DNA of 64,000 bases from an uncultured Pseudomonadota bacterium (GTDB taxonomy: Bacteria > Pseudomonadota > Gammaproteobacteria > Steroidobacterales > Steroidobacteraceae), in contig CALGVD010000105.1 in NCBI GenBank assembly GCA_937920275.1, positions 1 through 64,000 of the forward strand, given 5' to 3'. Positions 1 to 64,000 of the stretch are shown piece after piece; within the stretch, counting starts at the first letter, position 1, and each line of letters starts with the position of its first letter. Both the position numbers and the translations under genes were made by a program. The notes beneath the pieces were generated by a model. The model was not told the origin of the DNA. It ran no database searches and worked only from the letters and a program-made list of their open reading frames with translations.

Positions 1-426
1 CGTCGGAAAGCCGCCGCGGGTCGCTAGCCGCCGCCAGTCCTCGGCGCGCGGCTTTTCATCCGCCAGCAGTTCGCGCCAGCGGGACTCCTGCGTCGCGAAC
101 AGTTCGTCCCAGCGTCCGCATGTGCCGAGGCCGAGCTGCTCGCGCCGCGCGGCATCGAGCACGTCGAGGTCGTCGAGGGTGATATAGCGCCGCGACCCGC
201 CGACCAGCTGCTCCACAAGCGATCTTTTGCCGGTCTGGCGGGCGCCCGTGACGACCACGGCCGGCATGACGCGCAAGTGAGGTATTCGCGCAGTCGCTGC
301 CCGACCCTTGCGACGGATCTCGCGATGGCGCAGGAAATACTCCTCGAGCAGGGCGTCGAGCTGCGAAGCGTCGATGTCAGCGAGCCGGTCGTCATCGAAG
401 CTGAGATAGATGGCGGGCGGCAGCGG
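1..426 (-). pseudogene. Remnant of AAA_14/DUF4143-type ATPases, rearranged, runs off left edge
   Basis: One minus-strand frame is open from an in-frame stop at 427-429 to the edge. The piece from about 423 to 310 (key run YLSFDDDRLADID, then LDALLEEY) looks like the middle of one such ATPase. From the ATG at 267 it continues into the amino end of a second one with Walker A GARQTGKRSL. About 20 residues later (LDDLDVLDAARR) it jumps directly to REQLGLG, which in this family normally follows the Walker B and sensor region about 70 residues further on. So the ATPase core is missing. A gene caller would probably report the part from 267 leftward as a partial ATPase. Family structure is from memory; the deletion is inferred. 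These proteins are often found among toxin/antitoxin-like accessory genes. Confidence 0.55.
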
Positions 427-429
427 CTA

Positions 430-764
430 CATTGCAGCGCTGAGCTTCTCTTGGAGGGTGTTGAGCAGAGGTATGGCGCAAGGCTGCCTCAAAACTGTTT
501 TTTTTAAAAAGACAGAATACGGACGATATGAGTGTCGCAGAGATACAGATCGCCCTCGTCGCCCACCGTCCGGCGGGCGATCCCCCTTTGTTCGGCGGTC
601 CGAGAAGTAGGGGTTAAATGGCCTCGATGCCAGTTGACTCGTCCCGTACGGGGTGCCCCTAGTGTCTGATCTGCGTCAAGCCCGGTACGATACATAAGAT
701 GTTTTTTGTTCCGTGACCTTCGCTTCGGCATAAGTCTTCGCCGTGATGCGGCGTCCTCTTAAAG
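430..764. other. Intergenic stretch without a supported gene
   Basis: No convincing coding frame is seen. It holds a T8/A5 run near 500-512, which has no GC-rich stem beside it and so is a poor terminator, and a perfect 10-bp palindrome CCCGTACGGG at 643-652. It must contain the promoter of the osmotic operon that starts at 765, but I see no good -35/-10 pair. Confidence 0.5.
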
Positions 765-1616
765 ATGGAAACCTTCATCGACAACTTAATCGATCTCCTG
801 TCGGGCGGCGAAGCGCTCTTTGCCCTGCTCCGTTCGACGCTGATTATCGTGGTCGCAGTGACCATGCACTGGTTCGCAACCCGGGCGATCAAGTCTCTCA
901 GATCGCACATCAGCGCCAAGTGGGCCGACGGAGAGCAGGTGCGTCGCGCCGAGACATTGGGGCGCGTTCTACGGTACCTGATCGCGGTCGTGATCTCTCT
1001 GATCGCCAGCATGCTGATCCTCAACCAGTTCGGCATCTCGATCGCACCCATCTTAGGCGCCGCAGGCATAGTCGGCCTCGCCGTCGGGTTCGGGGCTCAG
1101 AGCCTGGTCCGGGACTATTTCAACGGCATCTGCCTCCTGCTCGAGGATCAGATCACTAAAGGTGATGTGGTCACCATCGTCGACAAGACCGGCCTCGTCG
1201 AGGACGTGACACTACGGTATGTCCGACTCCGCGACTATGAGGGTTCCGTCCACTATGTCCCGAACGGCCTCGTCACCACCGTCACGAACATGAGCAGGGG
1301 GTTCGCTTATGCGGTGGTCGATGTCGGTGTCGCATATCGCGAGGATGTCGATCATGTCATGCAGATCATCGTGGATGAAGGACGGAGACTGCGCGAGGAC
1401 CCCGTCTTCGGTGCCGATCTGCTCGAAGCGTTCGAGCTCGCAGGCGTTGAGAGTCTCGGTAGCTCCTCCGTCGTCATCCGAGGCCGCTTCCGTGTCCAGC
1501 CGCTCCGTCAATGGGCTGTGCGTCGGGAGTTCCTGCGCCGGTTGAAGATCCGGTTCGACATCGACAAGATCGAGATACCTTTCCCGCATCTGACGGTCCT
1601 CCGGGGGCGGTCGTGA
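765..1616 (+). CDS. Small-conductance mechanosensitive channel, MscS family
   Basis: A 283-residue inner-membrane channel that would open under membrane tension to release solutes after hypo-osmotic shock. Two amino-terminal membrane segments (about residues 20-40 and 65-90) precede the pore helix with the Gly/Ala-rich run GAAGIVGLAVGFGAQSL, typical of MscS TM3. The beta domain (QITKGDVVTIVDKTGLVEDV, then VPNGLV) and the alpha/beta vestibule follow to the end. The length matches E. coli MscS (286). It is the first gene of a four-gene run: its stop overlaps the GTG start of the phosphatase by 4 bases. Placing a relief channel with osmolyte synthesis genes makes physiological sense. Confidence 0.93.
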   Translation: METFIDNLIDLLSGGEALFALLRSTLIIVVAVTMHWFATRAIKSLRSHISAKWADGEQVRRAETLGRVLRYLIAVVISLIASMLILNQFGISIAPILGAAGIVGLAVGFGAQSLVRDYFNGICLLLEDQITKGDVVTIVDKTGLVEDVTLRYVRLRDYEGSVHYVPNGLVTTVTNMSRGFAYAVVDVGVAYREDVDHVMQIIVDEGRRLREDPVFGADLLEAFELAGVESLGSSSVVIRGRFRVQPLRQWAVRREFLRRLKIRFDIDKIEIPFPHLTVLRGRS

Positions 1617-2365
1617 TATCGCGTCGCCGGTTCAAGAGATGGTTGATCACCGATCTGGACGGCACCTTTCTCGGCGGATCGGAGACCATCCGTGCACGGC
1701 TTTCCGAGCGCCTCTGCTCCGAGCCTCGGGATGTCGGTCTCATCTACTGCTCAGGACGGGCGTTGTCGGACATTTCGCCGTTGATCGACAGCGGTGTTCT
1801 GCCGGAACCCAGCGCCATCATCGGCGATGTGGGGACCGGTATGTGGGACGCGCAGGGCCGGACTCTGGCATCGGACTTCGACGACCTGGTGGCGGAACGT
1901 TGGTCGGGTGTCCGCCCCCTGCTGCTGGCGCGTCTGCACGGCTTGGAGGGCTTGGAACTGCAAACCGGGACAGGCCCTAATCGCTGCTCCTATCTCTATT
2001 CGGCGAGGAGCGCCGCGGAGAGCGCGGCGCGCGCAGTGCGCGAAATCGATGTCGATACGCTCATCTCGGGGGGGCGGTTCTTCGATGTACTGCCGAGGGG
2101 CGTCAACAAAGGGTTTGCTGTGAAGTTCCTGATCGAACTCTGGGGTCTGGACTCGTCCAGCATCCTGGTCGCCGGAGATACCCTGAACGATCTCTCGATG
2201 CTGCGCCTCTCGGACGAGCTCTCCGGTCTGCACGCGTTGGCGGTGGGTAACGCGGACGACGATCTGCGTGCCCACTTCCGGGAGAGTGGGCGGGCGAGAT
2301 ATTCGAGGGGCCATGGCGCCGAGGGTATATTCGAGCGGCTTGAGCAATTGGGCTGGGTGACCTGA
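1613..2365 (+). CDS. ggpP: HAD-superfamily phosphatase, probable glucosylglycerol-phosphate phosphatase
   Basis: A 250-residue protein from the GTG at 1613, which shares GTGA with the MscS stop. An upstream frame extension to 1511 lies inside mscS and is rejected. HAD motifs are present: DLDGTFLG (motif I), CSGR (II), NKGFAVKFL (III lysine) and GDTLNDLSML (IV). The cap and overall layout resemble sucrose-phosphatase-type HAD enzymes. It lies one base before a GgpS-type synthase, so it should remove phosphate from glucosylglycerol phosphate to give the compatible solute. In several proteobacteria the phosphatase is the amino-terminal half of a fused GgpPS protein; here the two are separate. 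The substrate rests on context. Confidence 0.75.
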   Translation: MISRRRFKRWLITDLDGTFLGGSETIRARLSERLCSEPRDVGLIYCSGRALSDISPLIDSGVLPEPSAIIGDVGTGMWDAQGRTLASDFDDLVAERWSGVRPLLLARLHGLEGLELQTGTGPNRCSYLYSARSAAESAARAVREIDVDTLISGGRFFDVLPRGVNKGFAVKFLIELWGLDSSSILVAGDTLNDLSMLRLSDELSGLHALAVGNADDDLRAHFRESGRARYSRGHGAEGIFERLEQLGWVT

Positions 2366-2366
2366 A

Positions 2367-3857
2367 GTGGCCCGTCTCGTCATCGTCTACCACCGTCAAC
2401 CGTACGATGAAGTCGCCGGGCCTGATGGCATGCGGTATCTCGAGCACAAGAGCCCGAACGGCATCATCCCGAGCCTGCGCGGTGCTTGCCGGAGTCTGCG
2501 GGATCCCAACGATGCGATCTGGGTTGCCTGGAGCCGATGTGCGCCGGGGGAGTCCGGTGCCGTCCTCGACAAGATCGAGGTCCCGTCGCCGGATGGATCT
2601 TTGAGGGTGCAGCGTATCGGACTGACCGACACACAGGTGAGGTCCTTCTACTATGTCACCTCCAAGGCTGCGCTCTGGCCCATCCTTCACTCCTTCCCAG
2701 AGCGCTTCGACTACGATGCGGCCGAATGGGAGACCTTCCGTGAGGTCAACCGCATATTCGCCGACGGCGTGTGTGCCTGTGCTTCGACCGGCGCGGTGGT
2801 GTGGGTCCACGACTACAATCTCTGGCTCGTGCCCGGGATGGTCCGCGAGCGCCGACCGGACCTGCGGATCGCATTCTTTCTGCATACGCCGTTCCCGCCC
2901 CCCGATATCTTCGGGATACTTCCTTGGCGATCCGAGATACTCCTGAGTCTCCTCGCTTGTGATCGCGTCGGCTTCCACATCCCGCGCTACGCGCAGAACT
3001 TCATGTCCTGCGCGCGAGGCTTGAGCGGCGCGAAGGTGACATCGCGGATGCAGGTGGCCGATTGGATGGCGCAGATCGGCAGTGTGCTGCATGAACCCCA
3101 GATGGTCGATGAGATGGAGTTCCAAGGCCGTCGTATCGCCATCGATTCGATCCCGCTGGGCATCAACACCCCGCTGTTCCGTCGTATCCGTGAGATGGTG
3201 ACGACCCAGCGTCGGGCGCAGCATATCCGCCGCGAACTCGGTGTGGACACGGTGATCTTCTCCGTCGGTCGTGTCGACTACACGAAAGGCACCAGCGAGA
3301 TGTTGGCCGCCTTCGAGCGTCTGTTGCAGCGTCGGCCGGACCTGCACGGCCGGATACGCCTCTGCGTCACCAGCGTCGCGCCCGCCAACGACATCAACGT
3401 TTACGAAGATATCCAGCGCGCGATCGAGCAGGCCGTCGGTTCGATCAACGGTCAGTACTCGACGCTCTCTTGGTCGCCGGTGCTGCTCTTCACCCAGCCG
3501 GTCGGTCTCGAGGAGTTGGTCGCGTGGTATCGCGCGGCAGACATCTGCTGGATCACCCCGCTACGGGACGGGTTGAATCTCGTGGCAAAAGAGTTCGTGC
3601 TCGCCAAGGGGGGCGACGGCGGCGTGCTCATCCTGTCCGACTTCGCCGGTTGCGTCGTGGAGATGGACGAAGCGATCCACTGCAACCCCTACTCAGGCAG
3701 GAGCATGGACGCGGCCATCGACCGGGCGTTGGCCATGCCCGAGGAGGAGGCCCGCCGACGAGCGCGGGAGATGTCCAAGCGGATCGGCCGGAACAGCATC
3801 GCGCATTGGACCACGGAGATGCTCGGGCGACTGGGTATGAGAGGTGGTAAGGGGTGA
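2367..3857 (+). CDS. ggpS: Glucosylglycerol-phosphate synthase (GT20 family)
   Basis: A 496-residue GT-B glycosyltransferase of the trehalose-phosphate-synthase family, starting at GTG 2367, one base after the phosphatase stop. The amino end (YHRQPYDEV, KSPNGIIPSL), FYYVTSKAALWPILHSFP and WVHDYNLWLVPG match my memory of cyanobacterial GgpS far better than OtsA. PLRDGLNLVAKEFV is the carboxyl-terminal sugar-nucleotide site of the whole family. The expected reaction is ADP-glucose plus glycerol 3-phosphate to glucosylglycerol 3-phosphate, in the cytoplasm. With the phosphatase upstream this gives a complete osmolyte route. Its TGA overlaps the GTG start of the symporter gene by 4 bases. Otherwise it could be another GT20 enzyme acting on a different acceptor. 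Confidence 0.85.
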   Translation: MARLVIVYHRQPYDEVAGPDGMRYLEHKSPNGIIPSLRGACRSLRDPNDAIWVAWSRCAPGESGAVLDKIEVPSPDGSLRVQRIGLTDTQVRSFYYVTSKAALWPILHSFPERFDYDAAEWETFREVNRIFADGVCACASTGAVVWVHDYNLWLVPGMVRERRPDLRIAFFLHTPFPPPDIFGILPWRSEILLSLLACDRVGFHIPRYAQNFMSCARGLSGAKVTSRMQVADWMAQIGSVLHEPQMVDEMEFQGRRIAIDSIPLGINTPLFRRIREMVTTQRRAQHIRRELGVDTVIFSVGRVDYTKGTSEMLAAFERLLQRRPDLHGRIRLCVTSVAPANDINVYEDIQRAIEQAVGSINGQYSTLSWSPVLLFTQPVGLEELVAWYRAADICWITPLRDGLNLVAKEFVLAKGGDGGVLILSDFAGCVVEMDEAIHCNPYSGRSMDAAIDRALAMPEEEARRRAREMSKRIGRNSIAHWTTEMLGRLGMRGGKG

Positions 3858-5377
3858 CAAGCCTCGATTATGCGGTGATGCTCATCTATCTTTTGGTCAT
3901 CGTGCTGATCGGCATCTGGTCGGCCCGACGCACCGGCTCACCGGATGAACTCTTCCTTGCTGGACGCAGCTTCGGCTTCGGGGTGATCGGGCTGTCGTTG
4001 TACGCCTCGAACATATCCTCCACGACGCTGGTCGGTCTTGCGGGCGCCGCATATGGCTCCGGCATCGCCGTCGTCAACTACGAGTGGATGGCCGCGGTGA
4101 TCCTGGTGTTCGCAGCGTTCGTGCTCGTGCCGCAGTACCTGCGGCATGGTCGCAGGACGGTCCCGGAGTATGTCGGTGATGCACTGGGACCGTTCGCGCG
4201 CCGCTATGTCGCCGGCATCATGATCGTCCTCAGCATCTTCGTCGACACGGCCGGCAGCCTGTTCGCGGGCGCTATCGTCATAAAGTTCTTCTTTCCCGCC
4301 TGGGAATTGCTCCCCATCGTGATGGCGCTGACGGTGTTCGCCGGTGCTTACACGATCGTCGGCGGTCTCCGCGCCGTCATGTTGACCGATGTCGTCCAGG
4401 CGTTGGTCTTGATCCTCAGCGCCGTCGTCATCGCCTTCGGCGTGTATCGGGAGTTCGATTTCTCGCTGGAACGCATGGTGGCCGCCTTGCCCGCGGAAAG
4501 GCTTTCGGTCATCCGCCCCTCCGACGATCCTGACATGCCCTGGACAGGCCTGCTGACAGGGGTGCCGATCCTTGGACTGTACTACTGGTCCATGAACCAC
4601 TACATCGCACAACGGTTCTTCGCAGCGCGGGACCTTCGCGCAGCGCAGCGAGGAGCGCTGTTGGGCGCCGCGTTGAAGTTGACGCCGTTGTTCCTGATGG
4701 TCCTGCCGGGCGCTCTCGCCATCGTCTTGTTGCCCGACCTGCAGCGCGCGGACGAAGTGTTCCCCGCGCTGATCGCCAACTTCCTGCCCGACGGGCTGCG
4801 CGGTCTCGCCGTCGTCGGCGTCATGGCCGCGATAATGTCCACGGTCGACAGCACCATCAACGCTTCCGCGGCGATGATCTCATATGATTTTATGGGGATC
4901 GATCGGGCCGTGCAGGAGACACCACGGACTCTCGTCACCCGTTCGAGATGGACGACAGCGGTGCTGCTCATCGTGGCGATGGTCTGGGCTCCCGCGATAG
5001 AGAGCTTCCCGGGTCTTTTCTCTTACCTGCAGCAGATGTTCGCGATCGCGGTACCCCCGGTGGTCGCCGCTGTCCTCACGATCACGATGATGCGCGGCTA
5101 TCGCCGGGAGGTCGTGGTCATCGCGATGCTCGGCGGTCACCTCGCGGCTCTCGGGTTCGCTGCCGCTGCGGCAAGCGGACTCTGGCATTGGCATTTCCTC
5201 GAGACGGCGGGTCTTGTCTTCGCCATCGCGTGCGTCCCGATGGTGTCCTTGCGTTCCTCCGGCCGCACCGCGCTGCCCTCGGACGGTTCGCTCGCCGTGC
5301 CGATCGACAGGGTCTCCGTGATCGCCTCGATGATCGTGCTATCGCTCGTCGCCGCGACCGTCTGGGCATTCCGGTGA
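3854..5377 (+). CDS. Sodium:solute symporter (SSS family)
   Basis: A 507-residue integral membrane protein with about 13 hydrophobic segments spread over its length. SSS hallmarks include the amino-terminal DELFLAGRSFGFGVIGLSLYASNISSTT region, GGLRAVMLTDVVQ and a Na+-site-like segment VMAAIMSTVDSTINASAAM. It starts at GTG 3854 inside the synthase stop (GTGA), so it is translationally coupled to it. From position in the operon it probably takes up glucosylglycerol or another osmoprotectant or its precursor, but SSS specificity (sugars, proline, betaine, carboxylates) cannot be read from sequence. It ends 59 bases before a convergent receptor gene, and no clear terminator is seen in that gap. 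Confidence 0.88.
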   Translation: MTSLDYAVMLIYLLVIVLIGIWSARRTGSPDELFLAGRSFGFGVIGLSLYASNISSTTLVGLAGAAYGSGIAVVNYEWMAAVILVFAAFVLVPQYLRHGRRTVPEYVGDALGPFARRYVAGIMIVLSIFVDTAGSLFAGAIVIKFFFPAWELLPIVMALTVFAGAYTIVGGLRAVMLTDVVQALVLILSAVVIAFGVYREFDFSLERMVAALPAERLSVIRPSDDPDMPWTGLLTGVPILGLYYWSMNHYIAQRFFAARDLRAAQRGALLGAALKLTPLFLMVLPGALAIVLLPDLQRADEVFPALIANFLPDGLRGLAVVGVMAAIMSTVDSTINASAAMISYDFMGIDRAVQETPRTLVTRSRWTTAVLLIVAMVWAPAIESFPGLFSYLQQMFAIAVPPVVAAVLTITMMRGYRREVVVIAMLGGHLAALGFAAAAASGLWHWHFLETAGLVFAIACVPMVSLRSSGRTALPSDGSLAVPIDRVSVIASMIVLSLVAATVWAFR

Positions 5378-5436
5378 GCTCGAGCGGAGAGGACGGTCAA
5401 AGAGCCTCGCAGTGACCTGACCTCCGCTACCACCAG

Positions 5437-7569
5437 TCACTCGCTCTGCCACACCACATTGACGAACACGCTGCGCTGCCGCGCCGGGAAGTAGCGCCAA
5501 TCGCCTTGTGCGAAGTCGGCGCGATCGGCGTAGAGGGTGTCTGCGAGGTTCTCGACCTCGAGCGAGGCGCGCCACTGCGGCGACGCTTGCCAGGCGACGC
5601 GCAGGGTGCCGACATCGTGGCCGGGGTAGCGCCGCGCGTTGCCGGCGTCCGCGAAGTACGCGCCGACCTGCCGCCACTCGAGCGTCGCTCGCCAATCAGG
5701 GTGCGGTGTCCAGTTCGCGGACCAGGCATGCAGGCGCCGCGGGGCGGTGTCGATGTCGCGTCCGCGCACGATCGTCTCGCCGCCCGCGATGGCGGCGTCG
5801 AAATCGTACTCATGGCGGGCGTAGCTGCCATTGGCGTCGAAGCGCAGGCGCTCGAAGGGCTGCCACGCGAACTCGTACTCGAGACCAGCGTGGCGGGTGC
5901 GTCCGCCCGTGACATTGAAGCCGTTGGCATCGCGCAGGATCACTTGGCGTTTGCGTTGTGTGAACGCGGCGAAGGAGACGGCGTAGCGTCCGCCGACGAG
6001 CCGCCAACCGGCTTCGAGTGCGGACATCCGCTCGGAGTCGAGGTCGGCCACCGATTGGTTGCGCTGCAGGCGATAGAGTTCGGTGATCTCCGGCGGTCTG
6101 AAGCCATCGCTTGCGGTCAGGTACACCATCGCGCGCTCGCCGAGGCGGTGTCGCAGTTCGAGGCGCGGCGTGAAGTCCGTGAAGCGATCGCTCCGGTCGG
6201 CGGGGCGGCTGTAGAGGCAGGGGCCGGGTACGCAGGGCGTCCCGTCCTCGGCGGTGTTGCCGTCGCGCATGCGGTTGTCGTAGCGGTAGCGGGTCTCATC
6301 GAGCCGTGCTGACAACCGCCACTGGAAGGCGGCCTCGCCGGTGCTCGCGAGGCTGCCGTGCAGCGCTGCGCCGGTGACCTCGACCGCGTAGTCGTAGTGC
6401 CGTCCCGCGGGGCGGATCGCGCGCGCGAACGCACTGCCCTCGAGCGTGGGGCCGTCCTGGATCTCGAGCAGGAAAGTGTCGGCGTACTCCGCATCGACGC
6501 CGAGCCGCCACTCGATCGGGCGCGCACCGAGCGGGCGAGCGCGTGCGGCGCCGAACGCGATGCTGTCCTGGCCGTTGCGCTCGAGCGGCTTGCCGAGCAG
6601 GAAATGCTGCAGGAACGCCATGCGCGAGTGGCGGACGATGCCGCGGACTTCGTCGCGGCAGCCGTCGCAGGGTTCGCTCAACCATTCGCCCGACACCCGC
6701 GCGCTGTCGGCATCGCGGAACGCCTCGGGGTTCGGGTTGCTCTCGCGCAGCACCGGATCGCGATAGGCATCGAAGCCACGGATGAAGCCCGCGGTCTCCT
6801 GGTCGAGCTGCGTGGCCGCGGCGCGCAGGCGCAGTTCGCCGGCACCGAGCCTGCGCTGGTGCACGGCATTCGCTTTCCACTCACGCACCGGGGAGTCGGC
6901 GCGGAACCCGTCCTCGTCGCGCCAGAGGCCATACGCGGCGGTCGATTCTCCGGCCGCGGCGAACTGCAGCGCGAGATGTTCATCCGCGCCCCGCGTCACG
7001 CCGAGCCGCAGGCCCGGCAGATCACCGGGATCGGGCGAGAGCACATTGACGATGCCGTGTACGGCATTGGCGCCATAGGGCCCGGTGCCCGGGCCGCGCA
7101 GCACCTCGATGGCCGCAGCCTGCGAGGTGTTCGCCTCGAACAGCTGGTTCACATTACAGAACCCCGTGGGGCGTAGCGGCATCCCGTCTTCGAGCAGCAG
7201 GAAGGCACCGCAGGCCCCCGCGCCGGTGAGCACCGGCGAGCGGATGGCGAGCAGGCTCTCCTGGCCGCTGCCGCGCTGCATCAGCACCCCGGGGATGCGG
7301 TTGAGGGCTTCGGCGGCATGGGTGCGGTCGATGACCCCGGTGATGCCGGGCTCGAGACGCGAGAGGCTCGCCGCGACGCGCCAGCGTGCTTCGTCACGGC
7401 GCTGCGCGGTGACGACGACTTCGGTCAGCAGCGCCGGATCGGGGGGCGGCGACGCGGCGGCAGACTGCGCCAACGCGACGGTCGGCAGCAGCGCGACCGA
7501 CAACGCCGTGAGGGACAAGGCGCGCGTGGTGAGGCGGTGAAGAAGGGGCATGCCGACATTATCGGTCAT
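5437..7569 (-). CDS. TonB-dependent outer-membrane receptor
   Basis: A 710-residue receptor with a signal peptide (hydrophobic run ALSLTALSVALLPTVALA), then a TonB-box-like LTEVVVTAQRRDEAR, a plug domain (LNRIPGVLMQRGSGQESLLAIRS; IEVLRGPGTGPYGANAVHGIVNV) and a long beta-barrel ending in an aromatic-rich strand (SVFVNVVWQSE). The second Met, at 7551, would give a more usual signal-peptide length (MPLLHRL) and may be the real start. The plug has a Cys pair (GACGAF, GFCNVN) that could form a disulfide. It is divergent from the patatin gene with a 41-base gap. The ligand is unknown; siderophores, cobalamin, metals or glycans are all possible. Confidence 0.9.
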   Translation of the reverse strand: MTDNVGMPLLHRLTTRALSLTALSVALLPTVALAQSAAASPPPDPALLTEVVVTAQRRDEARWRVAASLSRLEPGITGVIDRTHAAEALNRIPGVLMQRGSGQESLLAIRSPVLTGAGACGAFLLLEDGMPLRPTGFCNVNQLFEANTSQAAAIEVLRGPGTGPYGANAVHGIVNVLSPDPGDLPGLRLGVTRGADEHLALQFAAAGESTAAYGLWRDEDGFRADSPVREWKANAVHQRRLGAGELRLRAAATQLDQETAGFIRGFDAYRDPVLRESNPNPEAFRDADSARVSGEWLSEPCDGCRDEVRGIVRHSRMAFLQHFLLGKPLERNGQDSIAFGAARARPLGARPIEWRLGVDAEYADTFLLEIQDGPTLEGSAFARAIRPAGRHYDYAVEVTGAALHGSLASTGEAAFQWRLSARLDETRYRYDNRMRDGNTAEDGTPCVPGPCLYSRPADRSDRFTDFTPRLELRHRLGERAMVYLTASDGFRPPEITELYRLQRNQSVADLDSERMSALEAGWRLVGGRYAVSFAAFTQRKRQVILRDANGFNVTGGRTRHAGLEYEFAWQPFERLRFDANGSYARHEYDFDAAIAGGETIVRGRDIDTAPRRLHAWSANWTPHPDWRATLEWRQVGAYFADAGNARRYPGHDVGTLRVAWQASPQWRASLEVENLADTLYADRADFAQGDWRYFPARQRSVFVNVVWQSE

Positions 7570-7610
7570 CCGCGTCGCCTAGTGCAGCCGACCACTGGTA
7601 TCCTCAAGCG

Positions 7611-9842
7611 GTGCGCCTGTTCGTCCTGTCGTTGTTGCTCGCCGGCGCCGGCGCCGGCGCCTCTGCCGTGGCTGCCGAGCCCGCGGCCGAGCGTCCGCGC
7701 CCCCGCATCGGGCTGGTGCTCTCCGGGGGTGGCGCGCGGGGCGCGGCCCATATCGGTGTGCTCAAGGTGCTCGAGGCCGAGCGGATCCCGATCGATGCCA
7801 TCGCCGGCACCAGCATGGGCGCGGTGGTCGGGGGGCTGTACGCGAGCGGCCTGACCGCAGCGCAGGTCGAGGAGTTGGTGCTCTCGCCCGAATGGCGCGA
7901 ATCCTTCCGTGAACCCGGTCCGCGCGACCGGCTGAGTTTCCGTCGCAAGAGCGAGGACTTGAAGTTCCTCGTGAACTTCCCCTTGGGGCTCGAATCCGGT
8001 GAGTTCCGGTTACCGAAATCGCTGCTGTCGGGGCAGCGGCTCACGCAGTTGCTGCGCCGTTTGACCGACCCGGTGGCGACGGTCCGCGATTTCGACGAGC
8101 TGCCCACCCGCTTCCGCGCGATGGCGACCGATCTCGAGACCGGAGAAGCGGTCGAGCTTCGCAACGGGGATCTGGTCACCGCTCTGCGGGCGAGCCTCGC
8201 GGCGCCTGCGGTGTTCGCGCCGGTCGAGATCGACGGTCGTCTGCTGGTCGATGGCGGACTGGCCAACAATCTGCCGGTCGATGCGGCGCGCGCGATGGGC
8301 GTCGATGTGCTGATCGTCGTGGATGTCGGGTTCCCGCTGCGCAAGCGAGATTCTTTGGAGTCGGTTCCGAGCATCTCCAACCAGATGCTCGCCATCCTGA
8401 TACGCCGCGGTAGCGACGCGCAGTTGAAGGCGCTCGCGCCGGAGGATGTGCTGCTGCAGCCGGAGCTCGGCGAGGCCTCGAGCTTCGATTTCGAGGTGGT
8501 ACCGCGGGCCGCCGCCGCCGGGGAGCAAGCCGCGCGCGCTGCGCAGGAAAAGCTTGCGCCGCTGCGGCTCGCGCCGGCGGATTACGCCCGCTACGCCGAC
8601 GCCCGGACGACGGTCCGGCGGGATGCCCTGCTGCCGGCGGGCGAGGTGCGCATCGCAGCCGGATCCGAGCGATACCAAAGATTGATCGGGACCGCGATCG
8701 CCGACGCCTTGGAGACGGGCGCGGCGGCTGCACCGGATGTGGCGGTCTTGGATGAGGCGATCATCACGCTCTATGGTCGCGGTAATTTTGAGCGCGTCGA
8801 CTATACCTCCGTCGAGCGGGACGGCCGACGCGATTTCGAGGTCTCTGCTGAGCGCAACTCCTGGGGTCCGAACTACATGCGCTTCGGATTGAGCCTCGAG
8901 GACGACTTCAGCGGCAATTCGAACTACAACGCCGCGGCGCGTGTCGTGTTGGCCGATATCGGCCCGTTGGCGGCGGAGTGGGTCTGGGATTTCCAGCTCG
9001 GTTCGGAGCCGCGGATCGCCACCGAGTTCTACCAGCCGATCGGCGCCCGGGCCAACTGGTTCGTCACGCCGCAGGCGAGGTTCGAGGTGCGCAATGTGCC
9101 GTTCCTGCAGGATGGTGTACGGGTGGCCGAGTATCGGTTGCGCACCACCGAGTACGGGGTCGACATCGGTCGTGAACTCGGCAATTGGGGCGAACTGCGC
9201 GCCGGGGTGCGCGAGGTGTCTGGCCACACGCGCCTGCGGCTCGGTGATCCGGGTTTGCCGTCGCGCGATGATTTCGATGTGCGCGAGTTCTCGGCGAGTT
9301 TCTCTTACGACACCTTGGACAGCCGCAACTTCCCCCGTCGCGGCAGTTCTTTCGTCGCGCAGTGGCGTGTAGAGGACGACCGTCGCGGCGCGCTCACGAG
9401 CGGCGATGTGGTCTCTGCGGACTGGCTGATCGCGCGTTCCGAGGGCCGTCATACCGGAGTCCTGTGGACCTCCTTCGGGACCCATCTGGACTCGGCGCCC
9501 GCCAGCGTCCGCACGCTGTTCCCATTGGGCGGGTTCCTCAACCTCTCGGGGCTTGCGCCCGATGCCTTGTCAGGGCGGCACTTCGCCATCGCACGCGCCC
9601 TCTATTACCGCCAGATCGGGCGCCGGGGCGAGGGGTTCCTCGATGTGCCGGCGTATGCGGGCGTCTCTTTCGAGGCGGGCAACGTCTGGGATGAGCGCGG
9701 CGACATCAGCTTCAACGGTGCGTTGAAGCAAGGCAGCGTCTTCTTCGGCTTCGACACGCTGATCGGGCCGGTGTATCTCGGTACCGGATTCGGTGAGGCG
9801 GGCGATACGGCGTTCTATCTGTTCTTGGGCCGCACTTTCTGA
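7611..9842 (+). CDS. Patatin-like phospholipase with BamA/D15-type barrel (PlpD-like, type Vd autotransporter)
   Basis: A 743-residue protein from GTG 7611 with a signal peptide (FVLSLLLAGAGAGASAVAAEP). The patatin domain has the oxyanion loop SGGGARGAAHIG, the nucleophile elbow GTSMG and the DGGLANNLP dyad Asp. After about residue 340 comes a POTRA-like stretch (DEAIITLYGRGNFERVDY), then a carboxyl-terminal surface-antigen barrel ending in Phe (FYLFLGRTF), the usual outer-membrane insertion signal. This order is that of Pseudomonas PlpD: a lipase passed through its own 16-strand barrel. It should act at or beyond the outer membrane. Long but standard for the family; no neighbour suggests a specific role. 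Confidence 0.9.
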   Translation: MRLFVLSLLLAGAGAGASAVAAEPAAERPRPRIGLVLSGGGARGAAHIGVLKVLEAERIPIDAIAGTSMGAVVGGLYASGLTAAQVEELVLSPEWRESFREPGPRDRLSFRRKSEDLKFLVNFPLGLESGEFRLPKSLLSGQRLTQLLRRLTDPVATVRDFDELPTRFRAMATDLETGEAVELRNGDLVTALRASLAAPAVFAPVEIDGRLLVDGGLANNLPVDAARAMGVDVLIVVDVGFPLRKRDSLESVPSISNQMLAILIRRGSDAQLKALAPEDVLLQPELGEASSFDFEVVPRAAAAGEQAARAAQEKLAPLRLAPADYARYADARTTVRRDALLPAGEVRIAAGSERYQRLIGTAIADALETGAAAAPDVAVLDEAIITLYGRGNFERVDYTSVERDGRRDFEVSAERNSWGPNYMRFGLSLEDDFSGNSNYNAAARVVLADIGPLAAEWVWDFQLGSEPRIATEFYQPIGARANWFVTPQARFEVRNVPFLQDGVRVAEYRLRTTEYGVDIGRELGNWGELRAGVREVSGHTRLRLGDPGLPSRDDFDVREFSASFSYDTLDSRNFPRRGSSFVAQWRVEDDRRGALTSGDVVSADWLIARSEGRHTGVLWTSFGTHLDSAPASVRTLFPLGGFLNLSGLAPDALSGRHFAIARALYYRQIGRRGEGFLDVPAYAGVSFEAGNVWDERGDISFNGALKQGSVFFGFDTLIGPVYLGTGFGEAGDTAFYLFLGRTF

Positions 9843-9872
9843 CGGCGGCATCCGCCCGCGGCGCGGCGCGAC

Positions 9873-10118
9873 TCAGCGCGAGATGCGTTCGAAGACCAGC
9901 GCGGGTCGATCACCCGGCCGCGAGTACTCGTGCTTGCGGGACAATTCTGTGAGCGCTGCATCGCGGCTCGCTGCGTCGGCGAACCAGTGGATGCGATGCC
10001 AGTCCGCGCCGAGCAGATTGCGGAACGGGTCGGAGGCGGCCAGAGATATCCGCACCCCGTAGGGACGCGGCACATCGATCACGGGCGCGCGGAGGTTGTG
10101 TGCTTGGCAGATCGTCAT
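9873..10118 (-). CDS. Small conserved-looking hypothetical protein
   Basis: An 81-residue protein with no domain I can name. Visible runs are PRPYGVRISLAASDPFRNLLG, DWHRIHWF and LSRKHEYSRPGD, charged and tryptophan-containing, without signal peptide or membrane segment; it is probably cytoplasmic. I chose the ATG at 10118, 31 bases after the kinase stop. A GTG at 10199 would add 27 residues but would overlap the kinase end by about 50 bases. It is likely co-transcribed with the two genes upstream on the minus strand and ends 30 bases from the convergent patatin gene. Confidence 0.6.
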   Translation of the reverse strand: MTICQAHNLRAPVIDVPRPYGVRISLAASDPFRNLLGADWHRIHWFADAASRDAALTELSRKHEYSRPGDRPALVFERISR

Positions 10119-10149
10119 GGACGCGAAGCGTACCCATAAGGCATCGGGA

Positions 10150-10872
10150 TCACAATCGCCCGCCGCGCGAGTTCTCTTGGCGATCGCCCGCGCCTTCACG
10201 GTCAGACCATCCGAGCAGCCGGCGCGTCACAAAAAGATAGACCGGCTTGACCGTCGCGCGCCAGATCCGCGAGAGGGGCGAGGGCTGCGCGAGGATCGCG
10301 CGCTGACGCGCGGTCAGGTGTCCGGGCAGGTACTGGCGCTTGTGCTTGAGCAGGTGACGCAGGTCGCCGTGCGCCAACATGCGGAACAGTCTGCCGCGCC
10401 GGGGCGCGTGACGGGCGAGTTGGAAGTCGACGACCGCGGGCAGGCCCTCGGGTGTCGCCAGCCAGTTGGTCTCCTTCGCAAGGTCGTTGTGCGTGAGGTC
10501 CCGCGCGTGCATGCGCCGCAGCAGCCGCAGGGCTTCGCGGAAGTAGGCGGGATCCTCGGGGCGCGCGATCTGCATCGGCAGCCCTTCGATCCATCGTCGT
10601 TCGAGCCGGTCGCGGCTGCTGGACTGCAGTGACGGGATGCGCTCGAGCCCTTCGAGGCGTTGCAGTGCGCGGCCTTCGCGCCCGAGCAGGTGCCTGGCGA
10701 GCGGACGCAACCACCAGCGGGCGGCGCTGCAGTCGCGCAGCACGCGCGGTGCGCCGTCACGCTCGATGCGCGTGACGCTGCCGAAAAGATCATGCTTGAG
10801 GAGCACTGTCAGGCCCGGTGTGCGGGTCAGGGCAGCAGCAATGGTGTGGGCAGCACCCCGAGCTCGCTCCAT
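10150..10872 (-). CDS. Small protein-kinase-like (RIO/Kdo-kinase-type) phosphotransferase
   Basis: About 240 residues with a minimal kinase fold: an amino-terminal lobe (FGSVTRIERDGAPRVLRD), then the catalytic-loop run LTHNDLAKETNWLA (HxDxxxxN type) and the metal-site VVDFQLARH (D-F-Q in place of DFG). Such lone small kinases in proteobacteria phosphorylate LPS sugars or unknown substrates. The carboxyl end is basic. The start is uncertain: ATG 10872 overlaps the preceding gene by 46 bases, while GTG 10806 (VLLKHDLFG) would start 20 bases after its stop; neither has a clear ribosome site. It sits between an ICMT-like methyltransferase and a small hypothetical gene. The substrate is unknown. 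Confidence 0.7.
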   Translation of the reverse strand: MERARGAAHTIAAALTRTPGLTVLLKHDLFGSVTRIERDGAPRVLRDCSAARWWLRPLARHLLGREGRALQRLEGLERIPSLQSSSRDRLERRWIEGLPMQIARPEDPAYFREALRLLRRMHARDLTHNDLAKETNWLATPEGLPAVVDFQLARHAPRRGRLFRMLAHGDLRHLLKHKRQYLPGHLTARQRAILAQPSPLSRIWRATVKPVYLFVTRRLLGWSDREGAGDRQENSRGGRL

Positions 10873-11441
10873 CGCCGCGCCGCGAACACCACCGTGAACA
10901 GCAGGAAGAACGCCCAGGCGTCTACGAACGCCTTCCACAGGATGTCCGGTCTTACCGGCACCGGGGTCGATGACGGCGGGCGCCAGTGCCGCGGCCAGCG
11001 GCGGGGCCAGAAGGCCGGCGTGGAGGCGCGGTAGGCGTCGAAGCGCTCGTCGAAGCGCGCGGCGAGGAAACGGTCCTCCGCAGCGGCGGCCCGCAGGAGC
11101 AAGGCGCCGAGCACGAGAAGGGTGGCGCTCGTGAGTACCAGCGAGCGGGTCGCAAGGCCGAGTCCGAGGGCGCCGATCATCGATAGGGTGTAGAGCGGGT
11201 GGCGGCACAGGGCATACGGACCGGCCGTGACCAGTTCGATATCCTTGCGGCCGGCGATGAAGACCGAGCACCAGATGCGGCCGAGACAGGCGATCGCGAC
11301 CAACAACAGCCCGCCGATATCGAGCGCGGTCGTGACGGCCGGGTGCAGCGGCAGGGCGCGGGTGAGCGCCGTCAGGCCGATGAGCGCCAAGAACCAGAGC
11401 AGGCTGGCCCGCAAGCGCGGAGTGCTCGCCGAGATCGTCAT
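10827..11441 (-). CDS. Integral membrane isoprenylcysteine-methyltransferase-like (ICMT/PEMT) protein
   Basis: A 204-residue membrane protein from ATG 11441. It has hydrophobic segments at about 10-30, 35-55, 85-120 and 165-185. The conserved ICMT signature is visible: GPYALCRHPLYTLSMIG (S-adenosylmethionine-site RHPxY) and the later EDRFLAARFDERFDAYRASTPAFWP. Bacterial members methylate isoprenoid or lipid-type substrates that are mostly unknown. It is divergent from msrA and overlaps the kinase gene downstream, so the two may be coupled. Confidence 0.8.
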   Translation of the reverse strand: MTISASTPRLRASLLWFLALIGLTALTRALPLHPAVTTALDIGGLLLVAIACLGRIWCSVFIAGRKDIELVTAGPYALCRHPLYTLSMIGALGLGLATRSLVLTSATLLVLGALLLRAAAAEDRFLAARFDERFDAYRASTPAFWPRRWPRHWRPPSSTPVPVRPDILWKAFVDAWAFFLLFTVVFAARRWSELGVLPTPLLLP

Positions 11442-11546
11442 GTCCGCCGAATTGTAGCCCGACGGTCGAGCGCTCGTCGCCGTGCTTGAATCCGCCTGCG
11501 CAGGGCCGCAGACTCCTCCCCCGTTGGGCCGCTTTGGAGATCCTCG

Positions 11547-12182
11547 ATGTCGCTGTTCCGACGCAAGGCCGAGATGGTGGATCCCGACAACGCCTTGCCG
11601 GGTCGCAGCACCCGTATGCCGCTCGCGGCGCAGCACTTCGTGCTGAGGTCGCCGTTGACGCCGCCCTTCCCGGCGGGGGTTTTCGAGGCGCAGTTCGCGA
11701 TGGGCTGCTTCTGGGGCGCCGAGCGCCTGTTCTGGAAGATCCCGGGCGTGGTGTCGACCTCGGTCGGCTACGCCGGCGGCTACACACCGAACCCCACCTA
11801 CGAGGAAGTCTGCAGCGGCCGCACCGGTCACACGGAGATCGTGCGCGTGTTCTTCGATCCGGCGCAGGTCTCCTACGACGCGCTCCTCAAGACGTTCTGG
11901 GAGCGTCACGACCCCACCCAGGGCCTGCGCCAGGGCAACGACATCGGCTCCCAGTATCGCTCGGCGATCTACTGCATCGACGAGGCCCAGATGACGGCGG
12001 CCGAGGCGAGCCGTGAGCGTTATCAGCGGGGCCTCGATGCCGCGAAGCTCGGCCCCATCACCACCGAGATCCGTCCAGCGCCCGAGTTCTTCGCCGCTGA
12101 GGACTATCACCAGCAGTACCTCGCCAAGAACCCGGACGGATACTGCGGCCTCGGTGGCACCGGGGTCGTCTGCGTCGTCTGA
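11547..12182 (+). CDS. msrA: Peptide methionine sulfoxide reductase A
   Basis: A 211-residue enzyme reducing the S-epimer of methionine sulfoxide in proteins. The catalytic motif GCFWG is at about residues 53-57, followed by [16 protein letters not shown] and the [11 protein letters not shown] region, all standard. The carboxyl end ([15 protein letters not shown]) carries two further Cys that can act as resolving residues for thioredoxin recycling. About 45 residues precede the core, as in the longer E. coli-type MsrA. No signal peptide is seen, so it is cytoplasmic. The downstream antiporter starts 16 bases later and is probably co-transcribed. Confidence 0.97.
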
Positions 12183-12198
12183 ACGGCAAGGGCTTGCG

Positions 12199-14265
12199 AT
12201 GATCGCCGATCCGCTCGCCCAGATCCTGCTGTTGCTGGCCGCGGCGGTGGGCGTCGTCGCGCTCGCCCGTCGAGTCGGGCTGCCGGCGATCCTCGGCTAT
12301 CTCCTCGTCGGCACGGTCATGGGCCCTTACGCGCTCGGGCTCGTCGATGAGACCGAGGGTACGAGGCTGCTCGCGGAGCTCGGCGTGGTGTTCCTCTTGT
12401 TCACGCTCGGCTTGGAGTTCTCTTGGCCACGCATGGTCGCGATGCGCCGCGAGGTGTTCGGCGTCGGCAGCGTGCAGATGTTGCTGGTGGCAGGGTGCGC
12501 CTCGCTCGCGTTCCATGCCTTCGGTGTCGATCTGCTCGCTGCGGTGGCGCTCGGCGGTGCGGTCGCGGTCAGTTCCACCGCGATCCTCGTCCAACAGCTG
12601 ACCGAGCAATCGGAGCTCAACCGCACCCACGGTCGGGTCGCGTTCAGCGTGCTGCTGTTCCAGGATCTCGCGTTCGTCCCGTTCTTGGTGCTGGCCGGTG
12701 CCTTGGCAGCGGGCAGCCTCGACTTCAGCGCCATGCGGATCGGCACGGCGGTCGCGGTCGGCACCTTGGCGGTCGGGTTCGTGCTGCTCGTGGGTCGCTA
12801 TGCGCTGCGACCGCTCTTCCATGAGATCGCCCACAGCCGTCTGCAGGAGCTCTTCACGCTCGCGGTGTTGTTGGTCGTGCTCGGTTCGGCGTGGGTGTCC
12901 CATGCCGCCGGTGTCTCGATGGCCACCGGCGCGTTCCTCGCGGGCGTGATGCTCGCGGAGACGGAGTACCGACATCAGGTCGAGGCCGCCATCCGGCCGT
13001 TCCGCGACATCCTGCTGGGGCTGTTCTTCATCTCGGTGGGCATGATGCTCGACCTGCGTGTTCTGCAGGACGATCTCGCGCTGATCCTCGGCATCCTGGT
13101 CGTGATGACGGTCGGCAAGTTCCTGCTGATGACGCTGGTCGGCCGGATGTGGGGGCTGCCGCCTTTCAAGGCGGTGCGCACCGCGATCGTGCTGTCGGTG
13201 GGGGGCGAGTTCGGTATCGCGATCCTCACCATCCTGATCCAGGGCGATGTGGTGGCGGATGAGATCAGTCAGCCGTTGCTCGTCGCGATCGTGCTCAGCA
13301 TGGTGAGCGCGCCGCTGCTCTTGCGGCAGAACCGACGCATCGCTCGGCTATTGTTGGGCGAGCGCCGGCCGTCCGCGGGCATCGCGCCCGAACTGACGGC
13401 GGAGGATCGTGCCGTCGCCGAACTCGCGGCACGCGAGCATGTGATCCTCTGTGGCTACGGGCGGGTGGGGCAGAACCTCGCATCTGTGCTCGAGGCGCAA
13501 GGGCACGAGTGCTTCGCGATGGATCTCGATCCGGCGCGGGTGCGTGCAGGTCGCGCGGCTGGGCGTTCGGTGATGTTCGGCGACGCCTCCGACCCGGAAC
13601 TGCTCGGGACGGCCGGACTCGCCAACGCGAGTGCGGTGGTGGTGACCTTCTCGGCGCCCGCCGTCGCCATCGGGATCGTGCGCGCGGTCCGCGCGGCACG
13701 CGCGGAGGTCCCGATCCTGGTGCGCACGGCCGATGATTCAAATCTCGAAGAGCTGATGGAAGCGGGGGCGACCGAGGTCGTCCCGGAGACCTTCGAGGCC
13801 AGTCTGATGCTCGCCTCGCACGCCCTGCTGGTCCTCGGGCAACCGCTCTCGCGGGTGGTGCGCGCGGTCGGGGGCGCCCGCAGCGACAACTACGCGGCCT
13901 TGCGCGGTGTGGTGCGTGGGATCGAAGGGTTGCCCGCGTCCGCACCCGGTGCTGCGGAGGCGGTGCAGACCGTGGTGCTACCGCCCGGTGCTTGGTCGAT
14001 CGGCCAGCGCCTCGATGCGCTCCGTGCGGATGGGCTGACGGCCCGGATCGAGAGCGTGCGTCGCCACGGCATCATCGGCCGCGACCCGGATCCGTCGCTG
14101 ACCTTGCAGCAGGGCGATGAGGTCGTGATGGTCGGTAAACCCGCCGAACTCGAGCACAGCGAGCTGCTGCTGCTCGCCGGCGAGATCAGCCGGCGCTCGA
14201 CACCGCCTGCAGCGACTCCCGAAGGGCGGACACCGCGCCGCGGATCTCGTCCTCGGAGGAGATGA
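12199..14265 (+). CDS. Monovalent cation:proton antiporter-2 (KefB/KefC-like) with TrkA/RCK domain
   Basis: A 688-residue protein from ATG 12199. About 12 membrane segments of the CPA2 Na+/H+ exchanger fold occupy the first 390 residues (LPAILGYLLVGTVMGPYALGLV, LFTLGLEFS, FQDLAFVPFLVLAG). Next is a Rossmann RCK-N domain (VILCGYGRVGQNLASVLEAQG, GDASDPELL), then a TrkA-C-like region (about 570-660). It should exchange K+ for H+, with gating by nucleotide or glutathione adducts as in Kef. The basic Pro/Arg-rich tail runs past the stop of the convergent aminotransferase gene (80-base overlap), so the last ~25 residues may not be conserved. Coupling with msrA suggests a link to oxidative or electrophile stress. 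Confidence 0.92.
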   Translation: MIADPLAQILLLLAAAVGVVALARRVGLPAILGYLLVGTVMGPYALGLVDETEGTRLLAELGVVFLLFTLGLEFSWPRMVAMRREVFGVGSVQMLLVAGCASLAFHAFGVDLLAAVALGGAVAVSSTAILVQQLTEQSELNRTHGRVAFSVLLFQDLAFVPFLVLAGALAAGSLDFSAMRIGTAVAVGTLAVGFVLLVGRYALRPLFHEIAHSRLQELFTLAVLLVVLGSAWVSHAAGVSMATGAFLAGVMLAETEYRHQVEAAIRPFRDILLGLFFISVGMMLDLRVLQDDLALILGILVVMTVGKFLLMTLVGRMWGLPPFKAVRTAIVLSVGGEFGIAILTILIQGDVVADEISQPLLVAIVLSMVSAPLLLRQNRRIARLLLGERRPSAGIAPELTAEDRAVAELAAREHVILCGYGRVGQNLASVLEAQGHECFAMDLDPARVRAGRAAGRSVMFGDASDPELLGTAGLANASAVVVTFSAPAVAIGIVRAVRAARAEVPILVRTADDSNLEELMEAGATEVVPETFEASLMLASHALLVLGQPLSRVVRAVGGARSDNYAALRGVVRGIEGLPASAPGAAEAVQTVVLPPGAWSIGQRLDALRADGLTARIESVRRHGIIGRDPDPSLTLQQGDEVVMVGKPAELEHSELLLLAGEISRRSTPPAATPEGRTPRRGSRPRRR

Positions 14266-15520
14266 AGGGCGGGGCGAGCGCCAGCGTCTCGCCCGTGAAC
14301 CGCAACATCAGTCCGCGCGAGAGCGCCTGCTCGAACACCTGATAGGCGCGCAGCGCGGGTTTCCCCGGAACCGGCGTGACATCGATGGCTGCGGCAAGGC
14401 CCAGGTTGCGGATGTCGGTGACCAGCGCTTCGCCCCGCAGCGAGTGGATGGCGTCCTCGAGCACCGGCGCAAGCGTGGCGGCACGGTTGATGAGATCTGC
14501 GGCGGCCAGTTCATCGAGCGTGGCGTGTGCGGCCGCGACCGCGAGCGGATGGGCGGAGTAGGTGTAGCCGTGGAAGAACTCGATGATGTGTTCCGGGCCC
14601 GTCATGAAGGTGTCGTAGATCTGTGACGCCGCGAGCACGCCGCCGAGCGGTACGGTGGCGTTGTTGACCGCCTTGGCGAAGGTGGTCATGTCCGGCTGGA
14701 CGCCAAAGAAATCAGCAGCGAAGGGTGTGCCGAGACGACCGAACCCGGTGATCACTTCATCGAAGATCAGTAGTATGCCGTGCTTGGTGCAGATCTCGCG
14801 CAGACGCTGCAGATAGCCCTTCGGCGGGACGATGACGCCGGTCGAACCCTGCATCGGTTCGACGATCACGGCGGCGATGGTGCTCGCATCGTGCAGCGCG
14901 ACGATGCGCTCGAGGTCTTCGGCGAGGTGCAGACCCCAATCGGGTTGCCCTCGCGAGTACCCCATCTTCGAGGTGTCCCAGGTGTGCGGCAGATGGTCGA
15001 CGCCGGGGATCATGAGTGGCGCGAACATCTTGCGGTTGGCGAGGATGCCGCCCACCGAGATGCCGCCCATGCCGACGCCGTGGTAGCCGCGCTCGCGACC
15101 GATGATGCGGGTCCGCGAGGCCTCGCCGCGTGCACGATGGTAGGCGACCGCGATCTTGAGGGCGGTGTCGACCGCCTCGGACCCGGAGTTGACGAAGAAG
15201 ACCTTGTCGTCCGGGCGTCCGGCGAGCGAGGCGATGCGCTCGGCGAGGGTGAAGGCGGCGGTATGGCCCATCTGGAAGCTCGGCGCGAAATCGAGCGTGG
15301 CGACCTGCTTCTGCACGGCTTCGACGACCCGCGCCGGCGAATGTCCGAGCGGACTGCACCAGAGCCCGGACAACCCGTCGAACACCCGTCGCCCGTCGGC
15401 GAGGGTGTAGTACGCACCTTGACCCGAGACGATCAGGCGCGGTTGGGCCTTGAAATGCCGGTTGTGGGTGAAGGGCATCCACCAGGCGCGCAGCGCCGCT
15501 TCGCTCGGGACGGCGCTCAT
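14186..15520 (-). CDS. Class III (omega-amino acid:pyruvate-type) aminotransferase
   Basis: A 444-residue PLP enzyme from ATG 15520. Visible: WMPFTHNRHFKAQPRLI amino end typical of omega-transaminases, NSGSEAVDTALKIA (phosphate cup), ERGYHGVGMGGISVGG, the PLP Asp in IFDEVITGFGRLG and the Schiff-base Lys in TTFAKAVNNATVPLGGV. It should move amino groups from amines or beta-amino acids to pyruvate. Its ATG overlaps the stop of the aromatic aminotransferase gene (ATGA), so the two are coupled. The carboxyl end overlaps the convergent antiporter gene by 80 bases. Confidence 0.92.
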   Translation of the reverse strand: MSAVPSEAALRAWWMPFTHNRHFKAQPRLIVSGQGAYYTLADGRRVFDGLSGLWCSPLGHSPARVVEAVQKQVATLDFAPSFQMGHTAAFTLAERIASLAGRPDDKVFFVNSGSEAVDTALKIAVAYHRARGEASRTRIIGRERGYHGVGMGGISVGGILANRKMFAPLMIPGVDHLPHTWDTSKMGYSRGQPDWGLHLAEDLERIVALHDASTIAAVIVEPMQGSTGVIVPPKGYLQRLREICTKHGILLIFDEVITGFGRLGTPFAADFFGVQPDMTTFAKAVNNATVPLGGVLAASQIYDTFMTGPEHIIEFFHGYTYSAHPLAVAAAHATLDELAAADLINRAATLAPVLEDAIHSLRGEALVTDIRNLGLAAAIDVTPVPGKPALRAYQVFEQALSRGLMLRFTGETLALAPPFISSEDEIRGAVSALRESLQAVSSAG

Positions 15521-16707
15521 GAGCGCACCGCAGCGATGAGGCCGGCTGCGACCCGATCGACATTGGCGGGGCTGATCCCGGCGATGTTGATGCGGCCGTC
15601 GGGCGGCATATAGAGGCGGTGCTGCTCGCGTGCGGATCCGACCTGCGTGGCCGAGAGCGGCAGCCGCGAGAACATCCCGCGTTGCGCGCCGATCCAACCG
15701 TAGTCGGTGCCGGCCGCGGCGCTCAGCCGATCGGCGAGCAGGGCGCGCAGACCGTTGATGCGACGGGCCATGTGAGCGAGCTCGGTCATCCAGTCCTGGC
15801 GCAGAGCGGGTTGTGACAACACACGCTGCACGATCGCGGCGCCATGATCCGGCGGCATCGACCAGAGCGTTCGGGCGAGGCGGCCGAGGTGACCGGTGGT
15901 GATGGCGGCGCGCTCCGCACCCGCGCCGAGCGCGATGAGCACGCCGGTGCGTTCGCGGTAGATGCCGAAATTTTTGGAGCAGGACACCGCGACCAGCATC
16001 TCGGGCACGGCGCGCGCCATCAGCCGCACCGAGGCGGCGTCGCGGTCGAGGTCTTCGCCGAGTCCGAGGTAGGCGAGGTCCATGAACGGCAGCAATCCGC
16101 GGCGGGCGACGACGGAGGCGACCTCGCTCCATTGCGCGGGGGTGAGATCCTGGCCGGTGGGGTTGTGGCAGCACGCGTGCAGCACGACGATGGTGCCGGC
16201 GGGCTGGGCGTCGAGGTGGCCGAGCATGCGATCGAACAGCACGCTCGGCTGCTGCGGGTCGTAGTAGGGATAGCGATCGACTTTCAGACCCACGGTGCCG
16301 AGCAGCGGGATGTGGTTGGCCCAAGTCGGGTCGCTGACGAGGATGGTGGCGCCCGGCCGTGCCGCTTGCAGCAACTCGGCGCCAAGGCGCAGCGCGCCGC
16401 TTCCGCCCGGGGTCTGCGCGAGCGACAGGTCGGCCTTGCGACCGGCGTGATCGCTGCCGAGCACGAGCTCCGTCATCAACGCATTGCAACCCGCGTTGCC
16501 GATCGGGCTGACATAGGTCTTGGTGGATTGCTCGGCGAGCAGTTCCTGCTCGGCGGTGCGCACGGCACGCATGATCGGGGTCTTGCCGTGCTCGTCTTTG
16601 TAGACGCCGACCCCAAGGTCGACCTTGTCCGGTGAGTCGTCGGCTTGGAAGGCCGCCGAGACGCTGAGGATCGGATCGGGCGGGACGCGGACGAGGGTCT
16701 CGAACAT
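15517..16707 (-). CDS. Aromatic/aspartate aminotransferase (class I, TyrB/AspC-like)
   Basis: A 396-residue PLP enzyme. I chose ATG 16707 (MFETLVRVPPDPILS), the standard start of this family; the frame extends upstream without homology. Motifs: DLGVGVYKDEHGKTPIMRAV, QTPGGSGALRLGAELL, LHACCHNPTGQDLT, FMDLAYLGLG and the Schiff-base SCSKNFGIYRERTG. The conserved carboxyl-terminal Arg region is in DGRINIAGI. It converts aromatic or dicarboxylic amino acids to 2-oxoacids with 2-oxoglutarate. First gene of a two-gene operon with the class III aminotransferase. It ends the CoA locus on its left side, with a 61-base gap to an acyl-CoA dehydrogenase. Confidence 0.93.
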   Translation of the reverse strand: MFETLVRVPPDPILSVSAAFQADDSPDKVDLGVGVYKDEHGKTPIMRAVRTAEQELLAEQSTKTYVSPIGNAGCNALMTELVLGSDHAGRKADLSLAQTPGGSGALRLGAELLQAARPGATILVSDPTWANHIPLLGTVGLKVDRYPYYDPQQPSVLFDRMLGHLDAQPAGTIVVLHACCHNPTGQDLTPAQWSEVASVVARRGLLPFMDLAYLGLGEDLDRDAASVRLMARAVPEMLVAVSCSKNFGIYRERTGVLIALGAGAERAAITTGHLGRLARTLWSMPPDHGAAIVQRVLSQPALRQDWMTELAHMARRINGLRALLADRLSAAAGTDYGWIGAQRGMFSRLPLSATQVGSAREQHRLYMPPDGRINIAGISPANVDRVAAGLIAAVRS

Positions 16708-16768
16708 GGCGGGCCTGCTGGAGGGGCTGACCCTCGCATTATCGCAGCGAAGTCGGCGTTGTGCGACT

Positions 16769-17968
16769 TCAGTAACCGTCCAGCCGCGCGCTGCGGTCGC
16801 GATGCCAACCGGCGGTACCGTAGAGGGTCTCGAGGACCCGCGCCCGCTTGAGGTAAAGGCCTGCATCGTAGGCGTCGGTCATGCCGACGCCGCCGTGCAA
16901 TTGCACCGCCTCGTTGCTGACGAGGTGCAGCGTGTCGCCGGCGCGCGCCTTGGCGAGCGAGGCGAGGGAGGCAAGCGAGGCGACCGAGGCGACCGAGGCG
17001 ACCGAGGCACCTTGGGCCGCCGCCGATCGCACCGATGTGCTGACGCCTGCAGCATCATCGAGCGCATCGAGCGCCGCCAGCACGCAACTGCGGGTGAGCT
17101 CGAGGTCGACGAACATGCGTGCCGCGCGGTGTTGCAGCGACTGGAAGGCACCGATCGGCTGGCCGAATTGGCGCCGGGTCTTGAGGTGATCGAGGGTGAG
17201 CGCGAACAACGCATCCGCGGCGCCCAGCATCTCGGCCGCAAGACCGATCCGGGCTGTATCGAGCACACCTTCGAGGGCGGTCGCCGCCTCACCGACGCTG
17301 CCGAGCACCGCATCGTCTGCGACGCGCACGGCGGTGAGGTCGAGGTCTGCCATGCCGCGGCTGTCCGCCATCGCGAGCGGCTTTCGGACGAGACCGTCCG
17401 CCGAGCCGGCCACGCAGAACACGCTCAGGCTTTCCGGTGCGCCAGGCGTCGGCGCGGCGAGCGCCGCGATCAGCAGGTGGCTTGCGGTGGCGCCGTCCGG
17501 CACAAAGCGCTTCTGGCCCTCGAGCCGCCAACCGCCCGGCTCACGCACGGCGCGCATCGCGATCCGCGACGGCGCGTGGTGCGCACCCTCATCCAACCCC
17601 AAGGCGGTGGTCATCTCGCCTGCCGCGATGGCAGGCAACCAAGCCGCGCGTTGCGCATCCGATCCCAGTGCCTCGATCGCCGCGACGCCGACCAGCGCGC
17701 TCTGCAGCAGCGGCGAGGCGACGAGCGTGCGTCCAGCAGCCTCGAGCACGAGGCCGAGCGAACGCCAACCCATGCCCGAGCCGCCGTAGGCTTCAGGGAC
17801 CGCTGCGCCCGCGAAGCCGAGCGCTGCGATCTCCTGCCAGAGTGCCGGGTCGAAGGGGCGGCCGGCGGCGCGGTCGGCACGCAGTGCCTTCACAGGTGCC
17901 CGTTCCGCAAAGAATTCGCGGGCGCTGTCCTGCAGCAGTCGTTGGTCGTCGGTGAGGGGGCGTGTCAT
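16769..17968 (-). CDS. Acyl-CoA dehydrogenase family subunit, probably non-catalytic partner
   Basis: A 399-residue protein from ATG 17968, one base past the stop of the preceding dehydrogenase. The amino-terminal helical domain (TRPLTDDQRLLQDSAREFF), the middle FAD domain (LGLDEGAHHAPSRIA) and the carboxyl domain with RRQFGQPIGAFQSLQHRAARM and VQLHGGVGMTDAYDAGLYLKRA are present. The usual EGT(S/N)E catalytic segment is absent: the tail reads VLETLYGTAGWHRD. Paired dehydrogenases of this kind form alpha2beta2 enzymes in steroid and other acid catabolism, with the active-site residue in one subunit. A run of Ser-Val/Leu-Ala triplets (about residues 321-338) is coded by a 9-base tandem repeat. 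Confidence 0.88.
   Translation of the reverse strand: MTRPLTDDQRLLQDSAREFFAERAPVKALRADRAAGRPFDPALWQEIAALGFAGAAVPEAYGGSGMGWRSLGLVLEAAGRTLVASPLLQSALVGVAAIEALGSDAQRAAWLPAIAAGEMTTALGLDEGAHHAPSRIAMRAVREPGGWRLEGQKRFVPDGATASHLLIAALAAPTPGAPESLSVFCVAGSADGLVRKPLAMADSRGMADLDLTAVRVADDAVLGSVGEAATALEGVLDTARIGLAAEMLGAADALFALTLDHLKTRRQFGQPIGAFQSLQHRAARMFVDLELTRSCVLAALDALDDAAGVSTSVRSAAAQGASVASVASVASLASLASLAKARAGDTLHLVSNEAVQLHGGVGMTDAYDAGLYLKRARVLETLYGTAGWHRDRSARLDGY
16953..17006. repeat. Six 9-bp tandem units inside an acyl-CoA dehydrogenase gene
   Basis: Units read on the plus strand as gcgagcgag, gcgagggag, gcaagcgag, then three identical gcgaccgag. They code in frame for (S-[VL]-A)6 on the minus strand, so copy change would keep the frame. 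The position is within the carboxyl-terminal helical bundle, just before the segment KARAGDTLHLVSNEAVQLHGG. Confidence 0.9.
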
Positions 17969-17969
17969 G

Positions 17970-19154
17970 TCAGGTGGGATCCGGCAGACCGAGCACGCGC
18001 TTGGCCACCACATTGAGGTTGATCTCGGAGGTGCCGCCCTCGATGGAGTTGCCCTTCGAGCGCAGCCAATGCCGCGTCGCGCGCAGCGCATCAGGATGGA
18101 AGCCGTCGCCCTCCCAGCCGAGCCCGCCGAGGCCGAGCGTTTCGACCAGAAGTTCGAGGCGTTGCTGGTTGACCGACGCTGCCGCGTATTTGAAGAGCGG
18201 CGCGAGGTGGTCGATGTTGCCGCCGGCGCGGGCTTCGGCTTGCGCGCGGCGCACCGTGAGGTGGAAGGCGCGCTCCTGCATGCGGAACGCGGCGATGCGG
18301 ACGCGCAGGTCGCCGTCGGCGAGTTGACCGCACATCAGGCCGACGCTCTGCTGGGCGGCGGTGACGAGGTCGAGTCCGACGCCACCGCCGAAGGCCGCGG
18401 TCGAGATGCTTTGACGCTCGTGGGTCAGCAAGCGCTTGGCGATCTCCCATCCGCCGTTCAGTTGACCGACGAGTTGGTCCTTGGGGACGCGGACATCGGT
18501 GAGGAAGGTCTCACAGAACGGCGATTCGCCGGAGATCAAGGCGATCGGTCGCGTCTCCACGCCCGGTGTGCGCATGTCGAACACGATGAAGGAGATGCCG
18601 GCATGCTTGGCGGTGGTGTCGGTGCGCACCAAGCAGAACATCCAGTCGGCCTTGTCGGCGTAACTGGTCCAGATCTTTTGTCCGTTGACGAGGAAGTGGT
18701 CGCCGCGGTCCTCGCAGCGCGTGGCGAGGCTCGCCAGGTCGGAGCCGGCGCCAGGTTCGGAATAGCCTTGGCACCAGCGGATGCGGCCGCGGATGATGTC
18801 CGGCAACCACGCGTGCTTCTGCGCTTCGCTGCCGAACTCGAGCAGCACAGGTCCGAACATCCAGAGACCGAACGACCAGAGCGGTGCGCGCGCCCCGATG
18901 CGCCGCAGTTCTTCCTGCAGCACCGCGTTCTCGGCGGGGGCGAGGCCACCGCCGCCGTAGGCCGCGGGCCAGGTGGGTGCCGTCCAACCGCGCTCGCCCA
19001 TGCGCTCGAGCCAAAGCCGGGCGTCATCGTTCGGGAACGATGCATTGCGTCCGCCCCAGACGACCTCTTTTTCATCGAGCGCCGTACGCATCGCTGCAGG
19101 GCAATTCGTTTCGAGCCAAGCTCGGGTGTCGCGGCGGAAAGTCTCGAGGGACAT
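17970..19154 (-). CDS. Acyl-CoA dehydrogenase, catalytic partner of the adjacent subunit
   Basis: A 394-residue flavoprotein. Substrate/FAD motifs are clear: WCQGYSEPGAGSDLASL, GQKIWTSYADKADW, and the carboxyl-terminal SIEGGTSEINLNVVAKRVLGLP, which carries the Glu of the catalytic segment. It is followed after one base by a second dehydrogenase lacking that segment, so the pair probably forms a heterotetramer. It should oxidise an acyl-CoA to the 2,3-enoyl-CoA, passing electrons to ETF. The closest remembered relatives are FadE-type enzymes of steroid or branched-acid breakdown. It is 3 bases downstream of an SDR gene. Confidence 0.92.
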   Translation of the reverse strand: MSLETFRRDTRAWLETNCPAAMRTALDEKEVVWGGRNASFPNDDARLWLERMGERGWTAPTWPAAYGGGGLAPAENAVLQEELRRIGARAPLWSFGLWMFGPVLLEFGSEAQKHAWLPDIIRGRIRWCQGYSEPGAGSDLASLATRCEDRGDHFLVNGQKIWTSYADKADWMFCLVRTDTTAKHAGISFIVFDMRTPGVETRPIALISGESPFCETFLTDVRVPKDQLVGQLNGGWEIAKRLLTHERQSISTAAFGGGVGLDLVTAAQQSVGLMCGQLADGDLRVRIAAFRMQERAFHLTVRRAQAEARAGGNIDHLAPLFKYAAASVNQQRLELLVETLGLGGLGWEGDGFHPDALRATRHWLRSKGNSIEGGTSEINLNVVAKRVLGLPDPT

Positions 19155-19157
19155 GGG

Positions 19158-19957
19158 TCAGCGCGCCGCCAACAAGCCGCCATCGCAGGCGATGACTTCG
19201 CCGACGATGTACTCGCCGGCGCGCGAGGCGAGGAAGAGCGCGAGCCCGGCGATGTCCTCGGGCGTACCGACGCGGCCGCTCGGGTTCAACTGGCCGACTT
19301 TCTCCCAGTCGACGCCGTCGCCCTCGATCTTGCCGCCGAAGCCGACACCAGTGCTGAGCATCCAGGTGGGGAAGGGGCCGGGTGCGATGGCGTTGACGAG
19401 GATGCGCTCGCGCACGAGGCGCGCGGCCAGCATCTTGGTGAGGTGGTGGATCGCGGCCTTGGAAGGGCCGTACGAGAAGGTGTCGAACATCGGCGTGCCG
19501 CGGCCATCCACGGAACCGATGTTGATCACGCGGGACGGCGTCCCGGTGGCGGCGGCGGCGCGCAACGCGGGCAGCAACGCTTGGGTGAGGAAGAACGGAC
19601 CCTTCACATTGGTGTCCATGACCTTGTCCCAGCCCGCTTCGGGGAACTCCCCGAGCTTCGCACCCCAAGAGGCACCCGCATTGTTGATGAGCACATCGAG
19701 GCGGGGCTCGCGGGCGGTGAACGCCGTGGCGAGGGCGGTGACACCCTCGAGCGTGGAGAGGTCGGCGGGCAGGGCGGCACATTCACCGCCGTTCGCTGCG
19801 ACAAGGCGCGCTGCTGCGGCATGGCAGGCTTCGGCTTTACGCGCGCTGATATAGACCTTGGCGCCACCGACCAAAAAGCCAGCCGCCATCATCTCGCCGA
19901 TGCCGCGCGAGCCGCCGGTGATGAGCACGGTCTTGCCGGTGACGGAGAACAGATCCT

Positions 19958-19961
<4 letters not shown>
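19158..19961 (-). CDS. Short-chain dehydrogenase/reductase
   Basis: A 267-residue NAD(P)-dependent oxidoreductase from ATG 19961; the ATGA overlaps the stop of the upstream dehydrogenase gene. Rossmann glycine motif TGGSRGIG at about 15-22, NNAG near residue 91, catalytic Ser in INIGS and Tyr/Lys in YGPSKAAI, then [12 protein letters not shown] and the carboxyl-terminal [14 protein letters not shown]. Classical SDR length and order. The probable role in this locus is oxidation of a 3-hydroxyacyl-CoA or reduction of a keto/enoyl intermediate; exact substrate unknown. Confidence 0.92.
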
Positions 19962-21199
<1,238 letters not shown>

Positions 21200-21225
21200 G
21201 TCATCAACCTCGGGAGTGGAAGAGT

Positions 21226-22380
21226 TCAGCGCGCCTTGTCCATGGCGTCTATCGCTGCGTCATCATAGCCGAGCGTGCGCAGGATGAGCCGGTTGTGCTC
21301 GCCGATCGCAGGCAGCGTGAAGCGGGGTGTGCCTGGTTCGTCGCGGAACTTCACCGGCAGACCGATGTGCTCGAGGCCGTCGGCGTCGCGCAGGCGCATG
21401 CCGCGCGCCTCGGCTTGGGGGTCGTCGAAGGCCTCGCGCAGGTCTTTGACCGGCGCAAACCCGATGTCCCGCCCGGCGAACCACTCGACCCACTCATCGC
21501 GGCTGCGGGTCGCGAATCTCTCCCGCAGGAAGTCGATCAAGGGCTGTTGATGCGGGCCCGGTCCACGCTCGGCGAGCGCCACGAGATCGGGCCTGCCGAA
21601 CTCGCCGAGCAGGGTACGCACGAACTTGAGCTCCTGCGCGCCGAGCACGATGTGCCGGCCATCGCGGGTGCGGTAGATGTTGTAGAAAGCGCCGCCTCCC
21701 AAGCTGCGCTCGTGCTTCGGTACGGGCGCGCGGCCATGGGCGAACACCTGCCCGGTGATGTTCGGGGTCCAGGAGAGTGCGGAGTCGTGCATCGAGATGT
21801 CGATGAAGTCGCCGCGTCCGGTCTGCTCGCGGCGCAGCAAGGCCATCATGATGCCGCCGAAAGCGAGCAGTGAAGCGGCCATGTCCGCGACCGGCACATG
21901 CGGCATCGCAGGTTCGCCGTCGTTGCCGAGGTTCAGGCTGACGAGCCCCGCGTAGGCCTCGGTCGCAAGGTCGTGCGCGGGGATGTCGCGATAGGGGCCA
22001 TCCTGCCCGAAGGCGGAGATCGAGCAATACACGATGCGCGGGTTGCGGGCCGACACGGCGGCGTAGCCGACCCCGAGACGATCGACCACGCCCGGACGGA
22101 ACGCCTCGATGAAGACATCTGCCGTCTCGGCGAGACGCAGCAGCGCCTCACGCGCCTCGGCTTGCTTGAGGTTGAGGCAGAGGCTCTGCTTGCCGCGGTG
22201 GGTGTTGCGGAAGAACACGGTGTGACCGCCGATCGCGGCACCGATATGGCGGTTCGGTTCGCCTTCGCCCGGCGGCTCGACCTTGATCACCGAGGCGCCA
22301 TGGTCGGCCATCATGAGCGAGGCCTGCGGCCCCGGGAGGAACAGCGAGAGATCGATGACGCGCAGGCCTTCCAGTTTCAT
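21226..22380 (-). CDS. CaiB/BaiF family (class III) CoA-transferase
   Basis: A 384-residue protein from ATG 22380; the open frame extends upstream without family similarity. Family features: amino-terminal [62 protein letters not shown], the active-site Asp in [28 protein letters not shown] and the carboxyl-terminal [19 protein letters not shown]. It moves CoA between acids without ATP. Second of two CaiB genes in a row, separated by 10 bases, so the two may work on successive substrates or as partners. Confidence 0.93.
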
Positions 22381-22390
22381 CGGGCGCTCG

Positions 22391-23626
22391 TCAGGTGATG
22401 CCCGAGGCCCGCAGCGCGGCGAGTTCCTCGGCCGTGTAACCCAGATCGCCGAGCACCGCCTCGGTGTCGGCGCCGAGCGCCGGACCGCTGGTCGCCGGCA
22501 GGCGTCTGCCATCGAGCTTGATCGGGTTCGCGAAGCTGCGGAAATCGGCGCGCAGCGGATGCGGCGTCGTGCGGATCATGCCGTTCGCGATCGGGAAGGG
22601 GTTGTCGAGCGCCTGCGCGAGGTCGTAGACCGGCGCGGCGGGCAGCACGCCTTGCAGCTTCTCCAGCCAGTGTGCGGTGGTGTCGGTCTCGAACACGTCG
22701 TCGAGCGCTGCCGTCAGGACATCGCGATGCTCGCGCCGCGCCGCCATGTCCGCAAACCGCGGATCGGCAGCCACCGCTGGCGCGTCGATCACGCGCAGCA
22801 GTTCCTGCCAGAACTTCTCCGTCATGCACATGACGAAGATCCAGCCGTCGGCGGTCTTGAAGAGCTGCACCGGCGTTGCGGTCGGGTGTGCGCTGCGGGG
22901 TGCGCGGCCCGTGACGAGCTGATCGTTGAGATACCAGGTGCCGGGGTATGAGAGCTGGTGCAGCGCCACATCGAACAGGCTGACATCGATGTCCCGTCCG
23001 CTGCCGCCACGGGCCACGCCGAGCAGCGCCGAGACCAGTGCAAGTGCGGTGGTGATGCCGGTCATGTAGTCGATGATGGAGAGACCCATGCGGGAGGGCG
23101 GTGAGCCCGGCTCGCCGGTCACATGCAGGAAACCCGCCTCGGCTTGCATGAGGTAGTCGTAGCCCGGCCAGCCGCGTCGTTCGTTGTCGCGTCCATAGGC
23201 CGAGAGGTGCGCGCAGATGATGCGTGGATTGGCGTCACGCAACGCGTCGTAGGTGAGACCGAGCTTGTCGGGTTGGTCGCCGCGCAGATTGTTGAGCACG
23301 GCGTCCGAGGTCGCGACCAGCCGCAGGAAGGCCGCGCGTCCTGCGGGTTGCTTGAGGTCGAGGCAGACGCTGCGCTTGTTGAGGTTGAAGGTCTGGAAGA
23401 AATGCGAATCGTGCTCGCCCAAGAAAAAAGGTCCCATGCCGCGCGTGGCATCGCCGCCCTGGGCGCGGTTCTCGATCTTGATGACCTCGGCGCCGAGGTC
23501 CGCGAGGTACATCGAGCCGAAGGGTCCCGCGCCGAACGCCTCGAAGGTGAGCACCCGCAGCCCGGCGAGCGGCAAGGCGGGCGAGGGCGGCCGGGGGCCG
23601 CCTGCAGCCGTGCGCTGCTCAGACAT
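22391..23626 (-). CDS. CaiB/BaiF family (class III) CoA-transferase
   Basis: A 411-residue protein from ATG 23626, which shares one base with the upstream stop (TGATG). The frame continues far upstream through the dehydrogenase gene, which is a shadow. Motifs: LAGLRVLTFEAFGAGPFGSMYLADLGAEVIKIENRAQGGD, NLNKRSVCLDLKQPAGRAAFLRL, the active-site Asp in WPGYDYLMQAEAGFLHVTGEPG, RDIDVSLFDVALHQLSYPG and a terminal LGYTAEELAALRASGI. Distinct in sequence from the neighbouring CaiB protein, so not a recent duplicate. Confidence 0.93.
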   Translation of the reverse strand: MSEQRTAAGGPRPPSPALPLAGLRVLTFEAFGAGPFGSMYLADLGAEVIKIENRAQGGDATRGMGPFFLGEHDSHFFQTFNLNKRSVCLDLKQPAGRAAFLRLVATSDAVLNNLRGDQPDKLGLTYDALRDANPRIICAHLSAYGRDNERRGWPGYDYLMQAEAGFLHVTGEPGSPPSRMGLSIIDYMTGITTALALVSALLGVARGGSGRDIDVSLFDVALHQLSYPGTWYLNDQLVTGRAPRSAHPTATPVQLFKTADGWIFVMCMTEKFWQELLRVIDAPAVAADPRFADMAARREHRDVLTAALDDVFETDTTAHWLEKLQGVLPAAPVYDLAQALDNPFPIANGMIRTTPHPLRADFRSFANPIKLDGRRLPATSGPALGADTEAVLGDLGYTAEELAALRASGIT

Positions 23627-24780
23627 CACACCGGATTCCGTTCGATGAGCTGGCGCGCGATGATGATGCGCTGCATCTCGTTGGTGCCCTCGCCGATGCA
23701 CATCAGCGGCGCGTCGCGATAGTAGCGTTCGACATCGAAGTCGGTGGAATAGCTGTAGCCGCCGAAGATGCGCATCGCCTCGAGGCTGTTCTCGACGCCT
23801 GCTTCGGACGCGAACAGTTTCGCCATCGAGGACTCGAGGTCGCAGCGTTCGCCGGTGTCGTACTTGCGGGCCGCCTGCTCGATGAGCAGGCGTGAGGCTT
23901 CCACCCGGGTCGCCATGTCGGCGAGCTTCAGCTGGATGGCTTGGTGCTGTGCGATCGGCTTGCCGAAGGTCTCGCGCTGCTGGGCGTAGCGCAGGGCGTC
24001 GCGCAGCGCGCCGGCTGCGATGCCGGCACCGCGCGCGGCGACATTGATGCGACCGAGCTCGAGTCCGCCGACCGCTTGCTGGAAACCGCGTCCTTCCTCG
24101 CCGCCGATGAGGTTCGCAGCCGGCACGCGGAAATCTTCGAACACGAGTTCGGCGCTGTCGATGCTCTTGTAGCCGAGCTTGCGGATCTTCTTGGCGGCGC
24201 GGAAGCCTTCGCCTTTTTCGCAGAGGAACATGGTCATGCCCTTGTGGCGGGGCTGCGCGGCCGGGTCGGTCTTCACCAGCACGCCGAAGCAGCTGCCGTA
24301 GACGCCGTTGGTGATCCAGGTCTTGGTGCCGTTGATCACATAGGCATCGCCGTCGCGCCGGGCGACGGCGCGGATGGCCTGCAGGTCGGTGCCGGCGTTC
24401 GGCTCGGTGAGGCCGATGCCGCCACGGATCTCGCCGCTCGCGAAGCGTGGCAGCCACTGCCGCTTCTGGGCGTCGGTGCCGTGCCGCTGTACGCAGGCCG
24501 CCATGATGAGGTGCGAGTTGAAGATCCCGACCGGCGCCATCCAGACCGAGGCGATGCTCATCACCAGACGCGCATAGGTCGAAGCCGACAGCCCGAGGCC
24601 GCCGAACTCCGGCGCGATGGTGGCACCGAAGAGGCCGAGCCCTTTCATCTGCTCGACGATGTCCTCGGGGTACTCATCGGCATGGTCGAACTTCCGGGCG
24701 ACCGGCCGCAGTTCGCGCTCAGCCCAGCGCTCGATGCTGTCGATGATCTCGTGATCGATGTCGTCGGTGCCCATGTTCAT
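23626..24780 (-). CDS. Acyl-CoA dehydrogenase
   Basis: A 384-residue flavoprotein of usual length. GGIGLTEPNAGTDLQAIRA and KTWITNGVYGSCFGVLVKT (FAD/substrate), AKKIRKLGYKSIDSAELVFEDFRVP, RETFGKPIAQHQAIQLKLADM and the carboxyl-terminal CIGEGTNEMQRIIIARQL with the catalytic-segment Glu. It is a stand-alone homotetramer-type enzyme of the isovaleryl/glutaryl/butyryl class. ATGA overlap with the MaoC gene upstream and TGATG overlap with the CaiB gene downstream mean tight coupling. Likely oxidises a short or branched acyl-CoA. Confidence 0.95.
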   Translation of the reverse strand: MNMGTDDIDHEIIDSIERWAERELRPVARKFDHADEYPEDIVEQMKGLGLFGATIAPEFGGLGLSASTYARLVMSIASVWMAPVGIFNSHLIMAACVQRHGTDAQKRQWLPRFASGEIRGGIGLTEPNAGTDLQAIRAVARRDGDAYVINGTKTWITNGVYGSCFGVLVKTDPAAQPRHKGMTMFLCEKGEGFRAAKKIRKLGYKSIDSAELVFEDFRVPAANLIGGEEGRGFQQAVGGLELGRINVAARGAGIAAGALRDALRYAQQRETFGKPIAQHQAIQLKLADMATRVEASRLLIEQAARKYDTGERCDLESSMAKLFASEAGVENSLEAMRIFGGYSYSTDFDVERYYRDAPLMCIGEGTNEMQRIIIARQLIERNPV

Positions 24781-25316
24781 GCTCCGGTGCCGTCGTCCGC
24801 TGCGGGTTTGGGGTCATCCACCGCGAAACCGCGCTTGGCGATCAGGATGCTGCGTTCGAACTCGCAGACCACGGTGCCATGTTGGTTGCGGCCGAGGGTG
24901 CGCACGGTGACCACGCCCGCGGTCGGACGCGACTTCGAATCGCGCTTATCGAGGACCTCGGACTCGGCGTAGAGCGTATCGCCGGGGAACACCGGCGCGG
25001 TCATGCGGATGTCCTTCCAGCCGAGGTTGGCGATGGCCTTCTGGCTGACATCGCTCACGCTCATGCCGACCAGCACGGCGAGGGTCAGCGGCGAGGCGAC
25101 GATACAGCGGCCGAACTCCGACGCTTTGCCGTACTCGGCGTCGAAGTGCAGCGGGTGGGTGTTCATCGTGAGCAGCGTGAACCAAGTGTTGTCCGCATCG
25201 GTCAGGGTGCGGCCCGGACGATGTTCGTAGACATCGCCGACCACGAAGTCTTCGTAGTGACGGCCGAAGGATTCCCGGTAGCGACCGGGGGCGAGCTTCA
25301 TGGGGGAGTGCGACAT
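24777..25316 (-). CDS. MaoC-family enoyl-CoA hydratase
   Basis: A 179-residue hot-dog fold protein from ATG 25316 (an ATG at 25301, MKLAPGRYRESFG, is an alternative). Visible: FVVGDVYEHRPGRTLTDADNTWFTLLTMNTHPLHFD (the hydratase region with Asp/His), GRCIVASPLTLAVLVGMSVSD and a second half APVFPGDTLYAESEVLDKR. It would add water to an enoyl-CoA, complementing the dehydrogenases downstream. It resembles mesaconyl/itaconyl-CoA-hydratase-like MaoC proteins more than PhaJ. First gene of the minus-strand block, after a 34-base gap from the transporter. Confidence 0.9.
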   Translation of the reverse strand: MSHSPMKLAPGRYRESFGRHYEDFVVGDVYEHRPGRTLTDADNTWFTLLTMNTHPLHFDAEYGKASEFGRCIVASPLTLAVLVGMSVSDVSQKAIANLGWKDIRMTAPVFPGDTLYAESEVLDKRDSKSRPTAGVVTVRTLGRNQHGTVVCEFERSILIAKRGFAVDDPKPAADDGTGA

Positions 25317-25350
25317 GGCGGGGGAATCCTGTCGCCCACGCCGCCGCCTG

Positions 25351-26325
25351 TCAACGCTCGGCGGTGGGTTCGTCGAGGCGCTTCGGGTCGCCCGCGCGGG
25401 CGAGATCGAGCGCGAGGATGCCGCCGACGATGAGTGCGATGCCGAGCCACTGCCATCCACCCAACCGCTCACCGAGCAGCGCCCAGGCGAGCAGCACGGT
25501 GGTCGGCGGGCCGACCGTCGAGAGCACCGCACCGCGCTGCGCGCCGATGCGCCGGACGCCCTCGGCCTGCAGCAGCGCCGGCAAGAACATGCACAGCACC
25601 GAGATCAGGGCGAGCAGCAGCCAGGCGGCGGGGGTGATGGCGGCGAGTTCGGCGCTGGCATCCCGCGTGAAGATGAAGTGCGGGATCAGACAAGCCGCCG
25701 CGGCGGTCATCGCGAACAGCGTGAATCGCGGGCTGCCGAGCTCGCGGGTGTACTTCTCGCTGACGAGGAAATAGACCGCGTAGGTGAGCGCCGAGCCGAG
25801 CACGAGCACCGCACCGAGCAGGTTGGCGCGCAGTTCGGTCAGATCGAACCCGCCCATGGTGAAGAAGATGCCGAGGTAGGTCAGTGCGGCGGCGGCCAAC
25901 ACACGCCGCGGGGGTGGCTGTCGATCCCGCAGCGCCGTGAACAGCACCACCATCGCCGGGTAGCTGAAGATCAGGACCCGCTCGATGCTGGCATCGATCA
26001 TCGTGAGCGCCAGGAAATCGAGCAGCGCGCCGGCGTAGTAACAGAGTGCGCCGACGGCGGCGGCGGCGGCGATGGCCGAGGTCGGTGTGCTGCGGATGAC
26101 CGCCCAACCGTCGCGCCGCAGCGCGAACGCCCAGAAGAGCGGCAGCGCCAGCGTCGCCCGGATGGCCACGAGCGCCACATAACCGACGCCGAGCGCGTAG
26201 AGCTGCTTGGCGAAGATGCCCTTGGTCGCGAACAGCATGGCCGCCAGCGCGACGAACAGCGCGCCCGCCGGATCGAGGGCCGGTGTTCGGAAGGCGGCCT
26301 TGGGGGGCGGGGGTTCGGGCGGCAT
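25351..26325 (-). CDS. EamA/DMT-superfamily transporter
   Basis: A 324-residue membrane protein with ten hydrophobic segments in two EamA repeats (about residues 20-150 and 165-310). Landmarks: MLFATKGIFAKQLYALGVGYVALVAIRATLALPLFW, FTALRDRQPPPRR at the repeat junction and TVLLAWALLGERLGGWQWLGIALIVGG near the end. Probably an exporter or importer of small metabolites; substrate unknown. It reads leftward into the CoA locus and is divergent from a broken CaiB gene, so the 56-base gap holds both promoters. Confidence 0.9.
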   Translation of the reverse strand: MPPEPPPPKAAFRTPALDPAGALFVALAAMLFATKGIFAKQLYALGVGYVALVAIRATLALPLFWAFALRRDGWAVIRSTPTSAIAAAAAVGALCYYAGALLDFLALTMIDASIERVLIFSYPAMVVLFTALRDRQPPPRRVLAAAALTYLGIFFTMGGFDLTELRANLLGAVLVLGSALTYAVYFLVSEKYTRELGSPRFTLFAMTAAAACLIPHFIFTRDASAELAAITPAAWLLLALISVLCMFLPALLQAEGVRRIGAQRGAVLSTVGPPTTVLLAWALLGERLGGWQWLGIALIVGGILALDLARAGDPKRLDEPTAER

Positions 26326-26381
26326 GGGCGCCGGAGCGTATCATCGAAGGGGTGTCGATGCCGTACCGTCGGAGGACCGTG

Positions 26382-27611
26382 ATGCCGGGGCCGTTGCATG
26401 GCGTGAAGGTGGTGGAGATGACGAGCGTCGTGCTCGGACCTTGGGCGTGCCAGATGCTCGCCGACATGGGCGCCGACGTCGTCAAGATCGAACAGCCGCA
26501 AGGCGACAGCCTCCGCGCCTTGGGCGCCGCCCGGAGCCCGGGCATGGGCGCGTTCTATCTCAACTGCAACCGCAACAAGCGCAGCATCGTGCTCGATCTG
26601 CGCGTCCCGGGCGCCCGCGATGCGCTGCTCGCGATGGTGAAGGACGCCGATGTCTTCATCCACAACAACCGGCCCCAGGTCATGACCCGGTTCGGTCTCG
26701 ACTACGCCGACCTCCGGCAGGTGAACCCGAGGCTCATCTACTGCGGCGCGTACGGCTACGCCAAGCAGGGGCCGTACGGTGCGCTGGGTGCGCTCGATGA
26801 TTCGATCCAGGCGGCGAGCGGCATCGCCATGCTCAATGAAATGGTGCTGGGCGAGCCACGCTATGTGCCCACGATCGTCGCCGACAAGACCACGGCGCTC
26901 ACGGTGGTGTACGGCGTGACGGCCGCGCTCTTCCACCGCGAGCGCACCGGTCAAGGTCAGGAGTTGGAGGTCCCGATGTTCGAGACCATGGTCAACTTCG
27001 TCATGGCCGAGCATCTTTGGGGGATGACCTTCGATCCGCCCGAGGGCAAACCGGGTTATGTGCGCCTGCTGAGCGAGCATCGCAAGCCCTGCAAGACGCT
27101 CGATGGCTACCTCTCGGTCTTGCCGTACCTCGACAGCCACTGGGAGAGATTCTGCACGGTGACCGGACACAGCGAACTCATCGACGACGTCCGTTTCCGG
27201 ACGCTCGTCGATCGCGTGCGCAACATCGATGCGACTTCGCAGATCACGGCCGAGATCCTGGCGACCCGCAGCACCGCCGAATGGCTGCAGGTGTTCGCCC
27301 GCACGGGCATCCCGCATATCGTGGTCAACACGCTCGAAGATCTCGCGACCGACCCGCATTTGGTTGCGACCGGATTCTGGCAGTTCTAGGACCACCCGAC
27401 CGAGGGGCGTCTGCGGATGCCGTCCTTCCCGGTGAACTTTGGCTCGACCCCGGCGATGATCAACCGTCCGGCGCCGCGTCTCGGCGAGCATACTGAGGAG
27501 ATCCTGCGCGAGGCGGGGCTCGATGCCGCCACCATCGCGGCCCTCGTGGCCGCGGGTGCGGCGATGAGCGCTGATCAGGCTGCGAAGACGGTGGGTAAGG
27601 GCGGCGACTGA
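26382..27611 (+). pseudogene. CaiB/BaiF family CoA-transferase interrupted by an in-frame TAG
   Basis: From ATG 26382 (ribosome site ggagga five bases before) the frame gives a standard family protein: LHGVKVVEMTSVVLGPWACQMLADMGADVVKIEQPQGDSL, NRNKRSIVLDLRVPGARDALLAM, active-site Asp in GALDDSIQAASGIAML. After 335 codons comes TAG (27387-27389). The same frame goes on with DHPTEGRLRMPSFPVNFGSTP and GEHTEEILREAGLDAATIAALV to the TGA at 27609-27611. The paralogue at 59170-60375 aligns through the stop (its VQTIDHPTEGRIR matches WQF-stop-DHPTEGRLR), so the TAG replaces a single ordinary codon. Truncation removes the last ~75 residues. A true mutation, a sequencing error or readthrough are the options. 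Confidence 0.85.
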
Positions 27612-27834
27612 GTCCGTTCAGCCCGTGAGGCGGTATACCCGCGGCACGTTGTCGCGCAGGAACTTGAGCAGCGGTGCATCGCGCAGGCCCGGCCGTTTTG
27701 GGTACGCCAGTGTTGTAACGGTGCAACATATTTTCGGTGGCGCAACGCGTAGGCGTTGCCTGTGGCGGGTCGGCCGACATACACTTATAAGAGATTTCGT
27801 CTCAGCTCTTTCATCGATACTCTCGGAGGTTCTA
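27612..27834 (+). promoter_or_regulatory. Upstream region of the TonB receptor with two inverted repeats
   Basis: An imperfect 18-bp palindrome TGTTGTAACGGTGCAACA lies at 27711-27728, and a hairpin-forming repeat (GCAACGC, loop GTAG, GCGTTGC) at 27742-27759. A TATAAG hexamer near 27785 could be a -10 box but has no well-placed -35. The start codon at 27835 has a strong ribosome site (GGAGG, five bases before). The minus strand at 27618-27700 reads like the last residues of a lost gene (LLKFLRDNVPRVYRLTG). Operator function is a guess. Confidence 0.35.
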
Positions 27835-30408
27835 ATGTTCCACCGCAATCGCAGGCTCTCCCTCATCGGGGCGAGCGTGATCGCTGCCATCGCCGCTGGT
27901 CCGGCGGGCGCACAGGACGCGCAGCTCGAGGAAGTTGTGGTGACGGCCCGCCAGCGTGCGGAGCGCATCGAGGACGTGCCCGTGACCATCACGGCGTTCA
28001 CGACCAAAGACATCAAGGCCGCCGGCATCGAGCGGCCCCAGGACTTCATCGCCCTGACCGCGGGTGTGTCGCAGGTGCAGACCGCGGAAGCCGGCGATTT
28101 GCAGGTGAACATCCGCGGCATCAACACGGGGCGTGACGCCGAGACGAACTTCGCGCTCGTCATCGACGGCGTGCTGCAGACCAACCCGAACGCCCTGAAC
28201 CAGGAACTGTCCGGCGTCTCGCAGATCGAGATCCTGAAGGGCCCGCAGGGCGCGCTCTACGGCCGCAACGCGTTGGCCGGCGCCATGATCATCACCACCC
28301 GCAAGCCCGGTGACAGCACAGAGTTCGAAGTGAGCGGCGGCTACGGCTCCGACAGCAGCTTCAAGGCCAGCCTCTACGCCGGCGGCGCGCTCAGCGACAC
28401 CGTCCGCGGCTCGCTTTCAGCCTACACCCGCAAGACCGACGGCCAGTGGGAGAACCTGAAGTTGAAGTGCGACGACTGCGTCGACTTCTTCGAGGAGACC
28501 GGCGTCCAGGGTCGCTTGATGTTCGATGCGGCCGGCGGTGAGATCGACGTCAAGGTCAAGTACTCCGAGATCGATGCGGGCGCGATCAACTTCAACGCCA
28601 CCATCGCGCTGTCGGATGCGGCGGCGGGGCTGAACGCACCGGCGTTCTACGCGGACCCGAACAAGAACGATTTCCGCTTCATCAACAACATCGCCCCGCA
28701 GAACGAGCAGGAGAACATCAACCTGTCGATCAAGGGCGAGTGGGAGGTCGGCGTCGGCACCCTGACGAGCTACCTCGCCTACAACGACCAGAAGAACTAC
28801 TTCCTCACCGACGGCACCAGTGCGGCGTTCCTGCTTTACGCGCTTGATGCCACCTGCCGCAGCACCAACGACGCCACCCTTACCGACCCGGGCTACGTGG
28901 CGCCGTTCTTCGGCATCCCGTCCGACATCTGGCTGACCCCGGCGGGCGGCAACGGCGCCGGGTTCACGCCGCCGTACGGCCCGAGTACCTGCGACGGCTA
29001 CCAGTACCAGCAGCGCGACCAGAAGGACACCAGCATCGAGTTGCGCCTGACCTCGCCGGGCGACGAGGAGCTGCGTTGGGTCGCGGGCCTCTACGCCGCC
29101 GACATCAAGCGCCGCGTCGTGGTCTCGCAGGGTTCTGACCTGAACAAGGGTCTGACCGCCACGCCCTTCGTGCCGACGAGCGGCCTCAATCCGACCGACC
29201 TGCTGTATGACGACGACTTCAAGAGCAAAGTTTACGCGGCCTTCGGTCAGGTGGCCTATAACGTCACCGACCAGCTCGAGCTAGCCTTGGCGCTGCGCTA
29301 CGACAGCGAGGACCGCTCGGTCAGCAACAACGTGCCCCGCTGCTCGGCGAGTAACACATTGAGCTGCCGCGCGCAGACCCCGGGCTTCAGTTTCTTCTCT
29401 AACCCGTACATCAACCCGGCGTACACCGCGACCCCGGCGTTTGCCACGACTGGCATCCCGGGCCGTTCGGAGACCTTCAGCCAGCTGCAGCCGAAGGTTT
29501 CGGCCAACTGGAAGGCGACCGACGATGTTGCACTCTACGCGTCGTATGGCTACGGCTTCCGCAGCGGTGGCTTCAACTCCTCGGGCAGCGCCGCCACGGT
29601 CGATACGGCTTACGGCCGCGGTGGCAGCACCACGCTCTGCCTCGGCGCCTCGTTCCTGCCGCCCACCTGTGGCGCGGATGCGGTGCTCAACATCACCGAC
29701 GTCAACGACAAGTACCGCAAGGAAGTGTCGAAGGCGGCGGAGATCGGCATCAAGTCGTTCTTCTTCGACCGGACGGTGAGCCTCAATGCGGCTTACTACC
29801 AGACGAAGGTCGACGACATGCAGTTCTTCAACTTCTTCGCGGGTCCCTTCGGTCTGCTGCGCGTCGTCACCAACCTCGACGAGGTCACCATCAAGGGCTT
29901 CGAGATCGACGGTCGCTGGCGCGTGAACGATAATTTCTCGCTGTTCGCCGCCTACGGCAGCACCAACGGCAACATCGACAAGTACGTCGGTCGGCCGTAC
30001 ACGGCGGGCGGCGAGGTGCCGTACGCGCCGGAGTACACGGGCAACGTCGGCGTCGATTTCGAGCTGCCCTTCAGCAGCTCGGACTGGACGCTCAACGCCC
30101 GCGTCGACGCGTCGCTGGTCGGCGAGACCTGGTTCCATCCGGTGCAGAATCAGCGCCTGCCGAACCTGTTCACCTACTTCCAGTTCGGTCAGGGCACCTT
30201 CGACAAGATGAAGCGTGACGCCTACAGCACCGTGAACGCCCGTATCGGCGTGAGCAACGGCCGGTTCGGCGTCACGGCCTGGGGCCGCAACATCACCGAC
30301 GAGAACTACCTGCAGGAGATCATCCCTGCGCCGGAGTTCGGCGGTTCGTTCATCCACGACTCGGCCGGCCGAGCGTGGGGCGTCGACCTCTCGTACTCGT
30401 TCCGCTGA
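27835..30408 (+). CDS. TonB-dependent receptor (large, iron-complex/organic-ligand type)
   Basis: An 857-residue outer-membrane receptor from ATG 27835 with ribosome site GGAGG. The signal peptide (LSLIGASVIAAIAAGPAGAQ) precedes a TonB box (LEEVVVTARQRAERIEDVPVTI), a plug (INTGRDAETNFALVIDGVLQTNPN, ILKGPQGALYGRNALAGAMIITTRKP) and a 22-strand barrel ending RAWGVDLSYSFR. Extracellular-loop Cys pairs are visible (KCDDCVDF, PRCSASNTLSCR, LCLGASFLPPTCG). Codon use is strongly biased (aag, aac, ctg), suggesting high expression. This receptor type is expanded in bacteria that take up hydrophobic or complex organics; it stands next to the CoA locus, but the ligand is unknown. A terminator follows. 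Confidence 0.95.
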   Translation: MFHRNRRLSLIGASVIAAIAAGPAGAQDAQLEEVVVTARQRAERIEDVPVTITAFTTKDIKAAGIERPQDFIALTAGVSQVQTAEAGDLQVNIRGINTGRDAETNFALVIDGVLQTNPNALNQELSGVSQIEILKGPQGALYGRNALAGAMIITTRKPGDSTEFEVSGGYGSDSSFKASLYAGGALSDTVRGSLSAYTRKTDGQWENLKLKCDDCVDFFEETGVQGRLMFDAAGGEIDVKVKYSEIDAGAINFNATIALSDAAAGLNAPAFYADPNKNDFRFINNIAPQNEQENINLSIKGEWEVGVGTLTSYLAYNDQKNYFLTDGTSAAFLLYALDATCRSTNDATLTDPGYVAPFFGIPSDIWLTPAGGNGAGFTPPYGPSTCDGYQYQQRDQKDTSIELRLTSPGDEELRWVAGLYAADIKRRVVVSQGSDLNKGLTATPFVPTSGLNPTDLLYDDDFKSKVYAAFGQVAYNVTDQLELALALRYDSEDRSVSNNVPRCSASNTLSCRAQTPGFSFFSNPYINPAYTATPAFATTGIPGRSETFSQLQPKVSANWKATDDVALYASYGYGFRSGGFNSSGSAATVDTAYGRGGSTTLCLGASFLPPTCGADAVLNITDVNDKYRKEVSKAAEIGIKSFFFDRTVSLNAAYYQTKVDDMQFFNFFAGPFGLLRVVTNLDEVTIKGFEIDGRWRVNDNFSLFAAYGSTNGNIDKYVGRPYTAGGEVPYAPEYTGNVGVDFELPFSSSDWTLNARVDASLVGETWFHPVQNQRLPNLFTYFQFGQGTFDKMKRDAYSTVNARIGVSNGRFGVTAWGRNITDENYLQEIIPAPEFGGSFIHDSAGRAWGVDLSYSFR

Positions 30409-30461
30409 CATCTTTCGGGTGCGACGGCTCACCGCCGTTGCCGTCCCGGGATACTCGCGCA

Positions 30462-30497
30462 GGCCGGAGGGAGCGTTCCCTCCGGCCTTCGTCTTTT
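30462..30497 (+). terminator. Rho-independent terminator of the TonB receptor gene
   Basis: An 11-bp perfect stem (GGCCGGAGGGA / TCCCTCCGGCC) with loop GCGT, followed by TTCGTCTTTT. It lies 53 bases after the receptor stop and 60 bases before the PEP carboxylase start. Confidence 0.9.
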
Positions 30498-30557
30498 GCG
30501 GCCCGCCGCGGGCGACGCCCTGCAGCCGATGCGGCGGTCGGGTGTAGACTGCGCGCC

Positions 30558-33284
30558 GTGGATCGTACCGATACGGATTTCCCTCCCAAGCACGCCGCGC
30601 TGCGCGACGATGTGCACATGCTCGGCGCATTGGTCGGTGAGATGCTGCGCGAGCAGGGCGGTGAACCCTTGCTCGAGGTCGTCGAGCGCGACCGCACGCT
30701 CGCCATCGCCCGTCGGCGTGGCGATGCGGCGGCCGGAGAAGAGCTCGAGGCGCGCATGCGGGATCGGCCGCCGGGCGTTGCGCGCGATCTCGAACGCGCG
30801 TTCACGGCTTGGTTCCAGGCGGTCAACCTCGCTGAGCAGTTGCACCGCGTCCGGCGCCGTCGCGCCTATTTCCTCGACGATGGTGGCAAGCCACAGCCGG
30901 GCGGCATCGCCGACGCCATCGGGCGTCTGAAGGCGGAGGGCTGTTCGCTCGAAGACCTGCAGGGCTTGATGGGTTCGCTGCGCATCGAACCGGTGTTCAT
31001 GGCCCATCCCTCGGAATCGACCCGCCGCACCATCCTGCGTAAGCAGCTGCGTTTGGCGGACCTGTTGTTCGATCGGCTCGATCCGACGCTCGCCCCGCAT
31101 GAGCAACGGATGCTGATCGATCAGATCCGCATCGAACTCACGACCTCATGGCAGACCGAAGACCACCCTCGGCAGCGGCTCACCGTCGCCGACGAGTGCG
31201 AGCATGTCCTTTTTTATCTGGTGGAGGTCCTCTACCACATCGTACCGGCGTTCCACGAGGAGATCGGCGAGGCCTTGGTGCTGCACTATGGCGAGGCCGC
31301 CGCCGCGATCGATGTTCCGACCATCATCCGATTCGGGACCTGGGTCGGTGGCGACATGGACGGCAACCCGGATGTCCACGCCAAGTCGATCCGCGAGACG
31401 CTATCGCGCCAGCAGCAGGCCATCGTCAACGCCTATTTCGGCGAGGTGCAAACGCTCGGTCAGCTGCTCTCGCAGAGCGCGAGCCGGGTCGGTGTGTCCC
31501 CTGCGTTGCAGCAGCGCATCGAGACCTACGCCAATCTGCTCCCAGAGGTGCGGGCGGGCGCATCGGCGCGGCACGATCGCATGCCCTATCGGGTGTTCCT
31601 CAGCCAGGTCGCGGAGCGTCTGCGGGCGACCTACGACGGCCGGCCGACCGGCTACGAGGGTCCGGAGCAGTTCAAGCGCGATATCGAGACCGTCGCAGAC
31701 AGTCTGCTCGCGCATCGCGGCAAGAATGCCGGCCATGCCGCCGTGCAGCGCCTGCTGCGTCGCATCTCGGTGTTCGGCTTCCATCTCGCGCGTCTCGATG
31801 TCCGGCAGCACGCCGCGGTGTTGCATCGGATCGTCGCGCGTTCGATCGACGATCCGCTGTGGCAGTCGCTCGATAGCGCTGCCAGGACCCGCTGTCTGGT
31901 CGATCTGCTGGCGCGTGAGATGGGGCCCAAGATCGAGCTCGATGCGGCGGCCAAGCGCGCGGTCGCCGTGTTCGAGGCCATGTTGCAGTGCCGTCGGCGT
32001 TTCGGCGCCGAGGCGGTCGGTGCGTATGTCGTCAACGGCGTCAACGGCGCCGACGATGTGCTCGCCGCGATGCTGGTCGCGCAGTGGGCCGAGGCTTACG
32101 ACAAGCGCAGCAACGAACTGGCGATCGATTTTGCGCCGATGTTCGATACCGCTGAGGCGTTGGCGCATGCCGGCGACAGCTTGCGCGATCTTTTGGCCGA
32201 GCCGATCTATCGTCGGCACCTCGACAGCCGGGGTCGCAGGCAGGCGGTGCTCGTCGGGTACTCCGAGAGCGCGAAACAGGTCGGTCCCTGCGCCGCCCGG
32301 TTCGCGGCGTATCGCGCACAGGGTGCGTTGGCGGCGGTGTTGGCTGCGGCCGGCGAGGAACATGTGGTCTGCCATGTCCGGGGTGGCAGCATCGCGCGAG
32401 GTGGCGGACGCATCGACGACATGGTCGCCGCCATGCCGCCCTCGACGATCAATGGTTGGCTGCGTCTCACCGAGCAAGGCGAGGCCCTGACCCAGCATTA
32501 TGGTCTCGGGCCCATCGCCCTGCGGACGCTCGAGCGCGCGTTCGGTGCCTTGTCGCAGGCCACGGCGGCGGGTCGTCGCGGACTTGTTCGGGAACCTGAC
32601 CCCGTCGCCCTCGAGGTCGCCGCGCGGCTCGCTGAGGCGAGCAGTGAGACCTACCGGTCGCTGGTCTGGCAGGAGCCGGGCTTCTACGCCTGGTTCCGGG
32701 CGGTGACCCCGGTCGATGTCATCGAACGCATGCAGGTCGGAGGCCGACCCGCCGTCCGACCGGGTTTCGACGGTCTGCAGGGTCTGCGTGCCTCGCCATG
32801 GGTGTTCGCGTGGATGCAGAACCGCGCGATGCTGCCGGGCTGGTTCGGTGCGGGCAGCGGACTTCACGCCGCGGTGCAGGCTTTCGGGCTTCCGGCGGTC
32901 CGCAGCGCGAGCGGTGGTTGGGCGTTCCTGCGCGATCTCCTCGATTCGATCGAGGTGATGCTCGCGCGCAGCGATCTCGACATCAGCGCACGATATGAGC
33001 CTTTGAGCGAGGAGGGCGGTGCGTTCGCGCGTCGCCTGCGCGAGGAACACTCCCTCGCCGTCGAGATGGTGCTGCAGGTCAAGGCGCAGCAGGGGCTGCT
33101 CGACGGCGATCGTACGCAGCAACGGACACTCCAACTGCGCAACCCTTATGTCGATCCGATGCATCTCATGCAGATCGACCTGTTGCGGCGGTGGCGCGAG
33201 GGTGGGCGGGAGGATCGTGGCTTGTTCGATGCCTTGGTCGCGAGCGTCAGCGGGATCGCCCAAGGGTTACAGAGCAACGGATGA
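30558..33284 (+). CDS. ppc: Phosphoenolpyruvate carboxylase
   Basis: A 908-residue enzyme from GTG 30558 fixing bicarbonate onto PEP to make oxaloacetate for the TCA cycle. Family landmarks are present in variant form: FMAHPSESTRR (catalytic His150; usual form AHPTE), GGDMDGNPDV (usual GGDRDGNP), VGYSESAKQVG (usual YSDSxKDxG), RGGSIARGGGR (usual GRGGGP loop) and the QNRAMLPGWFGAGSGL region. The carboxyl end GIAQGLQSNG keeps the final Gly; typical ends read MRNTG. The length is normal (about 880-930). The variants fit a divergent proteobacterial subgroup rather than decay, since the chain is intact. The preceding terminator isolates it from the receptor gene. Confidence 0.93.
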   Translation: MDRTDTDFPPKHAALRDDVHMLGALVGEMLREQGGEPLLEVVERDRTLAIARRRGDAAAGEELEARMRDRPPGVARDLERAFTAWFQAVNLAEQLHRVRRRRAYFLDDGGKPQPGGIADAIGRLKAEGCSLEDLQGLMGSLRIEPVFMAHPSESTRRTILRKQLRLADLLFDRLDPTLAPHEQRMLIDQIRIELTTSWQTEDHPRQRLTVADECEHVLFYLVEVLYHIVPAFHEEIGEALVLHYGEAAAAIDVPTIIRFGTWVGGDMDGNPDVHAKSIRETLSRQQQAIVNAYFGEVQTLGQLLSQSASRVGVSPALQQRIETYANLLPEVRAGASARHDRMPYRVFLSQVAERLRATYDGRPTGYEGPEQFKRDIETVADSLLAHRGKNAGHAAVQRLLRRISVFGFHLARLDVRQHAAVLHRIVARSIDDPLWQSLDSAARTRCLVDLLAREMGPKIELDAAAKRAVAVFEAMLQCRRRFGAEAVGAYVVNGVNGADDVLAAMLVAQWAEAYDKRSNELAIDFAPMFDTAEALAHAGDSLRDLLAEPIYRRHLDSRGRRQAVLVGYSESAKQVGPCAARFAAYRAQGALAAVLAAAGEEHVVCHVRGGSIARGGGRIDDMVAAMPPSTINGWLRLTEQGEALTQHYGLGPIALRTLERAFGALSQATAAGRRGLVREPDPVALEVAARLAEASSETYRSLVWQEPGFYAWFRAVTPVDVIERMQVGGRPAVRPGFDGLQGLRASPWVFAWMQNRAMLPGWFGAGSGLHAAVQAFGLPAVRSASGGWAFLRDLLDSIEVMLARSDLDISARYEPLSEEGGAFARRLREEHSLAVEMVLQVKAQQGLLDGDRTQQRTLQLRNPYVDPMHLMQIDLLRRWREGGREDRGLFDALVASVSGIAQGLQSNG

Positions 33285-34087
33285 GGTTTTTCATGGATAG
33301 GCCAAAGATCTCTGATAGGCGCGGCGGGTCGCGCGGCGCCGCCCTGTGCGCCCATCCATACGCCCTGGCATGGGTGATGGTCGCAGCGTGCAGCGTCTCC
33401 ACGGCCACGGCGATCGAGATCGACCTCGAAGGCCTCGCGGCCTGGCAGGGACGGAATGTGGTGCAGTCGCCGAACGATGCCTCGGGTACGCGATTTTCAT
33501 TGGAACCCCTCACCGATGCAGGGCCTGCCTGGTCCGGTCGGTTGCAGCTCTCGGGCATCCTCAAGGACCGCCATGAATGGCGGGTGTTGGTCGCTCCGCT
33601 CTCGGTCTCAGGGACCGGCCAGACGGACACCCCGATCCGTTTCGAGGGTGCGGTGTTCGCACCCGGTACCGTGGCGGCCGACTACCGCTTCGATTCCTGG
33701 CGGGCGACCTGGCGCTGGCGATGGATCGACCGAGAGGACCTCAAGGTCAAGGTCGGCGTGACCGCCAAGATCCGCGACGCCAGCATCCAACTGCGCCAAG
33801 GCGGGGTTTCGGCGCGCAAGGACAACACCGGCTTCGTGCCGTTGCTGCATGGCGCATTCGAGCGTCGACTCGCGCCCGGCTGGGCGCTCGACGGCGACAT
33901 CGATGCGCTCGCGGGTGGACCTGGCTACGCGGTCGATGTCGGGCTGCGGGTCTCGCGGGAGCTGTCCCGCGACTGGCAGGCCACCGCCGGCGCGCGCTGG
34001 CTCGATGGCGGCGCCGACAGCGACGAGGTCTACGCGTTCGCGAGCTTCACCAGCGTCACTCTCGGGGTGAGGTGGCGTCCTCGTTGA
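33281..34087 (+). CDS. Predicted outer-membrane beta-barrel protein of unknown function
   Basis: A 268-residue protein starting at ATG 33281 within the ppc stop (ATGA); ATG 33293 is an alternative. A hydrophobic segment (YALAWVMVAACSVSTATA) ends in a plausible signal-peptidase site. The rest alternates hydrophobic and polar residues in short strands (WRVLVAPLSVSG, YRFDSWRATWRWRWIDR, VKVGVTAKIRDASIQL, LGVRWRPR), as in 8-12-strand barrels. I recognise no named family. It is coupled to ppc by overlap, though that need not mean shared function. Three copies of a 12-base repeat follow its stop. Confidence 0.75.
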   Translation: MRFFMDRPKISDRRGGSRGAALCAHPYALAWVMVAACSVSTATAIEIDLEGLAAWQGRNVVQSPNDASGTRFSLEPLTDAGPAWSGRLQLSGILKDRHEWRVLVAPLSVSGTGQTDTPIRFEGAVFAPGTVAADYRFDSWRATWRWRWIDREDLKVKVGVTAKIRDASIQLRQGGVSARKDNTGFVPLLHGAFERRLAPGWALDGDIDALAGGPGYAVDVGLRVSRELSRDWQATAGARWLDGGADSDEVYAFASFTSVTLGVRWRPR

Positions 34088-34120
34088 GCGCCGGCTAGAG
34101 CGCCGGCTAGAGCGCCGGCC
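34086..34120. repeat. Three tandem 12-bp units (gagcgccggcta) after a stop codon
   Basis: Two full units and a third ending in gccggcc. GCCGGC is self-complementary, so neighbouring copies can fold into GC-rich stems, but no T-run follows. It could slow transcription at the end of the ppc/barrel unit or just be a slippage product. Confidence 0.7.
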
Positions 34121-34248
34121 GATAGCCCGCGGTCCAGGCCTCCGATGCCTGGCGGTTGCTTTCGCTCGGGCAGGTGTTTAGCCTCCCGGCCGCGAGCATC
34201 GACCGGCCGTCTTCGTCTCGTTTCCCTACCGCAGCGCTCTGGTATCCC

Positions 34249-35355
34249 ATGTCCTCCAATTTCCTCTCGAGCATCCCCCGGAACATCCTTTGGACTCTCG
34301 GGATACTCGCCCTGTTGATCGGCCTCGGCTTGGCCCGGCTGAAGTTCGACTCGCGCCCCTCCGGTGAGAGCACGCCGCTGCCCTTGGTGACCGTGCTCGC
34401 CGTTCGTGCGTCGGAACTCGACGATACCGTCACCTTCACCGGGGCCATCGCCGCGCGTGAGGAGGCGGCGCTCAGCGCCGAAGGTGAGGGTGGTCGCGTC
34501 GCGGGCATGTTCGCCGAGGTCGGCGATCGGGTGCGTGCCGGTGCGCTGTTGGCCCGGATCGACACCTCTTTCGTCGCGCCGCAGGTGGCCGTTCTGGAGG
34601 CCTCTCTCGAGGAGTCCCGTGCCAACGCCGCGGTCGCTGAGGCGGATTACCGTCGTGCCCAGGCGGTCGCGGTCTCGGGCGCACTGTCCGTGCAGGAGAT
34701 CGAACGGCGCGGGGCGGCCTCGGTGGCGAGTGCCGCCAAGGTGAAGGTGGTGGGTGCGCAATTGAGCGAGGCGCGCGAGCGCTTGCGCCGCACCGAGATC
34801 CGCGCTCCGTTCGACGGCATCATCCTCTCGCGCAGCGCTGAAGTCGGGCAGCTCGCAGGTCCTGGGGGTGCGCCGCTGTTCCGTATCGGGCGCGCGGGTG
34901 CGGTCGAGATGCGCGGCAACATCGCCGAGAAAGATCTGCCGCGTCTGTCGGTCGGACAGAGTGCGCGGGTGCGGGTGACCGGTGTCGCCGCGGCGTTCGA
35001 GGGGCGTGTCCGGCTGATCGGCGCCGTCATCGATCCGGTGAGCCGCCTCGGCAGCGTGCGCATCGATCTCAAGGCGCACCCGGATCTGCGGCCCGGTGCC
35101 TTCGCACGCGGCGAGGTCGATACGGGCGCACGGCGCGCCGTGGTGTTGCCGCAGACGGCGGTCATGAGCGACGCCACCGGCAGCTTCGTGATGACCGTCG
35201 GTGCCGATGACAAAGTGCTGCGGCGACCGGTCACCGCATCCGGCATGCGTACCGAGGGTGTCGTGATCACGGCAGGCTTGACGGACGGTGAGCGGGTGAT
35301 CGTCACGGCAGCGCCTTATCTGCGCGAGGGTGAGCAGGTCCGGGTCGCGCCATGA
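34249..35355 (+). CDS. RND efflux periplasmic adaptor (membrane fusion protein)
   Basis: A 368-residue protein from ATG 34249; the frame upstream to 34156 lacks family features. One amino-terminal membrane anchor (NILWTLGILALLIGLGLARL), then the lipoyl half-motifs (GRVAGMFAEVGDRVRAGALLARID and RTEIRAPFDGIILSRSAEVGQL) flanking a short coiled-coil hairpin (about residues 105-170), a beta-barrel domain and the membrane-proximal domain (VVLPQTAVMSDATGSFVMTV). It bridges the pump and an outer-membrane channel. It is coupled to the pump gene by a 4-base overlap. No TolC-like partner is in the window. Confidence 0.93.
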   Translation: MSSNFLSSIPRNILWTLGILALLIGLGLARLKFDSRPSGESTPLPLVTVLAVRASELDDTVTFTGAIAAREEAALSAEGEGGRVAGMFAEVGDRVRAGALLARIDTSFVAPQVAVLEASLEESRANAAVAEADYRRAQAVAVSGALSVQEIERRGAASVASAAKVKVVGAQLSEARERLRRTEIRAPFDGIILSRSAEVGQLAGPGGAPLFRIGRAGAVEMRGNIAEKDLPRLSVGQSARVRVTGVAAAFEGRVRLIGAVIDPVSRLGSVRIDLKAHPDLRPGAFARGEVDTGARRAVVLPQTAVMSDATGSFVMTVGADDKVLRRPVTASGMRTEGVVITAGLTDGERVIVTAAPYLREGEQVRVAP

Positions 35356-38300
35356 AGAACATGTCCGCGTGGGCGATCCGCAACCCCACGGTGCCGATCG
35401 TCGCTTTCCTCGTGCTCACGGTCCTCGGGATCGTGAGTTTCATGCGCTTGCCGATCAACCTCAATCCCGACATCTCGTTCCCGCTCATCATCGTCCAGGT
35501 GTCCCAGCCCGGCGCGGCACCCCCTGAGGTCGAGACGCAGATCACGCAGAAGGTCGAGGGTGCCGTGCGCGGCGTATCCGGGGTGCGTACGATCAGTTCC
35601 CGCGCGTCCGAGGGCGGCTCCTTCACCTCGGTGGAGTTCGAGATCGGGACGCCGGTCGACCGCGCCCTCAGCGATGTCCGTGATGCCGTCAGCAAGGTCC
35701 GCTCCGAGCTGCCCGAGGGCGTCAACGAACCACAGGTCTCGCGGATCGATGTCGAAGGCGGGGCGATCGCGTACTACGCGGTCGGCACCACCGGGCGCAC
35801 CCCCGAACAGTTGAGTTGGTTCGTGGACAACTCGGTCAGCAAGCGCCTGCTGTCGCTTCCGGGCGTCGCGCAGGTGTCCCGCGGCGGTGGTGAGAACCGG
35901 GAGATCCGCATCGAGCTCGATCCAGCGCGGATGCAGGCGCTCGGCGTGACCGCGGTCGAGGTGAACCAACAGCTGCGCCTGCTGAACCTCAACGCGCCGG
36001 GCGGACGGGCGCAGGTGGCGGGCGGCGAGCAATCGATCCGCGTGCTCGGCTCGGCGGACACCGCGCTCGAACTCGGCGCGACCCAGGTGCGCGTGGCGGG
36101 CGGCACACTGGTGCGTTTGTCGGACCTCGCGGAGGTGCGCGACTCGGTGGCGGAACGCCGGTCCATCGAGCGGCTCAACGGCCGATCCGCCGTGACCTTC
36201 GGCGTCTCGAAGTCGCGCGGTGCCTCGGATGTGTCGACGCTCGATCGCGTCGAGGCCGAGATCGCCGTCATCAAGACCGAGAACCCCGATGTCAGCATCA
36301 CCCGCGTGTTCACCACCGTGGAGAACACCCGCCAGAGCTATCGTTCGGCGCTCACCGCGATGATCGAAGGCTCGGTGCTCGCAGTGCTCGTCGTGCTGGT
36401 GTTCCTGCGCGACTGGCGCTCGACCGCGATCTCCGCGCTCGCCATCCCCTTGGCGGCGATCCCGACCTTCGCGTTCATGTACGCGATGGATTTCACCCTC
36501 AATTCGATCAGCATGCTGGCCTTGTCGTTGGTGGCCGGTGTGCTGGTGGATGACGCCATCGTCGAGATCGAGAACATCGTGCGTCACATGCGCATGGGCA
36601 AGACGGGTTTCCAGGCCGCCCTCGATGCGGCGGACGAGATCGGCCTCGCGGTGGTGGCGACCTCCGCCACCATCATCGCCGTGTTCCTTCCGGTCAGCTT
36701 CATGGGAGGCATCACCGGCCAGTACTTCAAGCAGTTCGGCTTGACGGTCGCGGCGGCGGTGTTCTTCTCGTTGCTGGTCGCGCGCCTGATCACCCCTTTG
36801 ATGGCGGCCTATATCTTGAAGCCGCACGACGAGATCCGTTCGGCGGATGGACCGATGATGAAGGGCTATCTCGAGTCGCTGCGCTGGGCGTTGGCGCATC
36901 GCGGTGCGACGCTCGCGGGCGGTACGCTCTTCTTCATCATCTCGATCGGCCTGTTGGTCGCGGTCCCGAAGTCGTTCTACCCGCGCTCGGATTTCTCCGC
37001 ATCGCAGGTGACGATCGAACTGCCGCCCGGCGTGCAGCTCGAGCAGACCGCGCGTGTCTCGGCGCAGGTCGCCGCATTCCTCGCCAAGCAACCGGAGGTC
37101 ACCGATATCATCGAGTCGATCGGCGGTGGCGATGTGCGCAACGCCACGCTCTACATCTCGTTGGTGCCGCGCAGCGAGCGCGATGAGACCCAGCAGGAGT
37201 GGGAAGAGCGGCTACGGCCCGAATTCGCCGCGGTACCCGATGCGCGGGTCGCTTTCCAGGGCGATGAACCCGGCGGTGGCGGTCGGCCCATCACGCTGTA
37301 CCTGACCGGTGAGGATCCGGCGAAACTCGAGGCGGCGGGGCGTGCAGCGATCGAGGCGATGCGCGCGTTGCCGGAACTGCGCGATCCGCGTATCAACGGT
37401 GACCTCGAGCGTCCTGAGGTCTTGGTGCGGCCGCGGCTCGACCAAGCGGCTGAACTCGGGGTGTCGGTCGCCGCTATCGGTCAGACCATCCGCATCGCGA
37501 CGCTGGGCGATCTGCCGCAGAACGCCGCGAAGTTCTCGTTGGCCGAGCGGCAGGTGCCGATCCGCGTCAGTCTGCTCGAGAGTTCGCGCAGCGACCTTGC
37601 GACCCTCGAGAACCTGCCCGTGCGCACCGCATCGGGCGGCACGGTGCCGCTCAAGTCGGTGGCAGAGATCTCCTTCGGCCGCGGCCCCTCGACCATCCGC
37701 CGCTACAACCAGAGCCGACGCATCATCATCGAGTCGGACCTCAACGGCGTCGAGATCGGTCCGGCGCTCGCCAAGGTCAAGGCCTTGCCAGAGATCGCGA
37801 AGCTGCCCGACGGGGTACGGCTGGTCGAGGTCGGCCAGGCGGAGTTCATCAAGGAGCTCTTCGGCAACTTCGCGTTGGCGATCGGGGCGGGGGTCCTGAT
37901 GGTGTTCGCCGTGCTCGTGGTGCTCTTCCAGCGGGTGTTCCAACCGATCACGATCCTCTCGGCGCTGCCGCTGTCGGTGGGGGGTGCCATGATCGCGTTG
38001 ATGTTGACCGGTAAGTCGTTCTCGATGCCGGTGGTGATCGGCTTCCTGATGCTGATGGGGATCGTCGGCAAGAACTCGATCTTGTTGGTCGATTTCGCGA
38101 TCGAGGAGATCCGCAACGGCAAAGACCGCTTGGAGGCCTTGGTCGAGGCCGGGCACAAACGCGCGCGGCCGATCATCATGACCACGGTGGCGATGGTCGC
38201 CGGCATGTTGCCGGTCGCGCTCAGCATCCAGGAGTTCCGCGCGCCGATGGGCATCGCGGTGATCGGCGGTCTCATCACTTCGACGCTGCTCACGCTGTTG

Positions 38301-38432
38301 GTCGTCCCGGCGATGTTCTCGCTGGTCGATGACATCGAGCGTTGGGCCGGCCCACGGATCATGCGGTTGATCGGCGCCCAAGGCGAGGCCCCGCCAGCCG
38401 GTCCTGCGGTCAACGATCCCAGAGGAGCGTAA
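35352..38432 (+). CDS. RND-family efflux pump, inner-membrane transporter (HAE1-like)
   Basis: A 1026-residue pump: first membrane helix with NPTVPIVAFLVLTVLGIVSF, porter domain, then helices 2-6 containing the proton-relay pair in LVAGVLVDDAIVEIENI, a second porter domain and the last helices (LMGIVGKNSILLVDFAIEE with the relay Lys region). The typical FMGGITGQYFKQFGLTVAAAVFFSL segment is also present. It exports drugs, solvents or lipids using the proton gradient. No repressor gene is adjacent. Its last 23 bases overlap the convergent YeiH-type gene. Confidence 0.96.
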   Translation: MKNMSAWAIRNPTVPIVAFLVLTVLGIVSFMRLPINLNPDISFPLIIVQVSQPGAAPPEVETQITQKVEGAVRGVSGVRTISSRASEGGSFTSVEFEIGTPVDRALSDVRDAVSKVRSELPEGVNEPQVSRIDVEGGAIAYYAVGTTGRTPEQLSWFVDNSVSKRLLSLPGVAQVSRGGGENREIRIELDPARMQALGVTAVEVNQQLRLLNLNAPGGRAQVAGGEQSIRVLGSADTALELGATQVRVAGGTLVRLSDLAEVRDSVAERRSIERLNGRSAVTFGVSKSRGASDVSTLDRVEAEIAVIKTENPDVSITRVFTTVENTRQSYRSALTAMIEGSVLAVLVVLVFLRDWRSTAISALAIPLAAIPTFAFMYAMDFTLNSISMLALSLVAGVLVDDAIVEIENIVRHMRMGKTGFQAALDAADEIGLAVVATSATIIAVFLPVSFMGGITGQYFKQFGLTVAAAVFFSLLVARLITPLMAAYILKPHDEIRSADGPMMKGYLESLRWALAHRGATLAGGTLFFIISIGLLVAVPKSFYPRSDFSASQVTIELPPGVQLEQTARVSAQVAAFLAKQPEVTDIIESIGGGDVRNATLYISLVPRSERDETQQEWEERLRPEFAAVPDARVAFQGDEPGGGGRPITLYLTGEDPAKLEAAGRAAIEAMRALPELRDPRINGDLERPEVLVRPRLDQAAELGVSVAAIGQTIRIATLGDLPQNAAKFSLAERQVPIRVSLLESSRSDLATLENLPVRTASGGTVPLKSVAEISFGRGPSTIRRYNQSRRIIIESDLNGVEIGPALAKVKALPEIAKLPDGVRLVEVGQAEFIKELFGNFALAIGAGVLMVFAVLVVLFQRVFQPITILSALPLSVGGAMIALMLTGKSFSMPVVIGFLMLMGIVGKNSILLVDFAIEEIRNGKDRLEALVEAGHKRARPIIMTTVAMVAGMLPVALSIQEFRAPMGIAVIGGLITSTLLTLLVVPAMFSLVDDIERWAGPRIMRLIGAQGEAPPAGPAVNDPRGA

Positions 38433-39453
38433 GACCGAGCGTTGTGAGCGAGATCCAGAGGGTCGCTGCGCCGCCGAGCGCGAGCGGTCGCCAGCCCTGG
38501 GCGATGAGCTTGCGGACATCCGTCTCGAGGCCGACCGCTGCGAGCGCGAGGGCGAGCAAGGCTTGGGTCGCCCACTGCGCGAAGTGTTGCGCCGTCCCGC
38601 TGACCCAGCCGGTTCCGGCGAGCAGCACCATGGCGAGGAAGCCGAACACGAACAGCGGGAACGGTGCCTTGGCGCGGGGGCGGGCATCGTTCCTCGTCTG
38701 GCGTGCGACCCACGCGCCGAGCAGCAGCACGAGCGGTGCCAGCATCAGCACCCGGGCGAGTTTGGCGACGGTCGCGGCCTCGCCGGTCTCCTCGCCGCGG
38801 GCGAAGCCGGCTGCGACCACTTGGGCGACCTCATGCACCGAGGCACCGGTCCAGAGTCCATAGCCGGCGTGGCTCAGGGGCAGCGACGCGGCGATCAGCG
38901 GATAAGCGAACATCGCGATCGTCCCATAGAGCGTGACCGTCGCGAGTGCGTAGGCCACCGACTCGTCGCTTGCGCGGGTGACGGTGTTGGTCGCGACGAT
39001 GGCTGAGGCGCCGCAGATGCCTGTGCCGGCGGCCAGCAGCTGGGCGAGGCCTGGGTCGACCCCCATCCTCGCCCCGAGCCAGAGCGTCACGACAAAGGTG
39101 CTGGCCAAGGCAAAGGCGAGCAGCGCCAAGCCGGCCCAGCCGATCCCGAGGATCTCCCCTAGGGTCACCTGCAACCCGAGCAGCACGATCCCGAGCCGCA
39201 GCGGTGCCCGCAGTGCGAAGGCAAGTCCTGACTTCGCCGCCTCCGGGCGACCGAGGAGGTTGCGGACGCCCATGCCGATCAGGATGGCGAGCATCAAAGG
39301 CGAGAGGTCCGCGACGCCGGGCAAGCCGGTCGAACGCAGCCCGAAGGCGCTCGCCGCCACGGCAGCCCCGAGCAGGAGGCCCGGGGCCCACTCGCGCAGC
39401 CGGTCGGTCCCGGCGGGACCGGGCGCGGGGCTCGCGGGGGTGGGGGAGTCCAT
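38410..39453 (-). CDS. YeiH/UPF0324 family membrane protein (putative sulfate/anion exporter)
   Basis: A 347-residue membrane protein with about ten hydrophobic segments. Family runs: LSPLMLAILIGMGVRNLLG, GIVLLGLQVTLGEILGIG, AAGTGICGASAIVATNTV and the Gly/His-containing LWTGASVHEVAQVVAAGF. The family is named as a putative sulfate exporter, but transport evidence is thin. A TATAAT hexamer lies just 10 bases upstream of the start on the minus strand, so the mRNA may have a very short leader. It is convergent with the RND gene and divergent from the RNA-binding protein gene. Confidence 0.88.
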   Translation of the reverse strand: MDSPTPASPAPGPAGTDRLREWAPGLLLGAAVAASAFGLRSTGLPGVADLSPLMLAILIGMGVRNLLGRPEAAKSGLAFALRAPLRLGIVLLGLQVTLGEILGIGWAGLALLAFALASTFVVTLWLGARMGVDPGLAQLLAAGTGICGASAIVATNTVTRASDESVAYALATVTLYGTIAMFAYPLIAASLPLSHAGYGLWTGASVHEVAQVVAAGFARGEETGEAATVAKLARVLMLAPLVLLLGAWVARQTRNDARPRAKAPFPLFVFGFLAMVLLAGTGWVSGTAQHFAQWATQALLALALAAVGLETDVRKLIAQGWRPLALGGAATLWISLTTLGLTLLWDR

Positions 39454-39651
39454 GACCCGCGCATTATACTCTTGGCTGTGTTATCCTCCGTGGAGATCGT
39501 TGCCCCTTCTGACTGCATCTCTGGGCGCTTGAGCGCAGGTCTGCATCCCCGAATCGACATCGATCAGGTGGCCTCGGGCCGTCGTTGTCGCAAGACTTCG
39601 GCGAGATCTGTGGTCGGTGTATGTTTTATTTTTGTGAGAGTGTTTCCAGAG

Positions 39652-40014
<363 letters not shown>

Positions 40015-40057
40015 GCGGCCCCTGCCGATCACAACCCGCAAGGGTCGCTGATCATGG

Positions 40058-40091
40058 AAAAGGCCTGCGGAGACGCAGGCCTTTTTCTTTT
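40058..40091. terminator. Bidirectional rho-independent terminator
   Basis: An 11-bp stem (AAAAGGCCTGC / GCAGGCCTTTT) with a 6-base loop, followed by TTTTTCTTTT on the plus side and A-rich on the left. It lies between the convergent RRM and PhoD-type genes and can stop both. Confidence 0.92.
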
Positions 40092-40095
40092 GGCG

Positions 40096-41658
40096 TCAGC
40101 GTTGCAGACCGCGGCGACCGTCCTCCAGGGCACAAGTGAACAAGGTCCGTTCTTCGGCGCCCGTCTCCTCGCGCACCGATTCGTAGCCCTGCAGACGCGC
40201 CTCGAGGCGCTGCGGACCGATCTCCATCCAAAGATATCCGCGGCGATCGCCATCGGCGAACAGCACATCATTTCCGTCGCGCTGATAGGCCTCTATCACG
40301 CGCTTCGGCGGTGGACCGGAGCTGATCGAGGTGGTGACGAGTTCGCTCATGACGATCGGTGAGGCCGAGTCGCCGGCTCTCATTCTTTGGTCGGCAGCGA
40401 TGAAAGCGTGGATGTCGCCGCCCAAGATCAGCGGATTGGCGACACCGCTGGTGGCGACCGATCCGAGCAGCCGTTGCCGCGCAGCCGAGTAGCCCGCCCA
40501 ACTGTCGTTCCAGTGCTGCGTGCGCGGACCGGGATCCTCATCGACCAAGGAGAACACCATGCCTTGGCCCAGCAGGTTCCAGCGGGCTTTGGATCCGCGC
40601 AACTGCCCGTCGATCCAGCGCTCTTGAGGCCCGCCGAGCAGCGAACGCTCAGGGTCTTCCCACGCGGGACATTCATCGACGAACACCCGGGAGCCACCGA
40701 CCCGCGGCGGCTTCGAGCAGACCTGCGGGGATCGGTATTGCCGGGTATCGAGCATGTGGAAGGCGAAGAGGTCGCCGATCTGGGTCGTGCCGAACAAGGA
40801 CATCGCGCCACCGATCGGTCGCATCGCGCGAGGCATCGGCATGTGCTCCCAATAAGCTTGGTAGGCTGCGGCGCGCCGCGCGGCGAACGCGGCTTGCTCT
40901 GCGGGGTGCTCCGACTGCAGCCCCGCATAGTCGTTGTCGACCTCGTGGTCGTCCCAGGTGACGAGCCAAGGGCAGGCCGCATGGGCGGCGCGCAGCGACG
41001 CATCGCTGCGGTACCACGCGTAGCGGCGCCGGTAGTCCTCGAGTGAGACACATTCGCCCGGATCGTGCCGACGCACCGGGTTCCCAGAGCCGCTTTCGTA
41101 GATGTAATCGCCGAGGTGCAGGACGAGATCGACACCGCGCGCGACCATGTCCCGCCACGCGTGGTAGTGACCTTGTTCGTAGCTCTGGCAACTGGCGAGG
41201 CCGACCCGAAGCTTGGCCATCGCCGCCGCAGGAGAGCCGGGCTCTGGCGCCGTCCAGGAACGCCCGATGGGGCTGATGGCGTCACCGGCGCGGAAGCGGT
41301 AGAAATACTCGCGTCCCGGGCGGAGCCCCGTGATGTCGAGGTGGACGCTGTGGGCGTCGGCCGCGGGCGCCGTGACCGTTCCGGAGCGGATGCGTCGCCG
41401 GAAGGACGGATCCTCGGCGATCTCGTAGTTGAGGGTGAGATCTGCCCATCCGGCCCCGCCATCGGTGGTGTAGGGCTCGGGTGCGAGGCGTGTCCAGAGC
41501 ACCATGCCGTCCGCGCGCGGATAGCCGGATGCCACGCCGAGCGCGAAGGGGTCGCGATCGAAGCGGGCGCGCCGTGCGGCGACGGCGGGTTCGGGTGCAG
41601 CGAGCACCCAGCCTGCGCCGGCGAGTGCGGCGCCAAGGAATCTGCGGCGGGAGGTCAT
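40096..41658 (-). CDS. phoD: PhoD-family alkaline phosphatase/phosphodiesterase, Tat-exported
   Basis: A 520-residue periplasmic or secreted enzyme. The Tat signal MTSRRRFLGAALAGAG ends near AVAARRARF. An Fn3-like amino domain (FALGVASGYPRADGMVLWTRLAP) is typical of PhoD. The catalytic part has VGLASCQSYEQGHYHAW, LVLHLGDYIYESG, VTWDDHEVDNDYAG, WNLLGQGMVFS and ILGGDIHAFIAAD, which supply the Fe/Ca ligands. It would release phosphate from phosphodiesters and monoesters. No Pho box was identified in the 77-base upstream gap. It shares a terminator with the RRM gene. Confidence 0.93.
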   Translation of the reverse strand: MTSRRRFLGAALAGAGWVLAAPEPAVAARRARFDRDPFALGVASGYPRADGMVLWTRLAPEPYTTDGGAGWADLTLNYEIAEDPSFRRRIRSGTVTAPAADAHSVHLDITGLRPGREYFYRFRAGDAISPIGRSWTAPEPGSPAAAMAKLRVGLASCQSYEQGHYHAWRDMVARGVDLVLHLGDYIYESGSGNPVRRHDPGECVSLEDYRRRYAWYRSDASLRAAHAACPWLVTWDDHEVDNDYAGLQSEHPAEQAAFAARRAAAYQAYWEHMPMPRAMRPIGGAMSLFGTTQIGDLFAFHMLDTRQYRSPQVCSKPPRVGGSRVFVDECPAWEDPERSLLGGPQERWIDGQLRGSKARWNLLGQGMVFSLVDEDPGPRTQHWNDSWAGYSAARQRLLGSVATSGVANPLILGGDIHAFIAADQRMRAGDSASPIVMSELVTTSISSGPPPKRVIEAYQRDGNDVLFADGDRRGYLWMEIGPQRLEARLQGYESVREETGAEERTLFTCALEDGRRGLQR

Positions 41659-41735
41659 GAGCCGATTCTAGCGCCGCCGCGCGCGGCTTTGCATGACGAA
41701 GCGGTTACGCGCGGCACGCATCGCCTGCGCTGAGG

Positions 41736-42452
41736 CTAGTTCTTCAGCGTCCCGAACACGTTCTGCAGCAACTTGCTCGCTTGACCGAGCGGGTCTTTGC
41801 GGATGGCGCGCTCTTCCTCTGCGATCATCGTGAAGAGGCCATCCAACGCCTTGCGCGTGACATAGTCCTCGACCTTGGCATCGCGCGGTTCGATCACGCC
41901 CAGTCGCGCGGCCTGTCCGGCGAACTCGTTGTACTGCTTGGAGAGATCGGATCGGTCGGTGGTCTGTTTGACGATCGGCAGGAAGCGCGCCGAGAGTTTG
42001 TCGTAGGAGGTGCGACGGAAGTACTGCGTGGCGGCGTCGTCGCCGCCGGTGAGGATCTGACGGGCGTCACTGACCGACATCTGTTTGACCGAGTCGACCA
42101 ACAGCGTGCGCGCTTCCGGCATCGCCGCTTCGGCCGCGCGGTTCATGGAGGTGACGAGTTCCTTGGCCTGCTTGTCGAGACCGAGCATCTTGAACATGCG
42201 TTCGCCTTTGGCGAGCGTCGGTGGCAGCGGGATGCGGACGGTCGGATTGCCGAGGAAGCCGTCGGTCGCGCCGAGGGTCGACACCGCGCGCTCGGCGCCT
42301 TGACCGAGCGCGGCCTTGAGTCCTGCCACGCTGTCCTTGTCGGATAGCGTGCCGACCCCCGCAGCCGAGGCTGACGGTGGCGCCCCAGTGCACACGAGGG
42401 CGAGGAACATGGCGGTCAGTGCAGCCGCTGGCGCGCGAGGGGAGATTTTCAT
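41736..42452 (-). CDS. DUF4197 family exported protein
   Basis: A 238-residue protein from ATG 42452; the frame upstream is a shadow of the DUF4239 gene. The signal peptide (AALTAMFLALVCTGAPPSASA) is followed by the conserved DUF4197 body: GLKAALGQGAERAVSTLGATDGFLGNPTVRIPLPP, MNRAAEAAMPEARTLLVDSVKQMSVSDARQILTGGDDAATQYFRR and KALDGLFTMIAEEERAIRKDP near the end. Function is unknown for the whole family; helical and periplasmic by sequence. Confidence 0.92.
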   Translation of the reverse strand: MKISPRAPAAALTAMFLALVCTGAPPSASAAGVGTLSDKDSVAGLKAALGQGAERAVSTLGATDGFLGNPTVRIPLPPTLAKGERMFKMLGLDKQAKELVTSMNRAAEAAMPEARTLLVDSVKQMSVSDARQILTGGDDAATQYFRRTSYDKLSARFLPIVKQTTDRSDLSKQYNEFAGQAARLGVIEPRDAKVEDYVTRKALDGLFTMIAEEERAIRKDPLGQASKLLQNVFGTLKN

Positions 42453-42485
42453 GCCTCTGATGGTAGCACCGTCCGACGACCCATT

Positions 42486-42511
42486 AAGATATCCCCATAA
42501 GATATCCCCAT
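42486..42511. repeat. Perfect 13-bp tandem duplication across a start codon
   Basis: aagatatccccat occurs twice head to tail; the last two bases of the second copy are the first two of the ATG at 42510. It fills most of the 57-base divergent gap between the DUF4197 and DUF4239 genes, so it duplicates leader/promoter sequence there. Confidence 0.95.
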
Positions 42512-43295
42512 GGATTACAGTCTTGCAGAGTTTGGCTCGGCGATGGCCATCGGGCTGTTCTTCCTCATGATGTTGTCCGTCGAGGTCGGGCGGCGCATCG
42601 GCAGATACCGCTATGCCACCGACAAGGATTCGTTCTCCCAGGGCCTGGGTGCCGCTGAAGGCGCGATATTCGCCTTGCTCGGCCTGCTGATCGCGTTCAC
42701 GTTCTCCGGGGCGGCTTCGCGCTTCGAGGATCGCCGCCACCTGATCACCCAAGAGGCGAACGACATCGGTACGGCCTGGTTGCGCATCGACCTGCTGCCG
42801 CCCGGCGACCAACCGGCCATGCGTGATCTCTTCCGGCAGTACACCGACCTGCGTGTCGTGGCTCACGAGCGCGTCCGCGATACGGCCTCGACCGAGGCCA
42901 AAACCGCGACCGCGCTGCGTTTGCAGGGGGAGATCTGGCAGTTGGCCGTGGCAGGGGTACGCAAGCCCGAGGCCTCGCCCGCTGCAGCCCAAGTGCTGCT
43001 GCCTTCGCTCAACGCGATGTTCGACATCGTGACCACGCGCAACACCTCGACCCGCAGCCATCCGCCGCTCGCCATCTACCTGTTGCTGGGTGTGCTCTGT
43101 GCCGTGGGGGCGATGCTCTTCGGTTACTCGATCGGCCCCAGCCGCAACCCCAACTGGCTGCATCGCCTCGCCTTCGCCGGCATCATGGCGCTCGCGATCT
43201 ATGTGATCCTCGATCTCGAATTCCCGAGGCGCGGCCTGATCCGCATCGACGGCGAAGACCAGGTGTTGATGGAGCTGCGTCAGTCCTTCGACTGA
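42510..43295 (+). CDS. DUF4239/bestrophin-like membrane protein
   Basis: A 261-residue protein with two amino-terminal membrane helices (about 8-25 and 48-68) and two carboxyl-terminal ones (about 188-210 and 220-240) around a helical soluble part. The run SRFEDRRHLITQEANDIGTAWLRIDLLP is the signature of the family, which is likened to bestrophin channels. Function unproven; ion conduction is only a family-level suggestion. It overlaps the convergent MFS gene by 16 bases. Confidence 0.85.
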   Translation: MDYSLAEFGSAMAIGLFFLMMLSVEVGRRIGRYRYATDKDSFSQGLGAAEGAIFALLGLLIAFTFSGAASRFEDRRHLITQEANDIGTAWLRIDLLPPGDQPAMRDLFRQYTDLRVVAHERVRDTASTEAKTATALRLQGEIWQLAVAGVRKPEASPAAAQVLLPSLNAMFDIVTTRNTSTRSHPPLAIYLLLGVLCAVGAMLFGYSIGPSRNPNWLHRLAFAGIMALAIYVILDLEFPRRGLIRIDGEDQVLMELRQSFD

Positions 43296-44779
43296 GCGGT
43301 GGCAAGGTCGCGCGGCAACCAGCGCGAGGCCAGCCAATAGCAGGCGGCAGCCGGCAGGAATATCAGCGTCGTCGCCGTCATCGCCCGCTGCAGTCCGAGC
43401 CCGTAGGCCCGGGTGCAGACATCCTGTAATGCCGGCGCCAGTGCGGCGAGGTTCCGCGTGCGGCAGGTGGTGGTGTCGAGTGCGTCGCCGAAACCCGAGT
43501 CCCGCAGCGCCTGTGCCATGAACCCGTCGCTCAGCAGCCCGACCAGCTGCGGGCCGAGGCCGTTGCCGACCAAGGCGATGCAGAGCAGCACGATCGCGAT
43601 GGTCGAGGCCCGCGAGCGCGAGGGCACGAGCGATTGGCTGATCGTGAACTGTGCGCTTGCGTAGGAGTAGTGCACCACCGCCGCCACCAGCCAGAGCAGG
43701 AAGGCGAGTCCGTGCCGATCGCCCGGAGTGTGGAATGCGGCGAGGTAGAACGGGGTGGCGATGACCAGCGCCGCAGCGGGGAGCCATGCGATCGCACCCG
43801 CCGAGCGTCGTGCGAGACGGTCGCTGAAGTAGCCGCCGAGCCAGGTGCCGCAGGCGGCGGCGAGGGCGATCGGGCCGCCGAATCGCAGCGCGAACTCACC
43901 GGGCGGCATGCCGTGCAGGCGCTGCATCATCGGCGCTTGGAAGGCGAAATGACCGAAGCCGACCAGCGCCGTCAACGACGCCCCCGCGCACATCACCCAG
44001 AAACTGGGCTTGCCCCGCAGCAACCGTAGCGTCTCGCCGAAACCGGCCTTGTCCTGCTGCGCAGCGCCCGGCGGATCGCTGGCGCCGCGTGGCGGCTCAC
44101 GCAAGGTCAGCAGCACGACCAACGCCACCAAAACCCCGGGGATGCCCAGCGCGAGGAAGACGAAGCGCCAACCGAAGCCCGCGCCCCACTGCAACGCCTC
44201 GGGAAGGCCTGCGAGTCCGAAGATCCCGAGCAGTTCGATCACGCGTTGGTCGGAGAGTTGCGCGACGGGGCCACCGATGAAGCTTGCCAGCGCGCCGCCG
44301 ATGGGGACGCCCATCGTGTAGGTGCCGATCGCGCGTCCGCGGTCCCGCGGCCGGAAGTAGTCGCCGATGATGGAATTGGCGGGCGGCGTACAGCCGGCCT
44401 CGCCGATCGCGACGCCGATGCGCGCGATCAGCAGGAACATGAAGCCTGTGGCGAGGCCGCAGAGCGCGGTCATCACCGACCATACCGCGATGCAGAGCGC
44501 GAGCAGGCGGACCCGGTTCCAGCGATCCGCGGCCATCGCGAGCGGGATGCCCATCAAGGCATAGAAGAGCGCAAAGGGCGGGCCGTTCAGGAAGCCGTAC
44601 TGCGTGTCCGTGAGGTTGAACTGCGCGATGATCGGCTGCGCCATCACCCCGAGAAGTTGGCGGTCGATGAAGTTGAGCGTGTAGACCGCAAGCAGCGAAA
44701 GCACCACATAACGCCGATAGCCGGCGGTGCCGACGTTGCGGCCGTAGAGGGCTTCGTCGTCCGTCGTGGCGACGCTCAT
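43280..44779 (-). CDS. MFS transporter (spinster/ACS-like)
   Basis: A 499-residue, 12-helix permease. LLAVYTLNFIDRQLLGVMAQPIIAQFNLTDTQYGFLNG and GIPLAMAADRWNRVRLL are the usual start of the Spns-like/anion:cation symporter group; GEAGCTPPANSIIGDYFRPRDRGRAIGTY follows. A Cys-containing loop (TTTCRTRNLAALAPALQDVC) lies between helices 11 and 12. Such permeases are often found beside CoA catabolism genes and carry organic acids, but the substrate is not known. Confidence 0.92.
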   Translation of the reverse strand: MSVATTDDEALYGRNVGTAGYRRYVVLSLLAVYTLNFIDRQLLGVMAQPIIAQFNLTDTQYGFLNGPPFALFYALMGIPLAMAADRWNRVRLLALCIAVWSVMTALCGLATGFMFLLIARIGVAIGEAGCTPPANSIIGDYFRPRDRGRAIGTYTMGVPIGGALASFIGGPVAQLSDQRVIELLGIFGLAGLPEALQWGAGFGWRFVFLALGIPGVLVALVVLLTLREPPRGASDPPGAAQQDKAGFGETLRLLRGKPSFWVMCAGASLTALVGFGHFAFQAPMMQRLHGMPPGEFALRFGGPIALAAACGTWLGGYFSDRLARRSAGAIAWLPAAALVIATPFYLAAFHTPGDRHGLAFLLWLVAAVVHYSYASAQFTISQSLVPSRSRASTIAIVLLCIALVGNGLGPQLVGLLSDGFMAQALRDSGFGDALDTTTCRTRNLAALAPALQDVCTRAYGLGLQRAMTATTLIFLPAAACYWLASRWLPRDLATAQSKD

Positions 44780-44807
44780 GAGCGGGAGGCTCCGCCGGGG
44801 CGACGGG

Positions 44808-45233
44808 TCACTCGGCCCGTTCCCAGAATTGATCGCGGTGGAACGGGCCCAGCATGCCCCGCACCGCGAGGCGCTTACCGCCGTCGAGCGGTGTCAGCCG
44901 GACCTTATAAGTCTTGCCGTTCTTGGGGTCGAGGATGCTGCCGCCGTCCCAATGTGCGCCCGATGCGCTGCGGCGCACCCCTTCGATGATCGCCATGCCC
45001 TGCACCGGTTGGTCCTTGCGTGGGCCGCCACAGGCCGCGCAGCGTGCCGTCGCCTTGGCGGGATCGAGCACGCGCTCGATGCGCCCGGAGAGTCCGGCCG
45101 GCGTCTCGACGATGCGCACCAGAGATTCGACCGACTGGGTCTCCGGATCGATGGTGCGCCAAAGACCGACCGGCGAGGCCAAGCCTTGCGCAAGGGTGGC
45201 GAGGGACAGGCAGATCATCCACGCAGATTTCAT
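44808..45233 (-). CDS. DUF2147 family exported protein
   Basis: A 141-residue protein from ATG 45233 with a signal peptide (WMICLSLATLAQGLAS). The DUF2147 core starts at PVGLWRTIDPETQSVESLVRI and includes ATARCAACGGPRKDQPVQGMAII (CxxC pair), GGSILDPKNGKTYKVRLTPLDGGKRLAVRGMLGPF. The family is a lipocalin-like periplasmic protein of unknown role. It is 28 bases upstream of the MFS gene on the same strand. Confidence 0.9.
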   Translation of the reverse strand: MKSAWMICLSLATLAQGLASPVGLWRTIDPETQSVESLVRIVETPAGLSGRIERVLDPAKATARCAACGGPRKDQPVQGMAIIEGVRRSASGAHWDGGSILDPKNGKTYKVRLTPLDGGKRLAVRGMLGPFHRDQFWERAE

Positions 45234-45313
45234 CGGCACTCCATCACGGCAGGCGGCAGACGCCGCGGGTCCAAGGATGCCGCAAAACATCCTCCGGGGG
45301 ATACCATGCCGTC

Positions 45314-46528
45314 GTGGCGCGACGGAGCACGAACGAGGCTGATGGCTATGTGGAGGACATCCTCTACACCTTCGGCTACCACCCGGAACTCGATCCGGTT
45401 CGCATGCAGGCGGTGTTGCGCCGCGCCGGGGTCGAGCCGCCCGAAGTCGCTGCGGCCTGTGAACTCGGCTTTGGGCAGGGGGTGAGCCTCGCCATCCATG
45501 CGGTCGCGGGCGGGGCGGCGTGGTGGGGGACCGATCTGATCCCAGCGCATGCGGCGCATGTCCGGGCGCTCGTGGCGGGCACCGAAGCGCGGTTTGACGC
45601 GGCCGAACAGGCCTTCGCGGTGTTCTGTGCGCGCGATGACCTGCCGCAGTTCGACTTCATCGGTCTGCACGGCGTCTGGAGTTGGGTGTCGGCGGCGAAC
45701 CGCGATCGCATCCTCGGACTCGTCTCGCGCAGGCTGCGGACCGGTGGGGTGGTCTATGTGTCGTACAACGCGCTGCCCGGTTGGGCGCCGATGCTGCCGC
45801 TGCGCGAGATGATGGTGGCCTACGCCGCCGCGCTGCCCGCGGACCTGCCGCGCGCTGACCGTATCGAAGCCGCGTTGCACGATGCGCAGATGCGCGTGCT
45901 GCGCGATCCGGTCCTGCTTGAGACCTGCCCGGGCATCGAGGCGGAACTGCGGGCGATCCGCCACAAAGGCGTCGCCTACCTCGCGCACGAGCTCTTCAAC
46001 CGCGATTGGGCGCCGATGCCTCCTGAGGAGGTCGCCGCGGCGATGCGGTCCGCGGGCCTGTCGTTCGCGGCGCAGGCAGACGAAGCGGAACCGGCGTCAG
46101 GCGCCAGGTTCCGGCGCGAGTACTTCGTCAAAGACGGTGCCCCGCCGATGGACGAGGGGGCGGCCCTCAGGCCCTCTCGCCAGCGCGATGGCCAGCTGCG
46201 GGATGTCCAGAGATTGAACGATCGTCTGCTCGCGCTGGCCGCGCGCAGTCCGGGCATGGCCTGGCTCGCCGACCCGCAGACCGGCGGCGGCGTGGAGGTC
46301 GGCTGCTCGGCGATGTTGATGCTGGCGGCCTGGCGGAACGGTGCCGTGGATACGGCCTCGGTCGCGCGGGACGCCGAGGCCATGTTGGCGCGTCTCGGGC
46401 AGCATCTGGTGCATGACGGTCGGGTGATCGTCGAGACCGCGCGGGTGCGTGCGCGGTTGCGGCTCGAGGCGCAGGAACTTCTGGAAGTGACGCTGCCGCG
46501 ATTACGCGAGCGGGGTGTACTGGCTTAG
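45314..46528 (+). CDS. SAM-dependent methyltransferase with regulatory domain (protein-lysine-methyltransferase-like)
   Basis: A 404-residue protein from GTG 45314. The amino part has YVEDILYTFGYHPELDPVRMQAVLRRAGVEPPEVAAACELGFGQGVSLAIHA (SAM motif I ELGFGQG) and WWGTDLIPAHAAHVR, then FDFIGLHGVWSWVSAANRDRIL and VYVSYNALPGWAPMLPLREMM. A middle helical regulatory domain (YLAHELFNRDWAPMPPEEVAAAM) and a carboxyl winged-helix-like part follow. This order matches outer-membrane-protein lysine methyltransferases described in Rickettsia and relatives in free-living bacteria. The target here is unknown. The frame further upstream lies over the DUF2147 promoter and is rejected. Confidence 0.85.
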   Translation: MARRSTNEADGYVEDILYTFGYHPELDPVRMQAVLRRAGVEPPEVAAACELGFGQGVSLAIHAVAGGAAWWGTDLIPAHAAHVRALVAGTEARFDAAEQAFAVFCARDDLPQFDFIGLHGVWSWVSAANRDRILGLVSRRLRTGGVVYVSYNALPGWAPMLPLREMMVAYAAALPADLPRADRIEAALHDAQMRVLRDPVLLETCPGIEAELRAIRHKGVAYLAHELFNRDWAPMPPEEVAAAMRSAGLSFAAQADEAEPASGARFRREYFVKDGAPPMDEGAALRPSRQRDGQLRDVQRLNDRLLALAARSPGMAWLADPQTGGGVEVGCSAMLMLAAWRNGAVDTASVARDAEAMLARLGQHLVHDGRVIVETARVRARLRLEAQELLEVTLPRLRERGVLA

Positions 46529-46574
46529 GTCGCGAACCGCGCAGGAGAGGGCAGGAGAGAGGGCGGGACGCGCC

Positions 46575-47045
46575 TCAGGCCGCGGGCTCGGCTGCCCCGA
46601 TCTTGAAGTTCTGGTCGGCGAAGGTCTTGCCGATGGATGACTTGATCTCCATGGGCACATGCTTTTGGCAGAGCATCGGCATCTCGGCGGTGTAATCTTT
46701 GATGCCCCAGGACGGATCCCAGACGGCCTTGCCGTCAGCGCCCTCGTGGTAGGCGACCATCATGCAGCTGCGGACCACCGCACCGGCGCTGTCCTTCGAA
46801 TCGAAGGCGACGGTCGTGACATAGGCCGGGCGACCCTCACGGTTCACGCCCTTCCAGAGCACTTCGCCGCCCGTGCCCTTGAAGTTGTCGGGCGAGCCGA
46901 CTTGGGACTTCACGATCTCGGCCGCCTGTGCAGGAGGGCTGGTGTCAGGGCCACCCGCCGAGCACGCGCCGAGCATCAGCAGACCCGCCGTGGTGAGGGT
47001 GGCCGCGAGGGGTGCAGCCCAGGGGGGGCGGGTGGGGCTGGTCAT
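46575..47045 (-). CDS. Putative lipoprotein of unknown function
   Basis: A 156-residue protein from ATG 47045, with a GGAG ribosome site seven bases before. A hydrophobic stretch ends in the lipobox LMLGAC at about residues 25-30, so the mature protein would be lipid-anchored. Two further Cys (VRSCMMVAYHEG, MLCQKHVPM) may pair. The segment GSPDNFKGTGGEVLWKGVNREGRPAYVTTVAFDSKDSAGA looks like a small beta domain; no family recognised. It is the last gene before the tRNA-Pro fragment. Confidence 0.75.
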   Translation of the reverse strand: MTSPTRPPWAAPLAATLTTAGLLMLGACSAGGPDTSPPAQAAEIVKSQVGSPDNFKGTGGEVLWKGVNREGRPAYVTTVAFDSKDSAGAVVRSCMMVAYHEGADGKAVWDPSWGIKDYTAEMPMLCQKHVPMEIKSSIGKTFADQNFKIGAAEPAA

Positions 47046-47158
47046 ATCGACGCTCCGGGGCAAACCTCAAAATACAGGACTCTTTGAGGGTGCTCGGTGA
47101 TGATGCACGGTAATCGCATCGCCGGACAGCGATTCCGTATCCCTTCGCAGGCGGGGAA

Positions 47159-47203
47159 TGGTCGGGATGAGAGGATTTGAACCTCCGACTCCTACGTCCC
47201 GAA
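47159..47203 (-). other. 3' half of tRNA-Pro(CGG): attachment-site remnant
   Basis: Read on the minus strand, the pieces in order are: anticodon loop TTCGGGA (anticodon CGG), 3' anticodon strand CGTAG, variable loop GAGTC, T-arm GGAGG-TTCAAAT-CCTCT, acceptor CATCCCG, A and CCA. The T-stem pairs fully (one G-T). Upstream of the loop the sequence is TGCATA..., which cannot pair with CGTAG, and no D-arm or 5' acceptor CGGGATG is found. So only 45 bases of the gene exist here. Tyrosine recombinases commonly cross over in the anticodon or T-arm and leave such a 3' copy at one end of the element. Confidence 0.85.
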
Positions 47204-47247
47204 TATGCGAGAAATGCAAGCAAATCATGGATTTAGATGAGCAGTAA

Positions 47248-47310
47248 GTGGCACTGCTGACCACGGTGGATCAAAGACTTACCAGGGGTTGCGTGCCACT
47301 TGCGTGCCAC
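47248..47310. repeat. Arm-site-like repeats: ttgcgtgccac twice in tandem plus an inverted gtggcac
   Basis: Perfect 11-bp copies at 47289-47299 and 47300-47310, and the reverse complement of the gtgccac core at 47248-47254. From memory, closely similar gtggcacgcaa repeats lie next to tyrosine-integrase genes of tRNA-targeted islands. That supports this being an element end. Confidence 0.65.
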
Positions 47311-47482
47311 CGTGTGGGCCCGGATGACTGAGGGATGCGATCTGCGGTACCGCGCGGCAGTCCGTTCGCGGTCTTCGGTTTGTCGTTGCATCTTGAAGCG
47401 AAGTTGCATCCACGCGCCGACGACCCGCTCGCAGCATCGCGTTCAGGTCCGCTGCTGTGCTATCGCGCTGTGCGGAGATTCG

Positions 47483-48145
47483 CTAGGCCACCACCGATTT
47501 CAGGTCCACCTCCATCAGTGCGGGCTTGGTTTCCTGAAAGCTGGCGCGCGCCGCCAGCGTGTCGGCGTAAACGGCGAGTTTGGGATGCCGCGGCCGCCAG
47601 TTCAACACTTCCAACTCGGCGACGAAGCCATGCTCGATCAGGAACGGAATCAGCAGCAGCATCGATCCCACGGCAATATCGCCGGTATCGATGTCGATGC
47701 CCTTCGCCGGTTGCCGGCGCTCGAGGGTCGCCTCGATTTCAGCAATGCCACGCCTGACCTTGCGGCTTTGGCGTTCGACGAACGGTTGGCTGGGTTCCGG
47801 ACGCTGGAGTTCGAAAACGATCGCATGGATCGCTTCCATGACCCGTTCGCCGAGCAGTTTGACGAAGCGGGTGGTCAATGCCTGCTCCGCGTTCGATGAG
47901 ATCAGCGGCCGATCGGGATACCTGACTTCCAGCCATTCGAGGATGAAGCTCGAGTCATAGACCGTGGTCCCATCGTCGAGGATCAGGATTGGCAGCTGTT
48001 CGAGCGGGCTGTATTGCGCGACGCAAGTGTCTTTGCCCCAGGGGACGTCGTAGGTCACGTCGAATGGGATGGCTTTTTCCTTCAGCGCGACTGCTACTTT
48101 GCGCCCGTAAGGACTCGACAGCGCGTTGATCAATCGAATACCCAT
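47483..48145 (-). CDS. Glutathione S-transferase family protein
   Basis: A 220-residue protein with an amino-terminal thioredoxin fold (INALSSPYGRKVAVALKEKAIPFDV, LEQLPILILDDGTTVYDSSFILEWLEVRYP: cis-Pro and the DSS glutathione-binding turn) and an all-helical carboxyl domain (GIDIDTGDIAVGSMLLLIPFL). It may conjugate or reductively process an intermediate, or isomerise it as in zeta/maleylacetoacetate types. It is 43 bases downstream of the MFS gene on the same strand, so the two likely share the TetR-controlled promoter. Confidence 0.9.
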   Translation of the reverse strand: MGIRLINALSSPYGRKVAVALKEKAIPFDVTYDVPWGKDTCVAQYSPLEQLPILILDDGTTVYDSSFILEWLEVRYPDRPLISSNAEQALTTRFVKLLGERVMEAIHAIVFELQRPEPSQPFVERQSRKVRRGIAEIEATLERRQPAKGIDIDTGDIAVGSMLLLIPFLIEHGFVAELEVLNWRPRHPKLAVYADTLAARASFQETKPALMEVDLKSVVA

Positions 48146-48188
48146 GGATGCCTCCCTCCGCCGCGAATGCTTGCGGAATCTTTCGCCG

Positions 48189-49460
48189 TCAATTCACTTC
48201 TGCGCCAATGGAGACAGGTCTCTTTTCGCTCTGCCGGCCCACCATGAATGCGATCACCGAAGCCACGGCGAGCAGACTGATGCTGACCAGGACGGGCGTT
48301 TCATACGAGCCAAATCCTTCGCGCAGCCGGCCGACGACAGGTGGGCTGAACCCGAACGCCACTGCATAAACGCCGTAGAGCCATCCGTATATGCGTCCGA
48401 ACGACTGCGGCTCAAACAGGCGGGACGCCATGTAGGCCAGCAAATCCACTTCGGCCCCCAACAGCAATCCGATGAGAATGACGGCCGCGGGCGCGTACGC
48501 CAGACCGCCGAACCACAGCATTGCGATGCCAACACTGCCGAGCGCGAATACGGCAACGCCTACACGTCCCGCGGGAAAGCGGTCCAGGCTCAAACCGATG
48601 ATCAACCGTCCAGCAACGCTGGAGAAACCGATCAGCGACGCGTACCGAGCGGCAGTTGTCGGCTCTGCGCCCAGATCCTGGAAGATCGACACGAGATGAA
48701 AGACCATGCCGCCGATGCCGAGCGCCATGCTCGCGGCCAGCGCGGAGGCGAGCCAGAAGGGCCGCGTTCGCGCAGCCTCCCGAATGGACAACCCAACGGG
48801 AGGTGCGACGTGCGATGCAGCGACACGGCTCGGTTGCTCGTGGCGTCTGAATCCGAACCACACCAGCGGTGCAGCGACTATCGCCGTGACCGCGAGCGCG
48901 CAAAAAGCCGCGCGCCATCCCATTGCGGCGGTGACGGCAGCCACGACGTTAGGCACCCAGAATCCGACGATTCCAGCGCCCGTCAGCGCCATTCCCAATG
49001 CGAGTCCGCGCCGCCTGTCGAAGCCCCGGGTGATCGGACGGACGAGAACGATCGGCGTCGATCCCAGTCCCAACACGGCAATTGCGCAGTAGGCAAGCCA
49101 GAAGCCCCAGAGCGTATCGACCGTCGTTGCCATGGCGATCGTGGCCAGCCCATATGCCAGCAGGCTCATCGACCCGACAGCCGCCGCGCCAAATCGGTCG
49201 CTCAACCTGCCGACGACGGGTCCGAATATAAAGATACAGATCGTCATCAGGGTGACGGCGAACGAGATGTCGGAACGCTCCCATCCGAAGTCCGCCTGCA
49301 GTGGGCGCATCAGCGAGCCGAGGCCGTAAAACATCACGGCGTTCATGCTCGTCGCGAGGCCGATTGCGGCGCTGGCGACCAGCAGCCTTCTGCCCTCGAA
49401 CTCGTTCTGCAGGCTGGTAGCCCCTGAGGACGCAATTTGGCTCATATGGTTCATGTCCAT
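48189..49460 (-). CDS. MFS transporter (monocarboxylate/oxalate-formate-antiporter-like)
   Basis: A 423-residue permease with 12 hydrophobic segments. Landmarks: MFYGLGSLMRPLQADFGWERSDISFAVTLMTICIFIFGPVVGRLSDRFG (helices 1-2 with the loop 2-3 motif), FDRRRGLALGMALTGAGIVGFWVPNV, and GFSSVAGRLIIGLSLDRFPAGR in the second half. This group imports monocarboxylates. Divergent from the TetR gene, with an overlapping promoter/operator between, it is the probable uptake system for the island's substrate acid. Confidence 0.9.
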   Translation of the reverse strand: MDMNHMSQIASSGATSLQNEFEGRRLLVASAAIGLATSMNAVMFYGLGSLMRPLQADFGWERSDISFAVTLMTICIFIFGPVVGRLSDRFGAAAVGSMSLLAYGLATIAMATTVDTLWGFWLAYCAIAVLGLGSTPIVLVRPITRGFDRRRGLALGMALTGAGIVGFWVPNVVAAVTAAMGWRAAFCALAVTAIVAAPLVWFGFRRHEQPSRVAASHVAPPVGLSIREAARTRPFWLASALAASMALGIGGMVFHLVSIFQDLGAEPTTAARYASLIGFSSVAGRLIIGLSLDRFPAGRVGVAVFALGSVGIAMLWFGGLAYAPAAVILIGLLLGAEVDLLAYMASRLFEPQSFGRIYGWLYGVYAVAFGFSPPVVGRLREGFGSYETPVLVSISLLAVASVIAFMVGRQSEKRPVSIGAEVN

Positions 49461-49576
49461 CGGGTTGGCGCTACATCGCTTCTGCGATCGCGCAATCAGC
49501 CATGGGAAGCACGGGCCCGCCGTGCGCGCTCAGGTCCAGGGCGAGCCGCGACGAGGCTATGAACTTGCAGATGCAT

Positions 49577-49605
49577 TTTACATCAATGTCAGACAGTATT
49601 AGCAA
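49577..49605. promoter_or_regulatory. Face-to-face promoters over operator ATGTCAGACA (TetR/MFS divergent region)
   Basis: On the minus strand TTGCTA (49600-49605), a 17-base spacer and TGTAAA (49577-49582) form a promoter for the MFS-GST genes. On the plus strand the same bases read TTTACA, 17 bases, TAGCAA, a weaker promoter for the regulator gene. The spacer contains ATGTCAGACA (49586-49595), whose core TGTCAGACA is a perfect palindrome. The same motif recurs at 52264-52273 and 57275-57284. The rest of the 279-base gap shows nothing else. Confidence 0.55.
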
Positions 49606-49739
49606 GAGCCTTTTGTCGCGTTCGCCCTGATCACTCGAGGCCGATTTGTGCTTGAATCCGTCCCTGTGATGGGCACGGTGATGGCAATTGATCCGTTCAG
49701 CGCCGGCGGCGATCCTGGGCGACGACGAGAATTCGAGGA

Positions 49740-50420
49740 ATGAGTAACTTGGCAAATCCTACAGACAGTGCCCCCGGCGCTGACCAACAAGCGCGCATCG
49801 TGGAAGTCGCGGCACGCCTTTTCATCGCGCATGGTTACCACGGAGTCAGCTATCTCCACATCGCGAAGGAATTGGGGATCAACCACTCGAATATCCATTA
49901 CTACTTCCGCGTCAAGGCGATGTTGGCCGAAGCAGTGCTTCGGCAGGTTTCCGATGCCACTCTGGAATCGATGAAGAAGATCTGGATCAATCCGGAAACC
50001 ACGTTCCTTGCCAAGCTGCTCAGCACGCGCAACTGGATGTTCGAGCATTACCTGGAGTTCAACCCCGGCGGAAAGGGCGGGCACTCGTGGGGTCTTCTGG
50101 CGCGCTTTACGATGGACGCCGACGCACTTTCGCCGCCGATCAGAAAGCTGATGCGTAGCACGCTGCAGCGGCTCGATGACTACATCGCGGAGGGTGTGCG
50201 GCTCGCTGTGGAGAGCGGAGAACTTGTGGAGGATGCTCCGCAGGCAGGCATCACGCTGCAGATTTCCAGCCTGCTGTCGGTATCGGGCCAGGCGACTCGT
50301 TCAGGTAGCGGTTTCGAGCGTCTCGAAGACCTCATCAAGTGGACGTACACCTCCATCGCTCGGGCTTATGGGCGTCGTGGCGCGGGACTCGGGCAGTGGG
50401 TGCAGCCCGGAGCGCCCTAG
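49740..50420 (+). CDS. TetR/AcrR family transcriptional regulator
   Basis: A 226-residue regulator. The helix-turn-helix is in residues 18-64: QARIVEVAARLFIAHGYHGVSYLHIAKELGINHSNIHYYFRVKAMLAEAVL, matching the TetR pattern (G-S-I/L-Y-Y-H-F replaced by SNIHYYF). The carboxyl part is helical and should bind a ligand, probably an acyl-CoA of the pathway. It is divergent from the MFS permease and upstream of the catabolic genes, so local control is likely. The operator candidate is TGTYWGACA at three promoters. Repressor action is inferred from the operator position within promoter spacers. Confidence 0.92.
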   Translation: MSNLANPTDSAPGADQQARIVEVAARLFIAHGYHGVSYLHIAKELGINHSNIHYYFRVKAMLAEAVLRQVSDATLESMKKIWINPETTFLAKLLSTRNWMFEHYLEFNPGGKGGHSWGLLARFTMDADALSPPIRKLMRSTLQRLDDYIAEGVRLAVESGELVEDAPQAGITLQISSLLSVSGQATRSGSGFERLEDLIKWTYTSIARAYGRRGAGLGQWVQPGAP

Positions 50421-50711
50421 CAGGCTGGATATCCATGGTAGCTGCACACAGGGAGGTGTTGCGGAGGTTCCTCCTGCGCCCCGCCGCCCCAACGGACGGA
50501 GGGGGGCGAACCGCGCGATTTCGATCGGTCACCGCAGAATCGCTGTCCGGAAGCCTGCACAACCAGGTCCTGTGTCGTCGAGCTGCGAGAAGGAATTTGG
50601 CCGTGCACCCGTTCGAATCGACCGAACCGTCCGCCTGTCCCGGCGATCGCACTCGGCGAGAGCAAAGAGTCAATCAGCGCGCCCCGAAGCTGGGCGATAA
50701 GGAAGAAACGT
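50421..50711. other. Intergenic stretch without a supported gene
   Basis: No coding frame with family similarity. A ribosome site (aaggaag) lies just before the amidohydrolase ATG. No terminator hairpin and no copy of the TGTYWGACA motif is seen, so the amidohydrolase may be read from its own unrecognised promoter or from the regulator gene. Confidence 0.4.
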
Positions 50712-51830
50712 ATGATCAACGACTACTTCGTGATTGATGCCGTCACGCACGCGTACAACCATCTGCCGCAGAACTGGGCGGATGCCGCATATGCCGAGGC
50801 CCTGAGCGAGACGGCGTTCAACGTCGGCGCGAATCCTCCCGATGGGCGTTATGCGCTCAACCGCGATGTGTATCTGTCCGACTGGCAAGTCCCGGACCTT
50901 GCGAATGTTCTGTTTCGCGAGAGCAATACCGATGTCGCTGTGATGCATCCGGTGGCGATCACGGCCTACAAGGATGGATTTTCGTCTGTTGCCAAGGCAG
51001 TCGAGGCGCTTTCGAAGTACCCGAAGCGATTTATTGGCGCCTACGCCTGCGTGGATCCACTGAACACACGGAAGGCCATCGCTTCGCTCGAAGAGCAAGC
51101 GGAGTTGCTGAAGCCCATGGGATTGAAGCTCTATCCGACGAGCTGGGATGGATCCAAAGAACGATCGTTTCGGATGGACGACGCAAAACTGATTTATCCG
51201 CTTTACGAACGGGCTGCTCAACTGGGGTTGCGCCACATCGCCATTCACAAAGCGGTCCCGGTAGGTCCGTTTCCGGTGGGCGATGCCTATAGCCCGCAGG
51301 ATCTGGAAACCGCAGCCGCAGACTTCCCGCATCTGAGCTTCGAAATCGTTCACGGGGGAGTGTCTTTCGTCGAGGAGACAGCGTGGTTGCTCGCGCGGTA
51401 TCCAAACATCTACGTGAACATGGAGATGCTTGATATCGTCGTGGAGCGCCGGCCGCGTGCGTTTGCCCAGGTGCTGTTGGGTCTTTGCCGTATCGGGGGC
51501 GGCGAGATGTTGAAACGGCTTTTCTGGGGGTCCGGCGGAACGCTGCATCACCCCCAACCTGGGCTCGAAGCATTCGTGAAGTTCGAGTATCCCGAAGACC
51601 TTCTGGAAGGTTCCGGCCTCTTCGGGCCGATCCGGCAGATTGCTGTCGAGGACAAGCGCAACATGTTGGCGGGGACGTTTGCGCGCCTGCACGGCATCGA
51701 CATCGAAGCGTGCAAGCGCGCGATTGCGAATGATGAGTTCAGTCGGCCTTCAGGTGCTCCGCTATCGGAGCCTTACTCGACAATATCGATGGCCGAACAA
51801 GTGAAAACGTGGAGGCAGCAGCGTGTCTGA
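50712..51830 (+). CDS. Amidohydrolase-2 (ACMSD-like) family protein
   Basis: A 372-residue TIM-barrel protein. The amino end YFVIDAVTHAYNH fits the subfamily, but the usual first metal motif HxH appears as V-T-H, so one ligand is replaced. Further landmarks: HPVAITAYKDG, YPKRFIGAYACVDP, MGLKLYPTSWDGS, LRHIAIHKAVPVGPFP, SFEIVHGG and the Asp-free LFWGSGGTLHHPQPGLEAF, where metal-dependent members often have GSDxP. It could be a decarboxylase, a hydrolase or a hydratase of a cyclic or unsaturated acid. It overlaps the DUF59 gene by 8 bases, so the two are coupled. Confidence 0.85.
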   Translation: MINDYFVIDAVTHAYNHLPQNWADAAYAEALSETAFNVGANPPDGRYALNRDVYLSDWQVPDLANVLFRESNTDVAVMHPVAITAYKDGFSSVAKAVEALSKYPKRFIGAYACVDPLNTRKAIASLEEQAELLKPMGLKLYPTSWDGSKERSFRMDDAKLIYPLYERAAQLGLRHIAIHKAVPVGPFPVGDAYSPQDLETAAADFPHLSFEIVHGGVSFVEETAWLLARYPNIYVNMEMLDIVVERRPRAFAQVLLGLCRIGGGEMLKRLFWGSGGTLHHPQPGLEAFVKFEYPEDLLEGSGLFGPIRQIAVEDKRNMLAGTFARLHGIDIEACKRAIANDEFSRPSGAPLSEPYSTISMAEQVKTWRQQRV

Positions 51831-52215
51831 CCAGGAACACTCGCTGCATGCCATGGTGTTGGCGCAGCTGGATGAAATCGAGGACCCCTGCAGCGTTGCA
51901 AGCGGTACGCCCATGGGTCTGGTTGAAATGGGTCTCGTCGACTCGGTCAATGTTTCCGCTGGCGGACTAGTAGAAGTCAACCTTCGGCTGACCTCGCCTC
52001 TGTGCCACATGATCGGGTTCTTCAAGGTGGAGGCGGTGCGCAGGCTTGCAAGCCTCGCGGGAGTGACGGGCGTCGCTCTGCACGCGGATATGGGCCTCGA
52101 CTGGAGTTCAGACCGCATGAGCGCCGTGGCGCAAGGACGGCGGGCGCAGCTTGTGAGGAGAATGGAACGTCTTCGGGAGAGCGGCACGATGAGCCAAGCC
52201 ATCGACCCTGGCTGA
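51823..52215 (+). CDS. DUF59/MIP18 (PaaD-like) Fe-S-associated small protein
   Basis: A 130-residue protein from GTG 51823, overlapping the amidohydrolase end. The family pattern DPE...DLGLV appears as EDPCSVASGTPMGLVEMGLVDSV, and the Cys segment T-x-P-x-C as LTSPLCHMIGFF. Family members assist Fe-S cluster insertion (SufT, PaaD). Here the only neighbour it is tied to is an amidohydrolase, not an oxygenase; a maturation or regulatory role for that enzyme is a guess. An extra Cys sits at the position of Glu in the DPE motif. Confidence 0.75.
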   Translation: MSDQEHSLHAMVLAQLDEIEDPCSVASGTPMGLVEMGLVDSVNVSAGGLVEVNLRLTSPLCHMIGFFKVEAVRRLASLAGVTGVALHADMGLDWSSDRMSAVAQGRRAQLVRRMERLRESGTMSQAIDPG

Positions 52216-52254
52216 TGAGTCGATCCGGGCTAACGACACGCGTCCATCCCGTTA

Positions 52255-52283
52255 TTGACTTAGATGTTAGACATCTATATAAA
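52255..52283 (+). promoter_or_regulatory. Sigma-70 promoter with palindromic operator filling the spacer
   Basis: TTGACT (-35, 52255-52260) and TATAAA (-10, 52278-52283) are 17 bases apart. The spacer is itself the palindrome TAGATGTTAGACATCTA (7-base arms, 3-base centre), containing the ATGTTAGACA form of the shared motif. A protein bound here would block RNA polymerase directly. It drives the acyl-CoA synthetase and the biotin carboxylase genes; the start codon is about 75 bases downstream. Confidence 0.8.
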
Positions 52284-52357
52284 TTGCCCTGCGGGTGCTG
52301 ACGCAGACGGTCCTTCGGGACTGCGCAGCCCCGGACTGTCGAGGGGGGCGCAACGTC

Positions 52358-53827
52358 ATGCAGATTGGGTCGATGATTCGGCGCGCAGCGCTGCAATTTG
52401 GATCGGCTCCCTGCCTTACTGAGGGGGGGCGGACGCTGAGCTTTGCGGATTTTGATGCGGCCACGGACCGCGTCGGAAACGCTTTGCTGGACCGCGGCGT
52501 GCGACCTGGTGACCGCGTCAGCGTCCTGTTGCCGAACTCGATCGAGTGCCTGATCGTTTACTACGCGCTCGCCAAGGCGGGTCTGATCCGCGTGCAGCTC
52601 AATGTGCGCGAGACGCTCGCCAATCACGTCTACAAGATTGCGGACAGCGGCAGTCGCGCGGTGATTCACGACGACATTGAGGGGGTGGACGCGGAAATCC
52701 TCATCGGCCGTGATGAACTCTCGCGCATGCTCGAGGAGGGTCGCAGCGGCGCATGCATCGTCGATCGCGGACTCGAAGATCCCCTGCGCTTCGGTTACAC
52801 CGGCGGCACGACCGGCAAGTCGAAGGCCGTCATCCTCACGACGCGGGGCGAACTCGCTGAAATCAGCGCATTTCTGACCGATCTGGTGCCCCAGATTCGC
52901 AGCGGCGACGTGTTCCTGCATGCGGCGCCGATCGCGCATGCTTCCGGCGCGTTCTTTTTGCCCGCGCTGGTCCGCGGTGCGCACGCCATCGTGATGCGGA
53001 AGTTCGATGCTGCGGAGTTCCTCACGCTTGCTGAAACGAGCCGAGCCGGGTTCACGTTCCTCGTGCCGACCATGATCGCGATGTTGCTCGAAGCGCCGAG
53101 CATCGACTCCGCCAATCTGTCGTTCCAGCGCATTGCCTATGGCGCTGCCTCGATCGCGCCTGCGCTGATGAAGCGTGCCGAGACACGCTTCGGCCGGATT
53201 TTCGCGCAGTGCTACGGGCAGGCGGAGAGCCCGATGTGCATCACCTGCCTGCAGCCGGAGGACCACGATCGCGAAGCGTCCTGCGGTCGTCCGTTCACGA
53301 TCGTGGAAGTCGCGATCTGGGATGAGAACGACCGCCCACTGCCACCGGGCGAACGCGGCGAAATCGTCTGCCGCGGCCCGCAGATGATGTCCGGCTACTG
53401 GAACCGCCCGGAACAGACAGCCGAGGCTTTCCGCAATGGCTGGCTCCATACGGGCGACATTGGTGTCATGGATGAGGACGGATACTTCTATATCGTCGAT
53501 CGCAAGAACGATCTGTTGATCTCCGGTGGTTACAACGTTTATCCGCGCGAAGTCGAAGACGTACTGATGGCGTTCCCGGACGTCATCGAGGCCGCGGTCG
53601 TTGGTCTGCCTGACGAGAAATGGGGCGATCGGGTGGTTGCCGTCGTGACCGGCCGGCCTGGCCTGAGTGCGGATGCCTTGATGCAGTTCGCCCGCGCCAA
53701 TCTGTCGCCCTTCAAGCAGCCCAAGGCCATCGAAATCTGGCCTGAGTTGCCAAAGAGCGCAGCAAACAAGATTCTGAGGCGTACCGTGCGCGACCACTTG
53801 GTCGGCCAGGCCGCATCCGGGCGCTGA
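52358..53827 (+). CDS. Acyl-CoA synthetase (AMP-forming)
   Basis: A 489-residue ANL-superfamily ligase from ATG 52358 (G-rich ribosome site before it; the frame start at 52295 would lie at the transcription start). Motifs: YTGGTTGKSKAVILT (P-loop), YGQAESPMCITCL, MSGYWNRPEQTAEAFRNGWLHTGDIG, VDRKNDLLISGGYNVYPREVEDVL and the carboxyl-terminal catalytic Lys region KSAANKILRR. It should activate the substrate acid to its CoA thioester with ATP. Transcribed from the operator-controlled promoter and followed after 38 bases by the carboxylase genes. Substrate unknown; the family ranges from fatty to aromatic acids. Confidence 0.93.
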   Translation: MQIGSMIRRAALQFGSAPCLTEGGRTLSFADFDAATDRVGNALLDRGVRPGDRVSVLLPNSIECLIVYYALAKAGLIRVQLNVRETLANHVYKIADSGSRAVIHDDIEGVDAEILIGRDELSRMLEEGRSGACIVDRGLEDPLRFGYTGGTTGKSKAVILTTRGELAEISAFLTDLVPQIRSGDVFLHAAPIAHASGAFFLPALVRGAHAIVMRKFDAAEFLTLAETSRAGFTFLVPTMIAMLLEAPSIDSANLSFQRIAYGAASIAPALMKRAETRFGRIFAQCYGQAESPMCITCLQPEDHDREASCGRPFTIVEVAIWDENDRPLPPGERGEIVCRGPQMMSGYWNRPEQTAEAFRNGWLHTGDIGVMDEDGYFYIVDRKNDLLISGGYNVYPREVEDVLMAFPDVIEAAVVGLPDEKWGDRVVAVVTGRPGLSADALMQFARANLSPFKQPKAIEIWPELPKSAANKILRRTVRDHLVGQAASGR

Positions 53828-53865
53828 ACGTAGCGGGCAGCGCGCAAAATTCGAGGAGGGTTGCG

Positions 53866-54348
53866 ATGAAAGGTAGAACCGAGGACATCACCACACTGAT
53901 CGAACTGTTCAGGTCGTCCGGATGGGACGAAATGCACATCGAGATCGATGGCTTGCAGCTTTTTCTGTCCACCGATCCGGCAGCCCGACTCGGTGCGGGA
54001 ACTATGGCGTTGCCGGCGAGCGAGCCTCGCTCTGTGCCGCAGGCTGCGGCGATTGCATCCGAGGTGTCAGCCAAGCCTGCGGCGGCGGCGATCGAGATTC
54101 CCGGCCACTGGATTGCGATTACGGCACCGAACCTCGGCACGTTCTATCGCTCACCGAAGCCGGGCGCAGCGCCATTCGTGGAAGTCGGCCAGACGGTCGA
54201 GGCCTCGAGCGACGTCTGCCTGCTCGAAGTCATGAAGCTTTTCACGACGGTCAAGGCCGGTCACAAGGGCACGATCCGGCGCGTCTGCGTCAACGATGCC
54301 GATATGGTCGAGCATGCCCAAACGCTGTTCTATATCGACCCCAGCTGA
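53866..54348 (+). CDS. Biotin carboxyl carrier protein
   Basis: A 160-residue carrier with ribosome site gaggaggg. The amino part (DITTLIELFRSSGWDEMHIEIDGLQLFLS) is the AccB-like helix-strand segment, an Ala/Pro linker covers 47-76, and the biotinyl domain runs from about 85. The biotin site is EVMKLF with Lys124; E-A-M-K-M is more usual, but E-x-M-K is kept. It carries CO2 between the carboxylase and the carboxyltransferase coded next. Only two bases separate it from the carboxylase gene. Confidence 0.93.
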   Translation: MKGRTEDITTLIELFRSSGWDEMHIEIDGLQLFLSTDPAARLGAGTMALPASEPRSVPQAAAIASEVSAKPAAAAIEIPGHWIAITAPNLGTFYRSPKPGAAPFVEVGQTVEASSDVCLLEVMKLFTTVKAGHKGTIRRVCVNDADMVEHAQTLFYIDPS

Positions 54349-54350
54349 TC

Positions 54351-55730
54351 ATGGCCATCAAACGCTTGTTCGTCGCCAACCGCGGAGAAATCGCCGTGCG
54401 CATCTTGCGGACGGCGAAAGCGCTCGGCATCGAAACGGTACTCGGCGTGTCCGCTGCGGACCGCGACAGCATGGGCGCGCAGATGGCCACCCGCGCCGTC
54501 GTGCTCGGGCCCGCGCCGTCGGCCAAGAGCTATCTGGACGTCAACCTCGTCGTGCATGCGGCCAAGGCCACAGGCTGCGATGCACTACATCCCGGCTACG
54601 GCTTTCTGTCCGAGAAGCCGATCTTGTCGAAGATGTGCGCGGAGGAAGGGATCATTTTCGTCGGCCCGCGCGCCGAGACGATCGAGTCCCTCGGCGACAA
54701 ACTGGGCGGGCGGGCGATGGCTCGTGCCGCTGGCGTGCAGACCGTCCCCGGGACCGACCATATCGCCACCCTGCAGGACGCGAAAGCGGCCGCGCGGGAG
54801 TTGGGCTATCCGGTGGTGATGAAGGCGTCTGCCGGCGGTGGCGGCCGCGGCATGTTCAAGGCAATCGATGAAGCGGCGCTCGACGCTTCGTTCGATCGCG
54901 CCTCGCGCGAGGCGCTCGCCGCTTTCGGCGACAGCCGGCTGTACATGGAGCGCTTCGTCGAGCGTGCCCGGCACGTTGAAGTGCAGATCGTCGGCGACGG
55001 CGAAGGCAAAGTCATCCACTTCGGCGAGCGCGATTGCACGGTGCAGCGTCGCTATCAGAAGCTGATCGAAGAGGCCCCCGCATCGGCGGTCCCTGCAGAC
55101 ACGCGCCGACGCTTGCACGAAGCTGCCGTGCGCCTCACGAGCCATGCCCGGTACCGCAACGCCGGCACGGTGGAGTTTCTCTACGACGTCGATCGTGACG
55201 ATTTCTATTTCATCGAAGTGAATTCGCGCATCCAGGTCGAACATCCCGTGACCGAAGAGACCACCGGTCTCGATCTCATCGCCTTGCAGCTGCGCGTGGC
55301 CGCAGGGGAGGGGCTCGGTCTTGAGCAGCACGACGTACGCGTGGCGGGGCATGCCATCGAGATACGCGTGAATGCCGAAGATCCGGCGCGCGACTACGCG
55401 CCTTCGCCCGGGCGCATTACCGAGTGGTCAGCTCCCACCGGTCCGGGCGTGCGGCTCGACACTCACGCGTGCGCCGGCTACCTGGTGCCGCCATTCTACG
55501 ATTCCATGATTGGCAAGCTGATCGTCAGCGGCGCGGATCGCGCCCAGGCTCTCGATCGCCTCAAGGCCGCGATCGATTCTTTCCGCTTGACGGGTCCCAA
55601 GACCACGTTGCCGCTGGCGGCATTCATCGTCAGTCATCCCGATTTCCGCGATAACCGCATCACGACGCGCTGGCTCGAAGATCTCGGGCCGTTCGAATCC
55701 GCTAGGAGCTCCGCCCATGGCGCACATTGA
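54351..55730 (+). CDS. Biotin carboxylase subunit
   Basis: A 459-residue ATP-grasp enzyme from ATG 54351; the frame upstream lies in the carrier gene. Motifs: LFVANRGEIAVRILR, LHPGYGFLSE, VMKASAGGGGRGM (P-loop, residues 156-168), HFGERDCTVQRRYQKLIEEAP, FIEVNSRIQVEHPVTE and the carboxyl-terminal PPFYDSMIGKLIVSGADR. It carboxylates the biotin of the carrier with ATP and bicarbonate. It ends 14 bases inside the carboxyltransferase gene. Length and motifs match AccC-type subunits; the atypical partner below argues against a housekeeping acetyl-CoA carboxylase. Confidence 0.95.
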   Translation: MAIKRLFVANRGEIAVRILRTAKALGIETVLGVSAADRDSMGAQMATRAVVLGPAPSAKSYLDVNLVVHAAKATGCDALHPGYGFLSEKPILSKMCAEEGIIFVGPRAETIESLGDKLGGRAMARAAGVQTVPGTDHIATLQDAKAAARELGYPVVMKASAGGGGRGMFKAIDEAALDASFDRASREALAAFGDSRLYMERFVERARHVEVQIVGDGEGKVIHFGERDCTVQRRYQKLIEEAPASAVPADTRRRLHEAAVRLTSHARYRNAGTVEFLYDVDRDDFYFIEVNSRIQVEHPVTEETTGLDLIALQLRVAAGEGLGLEQHDVRVAGHAIEIRVNAEDPARDYAPSPGRITEWSAPTGPGVRLDTHACAGYLVPPFYDSMIGKLIVSGADRAQALDRLKAAIDSFRLTGPKTTLPLAAFIVSHPDFRDNRITTRWLEDLGPFESARSSAHGAH

Positions 55731-57192
55731 ATTTCTCGACGAGACGATCCGCGACGGCCAGCAGAGCCTGTGGGGCATGCGCATGCAGGCGGGCATGGCA
55801 CTCGCTGCCACGCCGCTGCTCGACCGTACCGGGTTCACGACGATCGATCTCACCGGTAGCACGTACATCGACGTACTCACCCGTTTCTGCCACGAGAACT
55901 ACTGGGACGGCATGGACCTGCTCGTGGGTTCGATGCCGAACACGCCGACGCGTGCCGGCATGCGCTCCAACGCCATTTCCACGTTCGGCGTCAGCCCCGA
56001 TGCGTTGATGGACCTGTGGGTGCGGCGATTGTCGGCGCATGGCGTGCGCTCGTTCTGGATCTACGACGTGCTGTTCAATATCGACAAGATGCTGCGCCTG
56101 GCCAAGGTCGCAAAGGAATCCAAGTCCACCACGACGGTGGCGGGCGCCATCATGTTCACGCTTTCGCCGGTGCACAGCGATGACTTCTTCGCTGACAAGG
56201 CAGACAAGCTCTCGGCGTCGACCGACGTCGATACGATCCTCCTCTACGACACCGGTGGCGTGCTCGAAAAGGAGCGCCTCAAGACCTTGGTGCCCGCCAT
56301 CATCAAGAAATCCCGCGGCAAGCCTATCGAGTTTCATGCCAACAATCTGTTGGGTATCTCGGCGAAGGCGTACCTGGATGCGGTCGACCTCGGCGTCACC
56401 GTGCTACACACGGCGAGTCGGCCGATGGCCAACGGACCCTCGGTGCCCTCGACGGAGATCATGGCGCACAACGTCGAGCTCAAGGGGCATACGCACAATC
56501 TCGATACGTCGCTGTTCAAGCCCGTGGCCGATCACTTCGAAGCCGTCGGCAAGGCGGCTGGCTTTCTGGTGAACCAATACGCCGAGTACGACGTGCTGTC
56601 GATCGAGCACCAGATTCCCGGCGGCATGATGGGCACCTTCAAGGCGCAGCTTGCGCAGCACAACATGAGCGGCAAGCTGGGCGAGGTGCTCGAGGAGACC
56701 GCGCGCGTGCGCCGTGAGCTGGGTTATCCCGGGATGGCGACGCCGTTCAGCCAGATCGTCGGAATTCAGGCGGTGCTGAACGTCATCACGGGTGAGCGGT
56801 ATCGCACTGTCCCCGATGAGGTCGTGCAGTATGCGGCCGGTTTCTTTGGCCAGGCAGTGGGACCGATCGACCAGAACGTCCTGGATCGGATTCTGGCGTC
56901 ACCGCGAGCCAAGGACGTGGTGGCCAGCCCGCCGCCCCAGCCGACGCTCGAGGATCTCAAGAAGCAATACCACACGGATGACGAGGACGAACTCATTCTT
57001 CGCATTACCGTGCCCGAAGCGGACCTTGCCCGCATGCGCGCAGCCGGCCCGATCAAGACCAGCTACCCGCTGCTCTCCACGCCGGAGCTCGAGCAGGTGC
57101 GCAAGCTCCTGAAAATGACGAACCTCCCCGTCGTGGACATCAAGTCTCCGGGCCTGACGCTCTCGCTGCGCCGCACACGCTCCAGGAACTGA
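55717..57192 (+). CDS. HMGL-type carboxyltransferase subunit, atypical active site
   Basis: A 491-residue protein of the pyruvate-carboxylase/oxaloacetate-decarboxylase-alpha/transcarboxylase-5S fold. The first barrel strand keeps LDETIRDGQQSLWGMRM (Asp13, Gln16). Two usual metal ligands are changed: the carbamoylated Lys before DMAG appears as Tyr177 (LLYDTGGVL), and the His-x-His pair appears as His207-Ala-Asn209 (FHANNLLG). The later part GYPGMATPFSQIVGIQAV and NVITGERYRTVPDEVVQYAAG matches the PC/OAD carboxyl-terminal domain. With carrier and carboxylase it forms a three-subunit complex; the CO2 acceptor is unlikely to be handled exactly as pyruvate is. Family residues are recalled, not aligned. 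Confidence 0.85.
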   Translation: MAHIEFLDETIRDGQQSLWGMRMQAGMALAATPLLDRTGFTTIDLTGSTYIDVLTRFCHENYWDGMDLLVGSMPNTPTRAGMRSNAISTFGVSPDALMDLWVRRLSAHGVRSFWIYDVLFNIDKMLRLAKVAKESKSTTTVAGAIMFTLSPVHSDDFFADKADKLSASTDVDTILLYDTGGVLEKERLKTLVPAIIKKSRGKPIEFHANNLLGISAKAYLDAVDLGVTVLHTASRPMANGPSVPSTEIMAHNVELKGHTHNLDTSLFKPVADHFEAVGKAAGFLVNQYAEYDVLSIEHQIPGGMMGTFKAQLAQHNMSGKLGEVLEETARVRRELGYPGMATPFSQIVGIQAVLNVITGERYRTVPDEVVQYAAGFFGQAVGPIDQNVLDRILASPRAKDVVASPPPQPTLEDLKKQYHTDDEDELILRITVPEADLARMRAAGPIKTSYPLLSTPELEQVRKLLKMTNLPVVDIKSPGLTLSLRRTRSRN

Positions 57193-57274
57193 ACGTAGCC
57201 GCAAGGCCGGCCACACGCGCCTGACACTGGGCAGGCATTGCGACGCTCGCAAGCACGCTCAAAATTAGACATGC

Positions 57275-57307
57275 ATGTTTGACACAACAATCAGTACTTG
57301 TTAACTT
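57275..57307 (+). promoter_or_regulatory. Promoter and operator ATGTTTGACA before the acyl-CoA dehydrogenase
   Basis: The motif at 57275-57284 ends in a consensus -35 TTGACA (57279-57284). After 17 bases comes TAACTT (57302-57307) as a weak -10. It is preceded by TTAGACATGC, giving a second inverted half (AGACATGCATGTTT). The start codon is at 57341. The motif overlaps the -35 itself here, in contrast to the spacer position at the other two sites. Confidence 0.55.
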
Positions 57308-57340
57308 TCGACTCGCGCGCTCAATGCCGAGGGAAACACG

Positions 57341-59152
57341 ATGCTCAATCCCACTTTTCCGCCTGCCCCCGTCGCCACAACCCCGGCACCCTTCGATCCG
57401 AAGGAATTCGGGCATGTCGCGCCCGATACGGAAGGGCTGAATTTCTTCGGCATCGATCAGAGTCTGCAATCGGCACTGCGTGTTTACGCCAGCCGTGAGG
57501 TGTTCGCGCACTTCGAGCCGATCATGCAGCGCTTCGGTGAGGTGGCCGGCGGAGAGCTCGATCGCCTGTCACGCATCGTCGATCGCAATCCGCCCGTGCT
57601 GGAGCAGCGCGATCGATATGGTCGCGATCTCGATCGCATCGAGTATCACCCGGCCTATCACCAGATGGAGAAGATCGGTTTCGAGGACTTCCAGCTGCAC
57701 TCCATGTGCCATCGGGAGAACGCTCTCGGCTGGACAGGCCACGTGCCGCAGCTGATCAAGTACGCGTTCCGATACATGTTCGCGCAGTCCGAGATCGGCA
57801 TGATGTGTCCGCTCAACATGTCGGACGCCACCACGCATGTCTTGAAGTCGTACGGGAGCGAGGAGCTCAAGGCGTATCTGCTTCCCAAGCTTCTTGCGCC
57901 GACCATGAAGGAAATGTGGCGTGCCACTCAGTGGATGACCGAGAAGGCGGGCGGCTCAGATGTCGGCGCCCTCGAGACGGTAGCGCGCAAGGAAAACGGC
58001 GTGTGGCGCCTGTATGGCGAGAAGTGGTTTGCTTCCCACACGGACGCGCATGTCGCGCTGGCGCTGGCCCGGCCAGAAGGCGCGCCGCCCGGTATCAAGG
58101 GTGTGGCCATGTTTGCGCTGCCTCGTTATCTGCCGGATGGTTCGCGCAACAAATACCGGATCGTGCGCATCAAGGAAAAGCTCGGAACGCGCTCGCTCGC
58201 AAGCTGCGAAGTGATGCTTGAAGGCGCCGAAGCGTACCTCGTGGGTCGCGAGGACCGCGGCATCAAGCAGATGATGGAAGAAGTGAACATGTCGCGGCTG
58301 TCGCATGGCGTGCGCGCCGCGGGCCAGATGCGCAGGGCCTACAACGAATCCATGCAGGTGGCGCGCAATCGCTCTGCGTGGGGCAAGCAGCTGATCGAGC
58401 ATCCGCTGATGCGCCGCCAGTTGATCAAGATTCTCGTGCCTGCCGAGCAGGGTGTATCTGTATTCATGCTCGCAGCTTCGCAGCTCGATCAGGCCAACGC
58501 GGGCTCCGAATCCGCCAAGCAGGTGGTGCGGATGCTGACGCCGCTGATCAAGATTCGCGCGTGTCGCGATGCGGTGATCGCTGCGCGGGCCGCTCTCGAA
58601 TCCCGAGCGGGCAACGGCGTCATCGAGGAATGGGTGAATCCCAAACTGGTACGCGACGCGCATATCGCACTCGTTTGGGAAGGCACGAGCAACATCAACG
58701 CGATCGATGTGATTCGGCGTGCCGTCGGCAAGTCGCGGGCGCATGAGCCGTTGAAAGCGGTGGTGCTGGACAGGCTCGGCTCTCTCACGCGCCTGCCGGA
58801 TGCCTACCGGTTGCGTTTGCAGAAGGCGCTGGACCGGGCGTTTGATTTCGCGAATGACACCGCCGCGTCGTCTGCCAACGAGCATCTCGCCCGGCAGGCT
58901 GCAAGCGGGATGTACCACGCCGTCAGCGCCGTGATGCTGGCCTGGGAGGCCTGCCAGCCATGCGGGGACGTCCGCAAGCTTCTGACCAGCCGATTCGTGC
59001 TGGAGCATCGGCTCGAGCCGATCGATCCGCTGTCCCCGCCCGATGGCGCATGGGAAGACGCAGCCTACACCATGCTTTTCGACGAGACCTGCAAGGTCAC
59101 GCTCGCCGAAACCGTCGCCCTGGTATCGAACAGCAGCCGTCGCGTTCGCTGA
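57341..59152 (+). CDS. AidB-like acyl-CoA dehydrogenase
   Basis: A 603-residue flavoprotein, longer than ordinary acyl-CoA dehydrogenases (about 380-400) because of an amino extension and a carboxyl-terminal helical domain (about 470-600), as in AidB. Motifs: GMMCPLNMSDATTHVLKSYG, QWMTEKAGGSDVGALETVA, YGEKWFASHTDAHVALALARPEG, SRLSHGVRAAGQMRRAYNESM, RSAWGKQLIEHPLMRRQL and the catalytic VWEGTSNINAIDVIRRAVG with Glu. The intact Glu supports true dehydrogenase activity. It starts a second transcription unit from the motif-bearing promoter, followed by the CoA-transferase after 17 bases. Confidence 0.92.
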   Translation: MLNPTFPPAPVATTPAPFDPKEFGHVAPDTEGLNFFGIDQSLQSALRVYASREVFAHFEPIMQRFGEVAGGELDRLSRIVDRNPPVLEQRDRYGRDLDRIEYHPAYHQMEKIGFEDFQLHSMCHRENALGWTGHVPQLIKYAFRYMFAQSEIGMMCPLNMSDATTHVLKSYGSEELKAYLLPKLLAPTMKEMWRATQWMTEKAGGSDVGALETVARKENGVWRLYGEKWFASHTDAHVALALARPEGAPPGIKGVAMFALPRYLPDGSRNKYRIVRIKEKLGTRSLASCEVMLEGAEAYLVGREDRGIKQMMEEVNMSRLSHGVRAAGQMRRAYNESMQVARNRSAWGKQLIEHPLMRRQLIKILVPAEQGVSVFMLAASQLDQANAGSESAKQVVRMLTPLIKIRACRDAVIAARAALESRAGNGVIEEWVNPKLVRDAHIALVWEGTSNINAIDVIRRAVGKSRAHEPLKAVVLDRLGSLTRLPDAYRLRLQKALDRAFDFANDTAASSANEHLARQAASGMYHAVSAVMLAWEACQPCGDVRKLLTSRFVLEHRLEPIDPLSPPDGAWEDAAYTMLFDETCKVTLAETVALVSNSSRRVR

Positions 59153-59169
59153 TCCGCCGGCGGAAAACC

Positions 59170-60375
59170 ATGAGCGAGCAGCAGAACAAGAAGCCGACCG
59201 GACCGCTGAGCGGAATCCGCGTAGTCGACATGACATCCGTGCTGATGGGACCGTACGCGACGCAGATACTCGCGGACTACGGTGCCGACGTGATCAAGAT
59301 CGAGGACGAAAGCGGTGATCTGCTGCGCATGGGCGGCGCGATGCGCAATCGCGGCATGGGTCAGCTGTTCTTGCAGTGCAACCGCAACAAGCGCAGCGTC
59401 GTGCTCGACGCGAAGTCCGAAGAAGGCCGTGCTGCGCTGCTGCGCATGTGCGAGAAGGCCGATGTCTTCATCACGAATGTTCGCCCCGCCGCGCTGTCAC
59501 GTCTGAAGCTGGGCTACGAAGACATCAAGGCCCACAACCCTGCCATCGTGTACGTCTCGCTCGTCGGATACGGGCAGCGCGGCCTGTACAAGGCCCGCCC
59601 GGCGTTTGACGACTTGATGCAGGGAATCTCGGGAATCTCAGCGCTCATTGGCCGTGCGCAAGGCGTCGACCCGCAGTTCGTGCCGTTGAACATCGCGGAC
59701 AAGATCGCCGGTATCACGGCGGCGCACGCAATCCTCGCCGCGCTGCTTCACAAAGAGCGCACTGGCATCGGCCAAGCCGTCGAAGTGCCGATGTTCGAGA
59801 TCCTCGCTCAGTTCGTGCTGAGCGATCACTTCGGCGGCTATGGGTTCGATCCACCGATCGGGCCTATCGGCTACAACCGGTTGCTTTCGCGCACTCGACG
59901 GCCGTATCCGACCAGCGATGGATTTCTGGCGATCGTCGTATACACGAACCAGCACTGGAAGCGGTTTTTCGAGTTGATCGGCCGGCCGGAGGAGTGCTCC
60001 GCGAATCCGCTTTTCCACGATCACGCGACGCGCACGCGAAGCTACGACGACGTGCATCGCTTTCTGGCCGTGGAGATGAAAAAGAAGACAACGGCTGAAT
60101 GGCAGGCCGCGTTTGACGCGCACGACATTCCCTGGGCCGCGGTGAACAGCATCGAGGAACTGGTTGAGGATCCGCATCTCCGTTCGGTCAATCTCGTGCA
60201 GACGATCGATCATCCCACCGAAGGCCGAATACGCCTGGTGGCCTCACCCATCAATTTCAGCGAGACGCCTTCCACGCTCTACCGTCATCCACCGAGCTTC
60301 GGCGAGCACACCGCCGAGGTCATGGCGGAGTTCGCACCGGCCGCTGCAGCTCCCGTGTCAGCCTCCCGTGATTAA
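59170..60375 (+). CDS. CaiB/BaiF family (class III) CoA-transferase
   Basis: A 401-residue protein from ATG 59170. LSGIRVVDMTSVLMGPYATQILADYGADVIKIEDESGDL, NRNKRSVVLDAKSEEGRAALLRM, the active-site Asp147 in RPAFDDLMQGISGIS, GIGQAVEVPMFEILAQFVL and SFGEHTAEVMAEF. It is the closest in-window relative of the broken gene at 26382-27611, aligning over the full length. It could pass CoA from a product thioester to the incoming acid. The SDR gene downstream starts within its last bases (GTGATTAA overlap). Confidence 0.95.
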   Translation: MSEQQNKKPTGPLSGIRVVDMTSVLMGPYATQILADYGADVIKIEDESGDLLRMGGAMRNRGMGQLFLQCNRNKRSVVLDAKSEEGRAALLRMCEKADVFITNVRPAALSRLKLGYEDIKAHNPAIVYVSLVGYGQRGLYKARPAFDDLMQGISGISALIGRAQGVDPQFVPLNIADKIAGITAAHAILAALLHKERTGIGQAVEVPMFEILAQFVLSDHFGGYGFDPPIGPIGYNRLLSRTRRPYPTSDGFLAIVVYTNQHWKRFFELIGRPEECSANPLFHDHATRTRSYDDVHRFLAVEMKKKTTAEWQAAFDAHDIPWAAVNSIEELVEDPHLRSVNLVQTIDHPTEGRIRLVASPINFSETPSTLYRHPPSFGEHTAEVMAEFAPAAAAPVSASRD

Positions 60376-61144
60376 TCCGCTGTCCATGGAAGGCCGCACC
60401 GTCGTCGTCACCGGCGCCGGTCAAGGCATCGGACTCGCCATTTCCCGGCTGATCGTCGAGATGGGCGGCCAGGTCGTCGGGGTCGACATGAGCGCCGATG
60501 CATTGGCGCGCGCCGTCAGTTCCTTGCCGGACGGTCGGTTCGTGCCCGTGGTGGGTAGCGTCACCGACAGCGCGGTGGCCAAGGCATCGCTGCAGGCCGG
60601 CCTCGCGGCTTTCGGTGCGGTTCACGGGCTCGTCAACAACGCTGGAATCAGTCGTCCGGCGATGATCGAGAAGATGTCGATGGAAACGTGGCAGTCCGTG
60701 CTCGACGTGCACGTGAACGGGTCGTTCATCTTTACCCAGGTCGTTGGCCAGCATCTGATCGAACGCGCCAAAGGCGGCGAAAAGGATCCGGGCGCGATCG
60801 TTTTCGTGGCCTCTGATGCCGGGCGCCGCGGCAGCCTCGGCCAGATCAACTACGCCGCCGCGAAATCGGCGATGTTCGGCATGACCATGACGGTCGCGCG
60901 CGAGTGGGCTCGGCACAACATCCGCGCGAATGCCGTGTGCTTCGGCGTCGTGGAGACGGCGATGACCGAGACCGTGCGCAACGACGAGCGCTTCCGTGAC
61001 AAGTACCTGGAGCAGATTCCGCTGGGACGATGGGCTACGCCGGAAGAGGCTGCGATGCCCACCGTGTTCCTGCTGTCCCGTGCAGCCTCCTACATCACCG
61101 GCCAGGTGCTGTCAGTGAGTGGCGGATTCACCATTGCCATGTAG
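60368..61144 (+). CDS. Short-chain dehydrogenase/reductase
   Basis: A 258-residue SDR from GTG 60368 (VINPLSMEGRTVVVTG); ATG 60386 is the alternative and would cut six residues. Gly motif TGAGQGIG, NNAG, catalytic VFVASDAGRRGS and NYAAAKSAM with Tyr/Lys, NAVCFGVVETAMTE, and end GQVLSVSGGFTIAM. It is likely a hydroxyacyl-CoA or alcohol dehydrogenase of the pathway. It is coupled to the CoA-transferase by an 8-base overlap. Different from the neighbouring SDR in sequence, so two separate steps are likely. Confidence 0.9.
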   Translation: MINPLSMEGRTVVVTGAGQGIGLAISRLIVEMGGQVVGVDMSADALARAVSSLPDGRFVPVVGSVTDSAVAKASLQAGLAAFGAVHGLVNNAGISRPAMIEKMSMETWQSVLDVHVNGSFIFTQVVGQHLIERAKGGEKDPGAIVFVASDAGRRGSLGQINYAAAKSAMFGMTMTVAREWARHNIRANAVCFGVVETAMTETVRNDERFRDKYLEQIPLGRWATPEEAAMPTVFLLSRAASYITGQVLSVSGGFTIAM

Positions 61145-61182
61145 AGAGCGGCACGGTGTCGCGTTGCGACGGGGGGTACGAC

Positions 61183-61980
61183 ATGCGGTTTGAAACCAAG
61201 GTTGCAGTGATCACCGGCGGGGCGTCGGGCATCGGCGCCGCGACGGCGCGGCTCATGGCACGCGAGGGCGCGCGCGTCGTGATCGGTGATCTGGCCGATG
61301 CGAGTGGCGAGGCTCTTGTGCGCGAACTCGGCCCTGATCGTGCGGCGTACCTGAATTGCGATGTCGCGCAGGAGCTTGACGTCAATGCATTGATCGCCGA
61401 AGCCATGCGCCGCTTCGGCCGCATCGATGTCCTGTTCAACAATGCCGGCGTGACCGGCATGGGCTCAACGACGGACACCGACCCCGCGCTGTGGCGTCGA
61501 GTGATCGAGGTTGATCTGTTCTCCGTCTACTACAGCTGCCGCGCTGCGATTCCGCACATGATTCAAAGCGGCGGCGGCGCCATCGTCAACAACGCGTCGA
61601 TCTCCGGCATGCACGGTGACTTCGGCATGTGCTCGTACAACGCCTCCAAGGGAGCGGTCATCAATTACACGCGCAGCCTGGCGCTCGACTGTGCGGGCTC
61701 CGGGATCCGGGTCAACGCGATTTGCCCCGGTGTCACCGATACGCCGATGGTCGCCGGCGTTGCACAGATTCCGGGATTGCTGGATGCATTCCTCGCGCCA
61801 GTGCCGATGCAGAGGCTCGGCAGGCCGGACGAGATTGCGGAGGTCGTGGCCTTCCTCGCATCGAGTGCGGCTTCGTTCATGACGGGTGCGATCGTTCCGG
61901 TCGACGGCGGCCTGTCGGCTACGACGGGGCTTCCGAATCTCAATAAATTCATGGCGAGCATCAAGGACCAGTACGCGTGA
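61183..61980 (+). CDS. Short-chain dehydrogenase/reductase
   Basis: A 265-residue SDR from ATG 61183 with a G-rich ribosome site. TGGASGIGAATARLM at the amino end, VIGDLADASGE (Asp after strand 2 suggests NAD), NNAGVTGMG, NNASISGMHG with catalytic Ser, SYNASKGAVINYTRSLALD and GAIVPVDGGLSATTGLP. The tail (NLNKFMASIKDQYA) extends past the core. Its last base is shared with the next start (TGATG). An NAD-dependent 3-hydroxyacyl-CoA or similar dehydrogenase fits a beta-oxidation-like order ending in the thiolase. Confidence 0.93.
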   Translation: MRFETKVAVITGGASGIGAATARLMAREGARVVIGDLADASGEALVRELGPDRAAYLNCDVAQELDVNALIAEAMRRFGRIDVLFNNAGVTGMGSTTDTDPALWRRVIEVDLFSVYYSCRAAIPHMIQSGGGAIVNNASISGMHGDFGMCSYNASKGAVINYTRSLALDCAGSGIRVNAICPGVTDTPMVAGVAQIPGLLDAFLAPVPMQRLGRPDEIAEVVAFLASSAASFMTGAIVPVDGGLSATTGLPNLNKFMASIKDQYA

Positions 61981-63206
61981 TGTCTGATGCATCTGTCGAG
62001 GGGGTCGACGCGATGGGAATGACGATCGGAACCTATCTTCCGCCCTGGGGGACGTCCGATGGGCGCGTCCTGGGCTATGACGAGGATGCGCTCACCATGG
62101 CGGTGGAAGCGGCTCGCCTGGTGGTCGACGCAGGAGCGGCGGTCAGCCGCGTCGTATTCGTCAGTCGCGAGTTGCCGCTGCTGGAAGGTGGCAACACAGC
62201 TCCGCTGCTCGCGGCACTCCGTTTGCCTGACACACTCGAAGTGGTCGAGCAGATCGGCGGCGCACCCGCGGTGCTCGATGCGCTGATGTCGGCCGCTCCG
62301 TCGACCCTGGTGGTCGCGGTGGACGCCGTGGCGCCGGCGGGCGCGGCGGCCGCCTTGATCGGTGCCCGCAATCCGCTGACGTTCGCCGGGCGGGCGCAGC
62401 GCAGTTTGCCGCAACGTACGCGGCTCGCTGATGGCCACAGCTATCGCGATGACGATCCGCGCCTGATGCGCGAAAGCGGTGTGCGCACCTCGCTGGCTGC
62501 TGCACAGCTTGCTGAAAAGCCTCTGGTGATGGCCGGTGCGTCTGCGCGTGACGCAGCCGCGTGGTCCGCAGCCGGCGCCCCGACCCTGCCGACGCTCGGT
62601 GCGTCGAGCACATTGTTTGCGCTTGCGGCGCTCGTCGATTCCTCGCGCAGCGGTCTGGTTGCCGCCATCGAGCAGGCAGCTCTCAGTGCTGCAACGTTCG
62701 CTGCCGCGGGCTCGACGGTCCGGCGCCACGAGCGAACTCCGCAGAAGGCGGTTGTCCGCAAGCGATCTCCCGGAGGCGACATCAAGTTGTCGCTGGCTGC
62801 CTATGATCGGGCGTTCAAGTCGAAGGTCGGTTGGCAGGCGGGCCAATGCACGAGCTGCGGATTGATGTCGATCCCGCCACGGTTTCATTGCCTGGGGTGC
62901 GGCGCGGATGATCAATGGACACTCGCCGCGCTGCCGCGCACCGGCACGGTATACACGACCACGACGATTCATGTCCCCGTACCTTCCCTCGAGTCGCCGT
63001 ACACGTTGGCCGTCGTGGAATGCGATGGCACGGACGTGCGCTCGCTGATGCACGTCACCGATGTGCCACCGGGTCGCGTGGCGATTGGCGCCCACGGACG
63101 GCTCGTGCTGCGCAGGGTGGCGATGCGTACGGGCGTGCCGGACTATGGCCATGCGTTCTCGCCCGATCCAGCTGCGAGCCTGACCGCCGCGGGAGGTGCG
63201 ACATGA
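61980..63206 (+). CDS. HMG-CoA-synthase-like domain fused to DUF35 Zn-ribbon/OB-fold protein
   Basis: A 408-residue protein from ATG 61980. Residues 12-240 look like a thiolase-fold HMG-CoA synthase relative (MGMTIGTYLPPW, DEDALTMAVEAARLVVDAG, GGAPAVLDALMSAA), but no active-site Cys stands in the expected segment, so it is probably structural or inactive. Residues 270-400 are DUF35: Zn ribbon with Cys290, 293, 304 and 307 (CTSCG ... CLGCG), then an OB-fold (GTVYTTTTIHVPVPSLESPYTLAVVE). DUF35 proteins partner thiolases and the Ltp2-type aldolases of steroid side-chain cleavage. The next gene is such a thiolase, overlapping by 4 bases. Confidence 0.85.
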   Translation: MSDASVEGVDAMGMTIGTYLPPWGTSDGRVLGYDEDALTMAVEAARLVVDAGAAVSRVVFVSRELPLLEGGNTAPLLAALRLPDTLEVVEQIGGAPAVLDALMSAAPSTLVVAVDAVAPAGAAAALIGARNPLTFAGRAQRSLPQRTRLADGHSYRDDDPRLMRESGVRTSLAAAQLAEKPLVMAGASARDAAAWSAAGAPTLPTLGASSTLFALAALVDSSRSGLVAAIEQAALSAATFAAAGSTVRRHERTPQKAVVRKRSPGGDIKLSLAAYDRAFKSKVGWQAGQCTSCGLMSIPPRFHCLGCGADDQWTLAALPRTGTVYTTTTIHVPVPSLESPYTLAVVECDGTDVRSLMHVTDVPPGRVAIGAHGRLVLRRVAMRTGVPDYGHAFSPDPAASLTAAGGAT

Positions 63207-64000
63207 GGCGCGTTGCCATCGTCGGAGCGGGCATGACGTCCTTCGGCGAGCACTTTTCGCGTGGCATCAAGGAACTCATTCCGATGGCGCTCGGCGAAGC
63301 GCTGGCGTCGGTGGACAAGGGCATGGATCGCCGCGATATCGGCGCTGCCTGGCTGGGAGAGGTTGGTACCACCGACGGCTTTGGCGCCGGCATTCTGGCG
63401 GACTCCTGCGGGCTCCTCGATATTCCCGTGACGCGCACCGAGAATGCGTGCGCCACGGGGCAGGACATCATTCGGCAGGCGATCTATGCGATCGCCTCGG
63501 GCTACGTCGATGTGGTGGCGGCCGTGGGTGCTGACAAAGTCCGGGACACCTCGTCGAGCTCCACATTCTGGGACTGGATGGCGCAGACCCGCGACATGGC
63601 CTGGGACTTCCCGCTGGGACTGCTGGCACCTGCCAATTTTGCGCTGCACGCGTCGCGCTATCTGCACGAAGCGCCGGCCACGCGCGAACACATGGCAATG
63701 ATCGCCGTGAAGAATCACTTTCACGGCGTCAAGAATCCCAAGGCGCAGCTGCGCAACGAAATCACGGTAGAGCAGGTGTTGAAGGCGCCGCTCGTGGCGG
63801 AGCCCTTCGGCATGTTCGATTGCACTCCGCAGTCCGATGGCGCCGCGACGGTGCTGCTGGTGGCCGAGGAACATGTCGCCAGGTATACCGATCGGCCAGT
63901 CTGGGTGCTGGGCTTCGGGCTCGGAATCGATCGGGTCATGCATCAGCACAAACGCGACATGACGTCCTTCACCTGCACGGTGAAGGCGGCCAAGGCCGCC
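63203..64000 (+). CDS. SCP-x/Ltp-type thiolase family protein (partial, cut by right edge)
   Basis: 266 codons from ATG 63203 run to the edge. MRRVAIVGAGMTSFGEHFSRGIKELIPMALGEAL and LADSCGLLDIPVTRTENACATGQDIIRQAI are typical of the SCP2/acetyl-CoA acetyltransferase group, with Cys83 at the nucleophile position. GYVDVVAAVGADKVRDTSS and AVKNHFHGVKNPKAQLRNEIT follow, then CTPQSDGAATVLLVAEE. The carboxyl-terminal HxxP/Cys motifs are beyond the window, so thiolase and aldolase (Ltp2, lacking Cys) cannot be fully told apart, though Cys83 favours a thiolase. It is the functional partner of the DUF35 protein. Confidence 0.9.
   Translation, partial: MRRVAIVGAGMTSFGEHFSRGIKELIPMALGEALASVDKGMDRRDIGAAWLGEVGTTDGFGAGILADSCGLLDIPVTRTENACATGQDIIRQAIYAIASGYVDVVAAVGADKVRDTSSSSTFWDWMAQTRDMAWDFPLGLLAPANFALHASRYLHEAPATREHMAMIAVKNHFHGVKNPKAQLRNEITVEQVLKAPLVAEPFGMFDCTPQSDGAATVLLVAEEHVARYTDRPVWVLGFGLGIDRVMHQHKRDMTSFTCTVKAAKAA

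Follow-up and report, generated by a model that had tools for sequence, protein, structure and literature searches.

Two adjacent acyl-CoA dehydrogenase (ACAD) genes in the window, by which we mean the whole stretch of 64,000 nucleotides analysed here, probably encode the catalytic subunit (LSU) and the structural, FAD-completing subunit (SSU) of one alpha2beta2 heteromeric ACAD. We place the probability of this reading at about 0.88, a value that covers the heteromeric architecture and not the substrate. The pair is assigned to the known family of alpha2beta2 heteromeric ACADs because key residues are split between the two proteins and the order LSU to SSU is conserved. The genes form an adjacent unit, the presumed catalytic glutamate is confined to one subunit and the FAD-site motifs, judged from sequence only, are complementary.

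Layout of the pair and probable division of the active site

The preliminary description had reported two adjacent ACAD genes with one base between them, and both coordinates and spacing were confirmed: the LSU stop codon TGA is followed by a single C and then by the SSU ATG at 17968. The motifs SIEGGTSEI and LETLYGTAGWH had also been placed in the right genes, but this minus-strand pair is transcribed from LSU to SSU, and the SIEGGTSEI gene thus comes first, not second. Long starts given by the ORF finder were replaced by starts agreeing with relatives (Table 1). A 440-aa version of SSU starting inside LSU was dropped, as the start at 17968 fits the aligned relatives and gives 399 aa. Both proteins match all three Pfam ACAD domains, the middle domain of SSU below the cut-off (26.5 vs 33.3 bits).

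Table 1. Genes of the minus-strand run around the pair, and codons discussed in the text
Feature	Position	Strand	Remarks
EamA/DMT-family transporter	25351..26325	-	first gene of the run
MaoC-type enoyl-CoA hydratase	24777..25316	-	RipB/Ich is best NCBIfam model, below cut-off
ACAD_A, ordinary-type ACAD with MCAD-type Glu (GEGTNEM)	23626..24780	-	nearest solved relative 4iv6 (FadE3)
CaiB1, family III CoA-transferase	22391..23626	-	
CaiB2, family III CoA-transferase	21226..22380	-	
ACAD_B, ACAD11/LvaC-type, Asp base (DGPDEVH) and HCMR motif	19958..21199	-	
SDR-family oxidoreductase, candidate 3-hydroxyacyl-CoA dehydrogenase	19158..19961	-	3 bases upstream of LSU
LSU, putative catalytic (alpha) subunit of heteromeric ACAD	17970..19154	-	394 aa; has SIEGGTSEI; ends TGA
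SSU, putative non-catalytic (beta) subunit	16769..17968	-	399 aa; has LETLYGTAGWH
Aromatic amino acid transaminase	15517..16707	-	above NCBIfam cut-off; 61 bases after SSU
Omega-aminotransferase, AptA type	14186..15520	-	above NCBIfam cut-off; 4-base overlap with aromatic amino acid transaminase
Codon of LSU Glu246 (GAG), proposed catalytic base, helix G, motif HER	18417..18419	-	aligned with Glu247 of 4x28_A
Codon of LSU Glu372 (GAG) in SIEGGTSEI	18039..18041	-	off the MCAD-type base position
Codon of SSU Ala239	17252..17254	-	opposite helix-G Glu of LSU in alignment
Codon of SSU Tyr383 in LETLYGTAGWH	16820..16822	-	at MCAD-type base position in alignment

Residues were compared over 134 LSU and 80 SSU rows, counting the rows with a letter at the position in question and leaving out ORFs below 80 bits, those below 160 bits if both models exceeded 60, and LSUs below 150 bits. 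Alignments A3 (SSU) and A4 (LSU) comprise the window protein and the first 45 of 56 SSU or the first 45 of 70 LSU candidates. At the helix-G base position Glu was present in 133/133 LSU rows and in none of the 79 SSU rows, and Glu246 is the likely catalytic base of LSU. With Ala239 at this position and Tyr383 at the MCAD-type position, SSU lacks both classical bases, although a non-classical base elsewhere in SSU is possible. The MCAD-type position is without Glu in LSU as well. SIEGGTSEI places a Gly there and its Glu one residue earlier, at a position (Glu372) where 30 of 131 LSU rows have Tyr or Phe instead. Naming SIEGGTSEI as the catalytic segment was therefore misplaced, Glu246 being the better supported base; that one subunit is catalytically inert is well supported, through the helix-G Glu and Ala239 rather than through the motif originally named.

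In sequence, the FAD-site motifs are also divided between the two proteins, with complementary and near-invariant losses. Trp is found at W162 in 133/133 LSU rows and in a single SSU row, the Arg of R-x-QFG in all 78 SSU rows with a letter and in no LSU row, and the Gln of QLHGG in 76/76 SSU rows and 7 LSU rows. The roles assigned to these motifs are those known from ACAD structures generally. LSU would contribute the part of the site that faces the flavin ring and the substrate, as well as Glu246 for abstracting the alpha proton as the beta hydride passes to FAD. SSU, devoid of the classical bases and of the flavin-ring motif, keeps R-x-QFG and QLHGG, both lost from LSU, and these would supply, from the other side of the dimer interface, what the cofactor site still lacks. 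Either subunit alone should be non-working, and the tetramer would hold two active sites.

Solved structures point in the same direction. The best sequence relatives of LSU among solved proteins are 6wy8_B/6wy9_A (Tcur3483), followed by 4x28_A (ChsE4), and the best match of SSU is 6wy8_A (Tcur3481), so that the two proteins find the matching subunits of one solved steroid heterotetramer. The single-chain model of LSU is of moderate quality (pLDDT 86.5, pTM 0.79), with its weakest stretch, residues 250-258, shortly after Glu246. The top four structural hits of this model are all catalytic chains, from 6wy9, 4x28 and 6wy8, at a TM of about 0.7 and an rmsd of about 6. The SSU model shows a full and confident ACAD fold (pLDDT 93.4); less in favour of the pairing, ordinary ACADs head its Foldseek list and chains of 6wy8 take only the fifth and eleventh places.

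Conservation of the pair and possible shared partners

Relatives of LSU were found in at least 589 stretches of one collection, from which 80 named loci with 55-69% identity were kept. These belong to Alphaproteobacteria, Gammaproteobacteria (SAR86 included) and three MAGs labelled Acidobacteriota. Adjacency was assessed in the 74 loci with at least 1 kb of downstream sequence. Six were set aside; in one of these, L081, the first part of an SSU is present. An SSU lies within 1 kb after LSU in 62 of the 74, and the keeping of this order indicates that the pair is more than chance. The layout of a heteromeric pair, as first proposed, is thus well supported by the residue split, this conserved order and the solved relatives.

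The other 12 loci have no adjacent SSU. Here the idea that LSU and SSU are separate homotetramers, acting on different substrates and merely co-transcribed, could draw on the fact that some LSU genes stand apart from any SSU, and on the complete fold predicted for SSU. We consider it very improbable, since SSU lacks the classical bases and the flavin-ring motif while LSU lacks the cofactor motifs of the second subunit, and since an SSU was present elsewhere in 10/10 genomes searched among the exceptions. Of six of these distant SSU genes inspected, three have an LSU neighbour of their own, complete in two cases and a fragment in the third, and a distant SSU therefore need not be the partner of the lone LSU. 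Some genomes hold several LSU per SSU, which together with the 12 exceptions means that a strict one-to-one unit is not general.

At seven loci, mostly from Phenylobacterium, one SSU is preceded by an array of three or four LSUs. Phenylobacterium haematophilum has five LSU genes of at least 449 bits each, four of them in tandem, against a single SSU above 400 bits; these counts omit lower-scoring paralogues (LSU-type of about 321 bits and less, SSU-type of 261 and less). This leads to the tentative speculation that, in a large and mostly non-steroid branch of heteromeric ACADs, an inert FAD-completing SSU may act as a platform for interchangeable catalytic subunits. If so, the window operon would represent the plain one-to-one case within a modular family of enzymes that adjusts its substrate range by duplicating the catalytic half alone. 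The arrays are suited to testing whether one inert subunit serves several catalytic ones. A limited literature search found neither a shared inert ACAD subunit nor a report on this branch, and no substrate assignment for the branch of LSU.

Clustering of the neighbourhoods of the 80 named loci, with a crude choice of ORFs that included wrong-frame ones, gave no usable widely shared family beyond the pair, and context across Alphaproteobacteria therefore gave nothing on function. Patterns from a single LSU and SSU matched a few stretches of viral contigs, none of them encoding a relative.

Operon context and the probable substrate

The pair is part of a minus-strand run of eleven genes, and the substrate class is read from neighbours with family assignments that mostly fall below curated cut-offs. 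It most likely performs the alpha,beta-dehydrogenation step of a beta-oxidation route that would be opened by the family III CoA-transferases, with the MaoC hydratase and the SDR acting afterwards. The operon content hints at bifunctional or hydroxylated acids, and the substrate is most likely a non-steroid acid, perhaps a dicarboxylate or an acid bearing an additional omega-amino or 4-hydroxy group.

One form of this would be a PimCD-like dehydrogenase acting on omega- or dicarboxylic acyl-CoAs that the AptA-type aminotransferase and the CoA-transferases would deliver. The NCBIfam models that score best are PimC for LSU, PimD for SSU and, for each of the three family III proteins at the locus, succinate-glutarate CoA-transferase; none of these scores reaches its cut-off, whereas the AptA-type assignment lies above. 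In the excerpted text of PMC12543098, a PimCD-like adjacent pair and homologues in three further organisms show fitness defects on C8-C12 dicarboxylates, the heterotetramer being only suggested there. The scores of the window pair are nevertheless far under the equivalog cut-offs (254 vs 623.85 bits for PimC, 202.2 vs 652.7 for PimD), and no semialdehyde dehydrogenase was identified within the eleven-gene run. The available sequence of the 80 named loci gave no match to the CoA-transferases or MaoC of the operon, which is thus not the usual setting of the pair. We regard the PimCD-like function as possible but not favoured.

Slightly less probable is a role in 4-hydroxy acid breakdown, in which ACAD_B would dephosphorylate a 4-phosphoacyl-CoA and the pair would dehydrogenate before or after. 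ACAD_B matches ACAD11 (E 2.7e-147), was aligned to 8v3u and carries the Asp and HCMR of the ACAD10/11-LvaC type, motifs whose meaning is treated in the excerpted text of PMC12440821. Six named loci out of 80 have an ACAD_B-like gene. Five of these genes show 52-58% identity (the L092 copy on the other strand and some 4.5 kb off), and the sixth, where L086 ends, matches at 28%. Locus L115 has the order APH-family kinase, LSU, SSU, ACAD_B, SDR, MaoC, and the window genome has three homologues of this kinase. However, these lie on other contigs (C46, C135), no partner kinase was recognised in the window operon, and the link to ACAD_B is confined to a small minority of named loci.

A steroid side-chain or ring-remnant dehydrogenase like ChsE4/5, Scd1AB or IpdE1/E2 seems unlikely, even though the solved relatives with the top sequence scores are steroid ACADs. 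Other species of the genus do carry a cluster in which IpdA/B-like and KshA-like genes are accompanied by two additional pairs of the LSU/SSU type, and genome G021 combines a window-type LSU (92%) with IpdB-like and KshA-like markers. No IpdB-like gene was found in the window genome (G000, 99.75% complete), one of 40 genomes searched, seven of which were positive; among the seven others whose LSU shares 73% identity or more it was absent in six (G004, G008, G010, G011, G015 and G016) and present in G021. Five genomes with a window-type LSU (G000, G004, G010, G015 and G016) were without a KshA-like gene, while the same search gave a strong match in 6/6 IpdB-positive genomes tested.

The names IpdA, IpdB, IpdC and EchA for the proteins of clusters L031/L033 are ones we take to apply. 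Their IpdA- and IpdB-like proteins matched nothing in NCBIfam at 1e-30 and a CoA-transferase domain only in Pfam (IpdB-like below cut-off), and the IpdC-like protein matched FabK below cut-off; the Rieske-type protein of the steroid cluster matched KshA_C above cut-off, and IpdE2 was the best NCBIfam model of its SSU, below cut-off. The window SSU scores 202 bits with PimD vs 127 with IpdE2, the reverse of the L033 SSU (IpdE2 201 vs PimD 154). In a tree without rows of 330 aa or less, and with ChsE4 and the L031-L033 LSUs as its only references, the window LSU falls in a clade of 121 rows apart from ChsE4 and six steroid-cluster LSUs, where long branches meet. No steroid gene family was found among the operon proteins scanned. 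Side-chain trimming without ring degradation is in theory possible.

The polycyclic substrate put forward in the preliminary description is thus not supported, IpdB-like and KshA-like genes being absent; branched or otherwise complex acids are possible. The pair layout does not tell the substrate, because PimCD-like adjacent pairs show fitness defects on C8-C12 dicarboxylates in the excerpts of PMC12543098.

Comparison with known heteromeric dehydrogenases

A tandem ACAD pair with a dead subunit is a sign of enzyme architecture rather than of a steroid pathway. The layout has precedents in the breakdown of steroids and of dicarboxylic acids and is found here in a different operon. ACAD10/ACAD11 and LvaC share the Asp base, the HCMR motif and a full-length match with ACAD_B, which differs in having no fused kinase. 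Scd1AB, ScdC1C2 and IpdE1E2 of proteobacterial steroid degradation are heteromeric ACADs, as proposed for the window pair; the excerpted text of PMC8399759 proposes alpha2beta2 for them and places the FAD of heteromeric ACADs at the subunit interface. The pairs from the steroid-type clusters of this genus, L031-L033, share 26-36% identity with the window pair, and their LSUs lie on separate branches.

PimC/PimD pimeloyl-CoA dehydrogenase and its beta-proteobacterial relatives are encoded by an adjacent gene pair like LSU and SSU, although the window pair scores under half of the curated cut-offs and the PimCD operon presumably differs in content. Among solved enzymes the closest likeness, subunit by subunit, is to ChsE4-ChsE5 (FadE26-FadE27; PDB 4x28) and Tcur3481-Tcur3483 (PDB 6wy8/6wy9): Glu247 of ChsE4 corresponds to LSU Glu246 in helix G, and the partner subunit lacks the Glu, as does SSU. 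These actinobacterial enzymes act on steroid side chains and are only about 28-31% identical to the window pair, whose genome yielded no steroid-ring markers.

The gene pair and its conservation

The two adjoining acyl-CoA dehydrogenase (ACAD) genes encode a putative catalytic subunit, LSU, and a putative non-catalytic subunit, SSU. They are genes 8 and 9 in a minus-strand run of eleven whose intergenic distances range from -4 to 61 bases, LSU being transcribed ahead of SSU. The preliminary description had set them a single base apart, with SIEGGTSEI in LSU and LETLYGTAGWH in SSU, and both points hold. Each protein matches the N-terminal, middle and C-terminal ACAD domains of Pfam, the middle domain of SSU scoring under its cut-off. 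In the genome of the window (2.7 Mb, 99.75% complete), the ACAD N-terminal domain is matched 12 times. Inside the SSU gene, a 9-base tandem repeat of 6.3 copies (window 16952-17008) encodes a VASVASVASLASLASL stretch, which is shorter in the same-genus stretch L021 and missing from six other aligned relatives.

Coordinates of the two ACAD genes in the window
Feature	Position	Strand	Description
LSU	19154-17970	minus	ORF of 394 aa, TGA stop
SSU	17968-16769	minus	ORF of 399 aa, ATG one base past the LSU stop

One scan of named genomes gave at least 589 relatives, of which 80 loci (55-69% identity) were retained, including Caulobacter, Hyphomonas, Henriciella, Phenylobacterium, SAR86, Pseudomonadales MAGs and MAGs labelled as Acidobacteriota. 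Where at least 1 kb of downstream DNA was present (74 loci), an SSU lies within 1 kb past the last LSU in 62 and is missing next to LSU in 12. All ten genomes of those 12 that were searched whole encode an SSU-type gene elsewhere (E 1.5e-116 or better); their lone LSU are those of L070, L073, L074, L075, L077, L083, L086, L104, L091 and L110. Six of these distant SSU genes were inspected: a full LSU adjoins two and an LSU fragment at a contig start adjoins one, and beside the other three (L126, L127 and L128) no LSU was found within the 1.5 kb examined. Some lone LSU may thus pair with a lone SSU, and others may share an SSU or have lost their partner.

An LSU-type match at 1e-40 occurs in 25 of 40 genomes, the window's own and related ones, and SSU adjoins LSU in 17 of 20 loci from these genomes, the window's locus included. 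The contig ends at the expected place of SSU in L003 and L004. At L020 no SSU was found next to LSU at the threshold used; in L031, a larger stretch of that locus, a weak SSU-type ORF lies at this place.

Three or four tandem LSU followed by one SSU occur at L067, L076, L079, L080, L087, L088 and L098, mostly from Phenylobacterium. The arrays of L068 and L105 are cut by a contig end, L068 having five LSU before it. High-scoring LSU (at least 449 bits) and SSU (at least 347 bits) stand at 5:1, 6:2 and 4:1 in three genomes searched whole, and the array positions of LSU fall into separate tree branches. We consider the one-SSU arrays in Phenylobacterium a more unusual lead than the window pair itself.

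Steroid-type genes, operon content and substrate

Polycyclic or branched substrates had been suggested for the locus. A steroid substrate is not supported: neither an IpdB-like nor a KshA-like protein was found in the window's genome. The IpdB-like protein is present in 7 of the 40 genomes searched and was not found in the window's own. Seven further genomes encode an LSU with 73% identity or more, and G021 alone among them has the IpdB-like protein. A KshA-like protein was strongly matched in all six IpdB-positive genomes tested, and was not found in the window's genome, G004, G010, G015 or G016, all of which carry a window-type LSU.

Steroid-type gene content differs between species of the window's genus, the trait being patchy. 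L031 (G001) and L033 (G003) carry genes that we take to be IpdA/B-like and EchA-like, FabK-type genes and two more LSU/SSU-type pairs; the contig of L032 (G007) has the same two pairs and a presumed IpdB-like match. Models matched in these clusters are KshA_C (above cut-off), CoA_trans and IpdE2, the last being best for one SSU. All three loci are compact steroid C/D-ring-like clusters with two such pairs, in same-genus genomes. In the tree, the window LSU and its named relatives form a 121-row clade (99). Six steroid-cluster LSUs (99) and ChsE4, the catalytic chain of 4x28, lie apart from it, and the deep branching order is unsure because long branches meet there.

From upstream to downstream the operon encodes an EamA transporter, a MaoC hydratase, ACAD_A, two family III CoA-transferases, ACAD_B, an SDR, LSU, SSU, an aromatic transaminase and an AptA-type omega-aminotransferase. 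The genes that come next, on the opposite strand, are those of a third family III CoA-transferase and a TonB receptor. The former (window 26283-27608, plus) is broken by an in-frame TAG at 27387-27389, which may be genuine or may come from misassembly; L021, L035 and L036 have an open frame over the whole stretch (78-97% identity).

MaoC, ACAD_A, both CoA-transferases and ACAD_B precede LSU in all five other same-genus stretches examined that carry a window-type LSU (L021, L022, L023, L035 and L036), and the two aminotransferases follow in four of them, L036 stopping at LSU. In the place of the SDR, L022 encodes a sulfatase according to Pfam (8513-10357) and L023 a protein 84% identical to it (8901-10610). 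A GntR/UTRA regulator is found at L022:2409-3188. No CoA-transferase or MaoC match was seen across the sequence examined at the 80 named loci, and the operon is therefore a setting of the window's genus, not of the pair.

ACAD_B belongs to the ACAD11/LvaC type. The best models are of the succinate-glutarate type for the CoA-transferases and PimC/PimD for the LSU/SSU pair, all under cut-off. Based on operon content, the type of ACAD_B and these best models, our preferred substrate is a non-steroid acid, which may be bifunctional or 4-hydroxylated; any single substrate class, taken by itself, is unlikely.

Related gene content occurs at two other loci. In L115 (4905-11752) one run encodes an APH-family kinase, LSU, SSU, an ACAD11/LvaC-type ACAD, an SDR, MaoC and a second SDR, possibly a 4-hydroxy acid cluster built around a heteromeric pair. 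L130, in the window's genome (C46:14001-28095), has two APH-family kinase homologues, an ACAD_B-like gene (40%), a gene like the second CoA-transferase, CaiB2 (34%), and an acyl-CoA ligase recognised by eye only. It is a possible second 4-hydroxy acid locus of this genome.

Catalytic residue, cofactor motifs and relation to known heterotetramers

Glu246 of LSU aligns with Glu247 of ChsE4 (4x28_A; LTHERQS vs LNHERVA), which we take to be the catalytic base of that enzyme. In SSU, DTAR stands opposite DYER of the isovaleryl-CoA dehydrogenase chain 4kto, and LYGT opposite YEGT of 4n5f. The residue counts draw on 134 rows for LSU and 80 for SSU, taken from both named and unnamed relatives. At the helix-G position, that of Glu246, every one of the 133 LSU rows that have a residue there has E, and SSU has A57 G15 I4 V2 S1. 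At the MCAD-type position the counts are G127 A4 for LSU and F33 Y24 L17 H2 for SSU. The Glu of IEGG is not universal, since the LSU rows there read E101 Y25 F5. SIEGGTSEI had been taken as the catalytic segment; from these three sets of counts it is therefore the wrong one. That only one member of the pair looks catalytic, as the preliminary description had it, agrees with the helix-G Glu, which no SSU row has.

The cofactor motifs are complementary. S132, W162 and T or S at 163 are kept in 133 of 133 LSU rows, SSU having mostly D, F and V there; judging from ACAD structures, these presumably bind the flavin-ring side. SSU keeps R-x-QFG (Arg and Phe each in 78/78 rows) and the Gln of QLHGG (76/76), which we assume on the same grounds to bind the adenine/pyrophosphate side across the dimer interface. 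In LSU the Arg position has 128 gaps, A5 and Y1, Phe is not among the eight commonest letters at its position, and the Gln occurs in only 7 rows.

The single-chain model of SSU reached pLDDT 93.4 and pTM 0.92, and that of LSU 86.5 and 0.79 with a weak stretch at residues 250-258. The top four Foldseek matches of LSU (6wy9_A, 4x28_B, 6wy8_B and 4x28_A; TM about 0.7, rmsd about 6) are catalytic chains from two solved heterotetramers. Ordinary ACADs lead the SSU matches, with 6wy8_C fifth and 6wy8_A eleventh; among the best 50, 6wy8_C, 6wy8_A and 6wy9_B have the highest identity to SSU (30%). According to PMC8399759, heterotetrameric steroid ACADs have a single catalytic Glu for each alpha-beta pair, with one FAD lying at the interface. 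The LSU/SSU pair is very probably a genuine heteromeric ACAD, an enzyme architecture that is already known, in an uncharacterised operon.

Follow-up and report, generated by a model that had tools for sequence, protein, structure and literature searches.

The window, the whole stretch of 64,000 nucleotides analysed here, carries most of a low-GC island of ~32 kb that runs from ~47.4 to ~79.8 kb, and its stretch from the glutathione S-transferase gene to the thiolase gene is part of this island. The drop in GC from 67.1% in the remaining contig to 62.8% is consistent with horizontal acquisition, by which the island was probably gained. Its features within the window are as follows.

47483..48145, minus strand: glutathione S-transferase (PF13409/PF13417), at the left edge of the low-GC island
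48189..49460, minus strand: MFS importer, monocarboxylate/oxalate-formate-like (PF07690; best NCBIfam matches L-lactate and oxalate/formate MFS, below cut-off)
49579..49595, plus strand: operator-like site 1, in the divergent region between the MFS and TetR genes; TACATCAATGTCAGACA
49740..50420, plus strand: TetR-family regulator (PF00440)
50712..51830, plus strand: amidohydrolase family 2 protein (Amidohydro_2, PF04909)
51823..52215, plus strand: DUF59/MIP18-like (FeS_assembly_P) protein (PF01883), its gene overlapping the amidohydrolase gene
52257..52273, plus strand: operator-like site 2, inside the TTGACT-17-TATAAA promoter of the ligase operon
52358..53827, plus strand: AMP-forming acyl-CoA ligase (PF00501/PF13193); the open reading frame runs from 52295, homologues begin with MQIG at 52358
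53866..54348, plus strand: biotin carboxyl carrier protein (BCCP; PF00364), biotin site EVMKL from residue 121 on
54351..55730, plus strand: biotin carboxylase (BC; PF00289, PF02786, PF02785)
55717..57192, plus strand: OadA/5S-type carboxyltransferase (CT; PF02436; PDB sequence matches 2nx9, 5ks8, 1rqb)
57268..57284, plus strand: operator-like site 3, in front of the ACAD operon; GACATGCATGTTTGACA
57341..59152, plus strand: AidB/ACDH-11-type acyl-CoA dehydrogenase (ACAD; PF00441, PF18158, PF02770; PDB 6sd8, 4y9j)
59170..60375, plus strand: CaiB-type CoA-transferase, family III (PF02515; best NCBIfam match succinate--glutarate CoA-transferase, below cut-off)
60386..61144, plus strand: SDR1, like the (3R)-hydroxyacyl-CoA dehydrogenase domain of MFE-2 (PF13561; best PDB match 2et6)
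61180..61980, plus strand: SDR2, secondary-alcohol dehydrogenase-like (PF13561; BudC model NF052558, 314 bits against a cut-off of 270)
61977..63206, plus strand: DUF35/OB-fold protein (OB_ChsH2_C, PF01796; ChsH2 and archaeal DUF35 matches)
63203..64000, plus strand: SCP2-type thiolase (PF22691, PF00108; PDB 7yvy, 6esq, 6hsj, 7pxp), whole gene 63203-64363

Pfam places every family named in an earlier note on this DNA where that note had put it among the window's open reading frames, so the listed gene set is real; the thiolase gene, truncated by the window edge, was completed beyond it, with its stop at 64363. Diagnostic catalytic motifs were found in the ligase, BCCP, BC, ACAD, CoA-transferase, SDRs and thiolase, the candidate catalytic Glu of the ACAD lying, by motif reading, within WEGTS. 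The DUF35 protein features an extra N-terminal stretch, assigned by eye as HMG-CoA-synthase-like. A tRNA-Pro predicted at 60445-60539 falls within the SDR1 gene and was taken as false. The gene cluster extends past the window end with, in order, a TonB receptor, a cytochrome/Vgb-like protein, SDR3, a PQQ dehydrogenase, a second TonB receptor, another Vgb-like protein and an MFE-2-type MaoC hydratase, which completes the right part of the island to ~79.8 kb; housekeeping genes lie beyond. The MaoC protein resembles the hydratase of MFE-2, SDR1 its dehydrogenase, and the thiolase is SCP2-like.

To place the cluster amongst its relatives, genome contigs were scanned with four carboxyltransferases, which yielded 80 loci; the comparison comprises 84, and all of their open reading frames were clustered to define the conserved unit. 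Across these 84 loci, BCCP-BC-CT, usually with the ligase (66-75% identical between loci), is the constant unit and the only conserved part of the window set, and dozens of other genomes share the synteny of this core; a search of viral contigs found no relatives. Most loci add three kinase-like genes, encoding P8, which has a swivel domain, a PPDK-like protein, and P7, for which Pfam, NCBIfam and PDB gave no match; these kinase-type loci also carry thiolase, SDR, SurE and GntR genes. The literature searched gave no description of a P7/PPDK-carboxylase pathway. A second group, found in sphingomonads and in G017, the only genome sampled from the family to which the window belongs, is without kinase genes and instead features two ACADs, an enoyl-CoA hydratase, DUF35, SCP2-type thiolases and a metallo-beta-lactamase-fold protein.

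A tree built from the CTs puts the window within a clade of 21 rows (SH-aLRT 100) nested among kinase-associated rows. The clade comprises 17 rows with ACAD/ECH/DUF35/SCP2-thiolase genes in the locus, the window, L043, L044 and L051; one genome is counted twice, as L036 and L048. None of the 21 loci carries kinase genes, against 56 of the 63 rows outside the clade with P8/P7/PPDK kinase-like genes. At genome level, P7 is missing from 13 of 15 clade genomes, the window's and G017 included, while all four kinase-type controls match (G213 and G091 among the positive controls); two Novosphingobium clade genomes carry a P7 gene elsewhere. A full-length HpeH homologue is present in one of the 15 clade genomes and absent from the window genome, whose single PPDK_N protein has a C-terminal region that binds PEP and looks like a normal PEP synthase. 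No phenol kinase of the HpeHI/MarK type, whether two-component or single-chain, was found in the island. The window CT therefore belongs to the proposed kinase-free branch: it lies in the 21-row clade, its genome lacks P7, and beta-oxidation genes are adjacent. Its closest relatives, in L043 and L044 (80-81% identical), adjoin LIV-type ABC importers with no ACAD nearby by open reading frame reading, for which reason a different substrate is possible at these two loci.

The keto-type CT, the co-conserved ligase and the missing kinase make ketone carboxylation the most economical reading. Our best explanation, to which we give a probability of roughly one half, is that an unphosphorylated ketone would be carboxylated, then ligated to CoA, cleaved, and passed to beta-oxidation by MFE-2/SCP2-like enzymes. 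The TonB receptors may import a hydrophobic alcohol or ketone, and SDR2/SDR3 or the PQQ dehydrogenase would oxidize a secondary alcohol to the ketone. The BCCP-BC-CT carboxylase would then fix CO2 onto the carbon adjacent to the carbonyl group, with no phosphorylation beforehand; the resulting beta-keto acid would be converted by the AMP-forming ligase to its CoA thioester, which the DUF35-assisted thiolase would split. The residual branched or alicyclic acyl-CoA might pass through the AidB-type ACAD, the MaoC hydratase, SDR1 and the SCP2-type thiolase, while CoA would perhaps be recycled by the CoA-transferase. Such a set would suit substrates that are bulky, branched or alicyclic. The gene content, the core synteny, the kinase-free clade, the missing kinases, the motif changes, the operator-like sites in common and the GC step are observations; we infer the substrate class, the reaction order, the identity of the regulator and the roles of the accessory enzymes, among them the glutathione S-transferase, the amidohydrolase-DUF59 pair and the CoA-transferase. 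The substrate class in particular is an extrapolation, since the characterised relatives are ~37% identical, as judged from stand-ins, and HpeCBA is inactive on unphosphorylated ketones.

The earlier note had placed CoA activation before carboxylation. By this route the ligase would activate a branched, alicyclic or isoprenoid acid, the biotin enzyme would carboxylate the acyl-CoA, much as for citronellate/geranyl-CoA, and beta-oxidation would follow. The ligase gene does precede the carboxylase genes, the window MFS protein resembles monocarboxylate carriers, and the LIV-type importers beside L043 and L044 are typical of carboxylates. However, the known acyl-CoA carboxylases (geranyl-, methylcrotonyl- and propionyl-CoA) use AccD-type carboxyltransferases, and no AccD/carboxyl_trans domain was found by Pfam among the scanned window-cluster and island genes. 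The window CT instead has the fold of keto-substrate enzymes, a TIM barrel with a PYC_OADA domain. The nearest characterised complexes of the same architecture, the HpeCBA-type pathways, take ketones before CoA ligation (PMC9618137), which favours carboxylation first; with a ketone as the start, this is also the only order that gives the ligase a carboxylate to act on. We therefore consider prior CoA activation doubtful and carboxylation followed by CoA ligation the likelier order.

Reading of the intergenic DNA revealed an operator-like motif in the promoter regions. The 9-mer TGTYWGACA occurs five times in the 93,487-bp contig, both strands counted, each time in an island promoter region: between the MFS and TetR genes, before the ligase, the ACAD and TonB receptor 1, and between the PQQ dehydrogenase and TonB receptor 2 genes. 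In the ligase promoter, positions 52261-52277 also form a perfect palindrome, TAGATGT-TAG-ACATCTA. The promoters that served to define the motif are those in which it was then counted, and at two sites it overlaps a TTGACA -35 element, so comparison with shuffled sequence overstates the significance of the 9-mer. The stronger fact is genome-wide restriction: exact matches to the longer form of the motif, KACWKNNMTGTYWGACA, number six in the 2.7-Mb genome, five of them in the island, and the backward control has none. The sixth (C68:1980), which lies in another promoter-like sequence before a HipA-like gene, was treated as chance. A consensus promoter scan returned no sigma-70 match, and terminators were fewer than in shuffles. 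Judged by this common motif, the units look like a single regulon, and the local TetR protein is most likely the owner of the five predicted sites. Their confinement to five island promoter regions within 93 kb, like the synteny of the carboxylase core, speaks for an arrangement beyond chance.

The earlier proposal of a single regulated catabolic route gains from these shared motifs, which argue against independent regulation of the units, and its view that the gene set is unmatched holds in our synteny search, where no other locus among the 84 carries the whole set. The unity of the pathway holds only for the conserved ligase-carboxylase core together with beta-oxidation genes that are functionally parallel to those of the sister loci but not orthologous; the full set is a local mosaic, as the accessory pairs occur separately elsewhere. 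The amidohydrolase-DUF59, ACAD-CoA-transferase and DUF35-thiolase pairs are found in other organisms apart from the carboxylase; the amidohydrolase, for example, has a 69% identical relative adjoining a DUF59 gene in Sphingopyxis pSFD01. No orthologue of the window ACAD, CoA-transferase, DUF35 protein or amidohydrolase was found in the kinase-free sister loci, nor close relatives of the DUF35 fusion and the amidohydrolase among 274 genomes of the class, whereas SDR2 (59%, to Sphingobium L046), SDR3 (53%) and the PQQ enzyme (54%) resemble members of that group. This separation, along with the 148 bp that lie between the two operons and include a promoter-like sequence of their own, might mean that the carboxylase core acts on one substrate and the ACAD-to-thiolase operon on another, the two being merely neighbours on an acquired island. 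We regard such a fortuitous arrangement as unlikely: the same motif stands before each of the two operons, before the TonB receptors and before the regulator, and in the sister loci the same carboxylase is independently accompanied by genes for ACAD, hydratase and DUF35-thiolase.

The central enzyme of the favoured ketone carboxylation has an altered active site. The window CT matches PF02436 (PYC_OADA) strongly at 94 bits and PF00682 (HMGL) only below cut-off, and its AlphaFold model (mean pLDDT 81) retrieves 2nx9/1rqb in Foldseek at E about 1e-29. Alignment against 2nx9, 5ks8 and 5S indicates that the RD motif is kept, but two of four expected metal-site residues are changed: Tyr177 replaces the carbamylated Lys, and Asn209 the second metal His. 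Both replacements are invariant in 84 of 84 rows from alpha- and gammaproteobacteria. For comparison with Hpe-type enzymes, we took as reference a Rhizobium leguminosarum plasmid whose gene order matches hpeH-I-C-A-B-D-E, with stand-ins in place of HpeB/AcvD. Lys and HxH are kept in the stand-ins L132, L124, L129, L039 and L128 and in two correctly framed PycB/OadA-type rows; the motif table uses correctly framed rows only, several wrong-frame PycB rows being left out and tree rooting not used. The kinase-type CTs of Rhodococcus feature Glu for Lys and retain HxH. At 36-37% identity to Hpe-type stand-ins (L132 and L129 included) and 44-48% to the Rhodococcus kinase-type CTs, the window CT belongs on sequence grounds to a family distinct from the Hpe-type CTs. 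The invariance of Tyr177 and Asn209, along with the retention of BC and BCCP with intact motifs, points to a conserved change and not decay. Judged from its sequence, the CT may work without the usual metal site; that the loss of two metal-site residues has left a degenerate or decarboxylating enzyme, and an island that fixes no CO2, is on the same evidence very improbable.

Aerobic catabolism by carboxylation is rare, and a conserved carboxylase branch without a kinase and without two metal-site residues would show how this chemistry has spread beyond phenolic ketones; the branch also provides a defined set of enzymes that can be tested. Its changed active site raises the question of how an OadA-type enzyme could stabilise an enolate without the usual metal site. 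It is conceivable, although rather unlikely on present evidence, that this branch carboxylates unactivated, unphosphorylated aliphatic or alicyclic (e.g. isoprenoid) ketones in aerobic bacteria. If so, it would supply genes for ketone carboxylation, which is reportedly described so far mainly in chemical terms, Rontani and co-workers being said to have studied isoprenoid ketone metabolism.

The island is real, coherent and uncharacterised, but as a variant of Hpe/Acv/Xcc chemistry it has a precedent, being related to a lignin-ketone pathway of recent description. The suggestion that an HMGL-type carboxylase lacked any described catabolic counterpart does not hold, as HpeCBA, AcvCDE and XccBCA are characterised enzymes of this type (PMC9618137, PMC13101465). 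HpeCBA carboxylates the acetyl group of 4-phospho-acetophenones, not of free ketones, after which the phosphate is removed, CoA is ligated and the product is cleaved; SYK-6 has the homologous AcvABCDEF, and the homologue XccBCA of EbN1 serves 4-hydroxyacetophenone (PMC9618137). The authors of the Hpe work knew of no other aerobic aromatic pathway by carboxylation (PMC9618137).

Amongst the systems compared, the Bbs (benzylsuccinate) operon likewise features a family III CoA-transferase, ACAD, two SDRs, DUF35 and thiolase in one run; membership was rejected, as BbsA (27.5/250 bits) and BbsB (184/750 bits) fall far below cut-offs and no fumarate-addition enzyme is present. Oxaloacetate decarboxylase alpha, transcarboxylase 5S and PycB share the fold and CT-PYC_OADA domain order of the window CT, but are 28-31% identical to it and keep Lys and HxH, and the window lacks their central-metabolism context. 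XccBCA of Aromatoleum aromaticum EbN1, an HpeCBA homologue, has the same subunit architecture by its description in PMC9618137 only, with kinase homologues nearby where the island has none. The hydroxyphenylethanone pathways Hpe (hpeHICBADEF, Rhodococcus rhodochrous GD02) and Acv (Sphingobium lignivorans SYK-6) have in common with the window a three-component biotin carboxylase with an OadA-type CT, a CoA ligase and beta-keto cleavage after the carboxylase, and a catabolic, aerobic setting. Unlike them, the island is without a kinase and, by Pfam, without a HAD, SurE or Tyr phosphatase, no HpeD-type phosphatase being found beside the carboxylase among its genes; its ligase is of a different type, its CT (~37% identical to the Hpe-type stand-ins) features Tyr/Asn for Lys/His, and a beta-oxidation set follows. 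The P8/P7/PPDK-associated proteobacterial clusters have CTs 64-75% and ligases ~70% identical to those of the window, and the same core order. Clusters of this kind occur in alpha- and gammaproteobacteria and on Rhodococcus plasmids, where CT identity falls to 44-48% and HxH is retained. They encode three kinase-like proteins and in many cases a phosphatase, genes that the window branch has lost.

Within the window, ARAGORN predicted a tRNA-Pro at 60445-60539, inside the coding sequence of a short-chain dehydrogenase gene (60386-61144, + strand); this is probably a false call. The overlapping amidohydrolase and DUF59 genes (50712-52215) were found again as a pair on Rhodococcus pRB98 and on Sphingopyxis pSFD01, where they adjoin GST, NAD(P)/FAD oxidoreductase, LLM and TonB genes. 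At 61977-63206, an HMG-CoA-synthase-like N-terminal stretch (GYDEDA), which received no Pfam call, is fused to a DUF35 protein; in Mycobacterium branderi, a 46% relative forms a pair with a beta-ketoacyl-synthase-like gene.

The carboxylase branch to which the window belongs is kinase-free, and a possible actinobacterial parallel to this arrangement occurs on plasmid pA of Rhodococcus pyridinivorans P23 (L130). Here, genes for a biotin carboxyl carrier protein and a carboxyltransferase precede two acyl-CoA dehydrogenase genes, with no kinase annotation beside them, and glutamate replaces the lysine at the carbamylated position of the carboxyltransferase.

Elsewhere, the carboxylase family is accompanied by a kinase-like trio comprising P8 (swivel), P7 and a PPDK-like protein (L038:1658-8268, L125, L126 and most kinase-type loci of the L043-L122 set), near which SurE or Tyr-phosphatase is found. 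P7 (about 515 aa) had no match in Pfam, NCBIfam or PDB sequence searches; its predicted model is confident (pLDDT 82) and likewise had no match by fold comparison. The trio seems to be an uncharacterised system related in its logic to HpeHI, the kinase of the characterised Hpe hydroxyacetophenone carboxylation system.

Clusters resembling the characterised systems themselves were also detected. Genes of Rhizobium leguminosarum pRlBT01c (L132) are ordered as hpeH-I-C-A-B-D-E, apparently a complete Hpe-type cluster on a plasmid. Hpe/Xcc-type carboxylases with a HAD phosphatase occur in Sphingomonas bisphenolicum pBAR1 (L124), a Pseudomonas putida YC-AE1 plasmid (L129) and sampled genome G120 (L039); in all three, a Tm-1-like ATP-binding protein occupies the expected kinase place and could be an alternative kinase.
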